Below are positions 1 to 64,000 of a DNA stretch of 64,000 nt, piece after piece. Position numbers and translations under genes: made by a program. The notes under the pieces were generated by a model. The model searched no databases. It saw nothing but the letters and a program-made list of their open reading frames with translations, and was not told the DNA's origin. Numbering within the stretch: position 1 is the stretch's first letter; each line of letters begins with the position of its first letter. This stretch comes from Paramacrobiotus metropolitanus (Eukaryota > Tardigrada > Eutardigrada > Parachela > Macrobiotidae), in the NCBI RefSeq assembly GCF_019649055.1, contig NW_026570330.1:62001-126000 (forward strand), written 5' to 3'.

Positions 1-129
1 TATTTGCGTTGGATGCACACATCGTCGTTGTAAAAGGCGTTACGCAGAGCAGATTAACATATACTTGATTTTGTGTATGTGATGTGAAAGAAACTCCAGT
101 GTACTGTAAAATGTTTCATCAGAGAACAG
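1..129. other. Host DNA 5' of the LTR element
   Basis: No gene is seen. The last four bases (126-129, ACAG) are the left target-site duplication of the retrotransposon and match 13487-13490. Confidence 0.6.
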
Positions 130-454
130 TGCTAGGAGGCCGGTGCCACCGCCCAGGATAGTGGGGCTGCGTGGATTGCCGCACCGTCTCTCCGGTCTGT
201 TTTTTGCCGATTCGGCCGTGTATTAAAATACACGGCCTTCACTTCTGATTTTCCGCATCTCCCAGCCAAGAATATCTTGACTGGTCGATTCTGTTCTCCT
301 TTTGCTCCCATCTGGGATTTGATATCATCCTGCGGATGATTTTAGATTTGTCGGGCCTTGTTGCCTTTATTAAAATTTCATTTTAATAAACGATCTGTTT
401 GGCAGCCGTCTTGTTCCGTCCACATTCCTGTGCGACGCGCACAGCGTGCTTTCA
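130..454 (+). repeat. 5' LTR
   Basis: It begins TGCTAGG and ends CTTTCA. It matches the 3' LTR except for a C/T change just after the 214-237 hairpin and a T/C change near 344. It contains a run of perfect inverted repeats: 11-bp stems at 214-237 and 366-390, a 7-bp stem at 324-340, a 7-bp stem at 428-444 and short stems near 282 and 306-317. Confidence 0.95.
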
Positions 455-469
455 TGGTGGAGATTGCGG
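455..469 (+). promoter_or_regulatory. Putative tRNA primer-binding site
   Basis: TGGTGGAGATTGCGG directly abuts the LTR. TGG complements a tRNA CCA end, as expected of minus-strand primer sites. The tRNA was not identified. Confidence 0.6.
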
Positions 470-2342
470 TTTCGATCTCCGCATCCCTGTAGTCTGTGAT
501 TTTTTTTAATGAGCAAGCAGGCAATTAGCCCTGTGAGCTACAATTAGCCGATTGTCCGCACTTTGAACTGAGCGCATCGTCAACCGTGCGCAAAGCCGAA
601 TTTCTCTGTTTGGCTAACCGGATTCCACACGCAGCGTACAGCGACGGGGTGGATTGAGCCTTACGGAGTGCCTTCAGGAAATAGTTCAGCTACCTCCAGC
701 CTACAGCGGAGTTCCTGAACGATTTCACCACACCACCGGATATCAGCAGCCTCATCCATACGTCGGGAACAAGCCCAGACATCAGGCATTCACCGGTGGA
801 TAAAGCCGAAGCGGAAAAGCGTCTGCGTCTCGGACAAGCATTCGGGAAGCAGCACCAACCGTCCCTCCATCGCTCACTGCAGTCCTGTCGCGTCAGCAGC
901 AGGTAAGCCGTGTTTGCTGTGGCAAACAACCAGCCGAAAAATTCTAGAATAATTCTAGAAGGTTTGCCGATAATTCTAGAAGCTTTCTCTAGAGTTTTTA
1001 CGATTTTGTCGTCGAACAACAGCTGTTAAAAGCTGTCGTACCGTATCGCCGTTTATCGTAGTCCTGTCTACGTTTTCCGATCAAATTAACGATGTTAATT
1101 TTGAGTCTCACTGCCGATCTAGATTACTGAAAGAATCTAGAATTTTTCTAGAGAATTGCCGTGTAATTCTAGATGCAATCGCTCTAGAAATTAATCGAAT
1201 TTCGCCGCGTGCAGTAGCTCCGAAAGCTACTGTATTTTGCCGCCGTATTGCTATCGTTTTGTGGAGAATTTCTCGTGAATTCTACCACAATAATTCGATT
1301 CCCTTGAACGGATAGAGCCGAGAGTTTCTGAAGAAATTTTCAGAATATTACGCCGTATTATTCCGTGAATAATATCGCGGAAATTTCCGAATTATTGATC
1401 AATTACGGTAGCCGTTACAAGCTACCATATTGTAGTCAATGTCGTTGACTTTGCCGTGATAATAACGATGTTTTTATCGATTTTGCTCTCGAATTTAACT
1501 CTGCAATAGCAGAGAATTATCACCGTAAAATCCTGATATTTTCGAAGGATAAATTCGTTAGAATTTATCCACAATAACGAAACCTAGCCGTACACGAAAG
1601 CCGTCAACGTTTTGTATGTTATCGCTTTCGAAAACCGATTATAATAATTATGAGTATTTCTACAGAGCCGATGAAATACGGTCGCCGAAGCAATTGTATG
1701 TAGTACGCGATACTCCTGCATACTTTGCTGTACTTTTCGAATGGTCTATTTCCGATAAATTATTCGTATTTTATTGGAACAATCGCCGATAAATTGCCGA
1801 TTATTATACGATATTTTGTCAAATAATCGCGGTGAAAATACCGCGATTCAACCGTCGTGAAATTCGAAAATTGCAAGGTCAAAATCCAAAGTCGACTGCA
1901 GATAATTGCAGTGGAACCTGCCGATCGTTATCACACGCGGAAGCTACTGCTACCGTGTTAGGCAGCAGCCGTACTGTTCCGTCCATCAACCTTGCAGCTA
2001 TTGCAATACAAGCCGAAAATTCGATAAATTAGTGAAACTAATTAACGTCGTATGTTATATGATACAAAGTGTATCGTGTAACGTCTGATAAGTAACCGAA
2101 TTAATTACGGTAGAATATTACTGTATTGCCGATAATTTTGTACTGAAATTATAAATCATAAAATTGCCGAAATTAATCGAAAATATTATTTTCACTTTGA
2201 CCGAAAATCGTTTTGCAATTTAGTGGATTTTTCGCTGACCCATTCGTGGGAAGTTGAGAGCGAACTACCATTAAATTTGCCATACCATTCATTAGAATAC
2301 AACCGTAATAATTACCGGTTATATTTTGATAAAATCGCCGAT
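470..2342 (+). other. Long untranslated leader with a dense hairpin series and GCCG words
   Basis: No ORF here looks coding. The leader is AT-rich and built of short perfect inverted repeats: 1212-1232 (8-bp stem), 1456-1523 (8-bp outer stem enclosing the 6-bp stem at 1499-1514), 1547-1570 (10-bp stem, 4-nt loop) and 1825-1848 (9-bp stem). These are separated every few tens of bases by GCCGA, GCCGT or GCCGC. Many CTAGA words lie at 940-1200. The function is unknown; RNA packaging or translation control would be inferences. Confidence 0.7.
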
Positions 2343-4856
2343 ATGGAGCGAACACCAGTGAATAAAGCGAAACAGTTCGCTAATAATCTTTTACGAACAG
2401 CCGATCGATTAATTCGAAATCAGCCGAAAGATACAGAAACTAATGATAACGCAGCCCGCAATGTTACCCGCGGGAAAGCAAAACAAATAGTAGCCGGTGG
2501 CGAGGAAGTAGTACATCAAGTACTACAAACCAATAAGAGAAAGCCGAAAAGAGCACCATTAGCCGATCTACCAGTACCTGAAGCGGTAGAACAGCCGGCT
2601 TCGCCAATGGTCCCTAAGGATCTGAACGAGACCATGATCGAAGTAGAGACACAGCCGAGTGTAGACAGAGCCGATAGCGCAACAGAGTCGATTACATCGA
2701 CGCTGTCATCAGTGTCGCTAATTAATACTAGCGATCCCGAATCAAATAAGCCGCCCGAGTCGTCGGAGGATGAGGAGGATGAGCCGACAACGGTAGTACC
2801 GTTGAGACCGAAGGCGCATTCCAGTCCGAGCCTTATCGACAAGGCTTTGAGCAAGGATTTGACCCCGATCTTAAAAATCCCGCCGATTCAGCCGTTACAG
2901 CCGACAGGAGAGAAAGGGCCCCGGTTCAGCCTGTTAATGCAAGCTACCGATACAGTGGTAGAATTGCAGAACCAAGTGTCGGACTTTAGAGTCCGATACG
3001 AAAAAGCCGAACAAGATATCGCAAAACGCAATAAGACGATTTGCGAAATAAAAGCCGAATTGGATGACCTAAAGGAGCAGCTACGAACGGCTAAAGGCTC
3101 CCACAATAAGGCAAGCGAAGCCGCCGTCGGGCTCGCTGCCCAAGTTAGACAACGGGATAATAGGATCGATCAACTAAAAGCCGAACTACAAAAAGCACAA
3201 GCCGAACTAAAAACCGAAAAGGATTCGTCGACCAACTTCCGTAATCAGTATCTCGAGGCTATACAAGAGAACGGGAAGTTGAGTACAGAGTCGAACGACC
3301 GACTCGCTTCGATCTCTATGCTGCAAGAGTCGAGTGAGAGATACCGGTCGGAATTTAATATATTAGCCGAAAAGTACAACCGCCTGTTGGCAACGCACCA
3401 GCAGATGATAGCTGCCGCCGAAAACCAAATCGATTATGAAGAACGGCCGCCTACGCGAATGCGCGCTGACCAGCCCGAAACCATGCACTCCCGCATGGAG
3501 CCGGCCCCGACAGTAGAACATATCAGCCGACAGCAGGTTTCCCATAAGGAGGCAGAGGCAATTTGTGAAGCTCTGCGGGAAAAACTGCGTAAGCTAAGTA
3601 AACGAACAAGTCGAACCAATAGTCCGCTAAGGAAAGCCGACTTAGCCGACGCCATACGACAGCCGGTTCCTAGGCCGTCGTACAACGGCAACAAAGAAGA
3701 TATTGATACTTTTCTTATTAAGTTTGAGCAAGCCGCAAAAGAAAACCGATGGGTAAGCGATGAGCGTAAGATAGCCGAACTGGCCTACTGCCTGAAGGAT
3801 GAGGCGGTTATCTGGTACAACGGCCTGCTCACGTCCCCAAACAAGCCGACTACGTACCGGGAGTGGCGTAACCAATTGGTTGCGCGGTTCGGAGATACCA
3901 GACGCTCTGTAAATGCGTTGTCTGAACTTACGAATCGAACGTACCGACCAGGTCAGGAATCGCTTGAAAGTTTCTTTCAAGCGATGATGACGCTGAGAGA
4001 CAAGGCCGGTTATGCCGGTACGCCGGATCAATTCGTGACCTTTCTAATGAAGGGTATAAAGTCGCATGCAACTTTGCATGACAAAATCGAGGGCATGGAT
4101 CCTCGTACGCCGGAAGAATTCTTGGAGAAGATTCGCTACTTGACGGCGAGCAATCCCGAAAAGTACGTGATTCCGGTCGGTAGTAAACGTAAGAACCAAG
4201 ATGCCGACTCTGTGACCGTTCGTACGGTACAGACCCAGCCGAAGCCGGTGAGCTATGCGGCAGCAGCTGCTAGCCCGCCGCGCCCCAATAATAATGGGAA
4301 CAATCGCCGACCGTACCGAGCAGCTAATAATGGTAATGGAAATGGTAATGGTAATGTTAGGCCAACAGGTAACGCCAATAATAATGGCAATGTGAGGCCA
4401 GCCGGCAATAACAATAATAATCAACAGTCGAACCGTTCCCAGCTGTGGGCCGAGAACGCCGGACGTATTCCCGAGAATACTGACCGGACCCCACGGTTGG
4501 AGAAGCCGATGAGAAACGGCCGAGTCGTTGAGTATTGCCAGCAGTGCGATGTCTGCGGGCACTACTTTGAGGCATGTCAGTTTAAAGACGTGCCTCGAGC
4601 CGAAAACCCAATCTATTTGTCGTATCATGATCCGGTAACTGGGAATCGCCGGTACGCCCGGGATTTCCGGAGCCGAAGCCAAGCCAGTAGTGGAACGGGC
4701 ACGCCTAATAGCGGCCGTTCCCGAAACAATTCACAGTCGCGTGGCCAAGGCCAGGGCCAGTCGAATGGTCCACGGCCGACGTCAACTTCACCGCCGCCAC
4801 GGCAAAATGAATATGCCGTCTCCGCCAGTAGCCAGGAAAACGACAACGGGGAGTAA
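2343..4856 (+). CDS. gag: Gag polyprotein of the LTR element
   Basis: About 837 residues counting from the first ATG in frame at 2343 (the frame is open from about 2223 without an earlier ATG). The N-terminal third is acidic and low-complexity. Residues about 200-365 are a heptad-rich coiled coil. Residues about 450-595 match the retrotransposon gag capsid fold pattern: an FEQAAKENRW-like start, ELAYCLKDEAVIWY, then LESFFQAM. An Asn/Gly-rich stretch precedes a CX2CX4HX4C zinc knuckle near nt 4537-4578, and an Arg/Ser-rich tail follows. The family role is to form the particle and bind element RNA. The long coiled coil before the capsid region is unusual for gypsy Gag. Perfect hairpins are embedded in the coding sequence (for example 2979-2996 and 3961-3983). 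The stop codon lies inside a strong dyad (4832-4884). Confidence 0.9.
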   Translation: MERTPVNKAKQFANNLLRTADRLIRNQPKDTETNDNAARNVTRGKAKQIVAGGEEVVHQVLQTNKRKPKRAPLADLPVPEAVEQPASPMVPKDLNETMIEVETQPSVDRADSATESITSTLSSVSLINTSDPESNKPPESSEDEEDEPTTVVPLRPKAHSSPSLIDKALSKDLTPILKIPPIQPLQPTGEKGPRFSLLMQATDTVVELQNQVSDFRVRYEKAEQDIAKRNKTICEIKAELDDLKEQLRTAKGSHNKASEAAVGLAAQVRQRDNRIDQLKAELQKAQAELKTEKDSSTNFRNQYLEAIQENGKLSTESNDRLASISMLQESSERYRSEFNILAEKYNRLLATHQQMIAAAENQIDYEERPPTRMRADQPETMHSRMEPAPTVEHISRQQVSHKEAEAICEALREKLRKLSKRTSRTNSPLRKADLADAIRQPVPRPSYNGNKEDIDTFLIKFEQAAKENRWVSDERKIAELAYCLKDEAVIWYNGLLTSPNKPTTYREWRNQLVARFGDTRRSVNALSELTNRTYRPGQESLESFFQAMMTLRDKAGYAGTPDQFVTFLMKGIKSHATLHDKIEGMDPRTPEEFLEKIRYLTASNPEKYVIPVGSKRKNQDADSVTVRTVQTQPKPVSYAAAAASPPRPNNNGNNRRPYRAANNGNGNGNGNVRPTGNANNNGNVRPAGNNNNNQQSNRSQLWAENAGRIPENTDRTPRLEKPMRNGRVVEYCQQCDVCGHYFEACQFKDVPRAENPIYLSYHDPVTGNRRYARDFRSRSQASSGTGTPNSGRSRNNSQSRGQGQGQSNGPRPTSTSPPPRQNEYAVSASSQENDNGE

Positions 4857-4884
4857 CTTCCGGCAGTACTCCCCGGTTTCCTGG
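4832..4884 (+). promoter_or_regulatory. Nested RNA hairpin across the gag stop codon
   Basis: The outer stem pairs 4832-4839 (CCAGGAAA) with 4877-4884 (TTTCCTGG). The inner stem pairs 4848-4855 (GGGGAGTA) with 4867-4874 (TACTCCCC). Both are perfect 8-bp stems. The gag TAA is at 4854-4856 and the protease ATG at 4889, four bases past the structure. The protease frame is open upstream back to a TAG at 4829. The position suggests translational coupling (re-initiation or frameshift), which is inference. Confidence 0.6.
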
Positions 4885-4888
4885 TGAA

Positions 4889-5335
4889 ATGCCGGATACT
4901 ACTGAAATAATAACTATAAGTGGTATCCGAATCACCGAACCGATCGATCTAAACGAGCCGATTATAAATGAAATCAATATTGATAATTCTAATGTCGATT
5001 CAACTACAGAGCCGAAGCGAGCGCCACCGTTAATGGTGTGGGCACGCATTGTAGGCACAACCGTTATGGTTATGATCGATACTGGAGCCGAGACATCACT
5101 CATCTCGAGTGAGTTCGTCGACGAATTAAAACTAGAAAAACTACCGTTAGTTAAGCCGCTAAACATTAGAGGAATCGGTGGTATGTGTGGATTTTTAGTA
5201 ACCCACTACTGCACGGTACCTGCAAAAGTACTTGGTGAACTAATTAACCATTCTTTCTACATTAAGCCGACTGTCGACGACACTAAAGTGCTATTAGGTC
5301 AGGACTTCTTGGCCGGTGCTAATGGCCGGTGCTAA
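4889..5335 (+). CDS. Retroviral-type aspartic protease, cut from pol by a duplication
   Basis: A 148-residue ORF in a different frame from gag, starting 32 nt after the gag stop. The DTGAETSLIS motif near residue 66 is the D-T/S-G catalytic loop of pepsin-like retroelement proteases, and LLGQDFL near the end fits the family's flap-to-end region (I-L-G-x-D). It acts as a dimer to cleave Gag-Pol. The reading frame ends at 5333-5335 only because a 31-bp insertion-duplication (5321-5351) shifts the frame. The frame before the duplication is the same as that of pol after it, so protease and pol were probably one ORF in the parent element. Confidence 0.85.
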   Translation: MPDTTEIITISGIRITEPIDLNEPIINEINIDNSNVDSTTEPKRAPPLMVWARIVGTTVMVMIDTGAETSLISSEFVDELKLEKLPLVKPLNIRGIGGMCGFLVTHYCTVPAKVLGELINHSFYIKPTVDDTKVLLGQDFLAGANGRC

Positions 5336-5351
5336 CTTCTTGGCCGGTGCT
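5305..5351 (+). repeat. 31-bp duplication that splits protease from pol
   Basis: The 16-bp word at 5305-5320 recurs at 5336-5351, with a shorter 10-bp copy at 5324-5333. The 31-base offset is not a multiple of three and shifts the frame. Confidence 0.85.
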
Positions 5352-8300
5352 TGGCCTCGGGCACATTTTCACCCAATGGCGTCCGTAATGGAGTTCAGTA
5401 AAGATGAGCCGACTACAGAATGTAGATTACAGTCGCAACCGAATGATGATGTCGCATGTAATAATGCGAATGTCGAATCAAAGGAGCCGAATCATGCCGA
5501 TACTGTAGCTAATGATGTACCAGACCTAAACGAAACCCTATCCAGTATACAATCATTTGATGCATCAAATCTAATCATTGCGAATGTAGAGCCGGTAGTT
5601 CATACTGAATCTACGCCGATTAATAGGGAATCAGTTGAACCTGATCAGTCAGCTGACCCCACAGCTATTGATAAGACTTGGGAATTTTCTGAGTCGCCTA
5701 CTATTGAATCTACTTCTCGTAGCCCACGCCTCCAATCGATTAAGGTGTTCGCTACCGACAAAATTCTAATCAATCCTGGTATAAATATGGCTGCAGTAGT
5801 AGCACGATTCGATCCAACCGAAGAATTTTCTACCGATAAGTTTATGTTCTTGCCGAGCCCACATGTTTACATGGAGAGGCATATCAAGCCGATTGAAGGT
5901 GTCGTAAGACCCGCTAATGGGAAATTTGAACTGGGATTGTTCAATTTCCATAATAGCCGAAAGTCGATAAAGAAAGGTCAATTCATCGGCTATCTCGAGC
6001 CGTATGAAGAGATAGAAGATGATGAGATCTGTATTAATTCCGTTAAACTAGCCGAACGAACGCCGGAAGAACAACAAGAAATCCGAGAAGCCGTCGATAT
6101 GTTTAAAATTAACTCTAAGCTGACAGCCGAACAAATAGCGAAGATCAAGGAAGTATTCCTTGAATACCCGGATCTTTTTGCTACTAAACGCCGACCTTTT
6201 GGTGACGTTACAATTGTAAAGCACCATATCGATACGGGTGACTGCCCGCCGATTAAATGTAAGCCGCACCGTACCTCTTGGCGAGGTCGGGAGATAATCG
6301 AAGAGCATGTTAAAGAATTGCTCGAAAAAGGTATTATTCGCCGATCAAATAGCAACTGGTGTTTCCCAGTTGTGCTGGCTTCTAAGAAGAATCCAGACGG
6401 TACTATCGGCACGCGTTTCTGCGTCAACTATATAAAGTTGAACGACGCAACGAAAAAGAATAACTACCCTTTGCCGTCACCAGATGAATTGCTTCAATCC
6501 GTAGCCGATAATGAATATTATGTAGGCGTCGATTGTAATGCCGGGTTCTGGCAGATACAAATGGCCGAAGACTCAATTGAAAAGACTGCGTTCATCACGC
6601 AGGACGGTCTTTTCGAATTTTTACGCATGCCCTTCGGCGTGTGTAATGGGCCGGCAACATTTCAAGAGACTATGAATAAGGCTCTTGTCGGAGTACGCAA
6701 TGAGAATATCTTTGCGTACTTAGATGATATCATTGTAGCCGGAAAGGATTTTGACGATTTGATTCGTAAAATCCGACTAATGTGCGAATGCCTCGTAAAG
6801 GTCGGCTTCACGCTTAAGCCGAGCAAGTGCCATGTCGGTGAAACCGAGTTGCACTTCCTTGGACACATAGTGTCTAAAGCCGGAATCAAAACCGATCCGG
6901 AGAAAATCTCCGCGATTCAACAATATCCGAAGCCGCAAACTGAGAAAGATCTTCCATCTTTCCTTGGTTTATGCAACTATTACCGTAAGTTCGTTAAGGA
7001 CTTTGCTAGCCGAACCCGAGCCATGTATGGCTTACTAAAGGGTGAGATCGACGTTAAGAACAAATGGACAGCCGAACATGATGCCGAGTTTGTCGATTTG
7101 AAAAACGCATTGATAAATGCGCCGGTTTCGGTCAAATTTGACCCGAATAAGCCGACAGTTATCGAGTGCGATGCTAGTACGATAGGGATAGGAGCTATCC
7201 TACACCAGGATGGTCACCCGATTGTATATGCTAGCAAACTCCTAACCGAAGCCGAACGCAAATATCCGATTACCGAATTGGAATGTATTGCTGTAGTATT
7301 TGCATGCCGTAAGTTCCGACACTTTATCGAGTATTCACATTTCTATGTGCAAACCGATCATCAGGCGTTAACAAATTTGTTACGCTCTGTGTCGAGAAAG
7401 GAAGGCCTGAACGGGCGCCTTACCCGTTGGGCACTTCAGTTGAGTAGCCACAAGATGACTATTCAATATCGGCCGGGCAAACAATGCGACAATGCCGATG
7501 CTTTAAGCCGTCATCCAGTCGGACCACCGGTCGAGACCGCCGACGACGATGACTGGGACGAAATGAAAGATCGGAAGTTTAGTACTCCGACCATTCGAGT
7601 CGTCACTATCACCGACCCAGCCGAACACGATGAAGACGAAGATAATTTCATGTATTATCGAGCCGAACAGGATAAGGATCCTGTAATCGAAAAGCGTATT
7701 CATGCCCTTGAGGGCCGAGCCGAAAGTACTCATTTGATCAAACGCGATCCATACTTTGAGTTATGGAACGGCGTTTTATATCGATTAACCGAAAAGGACG
7801 GCCGCCTTGATCGACGGTTCGTCGTGCCGAAGCATATGCGTGTCGATATAATGCATGCTATGCACGATACACCGGCTAGTGGACATTTGGGTCCACTAAA
7901 GACGTATCAGGCAATTGCGCTTCGTTACTATTGGGACGGCATGGTTGCCGACATCGATAAGTACGTACGCAATTGTTATTTGTGCCAACACCATAAAACC
8001 GAACGGAAGGCACCGCCGGGCAAGCTACAACAGATAGCTATCGGAGCCCCGTGGTTCCGAGTACAAGTCGATTTAAAAGGACCTTTGCCGATTACCCCAA
8101 GAGGTAATACATATATAGCCGTCGCTATTGACGAATTAACTAAGTTCGTAATAGCTAAGCCGATTCCTAATGCGAAAAAGGAAACTGTTGCTAGTTTCCT
8201 TATTCACGACGTATTTCTGCCCTATGGCACGCCGCATATTTTGAATACCGATCGTGGAACTCATTTCCACAACAAGCTTCTTGAAGCGATTAACCACCGC

Positions 8301-9137
8301 TTAAAGATTCAGCATCATTTTGGTGCTGCCTACCATCCAATTGGTAGAGGCTTAGTCGAACGTCAGATGCAAACTATTGCCGACTCGTTGGCAATGTACG
8401 CCGCAGACGGACGGGAAAAGAATTGGGATACCATTCTCCCGTTCGTTATAGCCGCTAAAAACCGAGTACAAAACGCAACTACTCACATGTCGCCGTATTA
8501 TATGTTGTACGGGCGTGAACAAGTTATTCCAGCCGATACGGTCACTAAGACCAATATACCAGCCGAACATGCGTCGATAGCTGAATATATGGACGAATTT
8601 CGCCATAATTTAGCGCGAGCGCATGAGCTAGCCGAAATCTACATGAGAGAGGAATTTATTAAAACGGCCGAACGTTTTAATAAGAAACGTCGAGAAGACG
8701 ATTATCAGATCGGTGAACTGGTTCTTCTAAAGCGAGAGAAGAAGAAGGGTGAAACCGAATCTTTCCGAGATAAATTCGGGGGTAGATGGGAAGTTACTGG
8801 CTTCCCGTATACCAATGCCGTTGAAATCGAAAATAAAGATAAGCCGGGAGAAACTCGCATCGTTAATTGCGAGCGTCTCAAGCGTTATAACACTACCGAA
8901 GAGGATCGTAAAGGAATAACTAGTACGATCTCCCTGCCGAAACCTACCGAAACTGGGTTGAATGTGAACGCTGAGCCGTTCATTCCAGCTGATACCGTAG
9001 AAGCCGTTGAAGCTACAAATAACACCGTCGAAGATAATGCTGAAGTCGTCAATGACGATGATCAGTGGGAACCCGAAAACGAGGTTGCCGAAGATCACAG
9101 CCGTAAAAATATTAAGAAGAAGCCGATAAAATTGTAA
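5322..9137 (+). CDS. pol: Pol: reverse transcriptase, RNase H, integrase
   Basis: About 1271 residues from the first ATG (5322), which lies inside the duplication, so the native start is probably upstream in the protease frame. An N-terminal linker of about 300 residues is followed by reverse transcriptase with the YLDD catalytic box near nt 6716. Ty3-type RNase H follows (IECDAST near nt 7160, then TDHQAL). Integrase has an HHCC zinc finger (about nt 7852-7990) and a D,D-35-E core: VDLKGPL near 8067, TDRGTHF near 8250, GLVERQ near 8350. A GPY/F-like module (GELVLLKRE then GGRWEVTGFPY) lies at about 8709-8810. The enzymes copy element RNA and insert the cDNA. The frame is intact and no catalytic residue is visibly lost. 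Perfect hairpins (7106-7121, 7130-7143, 7877-7898) lie within the coding sequence. Confidence 0.93.
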   Translation: MAGANFLAGAWPRAHFHPMASVMEFSKDEPTTECRLQSQPNDDVACNNANVESKEPNHADTVANDVPDLNETLSSIQSFDASNLIIANVEPVVHTESTPINRESVEPDQSADPTAIDKTWEFSESPTIESTSRSPRLQSIKVFATDKILINPGINMAAVVARFDPTEEFSTDKFMFLPSPHVYMERHIKPIEGVVRPANGKFELGLFNFHNSRKSIKKGQFIGYLEPYEEIEDDEICINSVKLAERTPEEQQEIREAVDMFKINSKLTAEQIAKIKEVFLEYPDLFATKRRPFGDVTIVKHHIDTGDCPPIKCKPHRTSWRGREIIEEHVKELLEKGIIRRSNSNWCFPVVLASKKNPDGTIGTRFCVNYIKLNDATKKNNYPLPSPDELLQSVADNEYYVGVDCNAGFWQIQMAEDSIEKTAFITQDGLFEFLRMPFGVCNGPATFQETMNKALVGVRNENIFAYLDDIIVAGKDFDDLIRKIRLMCECLVKVGFTLKPSKCHVGETELHFLGHIVSKAGIKTDPEKISAIQQYPKPQTEKDLPSFLGLCNYYRKFVKDFASRTRAMYGLLKGEIDVKNKWTAEHDAEFVDLKNALINAPVSVKFDPNKPTVIECDASTIGIGAILHQDGHPIVYASKLLTEAERKYPITELECIAVVFACRKFRHFIEYSHFYVQTDHQALTNLLRSVSRKEGLNGRLTRWALQLSSHKMTIQYRPGKQCDNADALSRHPVGPPVETADDDDWDEMKDRKFSTPTIRVVTITDPAEHDEDEDNFMYYRAEQDKDPVIEKRIHALEGRAESTHLIKRDPYFELWNGVLYRLTEKDGRLDRRFVVPKHMRVDIMHAMHDTPASGHLGPLKTYQAIALRYYWDGMVADIDKYVRNCYLCQHHKTERKAPPGKLQQIAIGAPWFRVQVDLKGPLPITPRGNTYIAVAIDELTKFVIAKPIPNAKKETVASFLIHDVFLPYGTPHILNTDRGTHFHNKLLEAINHRLKIQHHFGAAYHPIGRGLVERQMQTIADSLAMYAADGREKNWDTILPFVIAAKNRVQNATTHMSPYYMLYGREQVIPADTVTKTNIPAEHASIAEYMDEFRHNLARAHELAEIYMREEFIKTAERFNKKRREDDYQIGELVLLKREKKKGETESFRDKFGGRWEVTGFPYTNAVEIENKDKPGETRIVNCERLKRYNTTEEDRKGITSTISLPKPTETGLNVNAEPFIPADTVEAVEATNNTVEDNAEVVNDDDQWEPENEVAEDHSRKNIKKKPIKL

Positions 9138-9767
9138 TTACATGTACGCCGTAATAAAAACGGATACGTACATGTACGATAATTGCCGATTAAATCCCCA
9201 CTATCATGAGGTCCATACCTCTCGCCGAATTAAATCCCCACTAATTGTGTGGTCCATACCTCTTGCCGAAATTCTATTAGTCGCTTCGACTTAGAGATTT
9301 CTCACTATTAATCTAGAATTAATTAGTGAATAGCCGATTTAGATCTCGATTAAATTGCCGAATAATTACTGAATTAATTTTCGAATTATTCATTAATTAA
9401 TGTAGCCGATTAGCGATAGTAATTAATTAGTTACTATTGAGCGGTATAATAATTACCGAATAATAGGTAGAATTAATTATTAGCCGTTGTTATTCCCCGA
9501 TCAATCGTGGTCTGTGCCTCTCGCACAATCACAAGCAAGCCGAATAAATTTAAAAATAAATATCTGATAGAAGCAAGCCGAAAATTAACTATTAGATAAA
9601 ATAGTTAAATATTTCAAAGCCGCTATTATGTCCCCACTAAATTGTGGTTCGTACCTAGTTGCTCTCCAATTAGTTGCCGATTAATCGCATAAAATAGTGT
9701 TAAATGGCCGATTAATTTAGCGTTGAATAATCACGGTAAATTATCCAGTATAATTATTGTAGATACA
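9138..9767 (+). promoter_or_regulatory. Spacer between pol and ORF-X with four copies of a hairpin motif
   Basis: Non-coding and AT-rich, with repeated GCCGA. A motif of about 35 bp, CCCCAC-N(6-9)-GTGGTCC followed by TACCTC, occurs near 9194-9227, 9234-9270, 9492-9530 and 9628-9662. The first part can pair with the GTGG. The last two copies are more divergent. It may be a promoter, splice or internal translation element for ORF-X (inference). Confidence 0.55.
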
Positions 9768-12700
9768 ATGGAGCCGACGCAGTGTTATCGCTGCCGTTAT
9801 AACACTAATCGCCGAAAGTGCGCCGATTGTCTCTTCGGAGATAAGCTGTACAGCGAACAGGATAAGGATACCGTCGCGAGCCGATTGGTTAATGAAGTCC
9901 TGAACTGCAACCTGGATGCGTATGTCACACTTGGTGAGACGCATTTTGAGCCGGTATTCCAAGCCAAACCTTGGCTGCGTATCAGGATGAACGACGCAGC
10001 CCGGAAACTCATAGCCGCTCGTGAACCGCAGTGGTGTGATATGCCATTGCCTGCCGATTTGCCACAACAGCCGAATTATGTTGCGCCGATGCAGCTGCCG
10101 ATCAGCTATCTTGCACAAGTGCAGATGCCGACGAATCAGGTGAATAATTCTGATTCTGAGACCGATACTTTTTCTTTAAGTGATTGGGAATGTATCCCAC
10201 TAAATCGTGATATTCCCAGCCAGTGGGAAATAGATGTATTACAATTAACCGGTAATATGCCGCAGGGATATGCTATGAATCCCATGTCGCCGCCGCAGCA
10301 GATGCAGTACTATCAGCAGTACTAGCAGCCGGCGCAATATGCGCAGTACCAGCAGCAAACCGATGTGGCTTTCAACCAGCCACAATACCAGTATTATCGA
10401 CAGCAGAACGAACAGGTAAATAGCCTAATAATTCCTGCTTGTCGATTATGTATAACACAGCCGTTTAATACACTGCTTTTACAGCAGGCGCCGAGTAGTG
10501 CTAGCAGTGCATGGACTTCCGATCCTTGGCTGCATGAGCGCGGGTACCGAGGAAATACTGCACAACAGCAGTATCTCAGCCGAGCTGCATCACAGCAGCG
10601 TAAAGCCGAACCGCAACCCAGCACGTCGCATGTCCAGCCAGACGCGCGTGTCGGACTGTCGCGCGTGTCGGACTGTCGAAACAAGTAGGTGGTCTGTCTA
10701 TCGACGATTCTAATACGTCGATTAAAGAGCCGTCTTCTACGGATAGTAGCCGATCAGTATTTGGTGCTCGTCACCGACATCGTATTGAATTTACATTAGA
10801 GCCGTCACCAAATCACTCCCATTCTGGGAAAAATATTGTAGTCGAAGGGAAAGATATGTCGAAATATATTTCTGATTCTTCCGCTGCTTTGCAGAAACGT
10901 GGCAGACAGCGCGGAAACCAGCCGAATATCCGATCTGCTGACTACCAGCAGCGTAATGAGCCGAATAAACCACAGAATGTTAATCAGCCGGCTGAATCTC
11001 AGCAACCGCCGACGCGTGAGAGTAATTCTCGCGATAATCGTGGTGTTCGACGACCACGCCAACCGACCATCGATCCTAATAGGATTCTGCGCGATGTAAC
11101 TCAGTATACCAGCGATCTTGGTATTTATGTACATAAGCTGGCTACTGTCGCCGATATCGCGAAGACGAACGGCCCGGAAATGTTGCATCTGAAGAATATG
11201 ATTCAGAATGCCGCGGCATTTTTGGGGAAGATAGGATTAAGAGATCGAATGATGGAGTTCGATTATTCTACCGTCGATTTATCGCGTTCGTTGGAAATAA
11301 TTACGTACGCGTCCAGCCGCCGTAATAATCTTCGTACAGTGCTCGATAAGAAGCACTTGTACACGCCGATCACCGCCGTTGATATTGAGATTATTTCTCA
11401 ATTTAAGATTTACGGAGATCCAGTAACTGAGAAATTCCTTATGCAGTATGTACTGCCACAAGCCGACCCTGCAAAATTCTTTTTCTTCTGCAAAGTCGCT
11501 CACTACGGTGACACTACCTGAATCAGGAATTAAATGAGCGCAATATCGATTGGACGCCGATTCCCTACAATACGGGACTGAAATTTGCCGCTATGAGTAT
11601 CGCTGTCGCATTACTTGGTAGTCATAGCGCCCACAAGGCGATCTACCAAAGTAAAGAACGAGCCAAATATGCCTTGTTAAAGGATTTAATCGAAATGCTA
11701 GGGAAGCCGCTGACTGAACAGCAAGAAGCAGAGCTGTTGAAAGACACTCTAGCTGCCGCCGGTCATGTCGAGATGGACACTGACGAAGTCGATCGTTTTT
11801 ACGATGACATTAATACCCGTATGAAACGATACGGCGACCGTAAGACGCAGTTTGACAAGGGCCAGCTATATAAAAAGCGCCCTTTGCCCGATTCACCAGA
11901 CGCTCCTACGGGAAGCAAAACTGTACAGCCGGAGCCGAAGTTCCGAAATATTCGGAAAAATCAGTCGGGGGATCCCGCAACGCCGCAGTTGGGAGTGATG
12001 GGCGGGAAACAGCCTGTCAAGCTTCCTCCCATTACACAGCCGATTATTATTCCCGTGGTGAAACCGAATGTGCCGTTGTCAAAATTCGGATCCGCTCCGT
12101 CGTTGTTGGACACGACTACGGTTAAGTCCACAGGTACGAGTACCGAGCCGAATAAGAATAAGAATATTTTAAAACCGTCGAGTAATAATGGCAACAATAA
12201 AGCCGCTAATAAAACGGGTGTTGCAGGCAAATCACAGCAGTTGCCAGCTGTGCCCGCACCTGTACCGCCGATCTCAACCGTTCCGGTTGAGCAGCAACAA
12301 CTTGATGTTGCACCGCCGATTGTTGCGACTTCGCAACCCGCAATTGTTGCACAGCCGATTCCCGCTGATATGCAGCCTGTGAATGCTGCACCGCCGAAAC
12401 GAAAAGTCAACAGACCTAAATCTGTTAGTACAGAGCCGAAGAGGAAGGACATCTTCGTTGAACATTATCTGGTGAAATTACCGATTTCCCGCATGTCCGA
12501 CGCCGAGTTTGAGTTTTATAAGACTACAAAGTCTTATGAAAATGAAGCCGAACCGAATTCCGAAGAATACAAACGGAATACGATGGCGTATTTACGTAAA
12601 ATGGATGAGTCGAAAATGAGTAAGGACCAACGTGCGTTCTTTCATCGATACCGTTATGAATATCTAGATGAGTATCTAGATGACGCCGGTAATACCGAGC

Positions 12701-12936
12701 AGCCGTTTATTCGTTTGCCGCCACCGCAAGGTGAAGAAGAAACCGACGTATTCCACGACACAGTGGAAAATGTGTTGGCTCAATTTGAGCCACCTGTGTT
12801 GCCGATGTCAGAGGTACTTGGCGAAGCTTTAAATGCTGTCGCCGCAGCCGAGACTGTTCATGCAGTCACCGCAGCCGATTCTATTTCCGACCCTGCTGCC
12901 GTCGACGCTGACACCGACATGCTGAATGATGCGTGA
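9768..12936 (+). pseudogene. ORF-X: unrecognised extra coding region in the env position, broken in this copy
   Basis: Four segments lie end to end in shifting frames: 9768-10325, 10326-about 10677, about 10678-11521 and about 11510-12936. The breaks are an in-frame TAG at 10323 beside CAG codons, a 17-bp tandem duplication (10644-10660 copied at 10661-10677), and an AC duplication near 11511-11514. The first segment starts with a CX2CX8CX2C zinc-like motif (MEPTQCYRCRY), then Pro/Gln-rich sequence. The third and fourth carry a globular, helix-rich region (about nt 11070-11860) followed by Pro/Thr/Ala-rich and charged sequence (about 11880-12930). No signal peptide, furin site or membrane segment is seen, so it does not look like an envelope gene. 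I do not recognise the family. Confidence 0.7.
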
Positions 12937-13161
12937 GCGTGGGCGACGATGCTGAAATGCTGCTCTGGAGGACGACTATTCTCCAGACTGAGACGCCTCA
13001 TCAATGGAATGGATCTCATCAAATTCGCCATTTTTTGTGATTTTTTAATCTAGTATATGCGCCGCAGATTGTATTCGGTCGCATTTTGTTCGTTATTTTC
13101 TGTTTTGTCTTTTTTCGATTTGGTGTGTCCTCGCGGGAGCTTCGGAGTTCCACCCGTGGCA
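12937..13161 (+). other. 3' untranslated region of the element
   Basis: No gene. A canonical polypurine tract directly before the 3' LTR is not obvious. The nearest purine-rich word is CGGGAGCTTCGGAG, about 20 bp upstream. Confidence 0.5.
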
Positions 13162-13486
13162 TGCTAGGAGGCCGGTGCCACCGCCCAGGATAGTGGGGCT
13201 GCGTGGATTGCCGCACCGTCTCTCCGGTCTGTTTTTTGCCGATTCGGCCGTGTATTAAAATACACGGCCTTTACTTCTGATTTTCCGCATCTCCCAGCCA
13301 AGAATATCTTGACTGGTCGATTCTGTTCTCCTTTTGCTCCCATCTGGGATTTGATATCATCCTGCGGATGATTTCAGATTTGTCGGGCCTTGTTGCCTTT
13401 ATTAAAATTTCATTTTAATAAACGATCTGTTTGGCAGCCGTCTTGTTCCGTCCACATTCCTGTGCGACGCGCACAGCGTGCTTTCA
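13162..13486 (+). repeat. 3' LTR
   Basis: Same length and ends as the 5' LTR, with two substitutions. It is followed by the right target duplication ACAG (13487-13490). The 11-bp stem hairpin is at 13246-13269. Confidence 0.95.
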
Positions 13487-14077
13487 ACAGTTTCGATAAC
13501 ACAACGTACATATTACTATTGTGCCTGTTTATATACTAACACCAGTCAGCTGAAAATAAACGCGCAATGCAGTCGCGCTTATATTGGGCGGCCAACGCCA
13601 AACATCAAAGCCTTTAGAATAAACAGCAAAATAAATAGTTTATTCTGCAATCATGAAAGCATGGAAAGAACACGCTTACCGGCGGGAAGGCATGACATAA
13701 TGCAGCTGACATCACAACAGAACACTTTCTTATGTCATTCTACTTTGCGTAAATCTTATAGAGCCAAATGCCGAATGTATTGCATAAAATACTTATGGCC
13801 GAAATTTACATATGTCATCCACGTTGCAAGTACGGTTGCCTACTCCGTGTTACGTCCGAATTTAAGACCAGGAAATTTGCAGTGCAGTTGTACGCCGTGA
13901 CATACTGAATTTGAGTCGTTTTTCCTGTTACAGCGAGACACTGCGCAACTGTTTCGAACAGATTTATTTCCAGCGTGATGCTTGCACAGTTTGGTGTTTC
14001 GATATAAAGCACTTTCTATACAATCCGCAGAAAGTTTAAAAAACACGACACTATAGCCGACGAGACATGGAAGCATT
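13487..14077. other. Intergenic sequence between the LTR element and the peptide cluster
   Basis: Apart from the target duplication I see no gene. It contains the 3' flank of the minus-strand gene at 14078. Confidence 0.5.
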
Positions 14078-14470
14078 TTACAGACAGACGCCGTGTTGGC
14101 CGACGACCTGGACGCGGCAGATGCCGTTGCAGCAGTGCTCGTCGGCGTAGCAGTAGTTGTTGATGTGCCGGCATTCTGCACGCTTCCGCCGTCCGTGACT
14201 GCGCTGCTCGAAGCCGCCGCCCGCAGAGCGGCCACTCATGTCGATGTAGACGCTGCCTCCTTGTCCGCCCAATCCAATGCCGCCGTGTGCCTGGTTGTTG
14301 TTGGATCCTCCTCCGCCTCCACTTCCACCGCCCTTGATAGCGTTCCCCATCGTTGTCAATCCGGAACCGATACCGACCACTTTGGAAAAGTCGAAAGCAT
14401 TGCTTGTGTGGAAATAGAAACACAAACACACTGCTGCAACCGTCAGATAATTAAACCGTTTCTGATCCAT
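14078..14470 (-). CDS. ICK-1: secreted furin-processed cysteine-knot peptide precursor
   Basis: 130 residues, no intron. Order: a signal peptide of about 25 residues ending near TSNA; a short AFDFSK pro-segment with GIGSGLTT; a Gly/Ser-rich linker; the conserved GGQGGSVYIDMSGR block; a basic cleavage site (RSHGRRKR); then a mature region of about 32 residues with spacing C-X6-C-X5-CC-X3-C-X10-C. That spacing is the classical inhibitor cystine knot pattern of many animal toxins, antimicrobial peptides and signalling peptides. The role here is unknown. The family is defined by this gene and 14 paralogues to position 47928. It belongs to subfamily A (AFDFSK type). It is divergent from ICK-2, with 672 bp between the start codons, and a TATA-like element (TATAAAAG read on the minus strand) lies near 14597. 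In ICK-1 the residue after the fifth Cys is Arg rather than Tyr. Confidence 0.9.
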   Translation of the reverse strand: MDQKRFNYLTVAAVCLCFYFHTSNAFDFSKVVGIGSGLTTMGNAIKGGGSGGGGGSNNNQAHGGIGLGGQGGSVYIDMSGRSAGGGFEQRSHGRRKRAECRHINNYCYADEHCCNGICRVQVVGQHGVCL

Positions 14471-15142
14471 GCTTCCCGGGCAAAGACTACGCTTAAATAT
14501 AGGATTCAGTAAATGCTGCTAAAGAACAAATTAAAGAGACCAATTGATTAAAGGAGGGAATGAAGGTATTGTGCTTCGGTGTGTGCAAGCGTGCTGCTTT
14601 TATACTCGCTTAGTTCCGGTAGTGCCAGGGTTCATTAGTCACTGACCAACGCGTGAGATTCCACTTGATAAGATGCGATCAATGTATTGCTTGAACGGCT
14701 TGCTGTTGCGTGTGATTAAGCAGTTAAGCAGTTGATCGCTGCCGGAAGTATGGTGCATCTGATAATCCTGCACGTGTTTTAGCAATCACCTTTGATTTTT
14801 GCAAAGGTTAGTCTGCATTTCTGCGTGAAGTGTTACACATTTCTTCGAAGGAAGTCGCTAAATTGCTTCATATCCTGTTCTCTATTCCACTTATATCAGT
14901 GACGTCTTCAAGCTTGCTAGCCAACCAGGCTTCCGGTATTGGGACGAATAAAAAGCCTTTCTTAACCGAACGGTTGTCACTTCACGAATTGAATTTTTGC
15001 AAGCGTTTGAACTCGTAACGATTATTCAAGTATCTTTAATAAAATATCTTTAGCATTCCCAGACAAACAGCTACACTTCCTGCATTTTCTTTCGTACGAT
15101 TATATTGTCTGAACGTGCTGACTTTTCACAGTGAATTCCGAG
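14471..15142. promoter_or_regulatory. Shared promoter of ICK-1 and ICK-2
   Basis: A 672-bp divergent spacer. TATA-like sequences face each way (near 14597 on minus, ATAAAAAG near 14949 on plus). A conserved module at about 14740-14830 reads CCGGAAGTATGGTGCATCTG, a GCACGTG E-box, then AGCAATCACCTTTGAT. The module recurs upstream of ICK-3 (inverted), ICK-13 and ICK-15. Confidence 0.6.
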
Positions 15143-15541
15143 ATGTCAGTGACAGCCGTCGTGTCCATGGTGTATCTGTTGGTTTGCGGGCATTTGCTGG
15201 TGTGTGACGCGTGGGGAACGGTTGCCGGTGGAGTGGGACTGGGAATCCTGACTGCACTATCCGGAAGCGGCAGTGGGAACGGAGGTGGAAGTGGAGGAGG
15301 ATCCAACACCAACATCGCCCATGGCGGTTTCGGGCAAGGAGGTCAAGGAGGCAGCGTCTTCATCGACATGAGCGGCCGCTCTTCGGGCGGCAGCAGCGGA
15401 TTCGACCGGCGCAGTCACGGACGGAGGAAGCGTGCTCCATGCCGGACCTTGTACAGCTCCTGCTCCGGCAACGAGCAGTGCTGCAGTCGTCTCTGCAGGG
15501 TCCCCATTGTCGGTCAACCTGGGTATTGCCGAAGCTTTTAA
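15143..15541 (+). CDS. ICK-2: divergent cysteine-knot peptide precursor
   Basis: 132 residues from the ATG at 15143, chosen because a hydrophobic signal follows at once (VYLLVCGHLLVCDAWG). It is subfamily B: the segment after the signal is GTVAGGVGLGILTALSGSG rather than AFDFSK. It keeps the SVFIDMSGR block and the HGRRKR site. The mature sequence is the most divergent of the intact members (APCRTLYSS; SGNEQCCSRLCRVPIVGQ) but has exactly the same cysteine spacing, so selection has kept the fold while other residues changed. It ends with RSF after the last Cys. A polyadenylation-like AATAAA is near 15693. Confidence 0.88.
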   Translation: MSVTAVVSMVYLLVCGHLLVCDAWGTVAGGVGLGILTALSGSGSGNGGGSGGGSNTNIAHGGFGQGGQGGSVFIDMSGRSSGGSSGFDRRSHGRRKRAPCRTLYSSCSGNEQCCSRLCRVPIVGQPGYCRSF

Positions 15542-17282
15542 GGCAGCGTGGGAGAACTTTTTCATTTTGATTGTATTCATTAAGCGACGTTGTTTGCCAA
15601 GAGCATTGACTTTTGGAGAGCTCCATGTCGACCTTAATATGCAACTACAGACTTGTGTATCACATTTTGGCTACACTTTCCCGCTGTTAGAAAATAAAGT
15701 GTGCCGATATTGTTACATCACGTCGTATGTTGCTGTAGTTAGGGACAATCTGGACTAAAAAGCAAATTTGTTTAGAAATGCTGGTTAAGTTCATTCTGCG
15801 TACGGCATACTTATCTGCTTTGGATTTATAAGACTTTGTCGTGAATAATTTTTTTTGAATAAATTATTTTTAGGCAGTTTATTGGCTAAAGCATTCCGTA
15901 GAGAAAAAGCTGTGATAACAGATAAGCCATACAGCATCCGACTGCTGAAATACGGGTGAAATAAAATTCGATAACGTTTAACTGATGTACAGCGATTCTA
16001 GTATTCTACAACCGCAATAACGAAATCCTTCTCAGGAAAAGAACTGCTGTAAAGCTTCTACAGCTTAAAGGTTATGCGGTGAAACGCTCCAGAACGATTT
16101 ATCATTTATTTATAAGAAACCTTCCCTTCCAAGTGTCCAACCACAAAATACGTGTCTACAGTACTTATAAGCTATATATCAATGTCATAACCCAGTTCCC
16201 ACATATTTTAGCGTTCCACTGATCTTGTTGATCTAATTTTTTGCTTGACAAATGACAAGTCGACATTGTAGCCTGCTTTTTGATATGATGACGTGACAAA
16301 TGTCGGCATTTTATATCTGGATTTTCTTTTGCACTGTGTTCTTCGGATTACAGATCTTGGATAGGAGCACGCTCAAAGCATTGTACTCCTATCAGTACAT
16401 GTTTTCATTTAAGGGAAATGGCCCGGTACAAGGTGTCAAAAATTTGTTGTTGCCGTGTTGTCTTGGTGTACGCGGTACACTACCGAGTACAGATAGAATA
16501 GTTACACAAAGTAATTATTGATACATCTGTATTTTCCCATTTTTTTGCGCGGATAAACGTTTTGCGGCAGCCAAAAATTGCACAGATAGTCTCAACAGCA
16601 TGTAAACCCTTACACATAATGCACAGATTTATATATCAGGGTTAACAAAAACAATAAACTAAACCGCTTTGTCGCGAATACAGATGATATACGCCTAACT
16701 GACAGTTAGTAACTGTCAGCTGTTGAGGTTGACAAAACTTGCAGAATGGGATCAACATGTGATGCACCAAGGGTTCAAGCATAGCGATTTATTTGCACTC
16801 AACCAGGAAGTCTGGTTGGTCAGTCTGGTTGGAAAGCGTCAAATTTCCGTCAAATTACCGTAGCGCAGGAAATGACAAAAATTGCTGGAGTTCACCAATC
16901 GTTCACAGAAATGCTGGGTATTTCTCGCAGAAATGCTGATTAGCTTTCGCGGAAATCAAAGGTGATTGTTTAGGCACGTGCAAGATTAGTATATGGATCA
17001 TACTTCCGGCAGCGATCAGCTGTGCAGTTATCGCTGGTTTATCAAGCGCAACAGTATGCTGCTCAAGCAATACACTGATGGAATCTTATCACACGCGTCG
17101 TTCCCTGAGTTAAGAACTCTGGTGCTGCCGGAACCAAATGGGAATAAAAGAAGCAAGCTTACAACTTACAAGCATTTAATCATAGTACTTTCGTTTCCTT
17201 TTTCAACTAACTGGTCGCCTAACCTCTTCTCTAGTAGAATTTACCGATTTCTGTGATTAACCGTAGTCTTTTCCCGAGAAGC
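15542..17282. other. Intergenic region with the ICK-3 upstream module
   Basis: No convincing gene. A perfect 9-bp hairpin (CTGACAGTT/AACTGTCAG) lies near 16697-16718. The conserved promoter module (AATCAAAGGTGATT, GCACGTG, TACTTCCGGCAGCGATCAG) is at about 16950-17030 in inverted orientation relative to ICK-2. ATAAAAG is near 17143. ICK-3 has no divergent partner here; a lost partner is possible. Confidence 0.5.
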
Positions 17283-17638
17283 ATGCATTTCCAGCCGTTC
17301 CATTATCTGGCTATTGCAGCAGTGTATTTGTGTTTTTACTGGCAAATGAGCGATGCTTTCAAATTTTCCAAAACGATCGACATCGGTTCCGGATTGACAA
17401 ACATGGGAACCGCCATAAAGGGCGTGGAGGTAGCGGTGGAGGATCCAATACCAACACTGCGCGTGGCGGAGTCGGACTGGGAGGACCGGGCGGCAGCGTC
17501 TTCATCAGTGGGCGCAGCCACGAAGGGTGGAAGCGCGCGGAATGCCGGCACATCAACAACTACTGCTACGTCGACGAGCACTGCTGCAACGGTGTCTGCT
17601 TCGTCCCCGTCACCGGCCAACACGGCGTCTGCCTCTAA
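17283..17638 (+). pseudogene. ICK-3: frameshifted subfamily A cysteine-knot gene
   Basis: The signal and the AFKFSK-like pro-segment are read from 17283. Near 17415-17430, in the glycine-rich DNA, the frame changes, and the cysteine-knot part continues in another frame to 17638. The SVFI...SGR block is shortened and the cleavage site is reduced to a WKR remnant, so even the downstream frame lacks the multi-basic furin site. The six cysteines and their spacing are intact. It is probably a recent pseudogene; a sequencing error could explain the frameshift but not the lost cleavage region. Confidence 0.8.
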
Positions 17639-19307
17639 AATGCCTCAGGCTTCCTTGTGTGCTCTGTTCCTTAAAGATTTACGCTTTCCGTTTTGTTTGT
17701 GATATTTAAACTCTTGCAAACGCTTTTTTGTATGATAATAAAAACCTATGCACTCTCACGGTGGCCGGAAATAGAGGGTGATTTGCTTTGATAAGAATAA
17801 CGCGCAGATACGTTCTAACTGTACTTGTACTGCGAATCCACTGTCTTAAATCATGTAGTAGCAGAAAGCAGGCAACCAACCGAAAGTAGTTACAGCAAGT
17901 ATATGCTAATCCTTTGCGTAATGTTGTTGTAGCTGCGTAATGTAGTTATATACGTACAACAAAACACGAATAATATTGCGGTTTTATTATGTCGACAGAA
18001 GACTTGAAAAAAATAAGGGGAATATACAATACAATGATACAACTCATTTACAAGAGGATGACTTTTAATACTGATCATCCATCTGAGTAAACATACCGGG
18101 AACACAACAACAATAACAACAACAACATCCAGATGCTCCAATTTCTACCCATCATTCTACCATCCATCCATTTCTACCCATCATTATTTCTACCCAAGAG
18201 CTAGTGGCATTGCTATTGGCTACTGATATTGCCTACTGGCATAAGTAAAAAAAGACATAACGTCAACACAATCACAGCAAGCGAAACTCATGATGATGTC
18301 ATTTTCATGCACGGACAAAACTGTATAATTTATAGTAATGCCACGCCTAAAAAATAAATAACTAAGCTAGTTGTGCGCAAAGAGGCACCGGTCAGGCTGT
18401 TTAATACCGTTGTACAGATGCTCAGTTACAAATATGGCCGTAAGATAAACGTCTGCCGTATTACTTGCTATATTACAGTTCTACTTGTACAGTTTTCTAA
18501 TCCCACAATAGGGCACCTAATAATATCAATTTTTTATGCCTGCTTAAGGTCAGTGGCACATTTTTTTGTGCCGCTACGGAAAATATACAGCCTTGTAACT
18601 GCCAAAACGTAGTGCGGCAGAGTCTACAAAGCGCGAAATATATGAAATTGTACCGTGGTAAGTATACTTCACTGACCTGACTATGTACTGCCATCCATAC
18701 TCCTATTAGTCGTCATGCTCAGCAATAGCGGTGAATTACCGCAAAAAGCGTCCCAGCAAGGAACCGATTGCTGTCTTTGCTTTCTCGTTTTTAATTGCTT
18801 TAGGGTGTCAACAACAAAGTTTTCCCGAAAGGTCACCGGGCAGCAGCCGGCACTGGCTTTTATTGTTCATATATCTACTGCTCTTCCACGTTTCGCTGTC
18901 CGGACGCCCAACAATAATATTTACAACTGCTGGGGCAAGTGCCACAGTTGTTGTGGTATCTGCCACATTTAATTATTATTATCGTTATCGTTATTATTTT
19001 ACCGGCTGTTGAGGGTGGTAAGGATGCAAGGCCCCGAATCGCTGTAATTACTATTACTAAAACCGAGAAATACCAGATTACGGTGCGGCCAGATCGCAGG
19101 CCTACTTTATACACAATGTCTCAAACGAACGAAAACCAAAACGAAATTCAGGTTTAGAAGCAGAATGAGCAGCTTCCCGACAAATGAGCCATGTCTGGTA
19201 ATGTGTCTACGTTCAAGGTACGCTGGTCAGAACAAACAGCCACAAACATAGTAAACCGCTTAGACAACATCCGTCCGTTTTAATACACAGCAAAACAGAA
19301 ACCGCCT
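17639..19307. other. Intergenic region, AT-rich, with a CAA/AAC microsatellite
   Basis: A short (AAC)n-type tract lies near 18102-18130 and two close copies of a CATCCATTTCTACCCATCAT word near 18160-18200. Small overlapping ORFs at 18715-19157 include one ending in a cluster of five Cys and one with a hydrophobic start. Neither shows homology to the neighbours and I do not call them genes. Confidence 0.4.
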
Positions 19308-19712
19308 TTACAGACAGACGCCATGTTGACCGACCACCGCGACGTAGCAGATCCCGTTGCAGCAGTGCTCGTCGGCGTAGCAGTAGTTGTTGATGTGCCG
19401 ACACTCCGCGCGCTTCCGCCGTCCGTGACTGCGCCGCTCGAAGCCCGCGCTGCCGCCCGCGGAAGGATGGCCGCTCATGTCAAGATAGACGCTGCCGCCT
19501 TGTCCTCCGTAACCGATTCCGCCATGTGCAACGTTGTTATTGGATCCTCCTCCGCCTCTACCTCCGCTGCCTTTGAATGCGTTTCCCATATTCGTCAATC
19601 CAGCGCCAATACCGACCATTTTAGAAAAATCAAAAGCGCTGCTATTTTGCGGTGAAAAAGAAAGAAGACACACCGCCGAAAAAGTCACAGCAAGTAACAC
19701 AGAGGATCTCAT
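19308..19712 (-). CDS. ICK-4: subfamily A cysteine-knot peptide precursor
   Basis: 134 residues from the Met at 19712 (MRSSVLLAV), the first ATG before the signal peptide. The signal ends near NSSA, then FDFSKMVGIGAGLTN. The linker, SVYLDMSG block, FERRSHGRRKR site and canonical mature knot follow. With ICK-11 and ICK-14 it forms a sub-clade (CLLS..P..SSAFDF) whose members are each divergent from an FPIRLPG peptide gene. Here the partner starts at 20242, with 529 bp between. A TATA-like TATTTAAG reads toward the gene near 19850. Confidence 0.9.
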   Translation of the reverse strand: MRSSVLLAVTFSAVCLLSFSPQNSSAFDFSKMVGIGAGLTNMGNAFKGSGGRGGGGSNNNVAHGGIGYGGQGGSVYLDMSGHPSAGGSAGFERRSHGRRKRAECRHINNYCYADEHCCNGICYVAVVGQHGVCL

Positions 19713-20241
19713 TTTATTAATACACGAAGTCTCTGGTTGGTACGATATCAACAGACTACTGTAATAATATTTCCAGAAAACAAAGTATTATGGGAAAACG
19801 TAAGAGCAGTATTTTGATGGAGAAGAATATCAGCCGCGGCGCTTAAATACCGCTTTGACGGTTGGTTAATGCGTGTGCGATGTTTATCGCCGCTTGTCAG
19901 CCGAGTCAGTTCCGTGTGATGGCATCGCTGCCTGTTAAACGTCGTATCAAGATTTCCGGTTGTTCAAGTCTTGAACTTCAAGGCAGCTGACGCGATGAGC
20001 AGCGGCTGGTGACGGATTCTTTCTAGTTAATCGAAAGGAGATGACGTAAAGTTTGCTGAACCCAGAAACGACTATGTTCCTTTATAAAATGACAGCCTGC
20101 TTTTTGACAGGATATTTGCAAAAGGTTCACCAGCTTCGTTCTCGAACTAAACACATCTGAATCCGTCAAAGTTGGTTGTCGGTTCAGCTGCCTTCTTCTG
20201 AAAACGATTTATAATATTAAATTATAAAGATTTATAAGTCA
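19713..20241. promoter_or_regulatory. Shared promoter of ICK-4 and PIR-1
   Basis: 529 bp. The block containing ACCGCTTTGACGGTTGGTTA, GATGTTTATCG and GTCAGCCGAGTCAGTTCCG (about 19846-19930) is conserved in the 45.5-kb spacer and, inverted, in the 34.8-kb spacer. TTTATAAAAT near 20081 reads toward PIR-1. Confidence 0.6.
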
Positions 20242-20520
20242 ATGATGCCGCAACGCTGCGTGATGTTTGTCTGTTTAGCTATTTGGGCGACGACGGTGTT
20301 CGTAGTCTGCAGCAGGGCCACTACTCTACCCGATGGCTCGAGCACCACGCTTCCGGACACGCCGCACCCAGGCGTCCTCAATGTTGCCCATCATGGTCAC
20401 TCATCTCCCGGTCGTGACGGATCCGCGCGCGTCTTCACCGGGCCCGATGCATCTCCTGAAATGGCTCAGTTTCGAAAGGATTTTTTGAACGCATTCCCCA
20501 TAAGACTGCCGGGCCAGTGA
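20242..20520 (+). CDS. PIR-1: small secreted peptide precursor of an unrecognised family
   Basis: 92 residues. A signal peptide of about 25 residues, a short Thr/Pro-rich segment (TLPDTPHPGVLNVAHHG), then a conserved C-terminal block SPGRDGSARVFTGPD and ASPEMAQFRKDFLNAFPIRL ending PGQ. It has no cysteine knot; its two Cys are in the signal region. Two paralogues (34241-34519 and 45893-46153) share the C-terminal block. Each sits head-to-head with a subfamily A ICK gene, suggesting co-expression. It could be a peptide hormone or a defence or venom component. I do not recognise it. Confidence 0.8.
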   Translation: MMPQRCVMFVCLAIWATTVFVVCSRATTLPDGSSTTLPDTPHPGVLNVAHHGHSSPGRDGSARVFTGPDASPEMAQFRKDFLNAFPIRLPGQ

Positions 20521-21645
20521 TGTCTGTTCCACGACTTTACAGCAATATATCGATCTTATCGGGAACTAAAAGTGGATGCCTCGTTTTCAGTTTGCCAGTT
20601 CGCAAATTTAAGTATCTGTTAGAGTTACATGACCTTTGCGTTAACCCATGTCTGATATATCTTAAATTCCATTTTATGTGCGGGGAATTCTTGAGCGCTG
20701 ATGTTGGTATGTTGTTGGTTTTATTACGACCTTTTAGAAGTTCACTAAACAAAGTAAACTTAAGTTTGTACTCGTATGTCTGATTCTGTTAACGTGTGAT
20801 AAATCCCACGGTCCGTGCCACATTGCAACAGTTTTGCATAACGACCAAACATACTGGATTCTGGTGGGCAGTTAGGCTCCAGTTTACCAAGAAGACTGTG
20901 TTACCAAATAAAATTAATACTAATACAATCTCACACTTCAACTAGAGTAGTCCTCAAACCGTACACACAGACGATGAAACAGTCTGGTTCAACATAAGAC
21001 ACTGAGCAAGCAATTTAACCTCGCAGTAATAATGTTTCGAACGAATATAATATTGTTTCGAATATAATAGTTTCAAACGATCTGCGCTATAATAATTTTG
21101 AAAGCGCGTTAATGCTGGGCTATAACATCCAATAATTCTGCACACTTTTTACGTTCGTACGAAGAGGTAAGGTTTTACTTGTTGCTCTTAACTCTTATTG
21201 CGTGAATAAAAAAGTAAAACCAACTGCGAAGTATTGTATTATGTATGGTTTAATGTTACGTTAAATTTTATTACTTACTTGTTGTTAACCCTAGGCAGCC
21301 AGTATTTGTACTGACTGCTACGTATACTTAAGTACGTGGTAACAGAACATATTGGTAACCAAGACTTGGTTACCGAATTGAGAGCAACAAGTATAACCTT
21401 ATCTCTTCGTAAAACCTTAAACGATACCTCTTACCTTAAGTCACGAATAAGAAAAGTTATAATAGAGGAATACACGCGACCGGGAAGTCGTTCATATACA
21501 CACCAATAGAGCTAAACGCTTTCACGCACGAATACATAACGTCCTCGTTTTATTCATATTTCTCTTCACTGGTTACTGAACATCAGGTGCGTACAAGTCT
21601 GTTAAAGCATCATCATGGATTCACGGCCGACATATTATACAAAAT
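20521..21645. other. Intergenic region holding a MITE
   Basis: Apart from the TA-flanked inverted-repeat element at 21160-21409 I see no gene. Confidence 0.5.
21160..21409. mobile_element. MITE, TA target site (Tc1/mariner-like)
   Basis: Terminal inverted repeats of about 29 bp, starting CGAAGAGGTAAGGTTTTACT and ending with its near-complement (AACCTTATCTCTTCG). TA lies on each side (21158-21159, 21410-21411). 250 bp, with no ORF. Confidence 0.65.
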
Positions 21646-22050
21646 CTAAATACAGACGCCATGTTGACCGACCACTGCCACGTAGCAGATGCCGTTGCAG
21701 CAGTGCTCGTCGGCGTAGCAGTAGTTGTTGATGTGCAAGCACTCCGCGCGCTTCCGCCGCCCGTGACTGCGCCGCTCGAAGCCAGCGCTGCCGCCCGCGG
21801 AGGGACGCCCGCTAATATCGATGTACACACTGCCTCCTTGACCTCCGTAACCGATTCCGCCATTGGCGACGTTGTGGTTGGATCCTCCTCCGCCGCCTCC
21901 GTTTCCACTGCCACTACCGGACAAAGCCGTCAGGATGCCCAGTCCTACTCCCCCAGCAACCGTTCCCCACGCGTCACACACCAACAGATGCCCGCAAATC
22001 AACAGATACAGCACCGACACGGCGCCAGCCATCGACATTCCGGAATGCAT
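21646..22050 (-). CDS. ICK-5: subfamily B cysteine-knot peptide precursor
   Basis: 134 residues from the Met at 22050 (MHSGMSMAG), the ATG that places the hydrophobic signal (VLYLLICGHLLVCDAWG) properly. An upstream in-frame extension is unlikely to be used. The B-type segment GTVAGGVGLGILTALSGSG precedes a Gly linker, SVYIDISGR, the HGRRKR site and the canonical knot. The residue after the first Cys is Leu, not Arg. It is divergent from ICK-6 with 697 bp between. TTTTTATC near 22209-22216 on the plus strand is the minus-strand TATA-like box. Confidence 0.9.
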   Translation of the reverse strand: MHSGMSMAGAVSVLYLLICGHLLVCDAWGTVAGGVGLGILTALSGSGSGNGGGGGGSNHNVANGGIGYGGQGGSVYIDISGRPSAGGSAGFERRSHGRRKRAECLHINNYCYADEHCCNGICYVAVVGQHGVCI

Positions 22051-22747
22051 AGTGAATGAAAACTGAGAATTGTGCAGGAGAAGAAAATTAGCTGTAAATC
22101 GCTCCACACCCACTCGACGCCACGAATAGTGTTGCTATAAATTTTGGAAGTAGTTTAATATATTTTTGTAAATCGTTCTTCAAAGTGCGAGTCAGTGTTG
22201 CTAAGAAGTGGCTTTTTATCTGGAGAAAACCAGGACCTGGGCGTGAGCACGAAAACCAGGACCTGGGCGTGAATCACCGCGTGAATAATTCAAATAAACG
22301 CATTTCAGCTTACCTGTATATCACGCGATAATTTCGCACGCGTTCCCAGAGATTTCAGATAACCGTGAGAAATGTGCAACATTGCTAGCGTACTTGTAGA
22401 CAGCTCGTACTTCCGGTAATAACCAGCTGTATTTCGAATGATACCGCTGATTACGGAGCATTGCTCATTGCACTGATACAGCGTAGAGTCGTAGACCGGT
22501 AAGTGGTCGCATCTAATTGATTAACGATCGCGTGACGTACTAGCGCATGTGCCTACAGATAAAATCATTTTTCCACGGAAGTGACGCAAAACAGGAGAAT
22601 GAGGGAGTACGGGTAACGGTGTATTTAAACAACTGCCCGATTAGCCGCTTCAGTTACTTGGCAGTTTTAATAGTCATTTCTTTTGAGCAGCATTTACGAC
22701 TATTAAAGTCCGTAATCAATCCAGCACTGTTTAGTCTGCTTTTAAAG
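22051..22747. promoter_or_regulatory. Shared promoter of ICK-5 and ICK-6
   Basis: 697 bp. The module GATAACCGTGAGAAATGTGC followed by AACA (about 22358-22382) also occurs in the ICK-7/8 spacer and, inverted, in the ICK-9/10 spacer. The word ACCAGGACCTGGGCGTGA is tandemly duplicated near 22230-22272. TATTTAAA near 22622 precedes ICK-6 by about 125 bp. Confidence 0.6.
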
Positions 22748-23161
22748 ATGGATTTGCGATTGCTCAATCTACAGATAGTCGGTATTGCGACGCTATGTTT
22801 ATGCTCTTTTTATATTGACCAAAGTAGTGCTTTCGATTTTTCCAAAATGGTTGGGATCGGCTCCGGATTGACGACCATCGGGAACGCCTTCAAGGGCAAC
22901 GGAGGAGGCGGAGGGGGAGGGGGTTCCAATAGCAACGTGGCACACGGCGGTTCCGGATACGGAGGAGGCGGAGGCAGTGTGTACATCGACATGAGCGGGC
23001 GTCCCTCCGCGGGCGGCAGCGCAGGCTTCGAGCGGCGCAGTCACGGACGGCGGAAGCGCGCGGAATGCCGGCACATCAACAACTACTGCTACGCCGACGA
23101 GCACTGCTGCAACGGCATCTGCTACGTCCCCGTCGTCGGCCAACACGGCGTTTGCATTTAG
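22748..23161 (+). CDS. ICK-6: subfamily A cysteine-knot peptide precursor
   Basis: 137 residues from 22748 (MDLRLLNL). The signal ends near QSSA, followed by FDFSKMVGIGSGLTT. The glycine tract is long, and the block before SVYIDMSGR is GGGGG instead of GGQGG. The mature knot is canonical (AECRHINNYCYADE, HCCNGICYVPVVGQ). It is very similar to ICK-9 (same MDLRLL start). AATAAA lies about 25 bp after the stop. Confidence 0.92.
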   Translation: MDLRLLNLQIVGIATLCLCSFYIDQSSAFDFSKMVGIGSGLTTIGNAFKGNGGGGGGGGSNSNVAHGGSGYGGGGGSVYIDMSGRPSAGGSAGFERRSHGRRKRAECRHINNYCYADEHCCNGICYVPVVGQHGVCI

Positions 23162-24701
23162 GCATTTAGACAAACTTGTTCATTTAATAAAGTTTAATAC
23201 AGACATTTATGTATCAATGTACCATAATGGAATCAGCAAATACAAAGTTTGTGGATATTAACCATTGACTGCTCAGTGTGGTTGTCTTTGGTCGCATCAT
23301 AATAAAAGCAGCAAGAAGAAAACAGCAAGCAGCGTTTTACGGTTTCGGTTCATATTTTTATGGGTTCTTAAGCGCGTACTATTACTACGCTTTCGAACAG
23401 TACATTTTGTCTATTAAAGCTGTCCTCCCTGTTGCGATTACTTGCTCTGACTGACCACCATACATGGAGTTCCTGGCTCTAAAGGATGGAAGGTGACCTC
23501 ATGGGTCTTCTTCCATCCTACATAGAGTAACTCTTTGGAAGCGCTGCAAAGCTAATTAGAGTCAAGATGCTTCACCATTTCGTCCACAAATTATGTACGT
23601 GCATCGAGTTCTCGACCACTCGAGTAGGGATGCGAGGAGCTTCGGCTGCGCTTTCAGGTCGTGTGCGGTATCCGCTTTCATATCATTTACCCTCCCGTTC
23701 GCAGTGTCCCTGCTTGCCGCAGTTCTTGCAGGCGAGCTCCTTCACCCATTCCGTCCTGGTCTGCTGGGTGAAGCCGCAACCGTCGCATACGCTTCCGGTG
23801 CCTCCACCCGCAAGGGCCGCCTATCGGGGCCGGCGCCGCGCCACGCCTGTCGGCCACGTCCGCTGCCACGGTTTCTGCTTCGCGCGCCACCACCACGGCG
23901 CCCGTTGTCCACGCGAGCCACATGAAGCGCCATATTGCCTTTCCTGCTGCTCTTCCGGAGTTCGCCCTCCTTGCAGATCTATGGAGCCTTCGCCATTGTT
24001 TTGTAGGCTTGCGATTGTAGGTAATGGCGCGTAGCGTCGCTGGCGATTCCGTTCAGGAAATTGCGCACATTTTCTCCTTGAGCACGACAGGGAAGTCGTC
24101 CGGATTGCCCGGAAGACGGGGAATAACGTCTTTCCAGCACTGACGCCGAGTTAGTCCAGTAAGAGGCACTTCTGCTCCTCAGTGCCATTGACCTTGCAGA
24201 GCCTAACGTAGTTGCTGAACTGAAAATGCCAACACCGCCAGGTCGTCTTGGACAGTTCAGACTCAATCAGGACAGATTTAGCATTCTCGCTGAATGTCAT
24301 AGGGCTTGCTGTCGGCGTCGGGTCAGGTATTGCGATAAAAAGGTGGACCGCGTGAGGTCGTAAGACTTCATGCCAGTTTGTCACGACGTGGAGAAATAAT
24401 TGAGTCTTTACTGAAACACGTAGGGTGGTTAGTAATATGTTCAGCGAGCCAAAAAATACAGCTGAACGCGGTTCCTGTGTGAAAGGCCACATGCGCATCT
24501 GACACTTTACTATTCTGCTTTATTTATTTGAAAAAATGACCTACGCAAAAGCACGGAATCAGAAGTGTAGTTAAGAGGTACATAGAGCATCAAACACTGA
24601 GTAAACTGATACAATGCTTAACTGGAAAATGTGAATACCTTATTGCAAAGCACAGAATGCAACAGTAGCGATACAGAGACCACTAAGAAATCAGAAGACT
24701 T
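23162..24701. other. Intergenic region with a decayed retroelement
   Basis: It holds the gag fragment at about 23690-24300 and, near 23500-23580, a word (AGCGCTGCAAAGCT and a GATGCTTCACCATTT tail) that recurs inverted near 26840-26900. That may be the end of a dispersed element. Confidence 0.45.
23690..24300 (-). pseudogene. Decayed retrotransposon gag fragment
   Basis: Read on the minus strand, the 24300 end encodes a gag-like helix pattern (TWRCWHFQFSNYVRLC, then EEQKCLLLDSLG), which fits the W-x2-W-x3-F-x2-Y...LL-x2-LG signature of gypsy Gag. About 400 bp on is a zinc-knuckle-like piece (ACKNCGKQGHCE) near 23705-23740. Frames are broken between them and there is no LTR or pol nearby. Confidence 0.5.
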
Positions 24702-25091
24702 TTAGATGCAGACGCCGTCTTGGCCGACGATGGGAGCGTAGCAGATGCCGTTGCAGCAGTGTTCGTCGACGTAGCAGTAGTTGTTGATGTGCCGGCATTC
24801 CGCGCGCTTCCGCCGTCCGTGACTGCGCCGCTCGAAGCCAGCGCTGCCGCCCGCGGAAGGACGCCCACTCATGTCGATGTAAACGCTGCCACCTTGACCT
24901 CCATAGCCAATGCCGCCGTGTGCGACGTTGCGGTTGGATCCGCCTCCGCCGCCTCCGTTTCCGCTGCCACTCCCGGATAACGCAGTCAGGATACCCAGTC
25001 CCACTCCCCCCCCGGCCACCGTCCTTAACGCATCATAAACCAGGAAGTGTCCGCAAACTAACAGATACACCACCGATCGGACGCCCGCCAT
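24702..25091 (-). CDS. ICK-7: subfamily B cysteine-knot peptide precursor
   Basis: 129 residues from the Met at 25091 (MAGVRSVVYLL). Comparison with ICK-5 shows that the ancestral start (MHSG) lies just upstream but is now out of frame, so the start appears to have moved to the internal ATG, shortening the signal. The cleavage site is intact. The mature part differs at YVDE and YAPIVGQDGVC, where Asp replaces the usual His. It is divergent from ICK-8 with 721 bp between, and a TATATAAA box faces the gene near 25340. Confidence 0.88.
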   Translation of the reverse strand: MAGVRSVVYLLVCGHFLVYDALRTVAGGGVGLGILTALSGSGSGNGGGGGGSNRNVAHGGIGYGGQGGSVYIDMSGRPSAGGSAGFERRSHGRRKRAECRHINNYCYVDEHCCNGICYAPIVGQDGVCI

Positions 25092-25812
25092 TGATATCCG
25101 GAATGCATTGTGGAATTTGAGAGGTGAAGTACAGTAACTGTTGTACGAGTGATGGATATAAAATAGCTTATCTAGCTAGTAAAATATAATAGCTTATCCA
25201 GTGATGGATAAGCTATTATCCATCGCTGGATTATCCATCCTGCTACCAGTACCGTTGTAAAATTAATTAATAGTTAACCGTGTTTCTATAGTGCTGAGGT
25301 CGAGAAAGTGGAACGGGTTTATGAACAGAAAGTTTTTATATAGAGCAAACCAGGAACTGGGTGTGGGCAGAAAATGCAAGCTATCAAATGCGTCATGATT
25401 CAAACAAACGGATATTAATGGGTGTCACGCCGCCCACGTAACCACGTTCAAAGAGATCCGAGATAACTTCGAGAAACCGTGCAACATTACAGATTTCGCT
25501 GTACTTGCGATAGTGATTATTTCTTCCGGTGATTAGATCAGCCCGGTATTTGAGCCGTTAACTGATCGCATCTGATTCGATTAAGATACGCATCTCGAAC
25601 AAGTTAGTGACTACCGATAATACCAGGCCACTGTTTCAACGGAAATGATGCAAAGACTTGAGTCAGCACCGCAAGAAAAGAACGTATTTAAACGAATTTC
25701 AAGCCAAGTGCAGCACAAACTTGAATTATTTGGTTTTCCTGCGTTTCTTCCTCTTTAGCGGCGTATATCCGTATTACAGTTCGCAATCAGAAGAAGGCGA
25801 AGCGCTATTGCG
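25092..25812. promoter_or_regulatory. Shared promoter of ICK-7 and ICK-8
   Basis: 721 bp. A perfect 13-bp-stem hairpin (AATAGCTTATCCA, gtga loop, complement) lies at 25188-25217. The GAGAAACCGTGCAACATTAC module is near 25470. TATTTAAA near 25685 is about 128 bp before ICK-8. Confidence 0.6.
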
Positions 25813-26205
25813 ATGATGGAGTTTCAAATGCGCAACAACGCCGTGGTTTTGGTGCTATGCATCTTAGGTTTCTCCTCCTTAACTGCTGCGGTTTGGAGTC
25901 CTCCTCCCTTCTCACTTAACCCCTTCCCCGGACACCACTGGGTGCCGGTACCAGCGGGAGCGTCGCCCAGCGCTGCCGGCCATTCCAACTCCGCGGGCGG
26001 TGGCAGTGGCTACGGAGGTCATGGAGGCCGTGTCTACCTCGACATGAGCGGCCGCTCTGCGGGCGGCGGCTTCGAGCGGCGCAGTCACGGACGGCGGAAG
26101 CGCGCGGAATGCCGGCACATAAACAACTACTGCTACGCCGACGAGCACTGCTGCAACGGCGTCTGCTACGTCGCCGTCGTCGGCCAACACGGCGTCTGCA
26201 TATAG
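25813..26205 (+). CDS. ICK-8: cysteine-knot peptide precursor with a distinct propeptide
   Basis: 130 residues. The signal (VVLVLCILGFSSLTAAVW) and the following segment (SPPPFSLNPFPGHHW, then Pro/Ala/Ser) match neither subfamily A nor B. From GGHGGRVYLDMSGR onward it rejoins the family: HGRRKR site and canonical knot. This looks like the same mature-peptide cassette joined to another pre-pro region, by recombination, gene conversion or rapid divergence. An in-frame ATG at 25816 could also be the start. Confidence 0.88.
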   Translation: MMEFQMRNNAVVLVLCILGFSSLTAAVWSPPPFSLNPFPGHHWVPVPAGASPSAAGHSNSAGGGSGYGGHGGRVYLDMSGRSAGGGFERRSHGRRKRAECRHINNYCYADEHCCNGVCYVAVVGQHGVCI

Positions 26206-27331
26206 AAGCGTTCTTCTGATTTTCTAGCGATCGTTTTTCTATGCAGTCCTTTTTTACATTTAGACGTTGTGTTTTATTTGATGTTTTTTGTGTAATTTTC
26301 ATGTAGTGCTTTTGCGAAGGCTTTCTCTAAAAACAAGCAGGTGTTGCTAAATAAAAAGGAAACGACCGTGTGTAGATTTTTGGTCTAGTTGGGACTTGTG
26401 CGACATGGCAGCTCATTGAGCTGCCGTAAAACCGATAATCAGGAATTTACAATTAGGAATTATGATGAAGGTTTATAATCGTACAGAGAGGGTTTACGAT
26501 TTCGTATATTACTCCGATTTCAATACTGCAGTTAAATTTTGAACAAATGCTAACGGATGTTATGTCAAATACCGCGTTTCGAAAAAACTTGGCGCTGCGC
26601 GGACTGAAAAGTCTATCATGGAGTCACCAGCGCATTCCCGTGATAAGCGGGGTTACAGAACTTCCGAAATACAGTATTCTATTGCTCAGCTGTCTATTGT
26701 AAGGGTAAGGAAGCGGCAAGAGTGCATGATCCGACAGCGCAGCCGTAGCTCTTCGGATTTCTACTCGTAACAAGAACAAGAACTATCAAAAACTCATAAC
26801 TCCCCACTCCTGACCCACATAATATTATATAATTATTGAACGAAATGGTGAAGCATATCAACGCTGGTTTTGCAGCGCTTCGAGGGAGTTTCTAGGTGTG
26901 TAGGACAGTAGAATGGAAAAAAGACCTTGTGGTAAGCCAGTCAGAACAGGTAATCACAACAGCGTGAACATCTTAGACAAAATATATACTGTATACTGCT
27001 CGAAAGCGCAGTGATGGTAACAGTATCAAAAGATAATTCCTTTAAACGCTGTTTGATTTTCCTTGCTGTTCTTATTACAGAGCGACCAATGACAACCACA
27101 CTCAGCCTCGAAAAAAAAGGAATAAAGAGTTTATACTGGGTAACATTAAGAAAAAGATTTCGTACAACAAGTCAACGTCGCTTCAACACAGAGCACACTT
27201 CGGCAAGCTTCTGCCCAATGCAGAGCGTTAAATAAATATCCATAAACATCGCTGGATGATTAGCATTATGGTACATGGATACTCGCAACACGAATATCTC
27301 TCAACAAGTCGTCATCATAGAACGCAAAGGC
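26206..27331. other. Intergenic region
   Basis: I see no gene. Near 26840-26900 is the inverted copy of the dispersed word found at about 23500-23580. Confidence 0.4.
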
Positions 27332-27733
27332 CTAAATACACACTCCGTGTTGACCTGTGACGGGGACGTAGCAGATGCCGTTGCAGCAGTGTTCGTCGGC
27401 GTAGCAGTAGTTGTTGATGTGCCGGCATTCCGCGCGCTTCCGCCGTCCGTGACTGCGTCGCTCGAAGCCCGCGCTGCCGCCCGCGGAGGGACGCCCACTC
27501 ATGTCGATGTACACACTGCCTCCTTGTCCTCCGTATCCGGAACCGCCGTGTGCCACGTTGCTATTGGATCCTCCTCCGCCTCCGCCTCCTCCGTTGCCCT
27601 TGAAAGCGTTCCCGATGGTCGTCAATCCGGAGCCGATGCCCACCATTTTGGAAAAATCTAAAGCACTACTGGTGTGAATATAAAAAGCGCACAGCATTGC
27701 AACACCAACTACACTGAGCAATCGCAAATCCAT
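27332..27733 (-). CDS. ICK-9: subfamily A cysteine-knot peptide precursor
   Basis: 133 residues starting MDLRLLSVVG. The signal ends near TSSA, followed by LDFSKMVGIGSGLTT. Nine consecutive Gly precede SNSNVAHGG. The cleavage site and mature knot are canonical (YVPVTGQHGVC). It is a close sister of ICK-6. It is divergent from ICK-10 with 687 bp between, and a TATTTAAG box faces the gene near 27865. Confidence 0.92.
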   Translation of the reverse strand: MDLRLLSVVGVAMLCAFYIHTSSALDFSKMVGIGSGLTTIGNAFKGNGGGGGGGGSNSNVAHGGSGYGGQGGSVYIDMSGRPSAGGSAGFERRSHGRRKRAECRHINNYCYADEHCCNGICYVPVTGQHGVCI

Positions 27734-28420
27734 TTTTAAAACAGTATTTGCTTATTAATACGGTCACGAATACTCGTAAATGCCGCTAAAGAAGTAAAAC
27801 TGTGAACAACCTTAGTAATTGATAACTGAAGCGTGTACAGCAGCTTAAGGGTGTGTAAAACTTAAATACACCCTTACACATACTCCCTCATTCTCCTTTT
27901 TTGCGCCATTTCCGTTGAAAAAAGAGTTTTTTCATGTAAGCACATGCGCTAATGCGTGATGTGCACGTTAATCGATCAGATGCGATCAGTTGACGGTCTA
28001 CGCTCCGTAATGAGTGGTATTGATCATAGTACAGCTGGTTGTTACCCAAAGCACGATTTGTATACCGGTACTTGTGCGGTGGTTCTGTTGCACATTTCTC
28101 ACGGTTATCATAAATCTGTGTGAACTTGAGTGACGTTATCGCGTAACATAAGCTAACATGCGCTTATTTGAAGTACTGACGCACTGGATCACTCAGATTT
28201 TTCGCCATTTTGGAGACACTTCCTAATTGGTGTTCACGCCCAGTTCCTGGTGTTCTCCAAATAAAAAGGCGCATTTGGCGACACAGTTTCGCACTTTGAG
28301 GAACGGTTTTCAAGACATTAACTGCCTACAAAATTTCTAGAAGCAGTATTTGTGGCATCCAGCACGGGTTAAGACCGTTAATCGATTTACGGCTGATTTT
28401 ATCCTCAGCAAAATTCCATA
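27734..28420. promoter_or_regulatory. Shared promoter of ICK-9 and ICK-10
   Basis: 687 bp. The TGTTGCACATTTCTCACGGT module (28085-28107) is the inverted copy of the one in the ICK-5/6 spacer. CCAGTTCCTGG near 28238 parallels the ACCAGGACCTGG word of that spacer. AAATAAAAAG near 28259 precedes ICK-10 by about 160 bp. Confidence 0.6.
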
Positions 28421-28819
28421 ATGCAGTTCGGGATGTCGTTGGCAAGCACCGTATCCGTGGTGTATTTGTTGGTTTGCGGGCATCTGCTGGTGTGTGACGC
28501 ATGGGGAACAGTTGCTGGAGGAGTGGGATTGGGCATCCTGACTGCGTTATCCGGAAGCGGCAGTGGAAACGGAGGCGGAGGATCCAACCACAACGTCGCC
28601 CATGGCGGAATCGGTTACGGAGGACAGGGAGGCAACGTCTACATCGATATGAGCGGCCGATCACCCGCGGGCGGCAGCGCTGGCTTCGAGCGGCGCAGTC
28701 ACGGACGGCGGAAGCGAGCGGAGTGCCGGCACATCAACAACTACTGCTACGCCGACGAGCACTGCTGCAACGGCGTCTGCTACGTCCCCGTCGTCGGACA
28801 GCACGGCGTCTGTATTTAG
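28421..28819 (+). CDS. ICK-10: subfamily B cysteine-knot peptide precursor
   Basis: 132 residues from 28421 (MQFGMSLASTV). Signal VVYLLVCGHLLVCDAWG, then the B-type segment. The Gly linker is shorter than in ICK-5. GGQGGNVYIDMSGR has Asn for the usual Ser. The HGRRKR site and knot are canonical. It is head-to-head with ICK-9. No AATAAA is seen close to the stop. Confidence 0.92.
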   Translation: MQFGMSLASTVSVVYLLVCGHLLVCDAWGTVAGGVGLGILTALSGSGSGNGGGGSNHNVAHGGIGYGGQGGNVYIDMSGRSPAGGSAGFERRSHGRRKRAECRHINNYCYADEHCCNGVCYVPVVGQHGVCI

Positions 28820-29269
28820 ATTTGTGTATTAAAGCGGATGATTGTTTTACCTGTTCTGACCAGCTTACCGTCAGCGTAGCATGACTGCGCACATTAATCG
28901 GAAGCTGGCCATTCTATTTCTAGACCTGATTTTAATTTTCGTTCTGCTTCCGTGCGTTCGAGACGTTCTAATAAAATTAGCCCGGCAATTTGGCCGTATA
29001 CGTAGTGAACTGGTGTTTCTCGATTCTGGTAATCGTAATTATAGCTCATTCGTTGCCTTACATCCTTTTCCAGCCTGAACAGTCACTTATTCCGTAGAAG
29101 CACTGTATAAGCAATCCCAGCTGAGATGCTTTAAGAGCATCGTTTAAGTATGGTCTCCATGATGAGGCTTTGAGTTAGGCTGATGCACACATTATGAGGA
29201 GTATCCAACGAAAAGCAGTACGAATAAAACAGTGAGACTGTGAATATTATTACCAAAAAGAGCCGGCTA
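28820..29269. other. Intergenic region
   Basis: A 65-codon ORF with a hydrophobic start (28881-29078) follows ICK-10. It has no family features and is not called. Confidence 0.4.
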
Positions 29270-30064
29270 CCGATCACTTCGGCCGTTTTCATTTCGGCCG
29301 CGCTCATTTCGGCCAAAGTTTTTCGGCCGCCATTCACTTCGGCAGTGATTCACTTCGTCCGTCATTCATTTCGGCCGCCGATCACTTCAGCCACAGTACC
29401 TTTCGGCCGACGCTCAGTTTGGTTTGATTTACAAGAAAACGATACTTTCGATATAAGTTTGTCGGAAACTTAAAACCGTTTAATCAAAAAAGTGATAGCA
29501 AATGGCCGCGTTCATATCATTTTGCACGCACAATTTGAGTGAGCAATTCTTCCAGTGTTACGGTCACCATCATGTCTCCCTTTGATGACCCGAAGTCACG
29601 ACGCCTACAGGAAAAGTACTGAAAGCTAACCGTAAGACACCAAGAAACATAAAAAATAAAAAGAAGTCTCCATATTATCATGAATCATCTAAGGATAACC
29701 TGAGAATACCGATGACAACAAAAATAATCGAAGAAAACCTAAGAAACCTAAGGAAACCTAAGAAACCTAAGAAACCTAAGAAACCTAAGAAACCTAAGAA
29801 ACCTAAGAAACCTAATAAACCTAATAAACCTAAAAACCTTAGAAAAACCAAAAACCAATGAATTATGAAACCATTTTAAACCTAAAAATCTTAGATAACC
29901 CAAAAAACGTGGGAAATCCAGGAAAACCTAAGATGGCCGAAATGTTCAGTTGCCGAAATGAGCATTGGCCGAATTCAGTGTTGGCCGAAGTGAGCCACGG
30001 CCGAAATGAACGTTGGCCGAAGTGAACCTGTGCGGCCGAAACGTAACGCGGCCGAAGTGATCGG
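29270..30064. mobile_element. Inverted-repeat element made of degenerate GGCCGAA words around a 9-bp minisatellite
   Basis: The left arm (about 29270-29415) is a series of about ten degenerate copies of a 10-14-bp word containing CA(C/T)TTCGGCCG. The right arm (about 29933-30064) is the same word inverted (GGCCGAAGTGA). The outermost 15 bp of the arms match (CCGATCACTTCGGCC and its complement). The centre contains (CCTAAGAAA)n at about 29733-29840. No ORF and no obvious target duplication. Confidence 0.55.
29733..29840. repeat. (CCTAAGAAA)n 9-bp minisatellite
   Basis: About ten near-perfect units, degenerating at the ends. Same unit at about 35893, 48528, 49943, 51759 and 59628. Confidence 0.85.
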
Positions 30065-30384
30065 ACGCGAAAAGGGCCGTATTAGCAACCATGAGTTCCT
30101 ATTTTCAACTGGATCAGAGATGAATAGAGTAACAGAGCAGCAAGACAAGAACTGCCGCTTCACAGTAACATAAACGCCTTCAGATTCATAATTCGATGAT
30201 ACTTCCCACTATTTTCGCGCTTGCAAAATTAATAATTTGCACCGGCTGCAATAAGTCTTTGTCAAGAGCATAAAATTCGTCTGACGCCACGAAGAGCGTA
30301 CGTCACGCTTTTCCAATTCGACAATCCCAATACCATTTCCCAGTAAATTCCACAATTCCACAATATCCCAATACCATTCTGCGT

Positions 30385-30946
30385 AAACTGCGGAAGCCAT
30401 GTGGAAACAAACGGCCATCACGGGCTTTCTTGTTCCAGCAGCAGAGGCAGATGGTCTAGACATACCCAACTAAACGCTGAAACAAAGCGGGCTTTGGAGC
30501 ACGCGGGGTAGCCATGCCAAAGCGAGCCACTCGGACTGTCAGGCAAGGATAACACGCGGCCAGACGGCATGACTCTCGTGCCGGTGCGGGATGGTAAGGC
30601 GCTGGTATGGGACGCTACATGCTGGGACACGGTAGCCGCATCGCATGTCCGGGCAAGTGCGAGTGCATCCGGTAGTGTTGCGCATATGGCCGAAGACGTT
30701 AAACGCCGGAAATACCCCTACGTGGAAAGGATGGGTTACCTGCTTTACGCCCTGGCAGTCGAAACTTTTGGCACATTCGGTTCGGATTTTATGGAGCTCA
30801 TTCGTTTCGCTGGCAGAAAGATTCGCGACGTGACAGGGGAAACCTCGTTCTACTGCGTTTTTGAAGCAGAGATTAAGTCTAGCACTCTAGACTCTAGCTG
30901 TAGTGCACGCCGCTGCTGTGTTGGGCACTATGAATATGCGTCCTAG
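30385..30946 (+). pseudogene. R2-type endonuclease (RLE) fragment of a non-LTR retrotransposon
   Basis: The first part, in another frame, gives a His/Cys piece (NGHHGLSC, then RWSRHTQLN). After breaks near 30500-30560 the frame from about 30559 gives RPDGMTLVP, GKALVWDATCWDT and ETFGTFG. CCHC finger, RPD, D and a later Lys/Tyr box (KRRKYPYVE) fit the restriction-like endonuclease of R2-like elements. No reverse transcriptase is attached. Same domain as the two fragments at 31918 and 32600. Confidence 0.55.
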
Positions 30947-31917
30947 AATGTATGATGGCGATAACGATTTTGGTTGTTTCTTTAACGTTTAAATTTGGAT
31001 CATTTTAAGTAGTATTACGCGAATGCATATTTTGTCATATTGATGGCCTTTGCCAAATAAAATCATTTCCCAGTGGTAGTGGCGCTCGCGCTCGCAACCA
31101 CCGCTAGTATAGTAAGTACTGTGAAGTGTGATGTGTATCTTGTGTACGTACTTGTCGTACGTACACTCGTACAATCGTCGTCACAAGTACAGATGATTCG
31201 GAACTGTTGTGAAATACACATTATTAGTCCATTACATCAAGACACCTTCCCACTTGTTACCGAATCACTTGTAAAGATCAAAGTCCATCGAAAGCAAGTG
31301 ACGCATAAAAAAACAGCCATTAGCGTGATAACAGATCCCAGCTGTTGCGCTTATCTCAATGGACTTTGATCTTTACAAGTGAATCGGTAACAAGTGGGAA
31401 GGTGTCTTGATGTAATGGACTATTATTGTGAAATTTGTGAGCACAGTGAAAATTATGGCCGCAATTCGGGGAACACGCTGTACTGTATGTTCGCCTTGCA
31501 AATTAGCTGGAGTAGTACAGTGGATTTTACAAATATTAATTTTACTTGATAACGTAATCTTTTTGGCAGACTGCAGCCAAAAAAATCCATCGAACCCAAA
31601 TGCAACTGAAGTGCATCAGTACGCTGCAGGTGTTGTTACTGGATACATCAGTATACAGTAACATTCCCGCCAAAACGTTTTTGAATTGAATCATTATTGG
31701 TCAAATCATACTCGTTGTACAAAGTAAGGAAAGAAACACGAAAACTACAACAAGAAAATCTCATTCAATTTATCCAGCCCTTCCATTGTGCCCAACACTG
31801 ACCCCCTCCCCCCCCACCGTTGAATTTCTATCGACAAGCGCTGCCTTAAAAACTAATGCGAGCGTGCTTCGCCGGTGTGTTGCTGAAGTCTTTTCCCCAG
31901 TTCTTTGATAATTGCGA
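30947..31917. other. Intergenic region with a small inverted-repeat element
   Basis: Contains the MITE at 31227-31420. Otherwise I see no gene. Confidence 0.45.
31227..31420. mobile_element. MITE with about 62-bp inverted repeats, TA target site
   Basis: The left arm runs to about 31288 and the right arm begins at about 31359. They are complementary with one mismatch seen, leaving a loop of about 70 bp. TA flanks the element at 31225-31226 and 31421-31422, and similarity extends a few bases outward. 194 bp, no ORF. Confidence 0.7.
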
Positions 31918-32590
31918 TTACTGACGGTTCCACGGGCCCATAGTTTCAACGGCGATTGGAACAAATAGGTAGCGGCCATTCAGGTAAACGTAAAACCTGG
32001 ATTTCTTATCCTCAGCTTGCACGGCGGTTGCTACCGCTGTGATCGAGGTGGCTTTGACGTGTGACGGCGCAACCGTGTCTACACAAGTCACGTCCCATGC
32101 GAGATACAGTCCTCGTTTCCAGGCGAATGTCGTGCAGCCATCTGGACGGCGTTCCGTGGTGTGAGAGGTACCTCGCGGCTCCAGTTTTGCGGGCACACCG
32201 GCAGATACACATCCCCGACAAATGATGCTGTTTAAACCGCCATGGCGCGGGTGCTTTCCAGCGGGAAAAGCGCACGACAGCCCGTGGTGCCCGTAACCAT
32301 CCACGGGTTTGAGACATTTGACGCAGTCATGAGGTTCACAGATTGTGGCGCCAAGGCGGAGACCAATACTTACTAATCTTTAGTTCGTCGTCTTCCAGCA
32401 GGTTGCCAATGTAAGCGGATGGCAGAGCATTCAGCCAGATGCCGGCTTCTGGCCTGGACTGGGCAATCCTAGATTTTTGAATCAGTTCTGCAAGCATTTT
32501 TGCGCATTGTAACCAGCTGACTGTGCTTCTGTGCAATGCAAACACCGAACGGTAGTAAAACTGAATCACATTACAATATATCATATACAT
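31918..32590 (-). pseudogene. R2-type endonuclease fragment, second copy
   Basis: On the minus strand, 32590-32340 gives AGIWLNALPSAYIGNLLEDD. After a frame change near 32330-32370 the frame to 31918 gives a finger (CVKCLKPVDGYGHHGLSC), RRPDGCTTFAWKRG, AWDVTCVDT and PIAVETMGPW. The catalytic RPD...D residues are present but the protein is split and ends early. It is arranged head-to-head with the third copy starting near 32600. Confidence 0.6.
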
Positions 32591-32599
32591 TACATTTCA

Positions 32600-33561
32600 G
32601 AAGATATAGCTTTGCCTGCGTTTCTGTCTTCGTGTTACGCTACAGATTCTCTAGTCAATGAGATTTTACCTGACTCAGATCAAAACTCTCGAGAGGATGC
32701 GGTCAAGGTTTATCAAGAAAAAATTGGAGAAGACCCACCGCCTCTGCAGAGCCGCCGTTTGCAGTCAGCTTGGACCGGTTTGATGTACGACAAGATGCAC
32801 CGTCTCTTAGTGGAAAATGCCGACGTTATTGCTAAAGCTCGCTTGTTGGCCTTGTCTACGAAAGAGTCATCTGCATGGTTGTCGGCGCTGCCTGTGTCCA
32901 GCTTGGGAAATCTCCTGGATGACGTGAGTTTACGAGTGGCTGTGGCTTTGCGTTTGGGTGCTTTTATTTGTAATGAGCACAAATGCCGCTGTGGTGAAAT
33001 GGTGGATAGATACGGTCATCATGGTCTTTCCTGTAAGAAAAGTGCAGGACGGCTGCGGCGCCACAGCGCGCTTAACAATATAATTCAGCGGGCTTTCGGA
33101 TCAGCTAAAATATCCGCCATCTTGGAACCTCCTGGTCTTGATAGGAAACTGGAAAGCGGCCGGATGGCATGACTTTGTATCCTTGGCAATATGGAAAATC
33201 TTTAGTGTGGGATGTCACTGTAGCTGACACGCTTGCGGCAACCTATATCGGTCAAACTTCTGATCACCCTGGCGCAGCCGCGGAAGCCGCTGAGATTCGA
33301 AAACTGGGAAAGTATGAGAAGTTGAGAGATCGGTACATTGTCCAGCCTTTGGCTTTCGAAACTTTTGGAGGTTGTGGCCCGAGTACTCAAGGTTTTATTT
33401 CGGACCTGGCCAAACGTATCCGGGAGCAGACTGGAGAAATCCGTGCGAAACAGTTTTTATTGCAGCGTTGCAGTTTAGAAATTCAGCGGGGCAATGCTGC
33501 CTGTGTTCTTGGTACAGTTGAGTATAGTCGCTCCCTTGATGAACTGTTTTTGGTTTTCTAG
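32600..33561 (+). pseudogene. R2-type endonuclease fragment, third copy, broken at the RPD motif
   Basis: The frame to 33172 gives WLSALPVSSLGNLLDD and LRLGAFICNEHKCRCGE, completing a CX1CX8HX4C finger (VDRYGHHGLSC), then LNNIIQRAFGSAK. A one-base frame change at about 33160-33172 falls exactly on the RPD catalytic motif. The other frame continues GMTLYPW, VWDVTVADTLAA, a GKYEKLRDRY Lys/Tyr box and RGNAACVLGTVEY to the stop at 33561. This is the longest of the three. Known for the family: nicks target DNA for target-primed reverse transcription. Confidence 0.6.
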
Positions 33562-34240
33562 ATGATGTATTATAAAAGTTTAATTAAGGACTCAGAGATA
33601 GATGTCAAAATGTATAACCCGCACTCCGTTTCGGTCAAAGTGCCAGGCTGTTGCACCTTGTTGATTATGTTGTGCATTACCTCTTCGATGCGCTTTGCGT
33701 TGTCTGCCAAGGATGCGGCGAGGTTCCTAAAATGTAAATGACCTTTTGGCTTTTGGCTGCACTAACTACTGTTGTTTTTCTGGTACGGTTGCAACAAAAG
33801 CGACAGTTGTAATATATCATATGTACAGATAGGTAGGGTTTCCAATTCACAGTGTTCAGTTTGAGGAAGTGTTTCCCATCAAATTTCCGGTATGTACCGA
33901 CCACCTAGTTGTGCTCCGTCTACCACGTTCGGTCTGTAATGCAGCAGGTTTGATCGTTATGCATTAAACCGTCTCGATGTGACATGTACTTGCCGGATTT
34001 TAACAAAATCAGACACGAAATCAAATCTACTTTGTTTTGTGAGCTTTCGAATCGTCGCAGAAAATCAAAACAGATCAACATCAACGCGCAAGAGGAGCAA
34101 TTTTGCAAGCGACAAGGTTAACAGAAGTAAACACAGAGGTCAACTCAAACTCGAGTTAACTCGAGATTTGGACGCTGGCAAACTGAAGACCATACGTTTA
34201 TCTCCAGTAAAGTTGCTGTAAATAATAGCAGACGTCGCCA
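33562..34240. other. Intergenic region
   Basis: I see no gene or clear repeat. Confidence 0.4.
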
Positions 34241-34519
34241 TCACTGGCCCGGCAGTCTTATAGGGAATGCATTCAAGAAATCCTTTCGGAACTGAGCCAT
34301 TTCAGGAGACGCATCAGGCCCAGTGAAGACGCGCACGGAGCCGTCACGACCGGGCGAGGAGAGACCATGGTGAGCGACGTTGAGGGCGCCTGGGTGTGGC
34401 GTATCCGGAAACGCGTTTCCCCAGCTTGGGGGTGAAGATGCGGCGCGACCACTGACTACAAGCACAGTCGCCGCCCAAACCGCCAAGCAGGTCACAGAAA
34501 CCATGAAAAGCTGCGGCAT
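34241..34519 (-). CDS. PIR-2: small secreted peptide precursor
   Basis: 92 residues (MPQLFMVSVTCLAVWAATVL start). The signal is followed by an Ala/Ser/Pro segment, FPDTPHPGALNVAHHG, and the conserved GRDGSVRVFTGPD to FPIRLPGQ block. It differs from PIR-1 mainly in the signal and the next 20 residues. It is head-to-head with ICK-11, 449 bp between the starts. A TATAAAAG box faces it near 34595. Confidence 0.82.
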   Translation of the reverse strand: MPQLFMVSVTCLAVWAATVLVVSGRAASSPPSWGNAFPDTPHPGALNVAHHGLSSPGRDGSVRVFTGPDASPEMAQFRKDFLNAFPIRLPGQ

Positions 34520-34968
34520 TATTACTGGCCGTTTCCTAGGAGGACAGCATAAGCAAAATAATTTTTTTCTTGCAGATCCGAACGCTTTTATAGCTTGAGA
34601 GCGAACCAGGTCAATTTACTTGCTATCTTATATAGATGCAGTTGAAAAGCAGGTAGTCGCTTTTTGCAGCAACACGCTGTTTCCGGGTCCCGCGAACTTT
34701 ATGTCACATTCTTGCGACTAACGAGAAAGGATATGTCACTAACCGCGGTATATCGCGGTCAGCGTTTGCCTTGAACAGCCGGAAATCTTGATATGACGAT
34801 GGATCGACAGCGATGCCATCTTACGGAACTGACTAACGCCGATGAATATCACAGACGCACTGCGCAGCCGGCAAAGCGGTATTAAAGCAGTGAGTGTATT
34901 TTTATCCAGCAGAATTTTCCCAGTACTTTATTTTCTAAATCATTCTAAAAATTTGTCCGTGTACCAAA
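34520..34968. promoter_or_regulatory. Shared promoter of PIR-2 and ICK-11
   Basis: 449 bp. Contains, inverted, the CGGAACTGACT, GCCGATGAATATCACAGACG and ACCGC-type block conserved in the 19.8-kb and 45.5-kb spacers. GCGGTATTAAAG near 34872 precedes ICK-11. Confidence 0.6.
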
Positions 34969-35373
34969 ATGGCAACCTCTGTTTCCCTTCTTGCGATTCT
35001 GTCAGCGCTGTGCCTGCTTTCGTTATTTCCATCAAATAGCAGTGCATTTGATTTCTCCAAAATGGTGGGCATCGGCTCCGGACTGACTACCATCGGGAAC
35101 GCGTTCAAGGGCAACGGAGGTGGAGGCGGAGGGGGTTCCAATAGCAATGTTGCACACGGCGGTTCCGGATACGGAGGACAAGGAGGCAGCGTCTACATCG
35201 ATATGAGCGGACGTCCTTCCGCGGGCGGCAGTGCGGGTTTCGAGCGGCGCAGTCATCGACGGCGGAAGCGCGCGAAGTGCCGGCACAGTAACAACTACTG
35301 CTACGCCGACGAGCACTGTGGCAACGGCATCTGCTACGTCACCGTCGTCGGTCAACATGGCGTTTGTTTTTAA
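34969..35373 (+). CDS. ICK-11: subfamily A precursor with a lost cysteine
   Basis: 134 residues. Signal MATSVSLLAILSALCLLSLF ending near SNSSA, then FDFSKMVGIGSGLTT. The cleavage site is SHRRRKR (Arg for Gly). The mature part has KC for EC, RHSNN for RHINN and, most important, DEHCGNG in place of DEHCCNG: the TGCTGC codon pair is TGTGGC, removing the fourth cysteine. Five cysteines remain, so one knot disulfide cannot form. The frame is otherwise open. It may be a gene at the start of decay or one with a changed fold. Confidence 0.88.
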   Translation: MATSVSLLAILSALCLLSLFPSNSSAFDFSKMVGIGSGLTTIGNAFKGNGGGGGGGSNSNVAHGGSGYGGQGGSVYIDMSGRPSAGGSAGFERRSHRRRKRAKCRHSNNYCYADEHCGNGICYVTVVGQHGVCF

Positions 35374-36750
35374 ATGTGGTTTATGTTTCGCTGCGTAGCA
35401 ATTTTTCCAGGGGCGCTCCAGTTGTTTCGCCGTTTACTATGTAAATTTTAGCCCTGGTCAGCGATCTGTTGTGTAATATAAATACGGTAACGATATTTGG
35501 GAAATAAAAGAACTCGAATTGCGCCAATGTGGATAATTAAAGGTTCACAGTTTATAAAACTCAGTGACTTGCACATGTTTCCAACTAGCATGTAGTCTGC
35601 GCCTCTGTGGTAAATGGTAACCGTCCTTGCAAAATAACTCGCGGATGGCCTAAAAATAACTTGGGAATAGCCCAAGTATAATACAGTAAAACCTGTCTTT
35701 TACATACACCGGTAAATACATACACCTGGAAATTACCTACGCGGAAAGTTTAACCGGCGTTTCCCATAGACTGTAATATAACTCTGTGTAATACATACAC
35801 CTGGATAATACATACGGTTTTGCTTTAACCGAAGGTGTATTTAGTAAACAGGTTTCACTGTAGCTAGAAATAACTTAGGAATAGCCCAAGAATAACCTAA
35901 GAAACATAAGAAACCTAAGAATACCTCCCAAGAAACCCGGAAAACCTGCGAAAATTAAGCGTTTTCCAGTTCTTTTGCGGCGACGTGTGCGCGACCAGAC
36001 GTCTTGCGTCAAATGTCTCAATGTAAATTATCCCAAACCGAAGCGTCCCAGCGTTAAAATGTCCTGCGGTGAAATGGCTTCGCGGCGAAAGTCGTGCGTC
36101 GAATTCAACTGCGGCAAAATGTCACACTCCCCCAGTTCTCCGGGTGTCGCTTTGCGCCTACATAAGCCTCGTGGCTTGTAGTACGCTCGATAAGTTCTGT
36201 TAGTTATTCTGAGGTTGACAATATCACAATTTAGAATGGTTACATTACTGCCGGAGGTGTAGATTCTCGTTCGCGTCGATTCATCAACTTAGCTATGCCA
36301 CATCGAGATTCTTAGCTCATACAAGCTGTACTTTGTCGGTGAATAAGGTCGGTATGCTAGATTTATTACGGAAATTGTTCCTATCGTGCTGGGCTCTCCG
36401 TCAGGTGTACTTCCGACAGCGGTGAGTAATGTAGTAATGTAGTGTGTAGTGATGCGCTGGCTTACTTTAACACATCACCGAGTCACACAGCAAAACAATC
36501 TGATGACATCTAATCAATTAATCTCGCGCGTAGCGCCCTGACTCAGACTAAAAATATGACACCAAGGGATGACGTTTGCTTTAGCGATTACAACGAAAGA
36601 ATTCCGGTTGCCAAGAAATCAAGACGGTATAAAGAAAGCAAAGCGTAAACGCGTTATTACTACAGTTGTCTATTCGGCCTTCGTCCTGGTCTTTAATTAG
36701 CAGCGCATGATCAGATCATGTTAATCAACCGAAGCGTTTTCCCGGGGAGC
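35374..36750. other. Intergenic region with a MITE, a minisatellite patch and a word array
   Basis: A duplicated word (AAATAACTTGGGAATAGCCC) lies at both ends of the MITE, at about 35654-35680 and 35867-35893. After it come a short CCTAAGAAA patch (about 35893-35925) and, at about 35975-36130, degenerate GCGGCGAAATGTC-like words. A TATAAAG box near 36628 precedes ICK-12. Confidence 0.5.
35684..35860. mobile_element. MITE with CAGTRAAACCTGT ends (pogo/Tc1-mariner-like)
   Basis: Ends CAGTAAAACCTGT... and ...ACAGGTTTCACTG, TA on both sides. The inverted similarity extends about 27 bp into TACACC. Internal direct copies of TACATACACCTGG. 177 bp, no ORF. Confidence 0.7.
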
Positions 36751-37098
36751 ATGGATTTTCTACGATTTATTACGCTGGCTGTTGTGACACTATGGCTACG
36801 TTTGTGCGTAATTCCAACGAGCCACGCCAATCTAGCTTTGTATCCCAGATGGCCGCCTTTGGCCATATCGTCGGCACAATATCCAGATGGAAGCAGTAGC
36901 ATTTCCAGCTCCGGAGGCGGTGGCGTCGGGATGAGCGGCCGACCGGCAGCGGGCAGCAGCAGCTTCCAACGACGCAGTCAGGGGCGGCGGAAGCGCGCGG
37001 AGTGCCGGCACATCAACAACTACTGCTACGCCGACGAGCACTGCTGCAACGGCGTCTGCCACGTCGCCGTCGTCGGCCAACACGGCGTCTGCATTTAA
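36751..37098 (+). CDS. ICK-12: cysteine-knot precursor with its own pre-pro region
   Basis: 115 residues from the ATG at 36751 (MDFLRFITLA). An in-frame ATG at 36718 exists, but the DNA around 36735-36753 (CCCGGGGAGCATGGA) is conserved non-coding leader before ICK-1 and resembles that before ICK-3, so 36751 is preferred. The signal ends near SHA. The propeptide (NLALYPRWPPL, Ser-rich) has lost the GGQGGSVYID block and keeps only GVGMSGRPA. The site is RRSQGRRKR and the knot is canonical with CHVAVVGQ. No divergent partner is seen. Confidence 0.85.
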   Translation: MDFLRFITLAVVTLWLRLCVIPTSHANLALYPRWPPLAISSAQYPDGSSSISSSGGGGVGMSGRPAAGSSSFQRRSQGRRKRAECRHINNYCYADEHCCNGVCHVAVVGQHGVCI

Positions 37099-38978
37099 AG
37101 AAGCTCCTTACGCGACAAAATTGCTTTTCATATCTGTTAATGTGCCGGTGTGCATAAACGCTTACTCTGGCGTAAATTCGTAGTACATACGGTTGTACTG
37201 AGTAATATAACCTTTACATTACAGTTTTGAATTTCTGGATTAGTGCCAGCTTTTTTGATTTGTCAGTGTGAGTTAAAATACTTGCCGGAACTGGAATACT
37301 CGTATGCAGATCTGCGAATCTGATTCAGGACACCGATGTCACAAAATAAGAAATCTCGAACAAAGTCTGAATCCTAAATCTGTTAATATCTGTACGAGGA
37401 GGGGGTAAAATTATGAGCTCGATGCACCCAAGCAAGGGGTAACAGAGCTCGTTATCTGTGCCCGTGACTGTGCAACACGGCCAGCCACCAAGAGACGGCA
37501 GCCCGTGCTATCACGCAGAACACATGAAGCAGTCATTGAGCCCGATAGTTTTTTGTCTCCATAGACTTGTATGCTAAACTGAATCACTTCTGTTTTGCAC
37601 ATTTGAGAACGAAACCAAGAAAATAACATTCCAAAAGAATCATAAAAAATTCACGAGATTTTGATACTAAACAAGTTATGATTCATGGTGCCTGACACAA
37701 GTTATAGCCATTTGCGTTTCTCGTAGACATAGCATAGAATTCGAATCGACGGTTGGGTTCCACGCACAAACTCTATAGTCTATACTGTGTCTATGAGAAA
37801 CATAAATGGCCATAACTTGTGTCCTGCACCATGAATCATAACTTGTTTACATGTAGTATCAAAAATCTCGTGAATTTTTTCTGATTCTTTTGGAATGTTA
37901 TTTGCTTGGTTTCGTTCCCAAATGTGCAAAACAGAAGTGATTCAGTTTAGCATACAAGTCTATGGAGAGTCATTGGAGACAAAAAACTATCGGGCTCATT
38001 GACTGCTTCATGTGTTCTGCGTGATAGCACGGGCTGCCGTCTCTTGGTGGCTGGCCGTGTTGCACAGTCACGGGCACAGATAACGAGCTCTGTTACCCCT
38101 TGCTCGGGTGCACCGAGCTCATTTACCCCCTCCTCGTATCACATTATACGATTATATCCGAGTGAAACACAGATTATTTTATTATTAAACATCATAGTTT
38201 CTTATAATAATTGTTATCAGCACACACAAAAATCACGACATACTATCTTTTATAACTAATTTTATCTTCTAATATTTGTACAAATTGCAGACTCTGTCAA
38301 AGTAGGAAATTGACATGCTCCATTTCGTTTACTGTAACTCTGTCGGAGTGATAGGGATGGTAAAAGGAAAAGGCATAAAAAGGGCTCCCATGGTCGTCAA
38401 TTTTGAGCTGATGCCGGAAAATTTAACCAAAATTGTAAATGCTGCTTATTCGTTAGCAAGGAAACGATCACACTCACAACAACCAGCGTACTGATTTCGT
38501 AGTCAGCCGGCTACGCGGGATATCACAGTAGATGAGATGCGATCAGTGGGTAGTGTGTACTGCTTAAGTGGCCAGCTGTTGCGTTAAATTCTGCCAGTGT
38601 GAGCACTGCCGGAAGTAAAGATGCATCTAATAATGATGCACGTGTCTTTTGGTCGTTACCTTTGATCCTTGCGAAGGCCGCTCAGCATTTTTACGTAATA
38701 TGCTGCACATTTCTATGAATGATCGTTGAGTGCCTCAAATTGCCTCACTTCCTGTTCAACTGCAGTGACCAATCAAACTTCCTGTTCGGGGCAAATAAAA
38801 AGCGGTTCCAGAATGTTGTTATTTCACACACTGATTTCCTTTTCGAAGCGTTGCGCCGGCTCAGTACTAGTTGATAAGTCAGTAAAAAATTAATATCAGA
38901 GTTAAGTACGGCAAGCAGCATCGGGTTCTGTTTTCTTCACGGCCGTTAGAATTATTTGCACACTTTGCACTGTCCATA
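37099..38978. other. Intergenic region with a foldback element and the ICK-13 promoter
   Basis: The foldback element occupies 37395-38136. At about 38590-38715 the CCGGAAGTA, GCACGTG E-box and ACCTTTGATCCTTGCGAAGG module shared with the ICK-1/2 spacer is found, and AAATAAAAAGCGG near 38790 is the TATA-like box of ICK-13. Confidence 0.55.
37395..38136. mobile_element. 742-bp foldback element with about 350-bp inverted arms, TA target site
   Basis: The arms 37395-about 37740 and about 37790-38136 are reverse complements with only scattered differences; the centre is about 50 bp. Ends CGAGGAGGGGGTAAA and complement, TA at 37393-37394 and 38137-38138. No transposase. A transcript would form a long double-stranded RNA. 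Confidence 0.8.
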
Positions 38979-39320
38979 ATGCACGTCAGAGTCGGCGCTG
39001 TGTCCGTGGTGTGTCTGTTACTGTGCAGCCATTTTCTGCCGTGTGACGCTTTTGTCAACATCCTGACTGATTTATTCGGCGGTGGCAATAATGGCGGTGG
39101 TAATAGAGGAGGCGGAGGAGTATCTAACCGCAACGAGGCACACGGTGGCATCGGATTGGGCGGACAGGGAGGCAGCGTCTACATCGACATGAGCGGTCGT
39201 TCTGGCAGCGGAAACAGCGGATTCGAACGGCGCAGTCACGGACGGCGGAAGCGGAATGCCGACGCGGTAACAACTACAGCCATACCGACGAGCAGCGATG
39301 CTACGGTGTTTGCATCTTAA
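38979..39320 (+). CDS. ICK-13: family member whose knottin frame is shifted to a Thr-rich tail
   Basis: 113 residues (MHVRVGAVSVVCLLLCSHFL). The signal is related to subfamily B, the pro-segment is Gly/Asn-rich, and the GGQGGSVYIDMSGR block and FERRSHGRRKR site are intact. Directly after RKR the DNA still resembles the knottin exon but lacks about four bases, so it is read in another frame: NADAVTTTAIPTSSDATVF, no cysteines. The frame stays open to a stop at 39320. ICK-15 shares the change, so it predates their duplication and both have kept an ORF. Either a new peptide made by frame change or a shared pseudogene. Confidence 0.75.
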   Translation: MHVRVGAVSVVCLLLCSHFLPCDAFVNILTDLFGGGNNGGGNRGGGGVSNRNEAHGGIGLGGQGGSVYIDMSGRSGSGNSGFERRSHGRRKRNADAVTTTAIPTSSDATVFAS

Positions 39321-39694
39321 TTAAAAGACCGCGCTTTGTACTTGCTAGAATATTTTGTGTACTGTTTTTTTACGCTTATATCTCTCTCAGTTAATGTGAC
39401 TAGCACACTAAATAGTCTGTTTGTATACTGTATTATTGTCTATAAATTGTATTGCTGAGTTAAATAATGTACAATGACTACAATCCTCTGAACAATATTA
39501 AGAAGATTCGCATATTATACGAATGCAGCCTGTCTGAGTTATCATTGACAGATCGACAAATCCTAACGACCGCTGTAAAAAACACATCATATCCAGAATA
39601 AGATAGGAATAAGGAACTGCACTGTATATTAGCACTCTGTTAAAGATGGGTTTTGCAGAAAACGCTTTCAACGAAAAGGATAGTTTCCCATTGC
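39321..39694. other. Intergenic region
   Basis: 3' flanks of ICK-13 and of the receptor pseudogene; nothing else seen. Confidence 0.4.
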
Positions 39695-40366
39695 TCACGG
39701 CTTCACGCACTCTAAGACACAGTTGACACGGTCACTCCAGGTCGTATTCGAAGTCGGCGCGCAGTCCACCGGTTCACTCCCACTGGCCAACTCAGCAAAT
39801 ACCATTAAGGTGCCGGCCAGGGCGGCGCCTACCTGAAGTTAACAAACGTATTGTTACGCGAATACCCACGGTCAAAAAATGCTCTGCAAGTACATTTGGC
39901 AACAAAACGGTGGCTCGTTCGTTCCGAGTTTATCGGGTACGAACCGTATGGTTATAACGGCCCACCATGGGTCGTCAATTCAGATAAGTACCGTACCGCA
40001 CCTGCACGGCACTTTCCCGGCTGACGACAATACCGGCCAAGGTGAAGTATGACGTGCATCTTTTATGGTCCCGGCTACGGAGATACAGCGAAGTCCATTC
40101 GGTCTGCTGCCACTGCCGTTTTCCCAGACGGAGGCACAGTTCAGTGGTGTCCGCCATTTGTTCACCCTGCCAGCAAAACGTCAACGACCATCATCAAGCA
40201 GAAAACATCGTTACATAGGAATTTTTTTGGCTGTGCGAGGTTATGCTTGCAAGGTAAGGCATATTGCGCCAAAAAAAGCGTTTCCCGTCGTGTATCGATT
40301 ACTCAGGACAATTGACTGCCGTTGCATATAATAACATCTAAAAAACGAAATGACGAAAAAAGAAAT

Positions 40367-41062
40367 GACTACGCGCGAGAGCATCTCACGCTATGAGTTT
40401 TGGCTACGCGCGAGAGTTTTCGGGCGGAACGAAATAGTATCTTTACACTGGTACAGATAGTTTATAATATCTCTTATGTCATGACGACCCGTAAATGCTC
40501 ACCTTTGTACATGAAAGTAAGTATCATAATACATGTACTGTATTTACACAAGTTTAAGAGCCACAAAAAAGTCCGGGTGCGCGCAGAATATCCGACGGCT
40601 TTTTTGAACTTCAAAGAAGCCGCGCGCTATTGTTTACGGCTTCCGCCATTTTGGTGGCTCTTAAACTTGTGTAAATACAGTAATAACTAAGATAGGCGAC
40701 AGATTTGAAACCTACGCTGCGGCTTTGCGCGCTATCGAGGAAAGAAACGCGCTCACTATTAGGTCTTGATTAATCCCAGTGGCAATGCGAAGACGTCCAA
40801 AACGCATCCGTTGCATAACACTGTCCCATAGAGTTCAGTGAAATTGGTATTTGAGAAAGCAGGCGTATTGTGTCCCCATTGGCGAGGTCACGGTCACAGC
40901 GTCAGCGAAACGAAAACAATACCAACAAATCAATCAAATAAAAAAGTGCTAGTGCTAAAATTATTTCGAAATATATTGCTTATTACCACAAATAGCGGCG
41001 CCGCCGAAAAACTCTCGCGCGTAGCCAAAACTCATAACACGGGGAGTACTCTCGCGCTTAGA
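40367..41062. mobile_element. Inverted-repeat element in GRL-A intron 1, with a nested MITE
   Basis: About 60-bp imperfect terminal inverted repeats; the best block is TATGAGTTTTGGCTACGCGC GAGAG (left, about 40391) and its complement (right, about 41005-41035). A smaller MITE lies inside (40538-40680). Target duplication unclear. Confidence 0.55.
40538..40680. mobile_element. 143-bp MITE, TA target site, nested
   Basis: Perfect inverted repeats of about 29 bp beginning CTGTATTTACACAAGTTTAA, flanked by TA (40536-40537, 40681-40682). No ORF. Confidence 0.8.
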
Positions 41063-42664
41063 CATGCATGACGATAAAAAATACTGGTCAGTCGCTTTGC
41101 GGGTCAAAAATTGAATGATGAAACCGTGGAGTGGGCAGCAAGGCATATCCACTAAGTATAAATCGCCGGCCGGCACTGAGTTCGAACAAGGAAACCGTTG
41201 TTTGTGCATTACGCATCAAAACGAGACATTTACATTTATGGGCCGAGTTACTGGGCAGAGTTGTCAGGGTGGTACCGACTGTAATGCCAGCGATGGAACA
41301 CGAATTAAGAACCAGCACATAAATACTTCGGCGTTTTTGGCATTCCGGACATTTTCACAATATGGACTGGCGTTCCGAAGGTACCGGGCACCAGACACAC
41401 ACATTGTATTTTGTGCGCAGTGCCACATGCCATACACTTTTCAACAAATGGTCAAGCGATAATACTGTCTTGCACTAGCCTGCACACGAGATAAAAAAAA
41501 ACTATCAAGTTTAACGCCGAAAATACCCTGTGTCCGGTACGCGAATTCTTGTAATAACAGTGTCCGGAATGGGATAAAAGCCGAAAGTACAGGCAGTCAA
41601 CGTTTTCCGGTCGTCTTAGGAAAACATTGACTGCAAGCAGAATACACCTTGTGCATGACATAACTTTGTGCATGACGTAGCTTTGTGCCCGTATTAGCTA
41701 CAGCATTTCTGTGCCGTGTTGCTTCTGTATTGTACGTATTACCGAGTACTGTTGTTGAACGGAGTGTGGAGACTTGCCTAGCCTAGCATATATTTTGATG
41801 TTCATCGCGAGTAAGGATATGTGATAGTGCCTGTTGACAGGCTTGGCTACTCAATAAACCATCAATCAATCGTACCTGTTCAGCTGAATACACGCACACA
41901 ACGTTCAACAGCCCGAACGACAGGACATACGTCACCAGGGCGATAACTAAGTCGGTTGATGGCTGTTGGCCGGCCGGCAGCCAACTATCATCGAATGTCT
42001 TCCCAATAATTCCCGCTACCGCCGCAAAGCAGCGCACCCCGGCAACAGTCGACAGACACTCCGCCAAATCGCGCACAATGCCGGCCAGCTGTGATTGGCG
42101 AACATAATCGTCAACAGCCACCAATCCCGCGCTGACCACTTGCTGACGCAGATGCACCGTCGCCCGCTGCACAATAACGCTGGTGCTGATGATGACAAAC
42201 ACGAGAAACCCAAGCAACAGGTCCCGGCCGAGATATGTCACATCGATCATGGCCAGGGAGATGTGTGCCCACCAGCCAATCAGCCAGGGCGGGGCTTTCA
42301 GGAAGAAATAAGTGACAGTCGACATCACCGTCTGCCGGTGGAAGAAGAAATAGGCGCTCTTACCGAAAGGCGAAAGCTATGGCTATGAAAGCCCAAGTGC
42401 CTGCAACGTACAGCCGCAGGTCGTGGCGCGTTATTAGCGAGCCGTAATGCTGATCGAGATTTTTGATCAGTTCAACGATTCTCTGGCTGGATCTCTGCAT
42501 AAGAACGATGCACACTAAGTTAGGCAGGAGCTCCGATATGTCGACCAGCTGGATAACGACGGACGTGAACCAGCTGCGGAATTGTCCGGAAGAGAACATG
42601 TAGATGTCCAGATAAGCCGAGTAACCGTACGAACCCAGAATGATTGTCAGGTAGGTATACATGG

Positions 42665-43457
42665 TAGAGCCCTGCACGAGCCGAGCAGCTCGGCTCGGCT
42701 CACGAGCGCTCGCCGCTCGCGAGCGCTTCGAGCGAGCAGACGCCGTTTTGCGTTTTTGCGAACGAGCTGAGCATCAGGAAAAAATTAGCGAGCGAGCCGA
42801 ACGAGCAGGACAGTCGGATGCGAGCGATCCCGAGCTGACCGCCTCATATTGTGCGATCCGAAGAAACTTCTACAAGAAATTGCGTAAAAGAGCTCCAAAG
42901 CCTTAATCCACCGCCAGCTTCGCTTCGCGCGAGCACGTTTTCACTGTGGACTGTGGTTTTGTTAACACGATGCTAGCGACAGTTCGGTAGCTAACATAAG
43001 AGTACAGAGACAACCTTAAGAATCTTTCTGTGGTATCATTCAAAGTGCTTGTTACACAAGGGTCAGAGATGAAATTTGATTTCGAAACCAGGAAATTCTG
43101 TTGGTAAAAAACGAAACCACCATAAAAAAAAGTGCCTGGGTGGAGGTTAAGTAGAAAAACCATAGACCAGCCACCAAAGTGCTCCTAGCAAAAATCAAAT
43201 TTAGTAAAAGCTAGTCGCCTACAACAAATTTTTTAAATTTTGGTCTATGTGAAATTTTTTTGTCGAGCTTACGAGCGAGCCGATTTTTGACCATAACAAA
43301 ATACGAGCGAGTTGAACGAGCTGGAACAAAGAAAAATTGAAAAACGAGCGAGTTGAGCGAGCAGAGGTTTGAGCGCGAGCGAGCTGAGCGAGCAGGAAAT
43401 TGTGAAAAACTCAAATGAGCGAGTCGAGCAGCACTTTTGCTGCTCGTGCAGGGCTCT
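42665..43457. mobile_element. hAT-type non-autonomous element, copy 1, in GRL-A exon 1
   Basis: Terminal inverted repeats TAGAGCCCTGCACGAGC and 8-bp target duplications ATACATGG (42657-42664, 43458-43465), the hAT signature. 793 bp. Subterminal arrays of GAGCGAG(C/T)-like words at both ends; the interior has no transposase. Nearly identical to copy 2 in the opposite orientation. Confidence 0.9.
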
Positions 43458-43575
43458 AATACATGGTGTAGCGCAGGAGGCGTGCCGACTTGTTTTCGCA
43501 AGGATAAGCGAAATACCCACACGTCTGCAGTAAAATGGCCCACGTGCGAGTAATATTCCAAATACTGATCTGCAT

Positions 43576-44153
43576 ATTGGTTTTTTTTCAGTAGGTGCGG
43601 TACGCGTATATTAAAGTATTCGATTGATGCTAACAATGTGTGGAGGTTGCTGGTCAGGATAAATAAAGTGGCTCGCTAACATGGGTGTTTATTTCGCTTC
43701 CGTGTGTATGTTTGCAAGCGGATAAATTTTCGCCTACAATTTGCACAACTGTCTGTCGGCATTTATTCCGGCGATCCGTCGGCATTTATTCCGGCGATCC
43801 GATACAAGCCCGTCAACCTACCTCAAAGAAACATGTGGTTTGATGCGCAAGACAGGCTAGTACTACAGTTCCACTTGCAAGTTAAGGGAAACGTGATGGT
43901 GCACAGCACATGATTAGTGTACGTATCGGTACATAATTTTTTTTAAAATTCGAATTTTGAAGCTTCTGAAATTCTGTTTGAATTTCTTAAGAAAAGATGT
44001 AGAAACGTGGCTCGGTGGAAAGAACGATCTTGATATTTACGTGTGTTTACGTGCAAATTCGAAGAGAAGATCCCATAATGAGACTTTTGGTGCATCTGTT
44101 TGCGTTTAATCATGCATAGTCTCCCACAATTATTACAGAATCACTACCAAAAC
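43576..44153. other. Spacer between receptor exon 1 and the second hAT
   Basis: A 23-bp tandem duplication (CGGCATTTATTCCGGCGATC plus 3 bases) near 43758-43803. Otherwise probably the GRL-A upstream region. Confidence 0.5.
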
Positions 44154-44161
44154 ATTAGCAG

Positions 44162-44959
44162 TAGAGCCCTGCACGAGCAGCAAAAGTGCTGCTCGACTCG
44201 CTCATTTGAGTTTTTCACAATTTCCTGCTCGCTCAGCTCGCTCGCGCTCAAACCTCTGCTCGCTCAACTCGCTCGTTTTTCAATTTTTCTTTGTTCCAGC
44301 TCGTTCAACTCGCTCGTATTTGTTATGGTCAAAAATCGGCTCGCTCGTAAGCTCGACAAAAAAATTTCACATAGACCAAAATTTAAAAAATTTGTTGTAG
44401 GCGACTAGCTTTTACTAAATTTGATTTTTGCTAGGAGCACTTTGGTGGCTGGTCTATGGTTTTTCTACTTAACCTCCACCCAGGCACTTTTTTTTATGGT
44501 GGTTTCGTTTTTTACCAACAGAATTTCCTGGTTTCGAAATCAAATTTCATCTCTGACCCTTGTGTAACAAGCACTTTGAATGATACCACAGAAAGATTCT
44601 TAAGGTTGTCTCTGTACTCTTATGTTAGCTACCGAACTGTCGCTAGCATCGTGTTAACAAAAACCACAGTCCACAGTGAAAACGTGCTCGCGCGAAGCGC
44701 GAAGCTGGCGGTGGATTAAGGCTTTTGGAGCTCTTTTTACGCAATTTCTTGTAGAAGTTTCTTCGGATCGCACAATATGAGGCGGTCAGCTCGGGATCGC
44801 TCGCATCCGACTGTCCTGCTCGTTCGGCTCGCTCGCTAATTTTTTCCTGATGCTCAGCTCGTTCGCAAAAACGCAAAACGGCGTCTGCTCGCTCGAAGCG
44901 CTCGCGAGCGGCGAGCGCTCGTGAGCCGAGCCGAGCTGCTCGGCTCGTGCAGGGCTCTA
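44162..44959. mobile_element. hAT-type non-autonomous element, copy 2
   Basis: 798 bp, same ends as copy 1, inverted relative to it. Target duplications ATTAGCAG at 44154-44161 and 44960-44967. It lies just downstream of ICK-14, on that gene's 3' side. Confidence 0.9.
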
Positions 44960-45025
44960 ATTAGCAGGAAAATTGTCAAGGAAGATCTTTCGGAAAGACA
45001 GCGAGCAGCAAAACAAAGGCTGATT

Positions 45026-45400
45026 TTACAGACAGACGCCGTGTTGGCCGGTGACGGGGACGTAGCAGATGCCGTTGCAGCAGTGCTCGTCGGCATAGCA
45101 GTAGTTGTTGATGTGCCGGCATTCCGCGCGCTTCCGCCGCCCCTGACTGCCCCCATTGATGTAGACGCTGCCGCCCTGTCCTCCAAAACCAACACCGCCG
45201 TGTGCTATGGTGGTGTTGCATCCACCGCTTCCACCTGAAGATCCTCCGGGCGGATTCATCCCGTTCCGTATGGTCGTCAATCCGGAGCCGATGCTGACTA
45301 ACTTCGCAAAATCGAAGGCGCTGCTATGGGATGGATATAACGAAAGAAGACACAGTATCGACAGAGCAACGGCAATAGAAACTGGCAGTGCCATTTTCAT
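45026..45400 (-). CDS. ICK-14: subfamily A cysteine-knot peptide precursor
   Basis: 124 residues (MKMALPVSIAVALSILCLLS). Signal ends near SHSSA, then FDFAKLVSIGSGLTT. The propeptide carries an extra cysteine (GGCNTTIAHGG), unique in the family, and the segment between SVYI and the cleavage site is shortened to NGGSQGRRKR. The mature knot is canonical (YVPVTGQ). Divergent from PIR-3, 492 bp between. A hAT copy ends 66 bp past the stop. Confidence 0.9.
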   Translation of the reverse strand: MKMALPVSIAVALSILCLLSLYPSHSSAFDFAKLVSIGSGLTTIRNGMNPPGGSSGGSGGCNTTIAHGGVGFGGQGGSVYINGGSQGRRKRAECRHINNYCYADEHCCNGICYVPVTGQHGVCL

Positions 45401-45892
45401 ACGTTGAGAAACGAGTTTGTCTAGAAAATAAATTGAGATAATGGGGTAATTTCAACCGTAATTGGGAAAAGTATTAGTAGAGAAGTCTGTCGCGTGGCTT
45501 AAGTACCGCTTTGGCGGCTGACTAAATGCGTCGGCGATGTTTATCGGCATTTGTCAGCCGACTCAGTTCCGTAAGATGGCATCGCTACATCAAGATTTCA
45601 GCGTAATCAGTCCTACACCGATACTATGTACAGCGGTTGGTGACACGTCCTTTCCGGTGCTATTCGCAGGAATGCTACGTGGTCAGTTGGTTCAACCCGG
45701 AAGCGCCGTCTTCCTGAACTAAACGACCGCAAATTCTTCTAACGCATTTGCAAACGTACAAATTCATCTGTTTCGCTATCGATTCCAGCTTATGCGGATC
45801 CCTCAGCAGAAGCCAGATTTCGGTTGTCTTATGCTTTTTTTAAAAAAAGGTCACGCCGTTTATAATTAGCTGTTCGAGTGGCCCAGTGTCGC
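45401..45892. promoter_or_regulatory. Shared promoter of ICK-14 and PIR-3
   Basis: 492 bp. ACCGCTTTGGCGGCTGACTA, GATGTTTATCGG and GTCAGCCGACTCAGTTCCG (about 45507-45573) match the 19.85-kb spacer. TTTATAATTA near 45858 is the likely PIR-3 box. Confidence 0.6.
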
Positions 45893-46153
45893 ATGATGTT
45901 TGCAGCGTGCTTTGTGATACTGGCGGCAACGGGGTTCAGTATCTGCCCCGCCCGTCCCTCTGACGATTGGATCGGGCTGGATTCGGACAATCACCGCATG
46001 TCCAGCGCCGACGTTGTCAACATCGCTTACCAGTCTTGGCCAGGTGGAGACGGGTCTGTGCGCGTCTTCACCGGATCCGATGCGGCACCTGAATTGGCTC
46101 GGTTTCGAAATGAGTTTTTGAAGGCATTCCCCATAAGACTGCCCGGCTTGTGA
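45893..46153 (+). CDS. PIR-3: divergent member of the FPIRLPG peptide family
   Basis: 86 residues from the first ATG (45893, MMFAACFVILAAT). The open frame extends five codons upstream to a GTG where PIR-1 has ATG, so the start codon may have been lost and replaced by an internal one. The middle has changed (DDWIGLDSDNHRMSS) while GGDGSVRVFTGSDAAPELAR and FPIRLPGL are kept, showing that the C-terminal block is the constrained part and likely the active peptide. Confidence 0.75.
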   Translation: MMFAACFVILAATGFSICPARPSDDWIGLDSDNHRMSSADVVNIAYQSWPGGDGSVRVFTGSDAAPELARFRNEFLKAFPIRLPGL

Positions 46154-47547
46154 TGCCGCTGTCGTCTCCAACAACATTATATATCGTCCAACTCACTGCT
46201 CGAAGGCGCATGGATCGGTTTTCGTGTGGCGTGGCAAAAATGTTGTGATTTGTCTTGTTAACTTTTTTCTTTGGCATTTGGCATTCGTCCGTTAACTGAA
46301 GTCACTTAAATTTGCGTGAGTAAAGTTGCTGAGTTTGATGGTTCTGAAGAGCGCTAAATAATGTAAGGTATCTGCGAGCGCTAAATAATGTAAGGTATCT
46401 GCGTTTAATAAACGTCCTGCGAAAAACAAGTGCGCTGTTTTGTCTTTGCTTTCGAAATACCTTTATACAGATAGGCAAACTCGCTACACAAAATTAACGA
46501 CATAGCAGTACTGCAGGTTACTTGTGTCGAAGAGCTCGGTACAAGCTGTTTTGTAGCTGATTTCACGTTGAGCACAACTGCCACATGTTATCTTGCCACA
46601 TTTCCGGTTTCTCAGTTTTCAGCATTATGTATTCAGTTAGATGAACGTCACGAGAAACGGCATGTTACAGAGCCTTCTTATTATCTCGGCAGGAACCTTC
46701 TCACAAATTGGCATTATGACTGTATTTACCACGGGGTACGATGTCATGGCATATGGTCATCGAATTTTTCGTATTTTTGAATTCGATTATTCGATTCTCG
46801 GTTATTCGATTCAAATGGGGACATCGAAAAAGCCACGACGTCCGTCCTTGTAAAATCTTTTACACTTTAGACAGATAAGAGGAGATATGAACTCATGGAA
46901 GAAAAAGAAGGTAACTAGACAAGAAAGAAATGCTTCCTTGCAGCGAAGGTACTAGTACTAATAAAACATAGCAAATCATACTCACAAGTTACAACAGTCA
47001 ATATCGTATCCTTTCTTTAGCCACTCGGCTACACGTGAGATTACAGCTTATAAGACGCCATCAGTGTATGTATTGCTTGTGCGGCATTATGTTGCGTTGG
47101 ATTACAGTCAGTGTATCACTTGTTCAGCTGCTGCTACCGGAAATATGATGCATCCGATAAGATCGCACGTGTTTTAGCAATTATCCTTGATCTCTGAAAA
47201 AGGCTAGTTAGCATTTCTGCGGAAGATGTTACACATTTCTTCGAACGAGTGGTGAAGTCCCTCGATTTTTCTAACTTCCTGTACAGAGTACACTTACAGT
47301 TATCTGCCGCTTCAACTGTTTCGTCAAGTGCATTGATCAACGCAACTTCCGGATTTGGAACAATATAAAGCCGTCCTTGAATAGTTGCAACTTCACAGTT
47401 CACGCATCGATTTTCTTTTCGAAGCGTTTTTCCACCTGACTAGTAACCGACAAGGTAGTCAAATATCCAAATTACTTGCGACAAGCAGCATCGCGTAGTA
47501 CTTCTTCCAGTGCCCTTATAGCGTTAGCACTCGCTGAACCTTCCAGA
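46154..47547. other. Intergenic region and ICK-15 promoter
   Basis: A tandem duplication of 27 bp (GAGCGCTAAATAATGTAAGG plus TATCTGC) lies near 46350-46402. The CCGGAAATATGATGCATCCG, GCACGTG and TATCCTTGAT module is at about 47145-47200. AATATAAAGCCG near 47370 is the TATA-like box. Confidence 0.55.
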
Positions 47548-47928
47548 ATGCACGTCAGAATGGGCGCTGTGTCCGTAGTGTGTCTGTTATTGTGCAGCCA
47601 TTTTCTGACGTGTGACGCTTTCAGCATCTGGACTAGTTTATTCGGCGGCGACAACAACGGAGGCGGCAGTAACGGTGGAGGAGGCGGAGGAGTATCTAAC
47701 CGCAACGAGGCACACGGCGGCGTCGGATTGGGCGGACAGGGAGGCAGCGTTTACATCGACATGAGCGGCCGTTCTGGAAGCGGCAACAGCGGATTCGAGC
47801 GGCGCAGTCACGGACGGCGGAAGCGGAATGCCGACACCGTAACAACTACTGCGGCACCGACGGACAGCGGTGCAACAACGTCTCCATCGTTCATGGTGTC
47901 GAACAGTACGGTGTTTGCCGCCTCTTAA
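47548..47928 (+). CDS. ICK-15: second family member with the frame-shifted Thr-rich tail
   Basis: 126 residues from 47548 (MHVRMGAVSVVCLLLCSHFL). As in ICK-13 everything up to FERRSHGRRKR is canonical and the DNA after it is a frame-shifted knottin exon: NADTVTTTAAPTDSGATTSP, then SFMVSNSTVFAAS. The tail is 12 residues longer than in ICK-13. A separate in-frame stretch upstream of 47548 is not conserved and is not coding. Confidence 0.78.
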   Translation: MHVRMGAVSVVCLLLCSHFLTCDAFSIWTSLFGGDNNGGGSNGGGGGGVSNRNEAHGGVGLGGQGGSVYIDMSGRSGSGNSGFERRSHGRRKRNADTVTTTAAPTDSGATTSPSFMVSNSTVFAAS

Positions 47929-48527
47929 TTCTGATGGGATTCGTTTTGTACTTGCTAGGATGTCATTTTTATTTTTACTGTTTCATGAACGCTAATCTGT
48001 CTCATGGCTTTTGCCATTATCTGTACTTCTATGCGGAAACATAAATTTTGGAATGCAACAAATTGAATTTCAAAATGCATTGTTTAACGGAAGTGCTGCA
48101 GTCCTCCTGATTTTCGAACGTGTCTTGTCTACTGATATTGTATTATATTATTATCTACATTCGAAACAGTTATGACAGGAACTACTAACCAACGCAGTGT
48201 TTGGGCGAACGACTGAACCGATTTCGACGCGGTAAAGTGCGCCAGGTTCGCCGCAACGGCGCAAAGGTTTATACGTCACTGCTGTAACGATACGCCCCAA
48301 CGGGGGATGATTAGCCCCAAAAAGCAAATTGTTGCCATGGGCCTCCATAGACAAACATCGGCAAATACTTTGTCCGTTCCGAATAACCGAGACATACCGC
48401 GACGATCGTCATCGCGCCGTTGGAAAATATCGAAAAATTAAGCAAAACATTCTAAAAATGAATTGTGGTCAATCCCACCGGCGTGATCAATATTCCTCGA
48501 TTTCTTTGATACACTAGATTTCTTAGA

Positions 48528-48625
48528 TTTGTTAGAATTCTTAGGTTTCTTAGGTTTCTTACGTTTCTTAGGTTTCTTAGGTTTCTTAGGTTTCTGAGGT
48601 TTTCTAAGGTTTTCTTAGTTTCTTA
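48528..48625. repeat. (TTTCTTAGG)n minisatellite
   Basis: Degenerate 9-bp tandem repeat about 100 bp after the first unit. Confidence 0.75.
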
Positions 48626-49942
48626 GTTTTTCTCACATCTTATTCACCGAAAAATAACATTCGCGGAAAAACTAAACATTAAACTAATTGTTGATTACTG
48701 TAAGTACGACCAACATCAAATTCCAGTGGGCGTAATTCTTAGGTTTTTAAATACTTGATTATTAATAGTTATTAGGGTATTCGCCGAAAATCAGCACTCC
48801 CGAAAAAGCTGCGCGAAGGTAGATTTCCGTATACTGGTTAACTACATCCGTAACAGCCGTGACGGCCTTTGCTAAGAAAATTATGTTTGGACGAACGGGT
48901 AGGCCGATTTTGACGCGGTAAAGAGCGCCAGAATCGTCGCAACGAAGCGGGTGATGTTGCGCTATTGCCGATCTGATGCGCCTCAAAGGGGGAGCACGAC
49001 CCTCAAAAAACAAATTGTTGCCATGGGCCTGCATGTCGCGGCTTCGGACCTCGCTCCAAACTAAGTACGGTACTAGTTAAGCACAGTGTTGTGACTTAAG
49101 TATCTTCTCCGTTGCGTAAAGGACACAACACTCCTCGGCCACCGGCCTCGATGCGCAAAAAAAAACGAAATTGAATCGCGAAAACTAACGCCGATCGCCA
49201 AACCGACGCCGACGAATTAGATACGGATGTAGTGCTCCGTAAACTGGTTAACTACATCCGTAACAACCGTGACGGCATAAGGTAAAAAAACCTATGTTTG
49301 GGAGATTGGGTAGGCCGATTTCAACGCGGTCAAATGCGCCAGAACCGTTGCAACGACGCGATGGATGTTACGCTATTACCGAGACGATGCCCCTCGAGGG
49401 GAAAAAAGGGGACCGGAAAGGAAAGTTGTTTCCATGGGCCTCCATAGACATACATGGACAAGTTGTTCTCATGTCCGTAAATGACACGACACACCTCGGC
49501 CACCGGCCTCGATGCGAACAACACCTTAAATTAATCAACAAAATCCGACGCCGACAAACTGGTTACGGATGTAGTCCTCCGTAAACTGGTTATCTACATC
49601 CGTAACATCTTATACACGAGTATGCTTTGTTCCGAATGATTGGGCGAACGGCTGGGCCGATTTTCACGCAGAAAAGTGCGTTAGAATCGTCGCAACGGCG
49701 CCGGTAATGTTACGCTATTGCTTAACCGATGCGCCCCAACGGGGAAACGGAGGCCCTAAAAAAGAAATTGTTGCCATGGGCCCCCATAGACGAACGTGGG
49801 CTATTCATTTGTACAGTCGCAGCGACAGAGGCAGCCCGGGGCCTTCGGCATCGTTTCGGCAAAAAAAATGTAAAAAATCGTAAAAAATATGACAAATAAT
49901 GTTAATCAAGCTGGCGACTAATGTAATCGGTTTTCTTGCTTT

Positions 49943-50060
49943 GTTTCTTAGATTTCTTAGATTTCTTAGATTTCTTAGATTTCTTAGATTTCTTAGATTT
50001 CTTAGATTTCTTAGATTTCTTAGATTTCTTAGGTTTCTTAGGTTGCTCATATTTCTTACG
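49943..50060. repeat. (TTTCTTAGA)n minisatellite
   Basis: About 12 units, almost perfect. Because 9 is a multiple of three and no unit has a stop it makes ORFs on both strands (FLRFLR, RNLRNL) that are not genes. Confidence 0.9.
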
Positions 50061-51758
50061 TTTTTAAGGCTTACAAGTCTTACGCTCGTGAAATTTTTTT
50101 AATACAGAGATTCGTATGTCTTTAAACAAAAATTTCGAAACTAATGTACGCCACGACAATACGTACGGATGTAGATCCCGTAAACTGGTTATATGAATAC
50201 TAAACATCTCTTGCAGACCTTCGGCCTCTTCTGATTGTAACGCATGATCTCCGCTTCTATCCAATCGATTTTTCTGCTTCAAATTGCACAAGAATCATGC
50301 CAGTGCGGGGAGTGTTCTTAGACTCCTGACCTTTCGCCATCGCGATCGCGGTAGGCCCAGTGGTCACTGAAAAGCTTGTTACCATGGATGCCATAGGGCT
50401 AAGATGGGCAGCTCTGTTGCCCCGGGCATGATAAATTTGAACAAGAAAAATTTCTGGTTTCGCCTCTGCGTTTCTTGTGCTCCCCTGGCTGAGGGAACAC
50501 TTAACAAATCACTTCGCCCTTTGATAAGCCACTACAGCAGCTTCTCAGATTCAGTAGAATTCAGTAGAATAAGCAGAAACTTAGCAGCTGAGCTATGAAC
50601 CAAAAAACTTTACCAGCAAAAGGTCAATACTCCACGATTCTCACCGCAGGCAACCATCCTGAATAAGTAGCTGTCTGGCTTTGCCATTCTGACTTTACAA
50701 CACAATCCAACACATGAAGATACGAAGTAATTTTAAATAGTCGTAAGCCAATATTCATCCATGCTCATCTTGTTATATGAATACTAAACATCTCTTGCAG
50801 AGGTTCGGCCTCTCTTCATTGTCCCGGGTAATCTCAGCTCCTGATAAACCGATTTTCATGCTTTAACATATTCTAGAATCCTTTCAGGGCGGTGGGTGTT
50901 GTGAGACTAATGACCTTTTGCTATTTTATGAATTCTCAGGCCGGTGGTCACTCCAAAGCTTGTTACCATGGTTGCCATAGGGCTAACATGAGCTGACCTG
51001 TTACCACGGGCACGTTATACTGCACTTGCACAACAAACAGTTGGCTTCGCCTGTTTTTCTTGTGGTTAACCGACGGAAACCGTGCTTGTGTCAATCAATT
51101 CATAATTTGATATTGGATCTTTTCTAGATTTTGATAAGATCTGAAATGAAGTCGAAAAGCATATTACCGTTTTCTGGTATTTCACTTGATTCACTGTCGC
51201 ACCTTGCGGCCCAATGTACTGAGCTGTATCAACAGTTCGGTCAATCTTTCGCATAATTATAGCAGCCCTGTTCACTAAACAGTGATACTATGACGTAATT
51301 CTACGACTTCGAGTAACAATAAAGTCCTAACTCACTTATTTACAGTACCTAGTCGTAAGCCAATATTCATCCGTGCTCAGCTTGTTATCTACATTCGTAA
51401 CCACGTATACACGATTGATAATGTAGCCAATGTTTGGGCGAATGGCTGAACCGATTTCGACGCGGCCAAGTGCGTTAAATTCGTCTCAACGGCGCGAATG
51501 TTCTTACGCTATTGCGCCATCGATACGCCCCAAAAGGGAAGGAGTAGCCCCAAAAAACAAATTGTTGCCATGGGCCCCCATAGACGTACATGGTAAATGC
51601 ATTGTCTGTTCGCGGACCGTTCGGAAAAACCGAGACAGACCGCGGCCTTCGGCATCGGCACGTTACAAAGTATTGAAAATTTAAGAAACATGTGCAAAAA
51701 TTAATCGCAGTCAATCCCACCAGCGTGATCGATATACCTCGTGTTCTTTCATATACGA

Positions 51759-51830
51759 TATTTCTTAGGTTTCTTAGGTTTCTTAGGTTTCCTAGGTTTA
51801 TTAGGTTTCTTAGGTTTCTTAGGTTTCTTT
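51759..51830. repeat. (TTTCTTAGG)n minisatellite
   Basis: About seven units directly preceding (plus strand) the last exon of GRL-B; the stop of that exon lies at its edge. Confidence 0.8.
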
Positions 51831-54120
51831 TTAGCGCGCGGGGTATTTTATCAGAGTTCGCGGTTTCTCGCACTCTGTGGCACTTTCACTCCGCGTCGTA
51901 TTCGCAGCCGGCGCGCAGTCCGACGGTTTATTCCCGCTGGCCAGCTCGGCAAAGACCATTAAGGTGCCGGCTAATGCGGCGCCAACCTGCAATAACCAGA
52001 TGCATCCTCAGTGAACACCGAGCAGCCACTTTTAAACATACTCTGGAAACGTCTACGGTAAAGTAGTGAATTGGGATGAAATCTTAATAATTACGTGGTA
52101 CAGCCAGCGTCCACTTTAGTCCATCGTCTGTGTTAAATCTAGTAATCGTACAGTACCTGCACGACGCTTTCCCGACTGACGAAAATCCCGGCCAAGGTAT
52201 AAAGCATACCGTGTACCGCGTAGGTTCACGGTCGCGAAGATACAGTGGGATGCACTCCTCCTTCTTCCAGTGCCGTTTTCCAACGCGGAGGCACAGATCA
52301 GCAGTGTCCGCCATTCGTTCGCCCTGCCAACAAACGCCCATCACAGAACGGCAAAAAGCTTTTGCATAAATAATTTTGAATGTATCTTTTGTGTGGGGTA
52401 TTCCATCGTTGGCTCTGTTCTCAACCCGCGTTTGCCGCTTGCAGCCGTCAGAAAGTTTGTGTAGCCAATCAAACCTCTTGCCGCTTCCCGCTGCACACTT
52501 ATGATAAAACACTTGATGCGACTTTTTATTCATTCTTATTCTTTTTATTCATTCTGCGACCATTTAAAACATCATTCTGTAGCAGACATGAATTTTACGA
52601 CGTGTCCATACGGCAAAACTGTCCGCCGGATGCTTTTGGCTGTTTAGTCGTCAAACCGTTTTAGATTTAACGGGGACAGGTTTACCGGACTGCAAATTTT
52701 CGGAAGCGGACGGTTTCTCGGTCGGGACGGCTTTCTCGGTTTCAGAAGAGCATCAATTATACGAATCCAATTCACCATTGCACAAAATACTGTATACCGG
52801 TTTATACAATGGAGAATTAAGAAACGGAAATCGGCTATTACGTAGGTCCGCGGTTTTAAACTTTTATAACAAAATTAACGAACAGGGTCGAACATGAAGT
52901 CAGGGAACGCCAGCACCGGGTTCGAACAGAGAAGCCGTTGTTTGCTCAGTATACGTTGAAACGAGGCATGTGCTGTATGCAGTCCTACATGTACGAGGCA
53001 TCACGACTCACGAGTACTGTATACAGTATTGTATGCCAGACTGTCCATGATACCAGAAACGGTTTCTGGTACAAAAGTACAGGAAATAAAAAACAGCGGA
53101 CTTACTGTTTCTTTTAAGAAAACAAATAAACAAACGGAGTAAAAGCCCATAGAGGTACGGTACACCGTCGTACCCATAAAACTCATAGTGGTACATACTA
53201 CATAGGTACTCATATTGTCAGGGTTACCTGTTCAGCCGAATACACACACGCAGTGTCCAGCAGCCAAAATGAGAAAACGTATATCACCAGAGCGATAACC
53301 AGCTCGGCGGTTGGCGCCGGCAGCCAGCTGGCATCAAATGTCTTCCCAATAATCCCCGCGACCGCCGTATAACAGCGCACCCCGACAGCCGTCGACAAAC
53401 AGCCCGTTAATTCGCGCACAATGCCGGTGAGTTGTGAGTGGCGTACATAATCGTCAACGGCCGCCAATCCCGAACTGACTACTTGCCGGCGAAGACTGTC
53501 GCCCGCTGCACAATAACGCTGGTGCAGATGATAATAAATACGAGAAACCCAAGAAGCAGATCCCGGCCGAGAAATGTCACATCGATCATGGCCAGAGCGA
53601 CGTGCGCCCACCAGCCCATGAGAGAAGGCGGGGTTTTCAGGAGTAAATTATTGTCGGTTGATGCCAGAAAACACCGACTGCCGAAAGAAGAAGAGAGCGG
53701 CGCATTTACATACAGCCAGCGCAGTGAAAATAAAAACAGCCGGGAGGAACAGACACCGGTCGTGGCGCGTTAGGCGCGAGCCGTAACATTGATCCAGGTT
53801 CTTGATCAGGTCAATAATGCAGTTGCTTGATCTGTGCATGAGAACGATGCACACCAGGTTGCACAGGAGCTCCGATGTGTCGACCAACTGGATGACGATG
53901 GACGTGGACCAGCTGGAGGATTGTCCGGAAGAGTACATGTAGATATCGAGGTACACGGCGTAGCCGTAAGAAACCAGAATGATAGTCGCATAGATAATTA
54001 GGTATACATGGTGTAGCGCAGATGACGAGCCCGCCGCTTCTCGCAAGGATAGGCAAAGAACCCACACATCTGCAGGAGGATGACCCATGCAGGGCTTATA
54101 TTCCAGATAGTGTTTTGCAT
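51831..54120 (-). pseudogene. Chemoreceptor GRL-B: 7TM gustatory-like pseudogene
   Basis: Exon 1 (54120-53228) starts MQNTIWNISPAWVILLQMCG and has at least three frame changes: a stop just after TMYT near 54000, one near 53645-53655, and a 4-base deletion near 53503. Exon 2 (52323-52157) is 167 nt instead of 165, a two-base gain near 52195. Exon 3 (51986-51831) reads VGAALAGTLMVFAELASG and stops at the edge of the minisatellite. Splice sites and the three-exon plan agree with GRL-C. Intron sequences share words with GRL-A and GRL-C introns (CACCGGGTTCGAACAGAGAA). Confidence 0.8.
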
Positions 54121-54670
54121 ATTTTTTGTATTCTTATTAAGCGATTCTTAAAATTTTGTTATGCTTTCAAAGTCGGGACTGGAATTGTTGGACCATGTTG
54201 CAACTCGGCCGAAGTACTCGCATTTCAAGTACATAATCGATTTCATTTTCTACTGCGGGTAAAGTAGCATTTTGCTTCGGATAAGCAACGTACTTAGTGC
54301 TCGCCTAGCGACTTGCATTACGAGTACTAATATTTTTGGTTTTGATACATTGTGTGTTTGCAGAGTAGAAAATGTGGCGCCCAGAATTTGCACAACTGCT
54401 TGCCAACGAGATCCAGACCCAGTACAAAGCCCGTCAAATGCAAACAAAATTAAACAAACATGCAATAGGATGCAATACTATGTATTGATTGATCTAATGT
54501 CCTTTGCAACGGGGCGGAAACCCCCTCCAGGCAACAGACAAAAGTCAGCAGTAGACAGATAAAAGCAAAACATTATTGTGATTAGCAAACATGAAAGAAG
54601 ACAAAAAGAAAACAGGGATACATTTTTATGCAGTGTGTGGCATGAGAACACATAGAACTTAAAAAAGAGA
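54121..54670. other. Region upstream of GRL-B
   Basis: No gene. GRL-B and GRL-C share upstream words (for example CAAGCCCGTCAA). Confidence 0.4.
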
Positions 54671-55066
54671 CTAACGAACATCCAGGAGTCGTTTAGTGGC
54701 TGTTAGTGTGTTCCATTCGACATTCTCCAGAGCGTTTCGAAAGGATGTCAGTGACAGGTAGGCTTCCGTAGGAAGAAGCAGTTCATTCCAAAGGTCGACC
54801 AGATTATCCAAATGTAATCCATGACGTGACGTGACAACTGCTCCACAGAGTGTTGTTGTAGTCAGTTTAACAGGGCATGGATGGCGGAGGAGGCGGGTGT
54901 TTGCACGGGTGTGATCTGAAACAGATTCAAGCGCAGCAGACGAAATTTCCAATGGAGCTATCATTACTTCGCTTAGGGCAGTTTTACCAAACTTTAACTT
55001 GTAAACGCAATAGGATGCACTTTGTACAGGACTGGCAAGAGTCGTTCCACATGTTTTCTGTTTCAA
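54671..55066 (-). pseudogene. Possible tail of a LINE-type reverse transcriptase
   Basis: The minus-strand ORF ends DLWNELLLPTEAYLSLTSFR, NALENVEWNT. This resembles the LWN-LP...SL-FK C-terminal signature of jockey/CR1-like polyproteins, but no catalytic motif is present. A short fragment at best; uncertain. Confidence 0.35.
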
Positions 55067-55334
55067 CGTTTAAGTTTGGAAATAATGCGCGACAGCGCCA
55101 TGACTGTGTTATCTCCATTCTCACCCCAATGGGGAAGATTTCTCTAATGGGAGAAATCTGTTGATAAACGCCCACCCGAACTTCCAGATTCACTCTGCCC
55201 TTTCAATCGCTCGCCTACTTCTTATTAAGCCGGATCCAGGTTACTCGCGCCGCCAAGCCTATATAAAACCTCTGCATACCGACTGCTGGTCGAAGGCAGG
55301 AATACTGCGGGCATACTGATCCTTGCGCTCCTGA

Positions 55335-56145
55335 TTGATCACTTCTACCCGAAAGATCAACCGCCAGTCCGTGCCGACCAGCAACGCCAAGAAACAGCCC
55401 AGCCACCACGGAGCCTTGCCGAAATGGGTCTCAGCCAGGATACCATCGCAGCATAGCAGGAAAATAACATCACCGAGCTATCTCACCTGCCACTGCTCTC
55501 ATCGGAGGACATGGACGCGATCGTTAAGCAGACAGGCGGCCGCCGCCGCATCAAAGAGTTTCAAGCCTATGAGCCCCGCGCTGCTTCCCAAAGGTCACCA
55601 GCGACATCAAGCACAGGCGCAACGTTATCGTGGATGGCAACGCCGGGAAACTATCGAAAGCTAAGAAGCAGCGCCGCTCCCGCTTTCCCTCACGCTCTAG
55701 TGGCCGTCCCAGCTCTACTTCGTCCTCCTGTAGCTCATCCCGCTCATCCACCAGTTTGACTAGTGGTAAGTCACACAACCATGCATCTTGGTCTGATCTG
55801 AGCACGGAAGTTCGCACGTTGCGCCGGCCACATAAGTTTGTGTTTGCCCAAGGCAGCATTGGTGCCAATGGAAAGGTCAAGAGCAAGCTTGAATGGTCCG
55901 ACCTGACGCTGGATGAATTCTGGGCGGGAAACAAGGAAACGCTCAAGCGCCTTATGCAGCCGCCAAATCCTAAGCACCTAAGAACCGCCCAAGAATTAGC
56001 CGACTATCTGGACTACTTTGCTCAGACTGATAGGATGGTGATTCCCCCTCTGGCAGATAAACCGGTGTCTCGACAGGCGACTCTTAGGGCGGAAAGCGAC
56101 ATACATGTTCTTATAATCGGAAGCAGATGGCGCCATTACGATTAA
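55335..56145 (+). pseudogene. Fragment of an unidentified retroelement gag-like ORF
   Basis: Two frames. About 55335-55630 includes SLAEMGLSQDTIAA, a stop (TAG near 55457), ELSHLPLLSSEDMDAIVKQT and GGRRRIKEF, which looks like a small helical (SAM-like) domain. 55630-56145 (171 codons) is Ser/Arg-rich, then FVFAQGSIG, KLEWSDLTLDEFWAGNKE and LRTAQELADYLDYF. I have seen this sort of arrangement in tyrosine-recombinase retroelement gag regions, but no enzyme domain is present to confirm. The SAM-like label is a guess. Confidence 0.3.
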
Positions 56146-56267
56146 GCACGTGATTCACTACGTGAAAACGTTTGCAAAGTTTTTAGGTTTGAGTTTTTAG
56201 AAAAAAAATTTTGCAAATAACTAGCTTGGTGACCATTACAGACCATGTACGGTAGATGAAAAAGATT

Positions 56268-56645
56268 TTAAGAATTACGTATTTGGGTGGCATGGTTTGT
56301 TTTCCTCAACAGCATGGTGCCAGACAAACTTCCAGAGAAGCCGAACATACGAGTAACTTCCTCGCTGTAGGCACACCTATGTGATCCATATAAGGAAAAG
56401 ATTAGCAGCACCGACGGGAGCACTAACGCCAGCACGCCTCGCGCCGACTGTATCGATATACTAATCCAACCGTCATATACTGTAAGTGCAGTAACATCTG
56501 CCATACCCAGCACAGACTGTCCGTTCGCATTGCCCATTTCCAACGGGTAAACTCCACCGCGACAGTGGTATTCATGAACCATGACAAACCATAGTGTGTT
56601 TACAAGTAATATACCACTGTAGCTAATGATTCTAAAAGTGCCCAA
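56268..56645 (-). CDS. Putative membrane-protein exon, unrecognised
   Basis: A 125-codon open frame with two hydrophobic segments (ISYSGILLVNTLWFVMVHEY and GVLALVLPSVLLIFSLYG) separated by about 45 residues. It could be an exon of another chemoreceptor-like or channel protein; an overlapping minus ORF to 56788 is in a different frame. No conserved motif is recognised and splice sites were not assigned. Confidence 0.3.
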   Translation of the reverse strand: MGTFRIISYSGILLVNTLWFVMVHEYHCRGGVYPLEMGNANGQSVLGMADVTALTVYDGWISISIQSARGVLALVLPSVLLIFSLYGSHRCAYSEEVTRMFGFSGSLSGTMLLRKTNHATQIRNS

Positions 56646-56813
56646 AGCTCTTTATAATGAATTTCGTTTGCTTTAGTCAGGAAAAAGAAGCAAACACAAT
56701 TTTTCGCTTTCTCAAAACCGGTTCCGACAGTCCGCATGTGCGTTATGAGCTTACAGCCAGACATCGGTTTTTGCAGGAAATACTCCAAAATTAAAAAATA
56801 TTAATTTCCGAGG

Positions 56814-58475
56814 ATGGCTTGCTGTTATTCCTTTCTGGACTTTCTCGTTTTTGTCCTAACTTTCAGTGCATTCTTCCCAGCGGTTGTGTTCACAGTCAAC
56901 GGCACAGAAAGTACGCACTGCTATGCGGGCAGATTATACTTGAACATGTTTACCGAGAATCGAAGAATGTAATGTTGACGTCCAATATTGCTTAATGTTT
57001 TCTTTTTTTTGTATCGCCAAATTTCGTAACATACTGTAGCCGCCCGCACAAGTTCCACAGAGTGAGGTATACGGATATTTCCACTCACATTGCTCGCTGT
57101 TTAGCGCAGCGTGTGCATGGAGAAGGCAACGGCCGGATCTGCCAATGGAGCAACTTGTGCGGGCGGCTACAGTACACTTCTCCACACAACTTCTTTTCTC
57201 GAATCCTCGATTTACCCGTGCTTTACGGTTTTTATATGAAAAAGCATTTGCGCTTGTCGTTGTGGTTTTTCCTACTGAATGGTGCTTCTGTACTTGAATT
57301 CCGTTTTAGAAGCACCGGGCAATATAACCGACGCCAACTTCGACACCTTGCCTCTGAATGTACGCGAGTGTACTGCTCGGCCGCAGGGAGTCTGCACACC
57401 TGCTTCGCTGGATGCATCTGATTGTGCATTCCTTTCGCCCACGAGTGGCGAGTACTATGCTAAACGCCAACAGACACACATCACACTGGTTTGTGGTGAG
57501 GAATATCCGGATGCGGATATTACCAAAGACGTACGGGCGAGTGAAATTATTCGCAAAACGTTTAATTTTAATGGGTTATAACTTATTACCACCAACCAGG
57601 GTAGATAAAACACGAAATCCCGCGGTACATCACTCCAACACATATGTATTATTATTGGTAGAAAGAACTCAAAGCAAGAAAGTGTACGTATAAAGTTAAA
57701 TGTCTGTGCAGCACCCGAAGCCAAAAATGCAATGCAGTATCTGTTAATCGTGGCGAAAGGACTGGTCTCGCCTTGGTTGCAGGTCTTTCAGAAGCAGACA
57801 GTAGCCATTAGCAAACGCAGTAGACACCGCGCTGTCTATGTGGAAATCCGGAATGATACGCTCTTGGATGCCATCCAGCCAATTCGACAGCAGATTGTCG
57901 TGCTGAAAATTAAGCGCTCCATTGACAACCTGTTGACCTTTCGCGTGGGACTGCTGGGGCTAATCAACCTGCTAGAAATTTATTTCGAAGACTGCCAGCC
58001 GCTGATCATACATCAGCGAGACCTTTCACCGCTACAAAATCTGCGTATCATCTTGTTCTATGCAACGGCCATCCGGTCTGTCCAGCCCACAACGTTTACC
58101 GATCTGCCCAAGCTGCAAGTTTTCGGTGTGTCCAATATCATGTATTTCCCGGATGACGAGGAAATTATGTTGGATCTAAACCGTTTTTACTGTGATCCCC
58201 GGAACGAGTGGTTCTGGAAGTGGCTAGCGGCAAATCCGCGGTTGAGTGTCGAGCGCACCGCGGGTAGTGTATTCAAGATTGGTACTCTGCAAAACAAGGA
58301 AACGTGGTTTCAAGAAACAGGGGTTGCACCCTCTGGAGTTTCTTTTAACGATGCCAGATATGCATGTAATAATGAAAGATTGGCGTTGACACAGAAGCAG
58401 TGTTTAGATAGTTCCTTTGCACTTTATTTGTGCAAATGTTTGCCAACTTTAATTTCTAATCTCGAAGAAAAATAA
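56814..58475 (+). CDS. Secreted leucine-rich-repeat-like protein, multi-exon
   Basis: Exon 1 (56814-56910) encodes a signal peptide (FLDFLVFVLTFSAFFPAVVF) and stops at a GTACGC donor. The intron ends at TTTTAG (57309) and carries a MITE. Exon 2 starts at 57310 in the matching phase (PGNITDANFDTLPLNVREC...) and contains several Cys; its 3' end is uncertain (GTGAGG near 57495 or GTACGG near 57532). The last exon begins near 57783 or 57792 and runs to the TAA at 58475. It holds an LRR-like series: PIRQQIVVLKIKRSI, LLGLINLLEIYFEDC, LSPLQNLRIILFYATAI, FTDLPKLQVFGVSNI, followed by an LRR-C-terminal-like segment with CDPRNEWFWKWLAANP. The function is unknown; such proteins often bind ligands outside the cell. 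Confidence 0.6.
57034..57172. mobile_element. 139-bp MITE in the LRR gene intron, TA target site
   Basis: Perfect 22-bp inverted repeats beginning CTGTAGCCGCCCGCACAAGT, TA at 57032-57033 and 57173-57174. No ORF. Confidence 0.8.
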
Positions 58476-59187
58476 AGCAGCTCATCTATGTGTATGTTAA
58501 GCTTTTGGCATACACCAGCAGCGTGGAACTTTACGTGTTAATTATTTTGCAAAGACCCACTACAAGAACGGGATAGCTTAAGATAAAACGCGCTCTCGAA
58601 CATAGATCAGACGGACCAGACGCCGAAACGCAGGGTAGTCAAAAGTAGAATACTGGAGCACAAGTGAAATACCAGTTTTCCAGCTGAAATTGTAGAGTAG
58701 TTACTGTGAAATATTTATCTACCGTATTATAAAGTTTCTTGAGGCTACCTACCATGAGAATTATTCTTAATCCACACAACTTGAAAATGTACAAACAGAT
58801 AAAAGTAAGCCTCAGACGAAGCTAGTAATGGGTGTTTCTACAAGGTGGTCACCACGGTCGTGGTCGTCGATGATCGAGGTCGTGGTCGTGGGCTAATGTG
58901 GTTGTGAACTTCTGGTCGATGGTGGTCGAAAGTTTTCGATTCACTGTTCTGTATTTAAGTATTGCCCGGGCGATTCATGTGAATGTACAATACAGTACAC
59001 GAATTTAGTGCTACGTACCGGGCCAAATCCCTTAAATAAAATTACTAGACCTTAAGGTTTAGTAATATGATGGGTAAGTATAAAGGGGAAAGTTTGTGTT
59101 TTATATTTTATATCGATATTTCATTTTAAGAATTTAGATCAACATATTTGGCATGCATCAGCCATGCCAAATCATGTAATTAACGCA
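58476..59187. other. Intergenic region between the LRR gene and GRL-C
   Basis: A degenerate GTGGTCG repeat patch near 58850-58930. No gene. Confidence 0.4.
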
Positions 59188-61263
59188 TTAATGCCGTGGC
59201 ATCTTTTCACAGTTCTCGCACTCTACGGGTAGGCCACTGTCGCTCCATGTCGTATTCCAAGCCGGCGCGCAATCCGACGGTTTATTCCCGCTGGCCAGCT
59301 CGGCAAAGACCATTAAGGTGCCGGCTAATGCGGCGCCAACCTGCAATAACCAGATACATTTTCAGTAAACAGCCACTCATAAACATACTCCGGAAAAGCC
59401 GCTGACGGCAAAATACTGGATAAGAAATTATTACGTTTGTGGTACAGCCAGCGTCCACTTTGGACCCCAATTTGGGCACACCGACAACTTGCTTACAACT
59501 TTTTGCTGACCGACAAAATGATGACCCGACAGTTAAACGACAAATCGCGGAACGACATCTCGCTGAACGACTTTTTGTAAACCCCGACAACTTGCTCATG
59601 ACATTTTGCTGACGTGAGGAACCCAAGAAACCTAAGCTAAGAATCCTAAGAAACCTAATAAACCTAAGAAAAAGCAACAAAAAATTAGAAAAACTCAAAA
59701 ATCAGCGCGTCGAACCGAAAAGCAAGTTGTCGGTCAGCCAAACTGTTTCAACAAAACGTCGGTCAACAATTTATCAAAAAAGCAAATTGCCGGCCAACAA
59801 TTTGTCGGTCAGCGAGTTGTGTAAGTCAACGGCATGTCGGTTAGTAAATTGTCGGGCAGCGAGTTGTAGGTCGGCAAACTGACGTGCTACCCCCCATGGC
59901 ACCATTTGTTGTTAAGTCTAAGAATTGTACAGTACCTGCACGACGCTTTCCCGACTGACGAAAATCCCGGCCAATGTGAAGCATACTGTGTACCGTGTAT
60001 GTTCACGGCCGCGAAGATACAGAGGGATCCATTCCTCTTTCTTCCACTGCAGCTTTCCAACGCGGAGGCACAAGTCAAAAGTGTCCGCCATTCGCTCGCC
60101 CTGCCAGCAAACGCCCATCATCTAACAACCAGTGCTTGCAGCCAATCAAACCTCTTGCCGATTCTCGCTACCCAGTTACGACACTTATAATAAAACAGCT
60201 GATGCTACTTTCAAGTTTTAATCATGATGCGGCAGACACCAGCACCGGGTTCGAGCAGAGAAGCTGCTGTGTGCTCAATATACACAAAACGAGCATTTAC
60301 AGTATACAGCCCGTGATACCCGAAACCGTACACGAAGTAAGAAACAGGGATCTGGAAAATGAATGTTGACGTCACCTGTTCAGCCGAATACACACACGCA
60401 GCGTTCAGCAGTCCAAACGAGAAAACGTATGTCACCAGCGCGATAATCAGCTCGACGGTGGGCGCCGGCAGCCAGCTGGCATCAAACGTCTTTCCAATGA
60501 TCCCCGCCACCGCCGTATAGCAGCGCACCCCGACGACCGTCGACAAACAGTCCGCCAGATCGCGCACAATACCGGTCAGCTGTGATTGGCGGACGTAGTC
60601 GTCAACGGCCACCAATCCCGAACTGACCACTTGCCGGCGAAGATCGACCGTCGCCCGCTGCACAATAACGCTGGTGCTGATGATGACAAACACGAGGAAC
60701 CCAAGAAGCAGATCCCGGCCCAGAAACGTCACATCGATCATGGCCAAGGCGACGTGAGACCACCAGCCCATCAGAAAAGGCGGAGTTTTCAGGAAGAAAT
60801 AAGTGACCGTTGAAGCCAGGAGCACCGTCTGCCGGTGGAAGAAGAGATAGCCACATTTGCAAACAGCCAGCGCCATAAAAATAAAAATAGCCGCGAGGTA
60901 CAAAAGCAGGTCGTGACACGTTATTAGCGAGCCAGAATGCTGATGTAAGTTCCTGATCAGTTCAATGATTCGCTCGCTGGATCTCTGCATAAGAACGATG
61001 CACACTAAGTTCGACAGGAGCTCCGATATGTCGACCAGCTGGATAACAACGGACGTGAACCAGCTGGAGAAATGCCCGGAAGAGTACATGTAGATATCGA
61101 GGTAGGCGGCGTAACCGTACGAACTTAGAATGATGGCCACGTAGATGTACATGATGCAGCGCAGATGACGAGCCCGTTTATTTTTGCAAGGATAGGCGAA
61201 GTACCCACACACCTGCAGCAGGATAGCCCACGTGCTGATAATGTTCCAAATGCTAATTTTCAT
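59188..61263 (-). CDS. Chemoreceptor GRL-C: intact 7TM gustatory-like receptor
   Basis: Three exons on the minus strand: 61263-60376 (296 codons, from MKISIWNIISTWAILLQ), 60100-59936 (55 codons, GERMADTFDLCLRV to ESVVQ) and 59340-59188 (50 codons plus TAA, VGAALAGTLMVFAELASG to EKMPRH). GT donors, CAG acceptors, both introns phase 0; total about 401 residues, the usual length of Gr-family receptors. Several hydrophobic segments in exon 1 (IYVAIILSSYGYAAYL, LLLYLAAIFIFMALAV, LLLGFLVFVIISTSVIV, LIIALVTYVFSFGLL); a YFLK-x2-PPF loop; the last TM is in exons 2-3. The canonical TYxxxxxQF of insect Grs is not seen, so a divergent branch of the Gr/Or superfamily is inferred. The reading frame upstream of 61263 is open by chance. 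Intron 2 contains the word-array element 59470-59885. Confidence 0.78.
59470..59885. mobile_element. Word-array element in GRL-C intron 2, around a CCTAAGAAA minisatellite
   Basis: Left: degenerate copies of CCGACAACTTGCT and related words (about 59478-59615). Centre: CCTAAGAAA units (about 59628-59670). Right: the inverted words (AGCAAGTTGTCGGTCAG, about 59715-59880). Same plan as 29270-30064 with a different word. Confidence 0.55.
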
Positions 61264-64000
61264 AGTTTTTGCGCTCGTATTCGTAAACTGGTGCACATAA
61301 ATGTGACTGTATGCTTGCAAAATGGAGTTTGTTGCAAGTGTACTCGTATTGCAAAATTTACATTTATGGTGCGCGGTTGTTGTCTCGGATAAAGAAACTG
61401 AACATACCTTCGGCCAGCGTTTTATTTCGTTTTGGTGACTATAAGTTCTATAACGATGTGTGTTTGCAAGCGGATAACTTTTCGTCCTGAATTTGCACAA
61501 CTGCTTATCGAGTACCGACATTCATTCTGCCGATCCAATACAAGCCCGTCAATCAACGTCAAAATGCAATCTGATGCATATACTGTAGATGCTACTTTTA
61601 CATGCGCCGGTACTATAGCACAAAATGTTGTGTAAGTACTAAGTACTTGTCCTTGCATCCATGTATTTGCAAATTTCAAAACGATTTTTTTAAGTTTTTA
61701 AAATTCCTTCTCAAAAAATGGAAAACATTGTAGAACTATGGTTTTAAAACGATCTTCTACATAAATTATTTCCGTGCATTTATGCACGAAATTTGAAGCG
61801 ATTTGCTCGATAATGTTTACTAGATTCGTTGGAATTTTGTTTCTCCCATAACTCCACAGCCAGATGCAGCTCGAAGAAATAGTTTTCAACTTTCCAAACC
61901 CTGTATACGTACAGTACGTGTCAATCGCCATCTGGATACAAATATCACAAATCCGTGCAGAACTATGTGTCTGAGGGTGCCCGACAGGAAAGTTCTCGTC
62001 TATGTATACGGATTTTGTACTGTGTAGTGTGTATCACCGGCACACTTTGCTTATTTAAATGTCCATTTATATTTTATATGCAATGTTGTCCATTCGTACC
62101 GCACATACAGTACATCATGCCGCCTCTCTTCATTTAATGGAGCTACAGTAAATCAAAGCACAGATTACATGGCATTTACAGGAGCGGTGATCCTTTGTTT
62201 TACGCGTATCCGCATGCTCAAAGTAAACTGATTTTTCGGTTCATCAGACTGATTGCAGTACTGCAAAAACGTTAATTCTTATCAACATTTATGCAGTAGT
62301 GTTAATTGTTATTATTTAGCGGATGAGCTTCGGAGCTTTAGATACCATAATGAGTGAGCTTTATTAGTGTTTATCGCGTAACTGATCACTGAGCAAGCGG
62401 TGCACCCAGTTCAGAGTTCACCCAACCCGTGCTAATCAGACATCGAGGTGATACTTGCTTTCTGTTGACGACCGAATGCAAAAACAATCTAACAGCCACA
62501 CAGGAAGCATTACATTATAAAGTTAACACACAGCGGAAATGATGTGCACTTACTTTCTAAGTATTGTAATACTGAGCCTGTTTCCGGTGGTACGAAAAGT
62601 GTGGTAGCAGGTCGCTGTTATACCGGTATAAAAGCGGCCTGATAGCACACTTTTTTTCACTACACATTAGAATTCTACAACATACAGCAGCGTGTATGCG
62701 GCTTCCGGTTGTTGTTTGCATAGTTTATAATTATCATCGTTTTGCTTAATTTGAGACAGATTGTGATACCTGTACGTTTTTGCATAGTATCGGCATCCTT
62801 TTGCTGTTGCTCTGCGAACGTCAAATGCGCTGTTGAGCTTCGTGTGACCTTAATTTCTTTTGACGTTGATTTCTTTTAATGGAACGACATATCTCTACTT
62901 AATTATTGCAGACGTCAAGCTTACAAAGATCATCACGCAAAATAACGGTGAAGGCATATTTGATAAAAGGGGTATGGAGCATTATCGATGGAAGAAATGC
63001 CTGAGAATGTTACAACAGGTCTCATAATCTGTTGGAATGTTGTGTCCAACAGATAATGAGACTTGTTGCGACGCTTTTCGGCTGCATGTTTTCGCGACGC
63101 ACGTGGTCCGTTGTATATGTACGGTGATGTACCTAACAGCTACCGGTTCTTTTTCCGTACCTTGGAAAAAGATGTTGGGGTCGAGTGCGCCACAGCCTTG
63201 CTTGTATACGAATTTTATGGTTGCGGTTTGTTTATCTGTGTTTCTGTTAAGACTTATCTGTCCTTGTTGAAATCAAAAACTTTTCTGTAATGTTGTTTTG
63301 TTTCTTAAATTATGCGTCTCGAGGATAAACTAAACTGCACAATGGATAAACAAAACTATACTACGTACTGTACATAAACTACTACTACTAAACTAAACTT
63401 CTTACGATTAGTAAGCTTTTAAAACCTTAGTGCTTTTACGAGCATGAACTACAGTCATCTGAACCGTAAAAGACTAAAAGTATACTCGATGTACACTGTA
63501 CTCGTCATGCAGTTAGCGCCACGACTCGCGCCTCTTTATCGGATGGCGTTAAATAAGGCACTAATCGATAAGTATCGCAGGAGCCATGACCCCTTATTTC
63601 AAGCGTTTTCAAACGGTATTAATACATCAATCGGTTCTTTACATATCCATTGGTGGAACAGAAAATCACGCAGTAAATCACTTCAGTACGTAATACGCTT
63701 CGTCCAACTTCTTACCGATACAAAACGTTGCCTGTACACAAGCAGCATTGCCTCGCATTAAAGCAATACTAATGCTCTGCTTCAAGAACTGAATGGACCG
63801 CTTTTCTTGTATCCGCTCAAAAACCATTTTACCGTCTTCAAAATGAGCATAAATTTAACAAGGAAAGCGTTTTTACTGGCTCTTCAACGTACTTAGGTGT
63901 ACGTTATACATTTTGACAGATATAAATGCTACATGCTTTTCGATTCATCTCTGGCTGGCTTGTAATGTATGATATTAATAGTTGTGCTGTAACGTGGATG
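61264..64000. other. Right end: upstream of GRL-C and intergenic sequence
   Basis: No convincing gene. An isolated TATAAAAGCGGC near 62627 resembles the cluster's TATA boxes, but no peptide ORF follows. A 21-bp imperfect hairpin lies near 63012-63066. Short ORFs near 63037-63290 and 63444-63761 show no features. Confidence 0.45.

Follow-up and report, generated by a model that had tools for sequence, protein, structure and literature searches.

The window, a 64,000-nucleotide stretch of the Paramacrobiotus metropolitanus genome, contains a cluster of 15 related loci, most of which encode predicted secreted precursors ending in a six-cysteine peptide. These genes belong to a wider family under purifying selection, and on balance they are probably lineage-specific effector precursors aimed at other organisms, whether as part of immune defence or of saliva. 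The genes mostly form head-to-head pairs, have been copied by mirror duplication, have exchanged leader and mature cassettes, and in some cases neighbor Cys-free partners. These four features are additions to an earlier sequence-only reading, which had described 15 furin-processed cystine-knot peptide genes as one secreted-peptide system.

Extent and anatomy of the cluster

All 15 loci are present where they had been placed, between 14078 and 47928. The cluster itself is wider than that span, however, with further members on the same contig upstream of the window (C110:23-61 kb) and on C9, and with a fusion form on C47. The precursor predicted from an intact gene starts with a signal peptide, continues with a Gly-rich propeptide that contains a conserved block, and after a GRRKR site ends in a peptide of approximately 33 residues with six cysteines. 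The features of the window are as follows, with genes referred to elsewhere by their first coordinate.

14078..14470, minus: type I gene, B-type leader; head-to-head with 15143
14471..15142, unstranded: intergenic region of this pair, 672 bp; resembles that of the upstream pair 57666/58716 (66.7%/685)
15143..15541, plus: A-type leader with divergent cationic six-Cys mature peptide (+3)
17283..17702, plus: frame-broken relative, no RRKR
19284..20860, unstranded: outer left arm of the mirror duplication; opposite-strand match at 35397-33938 (68.7% over 1597)
19308..19712, minus: type I, B-type leader; pair partner 20242
20242..20520, plus: type IV, Cys-free secreted-looking partner with propeptide block
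21637..23259, unstranded: inner left arm of the mirror duplication; opposite-strand match at 28829-27235 (76.3% over 1682)
21646..22050, minus: mosaic of A-type leader and type I mature region; pair partner 22748
22748..23161, plus: type I, B-type leader
24702..25091, minus: mosaic of A-type leader and type I mature region; pair partner 25813
25813..26205, plus: third, unrelated leader with type I mature region
27332..27733, minus: type I, B-type leader; mirror copy of 22748; pair partner 28421
28421..28819, plus: mosaic of A-type leader and type I; mirror copy of 21646
34241..34519, minus: Cys-free partner of type IV; mirror copy of 20242; pair partner 34969
34969..35373, plus: type I, one of the six Cys missing; mirror copy of 19308
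36751..37098, plus: fourth leader with type I; block mostly gone, RRKR and six Cys retained
38979..39320, plus: leader, block and RRKR retained; frame switch to a Thr/Ser-rich Cys-free tail
45026..45400, minus: type I, B-type leader, shortened linker; pair partner 45893
45893..46153, plus: type IV Cys-free partner
47548..47928, plus: like 38979, RRKR then Thr/Ser-rich tail

Two start codons were moved by hand: 22748 and 36751 are likelier than 22547 and 36718, which had been given before. As previously noted, DNA for the 32-residue region is found at 13 loci, 12 of them with six Cys codons. A six-frame search of the window for C-X6-C-X5-CC-X3-C-X10-C gives 12 occurrences, versus 0 in 200 trinucleotide-block shuffles. 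Only 11 of the 15 loci hold the signal, the propeptide and all six cysteines in a single frame. The other four loci consist of one that is frame-broken (17283, in which the signal and Cys region fall in separate frames), one with five cysteines (34969), and two that are frame-switched and have a Cys-free tail beyond RRKR (38979 and 47548).

The conserved elements had been assigned to every gene. The SVYID-like block is in frame at 13 loci, but not at 17283 or 36751, and RRKR is present at 14, but not at 17283. This sequence fits the convertase motif R-X-K/R-R ahead of the mature part, and type II genes lack it; the term "furin-processed" is a reading of this motif only. The precursors look secreted: by hydropathy, 24 of 24 proteins begin with a hydrophobic stretch (Kyte-Doolittle peaks of 1.99 to 3.23). 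An AATAAA signal lies within 250 bp downstream of 15 of 28 family genes, compared with 18.5% of random windows, and is absent for the other 13. The notion of one system holds insofar as the loci belong to a related, secreted-looking six-Cys family with a convertase motif under purifying selection, but the products are not uniform, because acidic type I peptides occur alongside cationic types, Cys-free partners and the four exceptional loci above.

Coding constraint

Among the 14 genes of the common type, drawn from the window, the upstream region and C9, the mature region has a dS of 0.41, a dN of 0.06 and an omega of 0.15 (91 pairs), and the propeptide block has an omega of 0.16. In the wider family, each of the 11 duplicate pairs compared is least conserved at the third position of its codons. 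Both results contradict the prospect, raised with the original description, that the open reading frames are repeats without coding constraint. Flank identity was tried as a neutral ruler and set aside, since the global aligner scored approximately 0.70 even for shuffled flanks; codon positions and dN/dS were therefore relied upon.

Pairing, duplication and cassette exchange

Seven adjacencies are divergent, with 449-721 bp between start codons; the 10 other gaps are all at least 1125 bp. The associated P values (5e-5 in a rank test, 0.0098 in a strand shuffle) are too small, because the pairs arose partly by duplication. Type I genes are paired with a second type I gene, a cationic type or type IV, and upstream of the window type II is paired with type III. 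The two precursors of a pair would probably be co-transcribed as a cocktail. Of the 11 intergenic regions, 10 sort into three groups of alike sequence, and the groups do not match one another. When a shared promoter motif was sought, with two long regions trimmed to 750 bp, the best 8-mer occurred in 6 of the 11, and 2 of 100 shuffle sets did as well or better; homology alone could explain such sharing, and a promoter motif is not claimed. A kB-like site is present in 1 of the 11 regions scanned.

The locus grew as pairs were duplicated, the nested mirror arms listed above being part of this process. Trees of the leader and of the C-terminal region reject one another (p-AU 2.8e-67 and 1.5e-8): cassettes have been exchanged between copies, and the type I cassette stands behind four different leaders. 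It was placed there by recombination, within the block or immediately past it. It is conceivable, if speculative, that the locus operates combinatorially, with paired co-expression, swaps of one conserved knottin cassette among four or more leaders by recombination around the shared propeptide block, and novel products together furnishing a lineage-specific immune or feeding arsenal. We would tentatively count as such products the knot-free type IV proteins and the frame-switched Thr/Ser-rich tails, which are kept open in three copies.

Mature peptides and the knot question

Nine representatives of six mature types all have six cysteines and loops of 6-5-0-3, followed by a final loop of 4, 10 or 18 residues. 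Yet of the 14 non-Cys positions between C1 and C5, some types agree at just 1. This six-Cys order together with the loop lengths is the signature of the inhibitor cystine knot, in which disulfides join cysteines 1-4, 2-5 and 3-6. The order C..C..CC..C..C with knottin loop lengths is found in frame at 11 of the 15 window loci; gene 58716, whose final loop has 18 residues, exceeds the usual knottin length there. Judging from the Cys spacing, a cystine-knot fold is likely. The knot pattern proposed earlier gains from the fixed cysteines and loops 1-4 amid divergence and from sub-threshold knottin-like matches, but the AlphaFold models are weak (pLDDT 68.2 and 63.0, pTM 0.33 and 0.30, from window-only alignments of 13 and 12 rows). 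For the first model, Foldseek returned a lone PDB match at E 9.1 and VIA-align returned none.

Net charge is -2 and -1 in two type I sequences, -1 in the C47 fusion and 0 to +6 in the other seven; the cationic types lie at +3 to +6 and the C9 type II peptide at 0. Type IV is a Cys-free partner family that has the propeptide block in common with the six-Cys genes. Three loci in all have Thr/Ser-rich frame-switched tails, two of them within the window.

Comparison with known families

In keeping with the first description, the family does not match any described one in the libraries searched. The Pfam scan covered six of the 15 window loci and, beyond them, all three type IV proteins, a single protein each of types II and III, and the C47 fusion, and no scanned member reaches a curated cut-off. 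Sub-threshold matches are to Toxin_29, Conotoxin, UPF0506, Omega-toxin and Conotoxin_I2, the best scores being 19.7 of 25 bits for Toxin_29 and 21.7 of 25.1 for Conotoxin (the C47 fusion). In NCBIfam, five proteins gave no match at the cut-off, and a single match at E 0.6 is noise. Against the PDB, profile A1 has five chains listed, of which four are spider toxins and one is a venom polypeptide (best E 0.042); we take these chains and the best sub-threshold families to be knottins. From the PDB, profile A2 retrieved mostly antibody single-chain fragments that match the Gly-rich part, which we read as a composition artefact. The sole family member in the protein database searched is C110:58716 (LOC129597870), whose database model stops short of the sixth Cys, and the predicted C47 fusion protein has no relative there at E 1. 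Our literature search found no report of a cystine-knot family from Tardigrada, and this is possibly the first to be described. PMC12236594 reports a two-finger secreted Cys-rich fold from tardigrades among others.

Venom precursors of the Toxin_29, Conotoxin and Omega-toxin kind offer a close likeness, with the spacing C-X6-C-X5-CC-X3-C-Xn-C and a signal, propeptide, basic site and C-terminal peptide. However, the tardigrade matches are below cut-offs, the Gly-rich propeptide has its own conserved block, type I is conserved and acidic, and the genes occur in head-to-head pairs with Cys-free partners. Bombyxin-type insect hormone genes also exist as many intronless copies in opposed orientations, but their fold and precursor organisation are unrelated.

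Possible functions

As effectors, the precursors would be cut after RRKR in the secretory pathway to yield a compact, protease-resistant peptide whose target would be external or on a membrane. The scarcity of database relatives and the cationic types at +3 to +6 argue for such a role. Against it stands the commonest peptide, which is acidic and conserved, unlike a typical antimicrobial or fast-evolving venom peptide. The weak AlphaFold models, the first lacking a fold match, also count against this explanation, as do the 13 of 28 genes without AATAAA and the lack of a common promoter motif. Immune defence is a tentative choice within it, slightly likelier than stylet-gland saliva. Arthropod defensins and clustered antimicrobial genes similarly comprise small secreted precursors with a basic site in a multi-gene cluster; in contrast to them, no scanned tardigrade protein matches a defensin profile, the commonest product is not cationic, and the kB-like site is absent from 10 of 11 intergenic regions.

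The salivary branch, in which a stylet-gland saliva or venom is injected into prey or food cells and blocks ion channels or disturbs membranes, is rather doubtful. The knottin spacing and the sub-threshold likeness to spider, cone-snail and other venom peptides would suit it, as would the seven A-leader genes, which pair a conserved leader (omega 0.17) with a looser mature region (omega 0.42, partly because of cassette exchange). Paramacrobiotus feeds on rotifers and nematodes; the literature search on this point yielded nothing about its food. However, the most numerous product, type I, hardly varies (omega 0.15), which is the reverse of a venom arms race, and tardigrades are unmentioned among the literature matches listed and in PMC4280546.

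Endogenous signalling would involve hormone-like or agouti-like knottins whose many copies increase the amount of a single ligand. In its favor, type I stays highly conserved across 14 genes that bear four leaders, as if selection had retained a single product. Hormone precursors usually have a propeptide and a convertase site, and Agouti/AgRP-type ligands share the propeptide, basic site and C-terminal Cys-rich domain. Nevertheless, we think signalling unlikely, as a hormone would not usually show such a copy number, with dead copies among them, or divergent cationic types and so few database relatives, Agouti-type peptides carry more cysteines, and no scanned protein matches that family in Pfam.

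A reproductive or egg-associated role, for example as male-biased seminal peptides, seems less probable again. Male-biased genes often encode lineage-specific multi-copy secreted peptides. In P. metropolitanus, Sugiura et al. 2024 (PMC11191345) describe approximately 2,000 male-biased genes, with a focus on 29 loci, which would favor this role. Finally, decaying tandem and mirror duplicates with chance open frames and no function would account for the frame-broken, five-Cys and three frame-switched copies (two in the window) and for the single database member, but are very improbable given an omega of 0.15-0.16 in the mature region and block, the third-position pattern in 11 of 11 pairs and a Cys framework preserved across diverged types.

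Significance

How tardigrades fight microbes or subdue food is little known. According to a survey of tardigrade immune genes (PMC7056985), canonical Toll-pathway components are apparently missing and the JNK pathway is retained, and the question of novel tardigrade antimicrobial peptides is left open there. A constrained, multi-copy, secreted-looking and probably knotted family is a concrete candidate for microbe defence or food capture, and its locus is a clear natural example of the exchange of peptide cassettes among leaders.

Gene content and extent of the family

The sequence-only reading had placed 15 genes in this cluster, and open frames at all 15 loci bear this out. Checked feature by feature, the RRKR site is present at 14 of the 15, the SVYID-like propeptide block lies in frame at 13, and six cysteines fall within a single open frame at 11. 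The earlier count of 13 loci with a cysteine region, 12 of them with all six cysteines, holds for DNA content but not for intact genes: the frame is broken in 17283, and there are only five cysteines in 34969. The strict six-cysteine pattern occurs 12 times in the six frames of the window, versus 0 in 200 trinucleotide-block shuffles.

The pattern-based catalogue covers the window, 62 kb upstream and 20 kb downstream of it, as well as parts of contigs C9 (29 kb) and C47 (10 kb). Genome searches with five query sequences found relatives over ~23-110 kb of C110, the contig that contains the window, and over ~1,270-1,298 kb of C9, with one more on C47. Weak matches, each with three stops, occur on C36 (E 0.005) and C64 (E 3.5e-5), the latter confined to the N-terminal portion of the C47 protein.

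Peptide types and cassette exchange

The common mature peptide, type I, is acidic. Type II lacks RRKR, shares the block and has a net charge of 0 to +5, and type III has a last loop of four residues and a net charge of +5. The mature types of 15143 and of the upstream gene C110:58716 carry +3 and +6, respectively, the second with a last loop of 18. On C47 (195135-196236), a two-exon gene is predicted, in which a different, unrelated but secreted-looking N-terminus and an Arg-rich site would precede a six-cysteine domain resembling type I; the predicted fusion has a net charge of -1, and no relative of it was found in the protein database. Type IV, for which the genome search gave three matches, and the genes that have a frame switch in common downstream of the convertase site are as follows.

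Family genes without an intact cysteine domain
20242, 34241, 45893 (window): type IV genes, without the cysteine domain, block shared
38979-39320 (window): frame-switched gene, Thr/Ser-rich tail of 21 residues
47548-47928 (window): frame-switched gene, Thr/Ser-rich tail of 33 residues
C110:60392-60751 (upstream): frame-switched gene, Thr/Ser-rich tail of 28 residues

The block of 34241 has 9 of 23 residues in common with type I (shuffled P 2e-5). The three frame-switched tails end in a similar short motif, and the old cysteine frame has decayed in all three genes.

Leaders and mature regions are also recombined. In 21646, 24702 and 28421, the leaders match A-leader genes (0.71-0.95 by comparison window) and the mature regions match B-leader genes (0.72-0.96). 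Compared the other way round, the values are 0.25-0.42 for the leader 5' of the Gly-rich stretch and 0.50-0.62 for the mature part. The change from A to B lies within the block or after it. For 21 genes, with the three frame-switched genes left out, the leader tree and the C-terminal tree reject one another (p-AU 2.8e-67 and 1.5e-8), the first value being inflated by the alignment of unrelated leaders. In 25813 and 36751, the type I cassette sits on two further leaders.

Coding constraint

Among 14 type I genes (five-cysteine 34969 included, broken copies excluded), the mature region has a dS of 0.41, a dN of 0.06 and an omega of 0.15. Omega is 0.16 in the block, 0.24 in the linker and 0.35 in the leader, where dS is near saturation. 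In all 11 duplicate pairs compared, the third codon position shows the least conservation, two genes each being used in two pairs. Gene conversion, which lowers both rates, should not produce the omega ratio alone.

In the frame-switched genes, omega is 0.13 in the block and 0.11 in the linker (only three pairs), a hint that either the propeptide or the new tail still matters. The A-leader genes, with an omega of 0.17 in the leader and 0.42 in the mature region, look conotoxin-like in this contrast, part of which is due to cassette exchange.

Gene pairs and local duplication

With type IV counted, the window holds 18 family loci, whose adjacencies are divergent in seven cases, convergent in six and tandem in four. 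The divergent gaps measure 449-721 bp and the ten remaining gaps at least 1,125 bp. Upstream of the window, a further short divergent pair has a gap of 648 bp, and two others are wider (1,388 and 2,066 bp); C9 has a single divergent pair with a broken partner, whose edge was set by the analyst. Among the 11 intergenic regions, 10 are on C110 and fall into three groups: BLAST pieces from one group are 60-79% identical, and there is no BLAST match between groups; the C9 region has no BLAST match to the others.

Several pairs are copies of one another. Pair 21646/22748 has a mirror copy in 27332/28421 (76.3% over 1,682 bp) and pair 19308/20242 has one in 34969/34241 (68.7% over 1,597 bp); unit 19308/20242 is found again as 45026/45893, this time in direct orientation (63.2% over 1,271). 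The pairs thus did not arise independently of each other, and significance is overstated by the pairing tests (rank test, P 5e-5; strand shuffle, P 0.0098).

Between the mirror arms (30512-33561), fragments resembling non-LTR retroelement remains were seen by eye, which would explain the unequal spacing of the arms; a Pfam scan of two of these fragments gave no match. At 42903-43163 and 44456-44719, two open frames of almost the same sequence (MVFLLNLHPGTFF...) lie in opposite orientations and form a small inverted duplication.

Neighbouring sequences

Long gag-pol-like open frames, with reverse transcriptase and integrase-like parts recognized by eye, occupy 2136-12936, which looks like an LTR retrotransposon adjoining the cluster. 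A large family that looks multi-pass and chemoreceptor-like, again judged by eye, has copies at 41783-42662, 53210-54133 and 60211-61521. A 60214-61521 query has 69 genome matches, many on contig C53, and no match in a Pfam scan; 41786-42325 has a sub-threshold Pfam match to YebO.

Database relatives and fold

A profile of alignment A2 (20 family members, 12 from the window and 8 from outside) was scored against 7,981 candidates, of which one protein had an E value of 1 or less: LOC129597870 of Paramacrobiotus metropolitanus, which matches C110:58716-59141 apart from its final residues. The NCBI model stops before the sixth cysteine, apparently owing to a predicted splice site near the gene end, and the unspliced frame retains all six. 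As no other member was found in the protein database with this profile, most family genes are probably unannotated, within a search whose length limits a merged gene model could escape. The single-sequence protein search gave no match; having missed LOC129597870, its silence is weak evidence of absence.

No Pfam family reached its cut-off in chosen family proteins, the best being Toxin_29 for a window gene (19.7 of 25 bits) and Conotoxin for the C47 fusion (21.7 of 25.1 bits). A PDB search with the mature part gave nothing significant: the best E values were 0.3 (type I), 0.72 (C47) and 0.25 (type II) for single sequences and 0.042 for profile A1. AlphaFold models from window-only alignments were too weak to be informative. 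A cystine knot is likely from the cysteine spacing, together with fixed loops 1-4 and a variable last loop in types of which some have only 1 of 14 other residues in common.

Possible roles

Secreted proteins with the two-finger fold are reported by PMC12236594 from several phyla, tardigrades included; it also names the cystine knot among conotoxin folds. The literature matches listed, whose scope excluded subscription journals, include no report of a tardigrade knottin. Although the conservation and acidity of type I point the other way, the copy number, the cationic types and the near-absence of database relatives lead us to weigh effector roles, perhaps in defence or saliva, above signalling.
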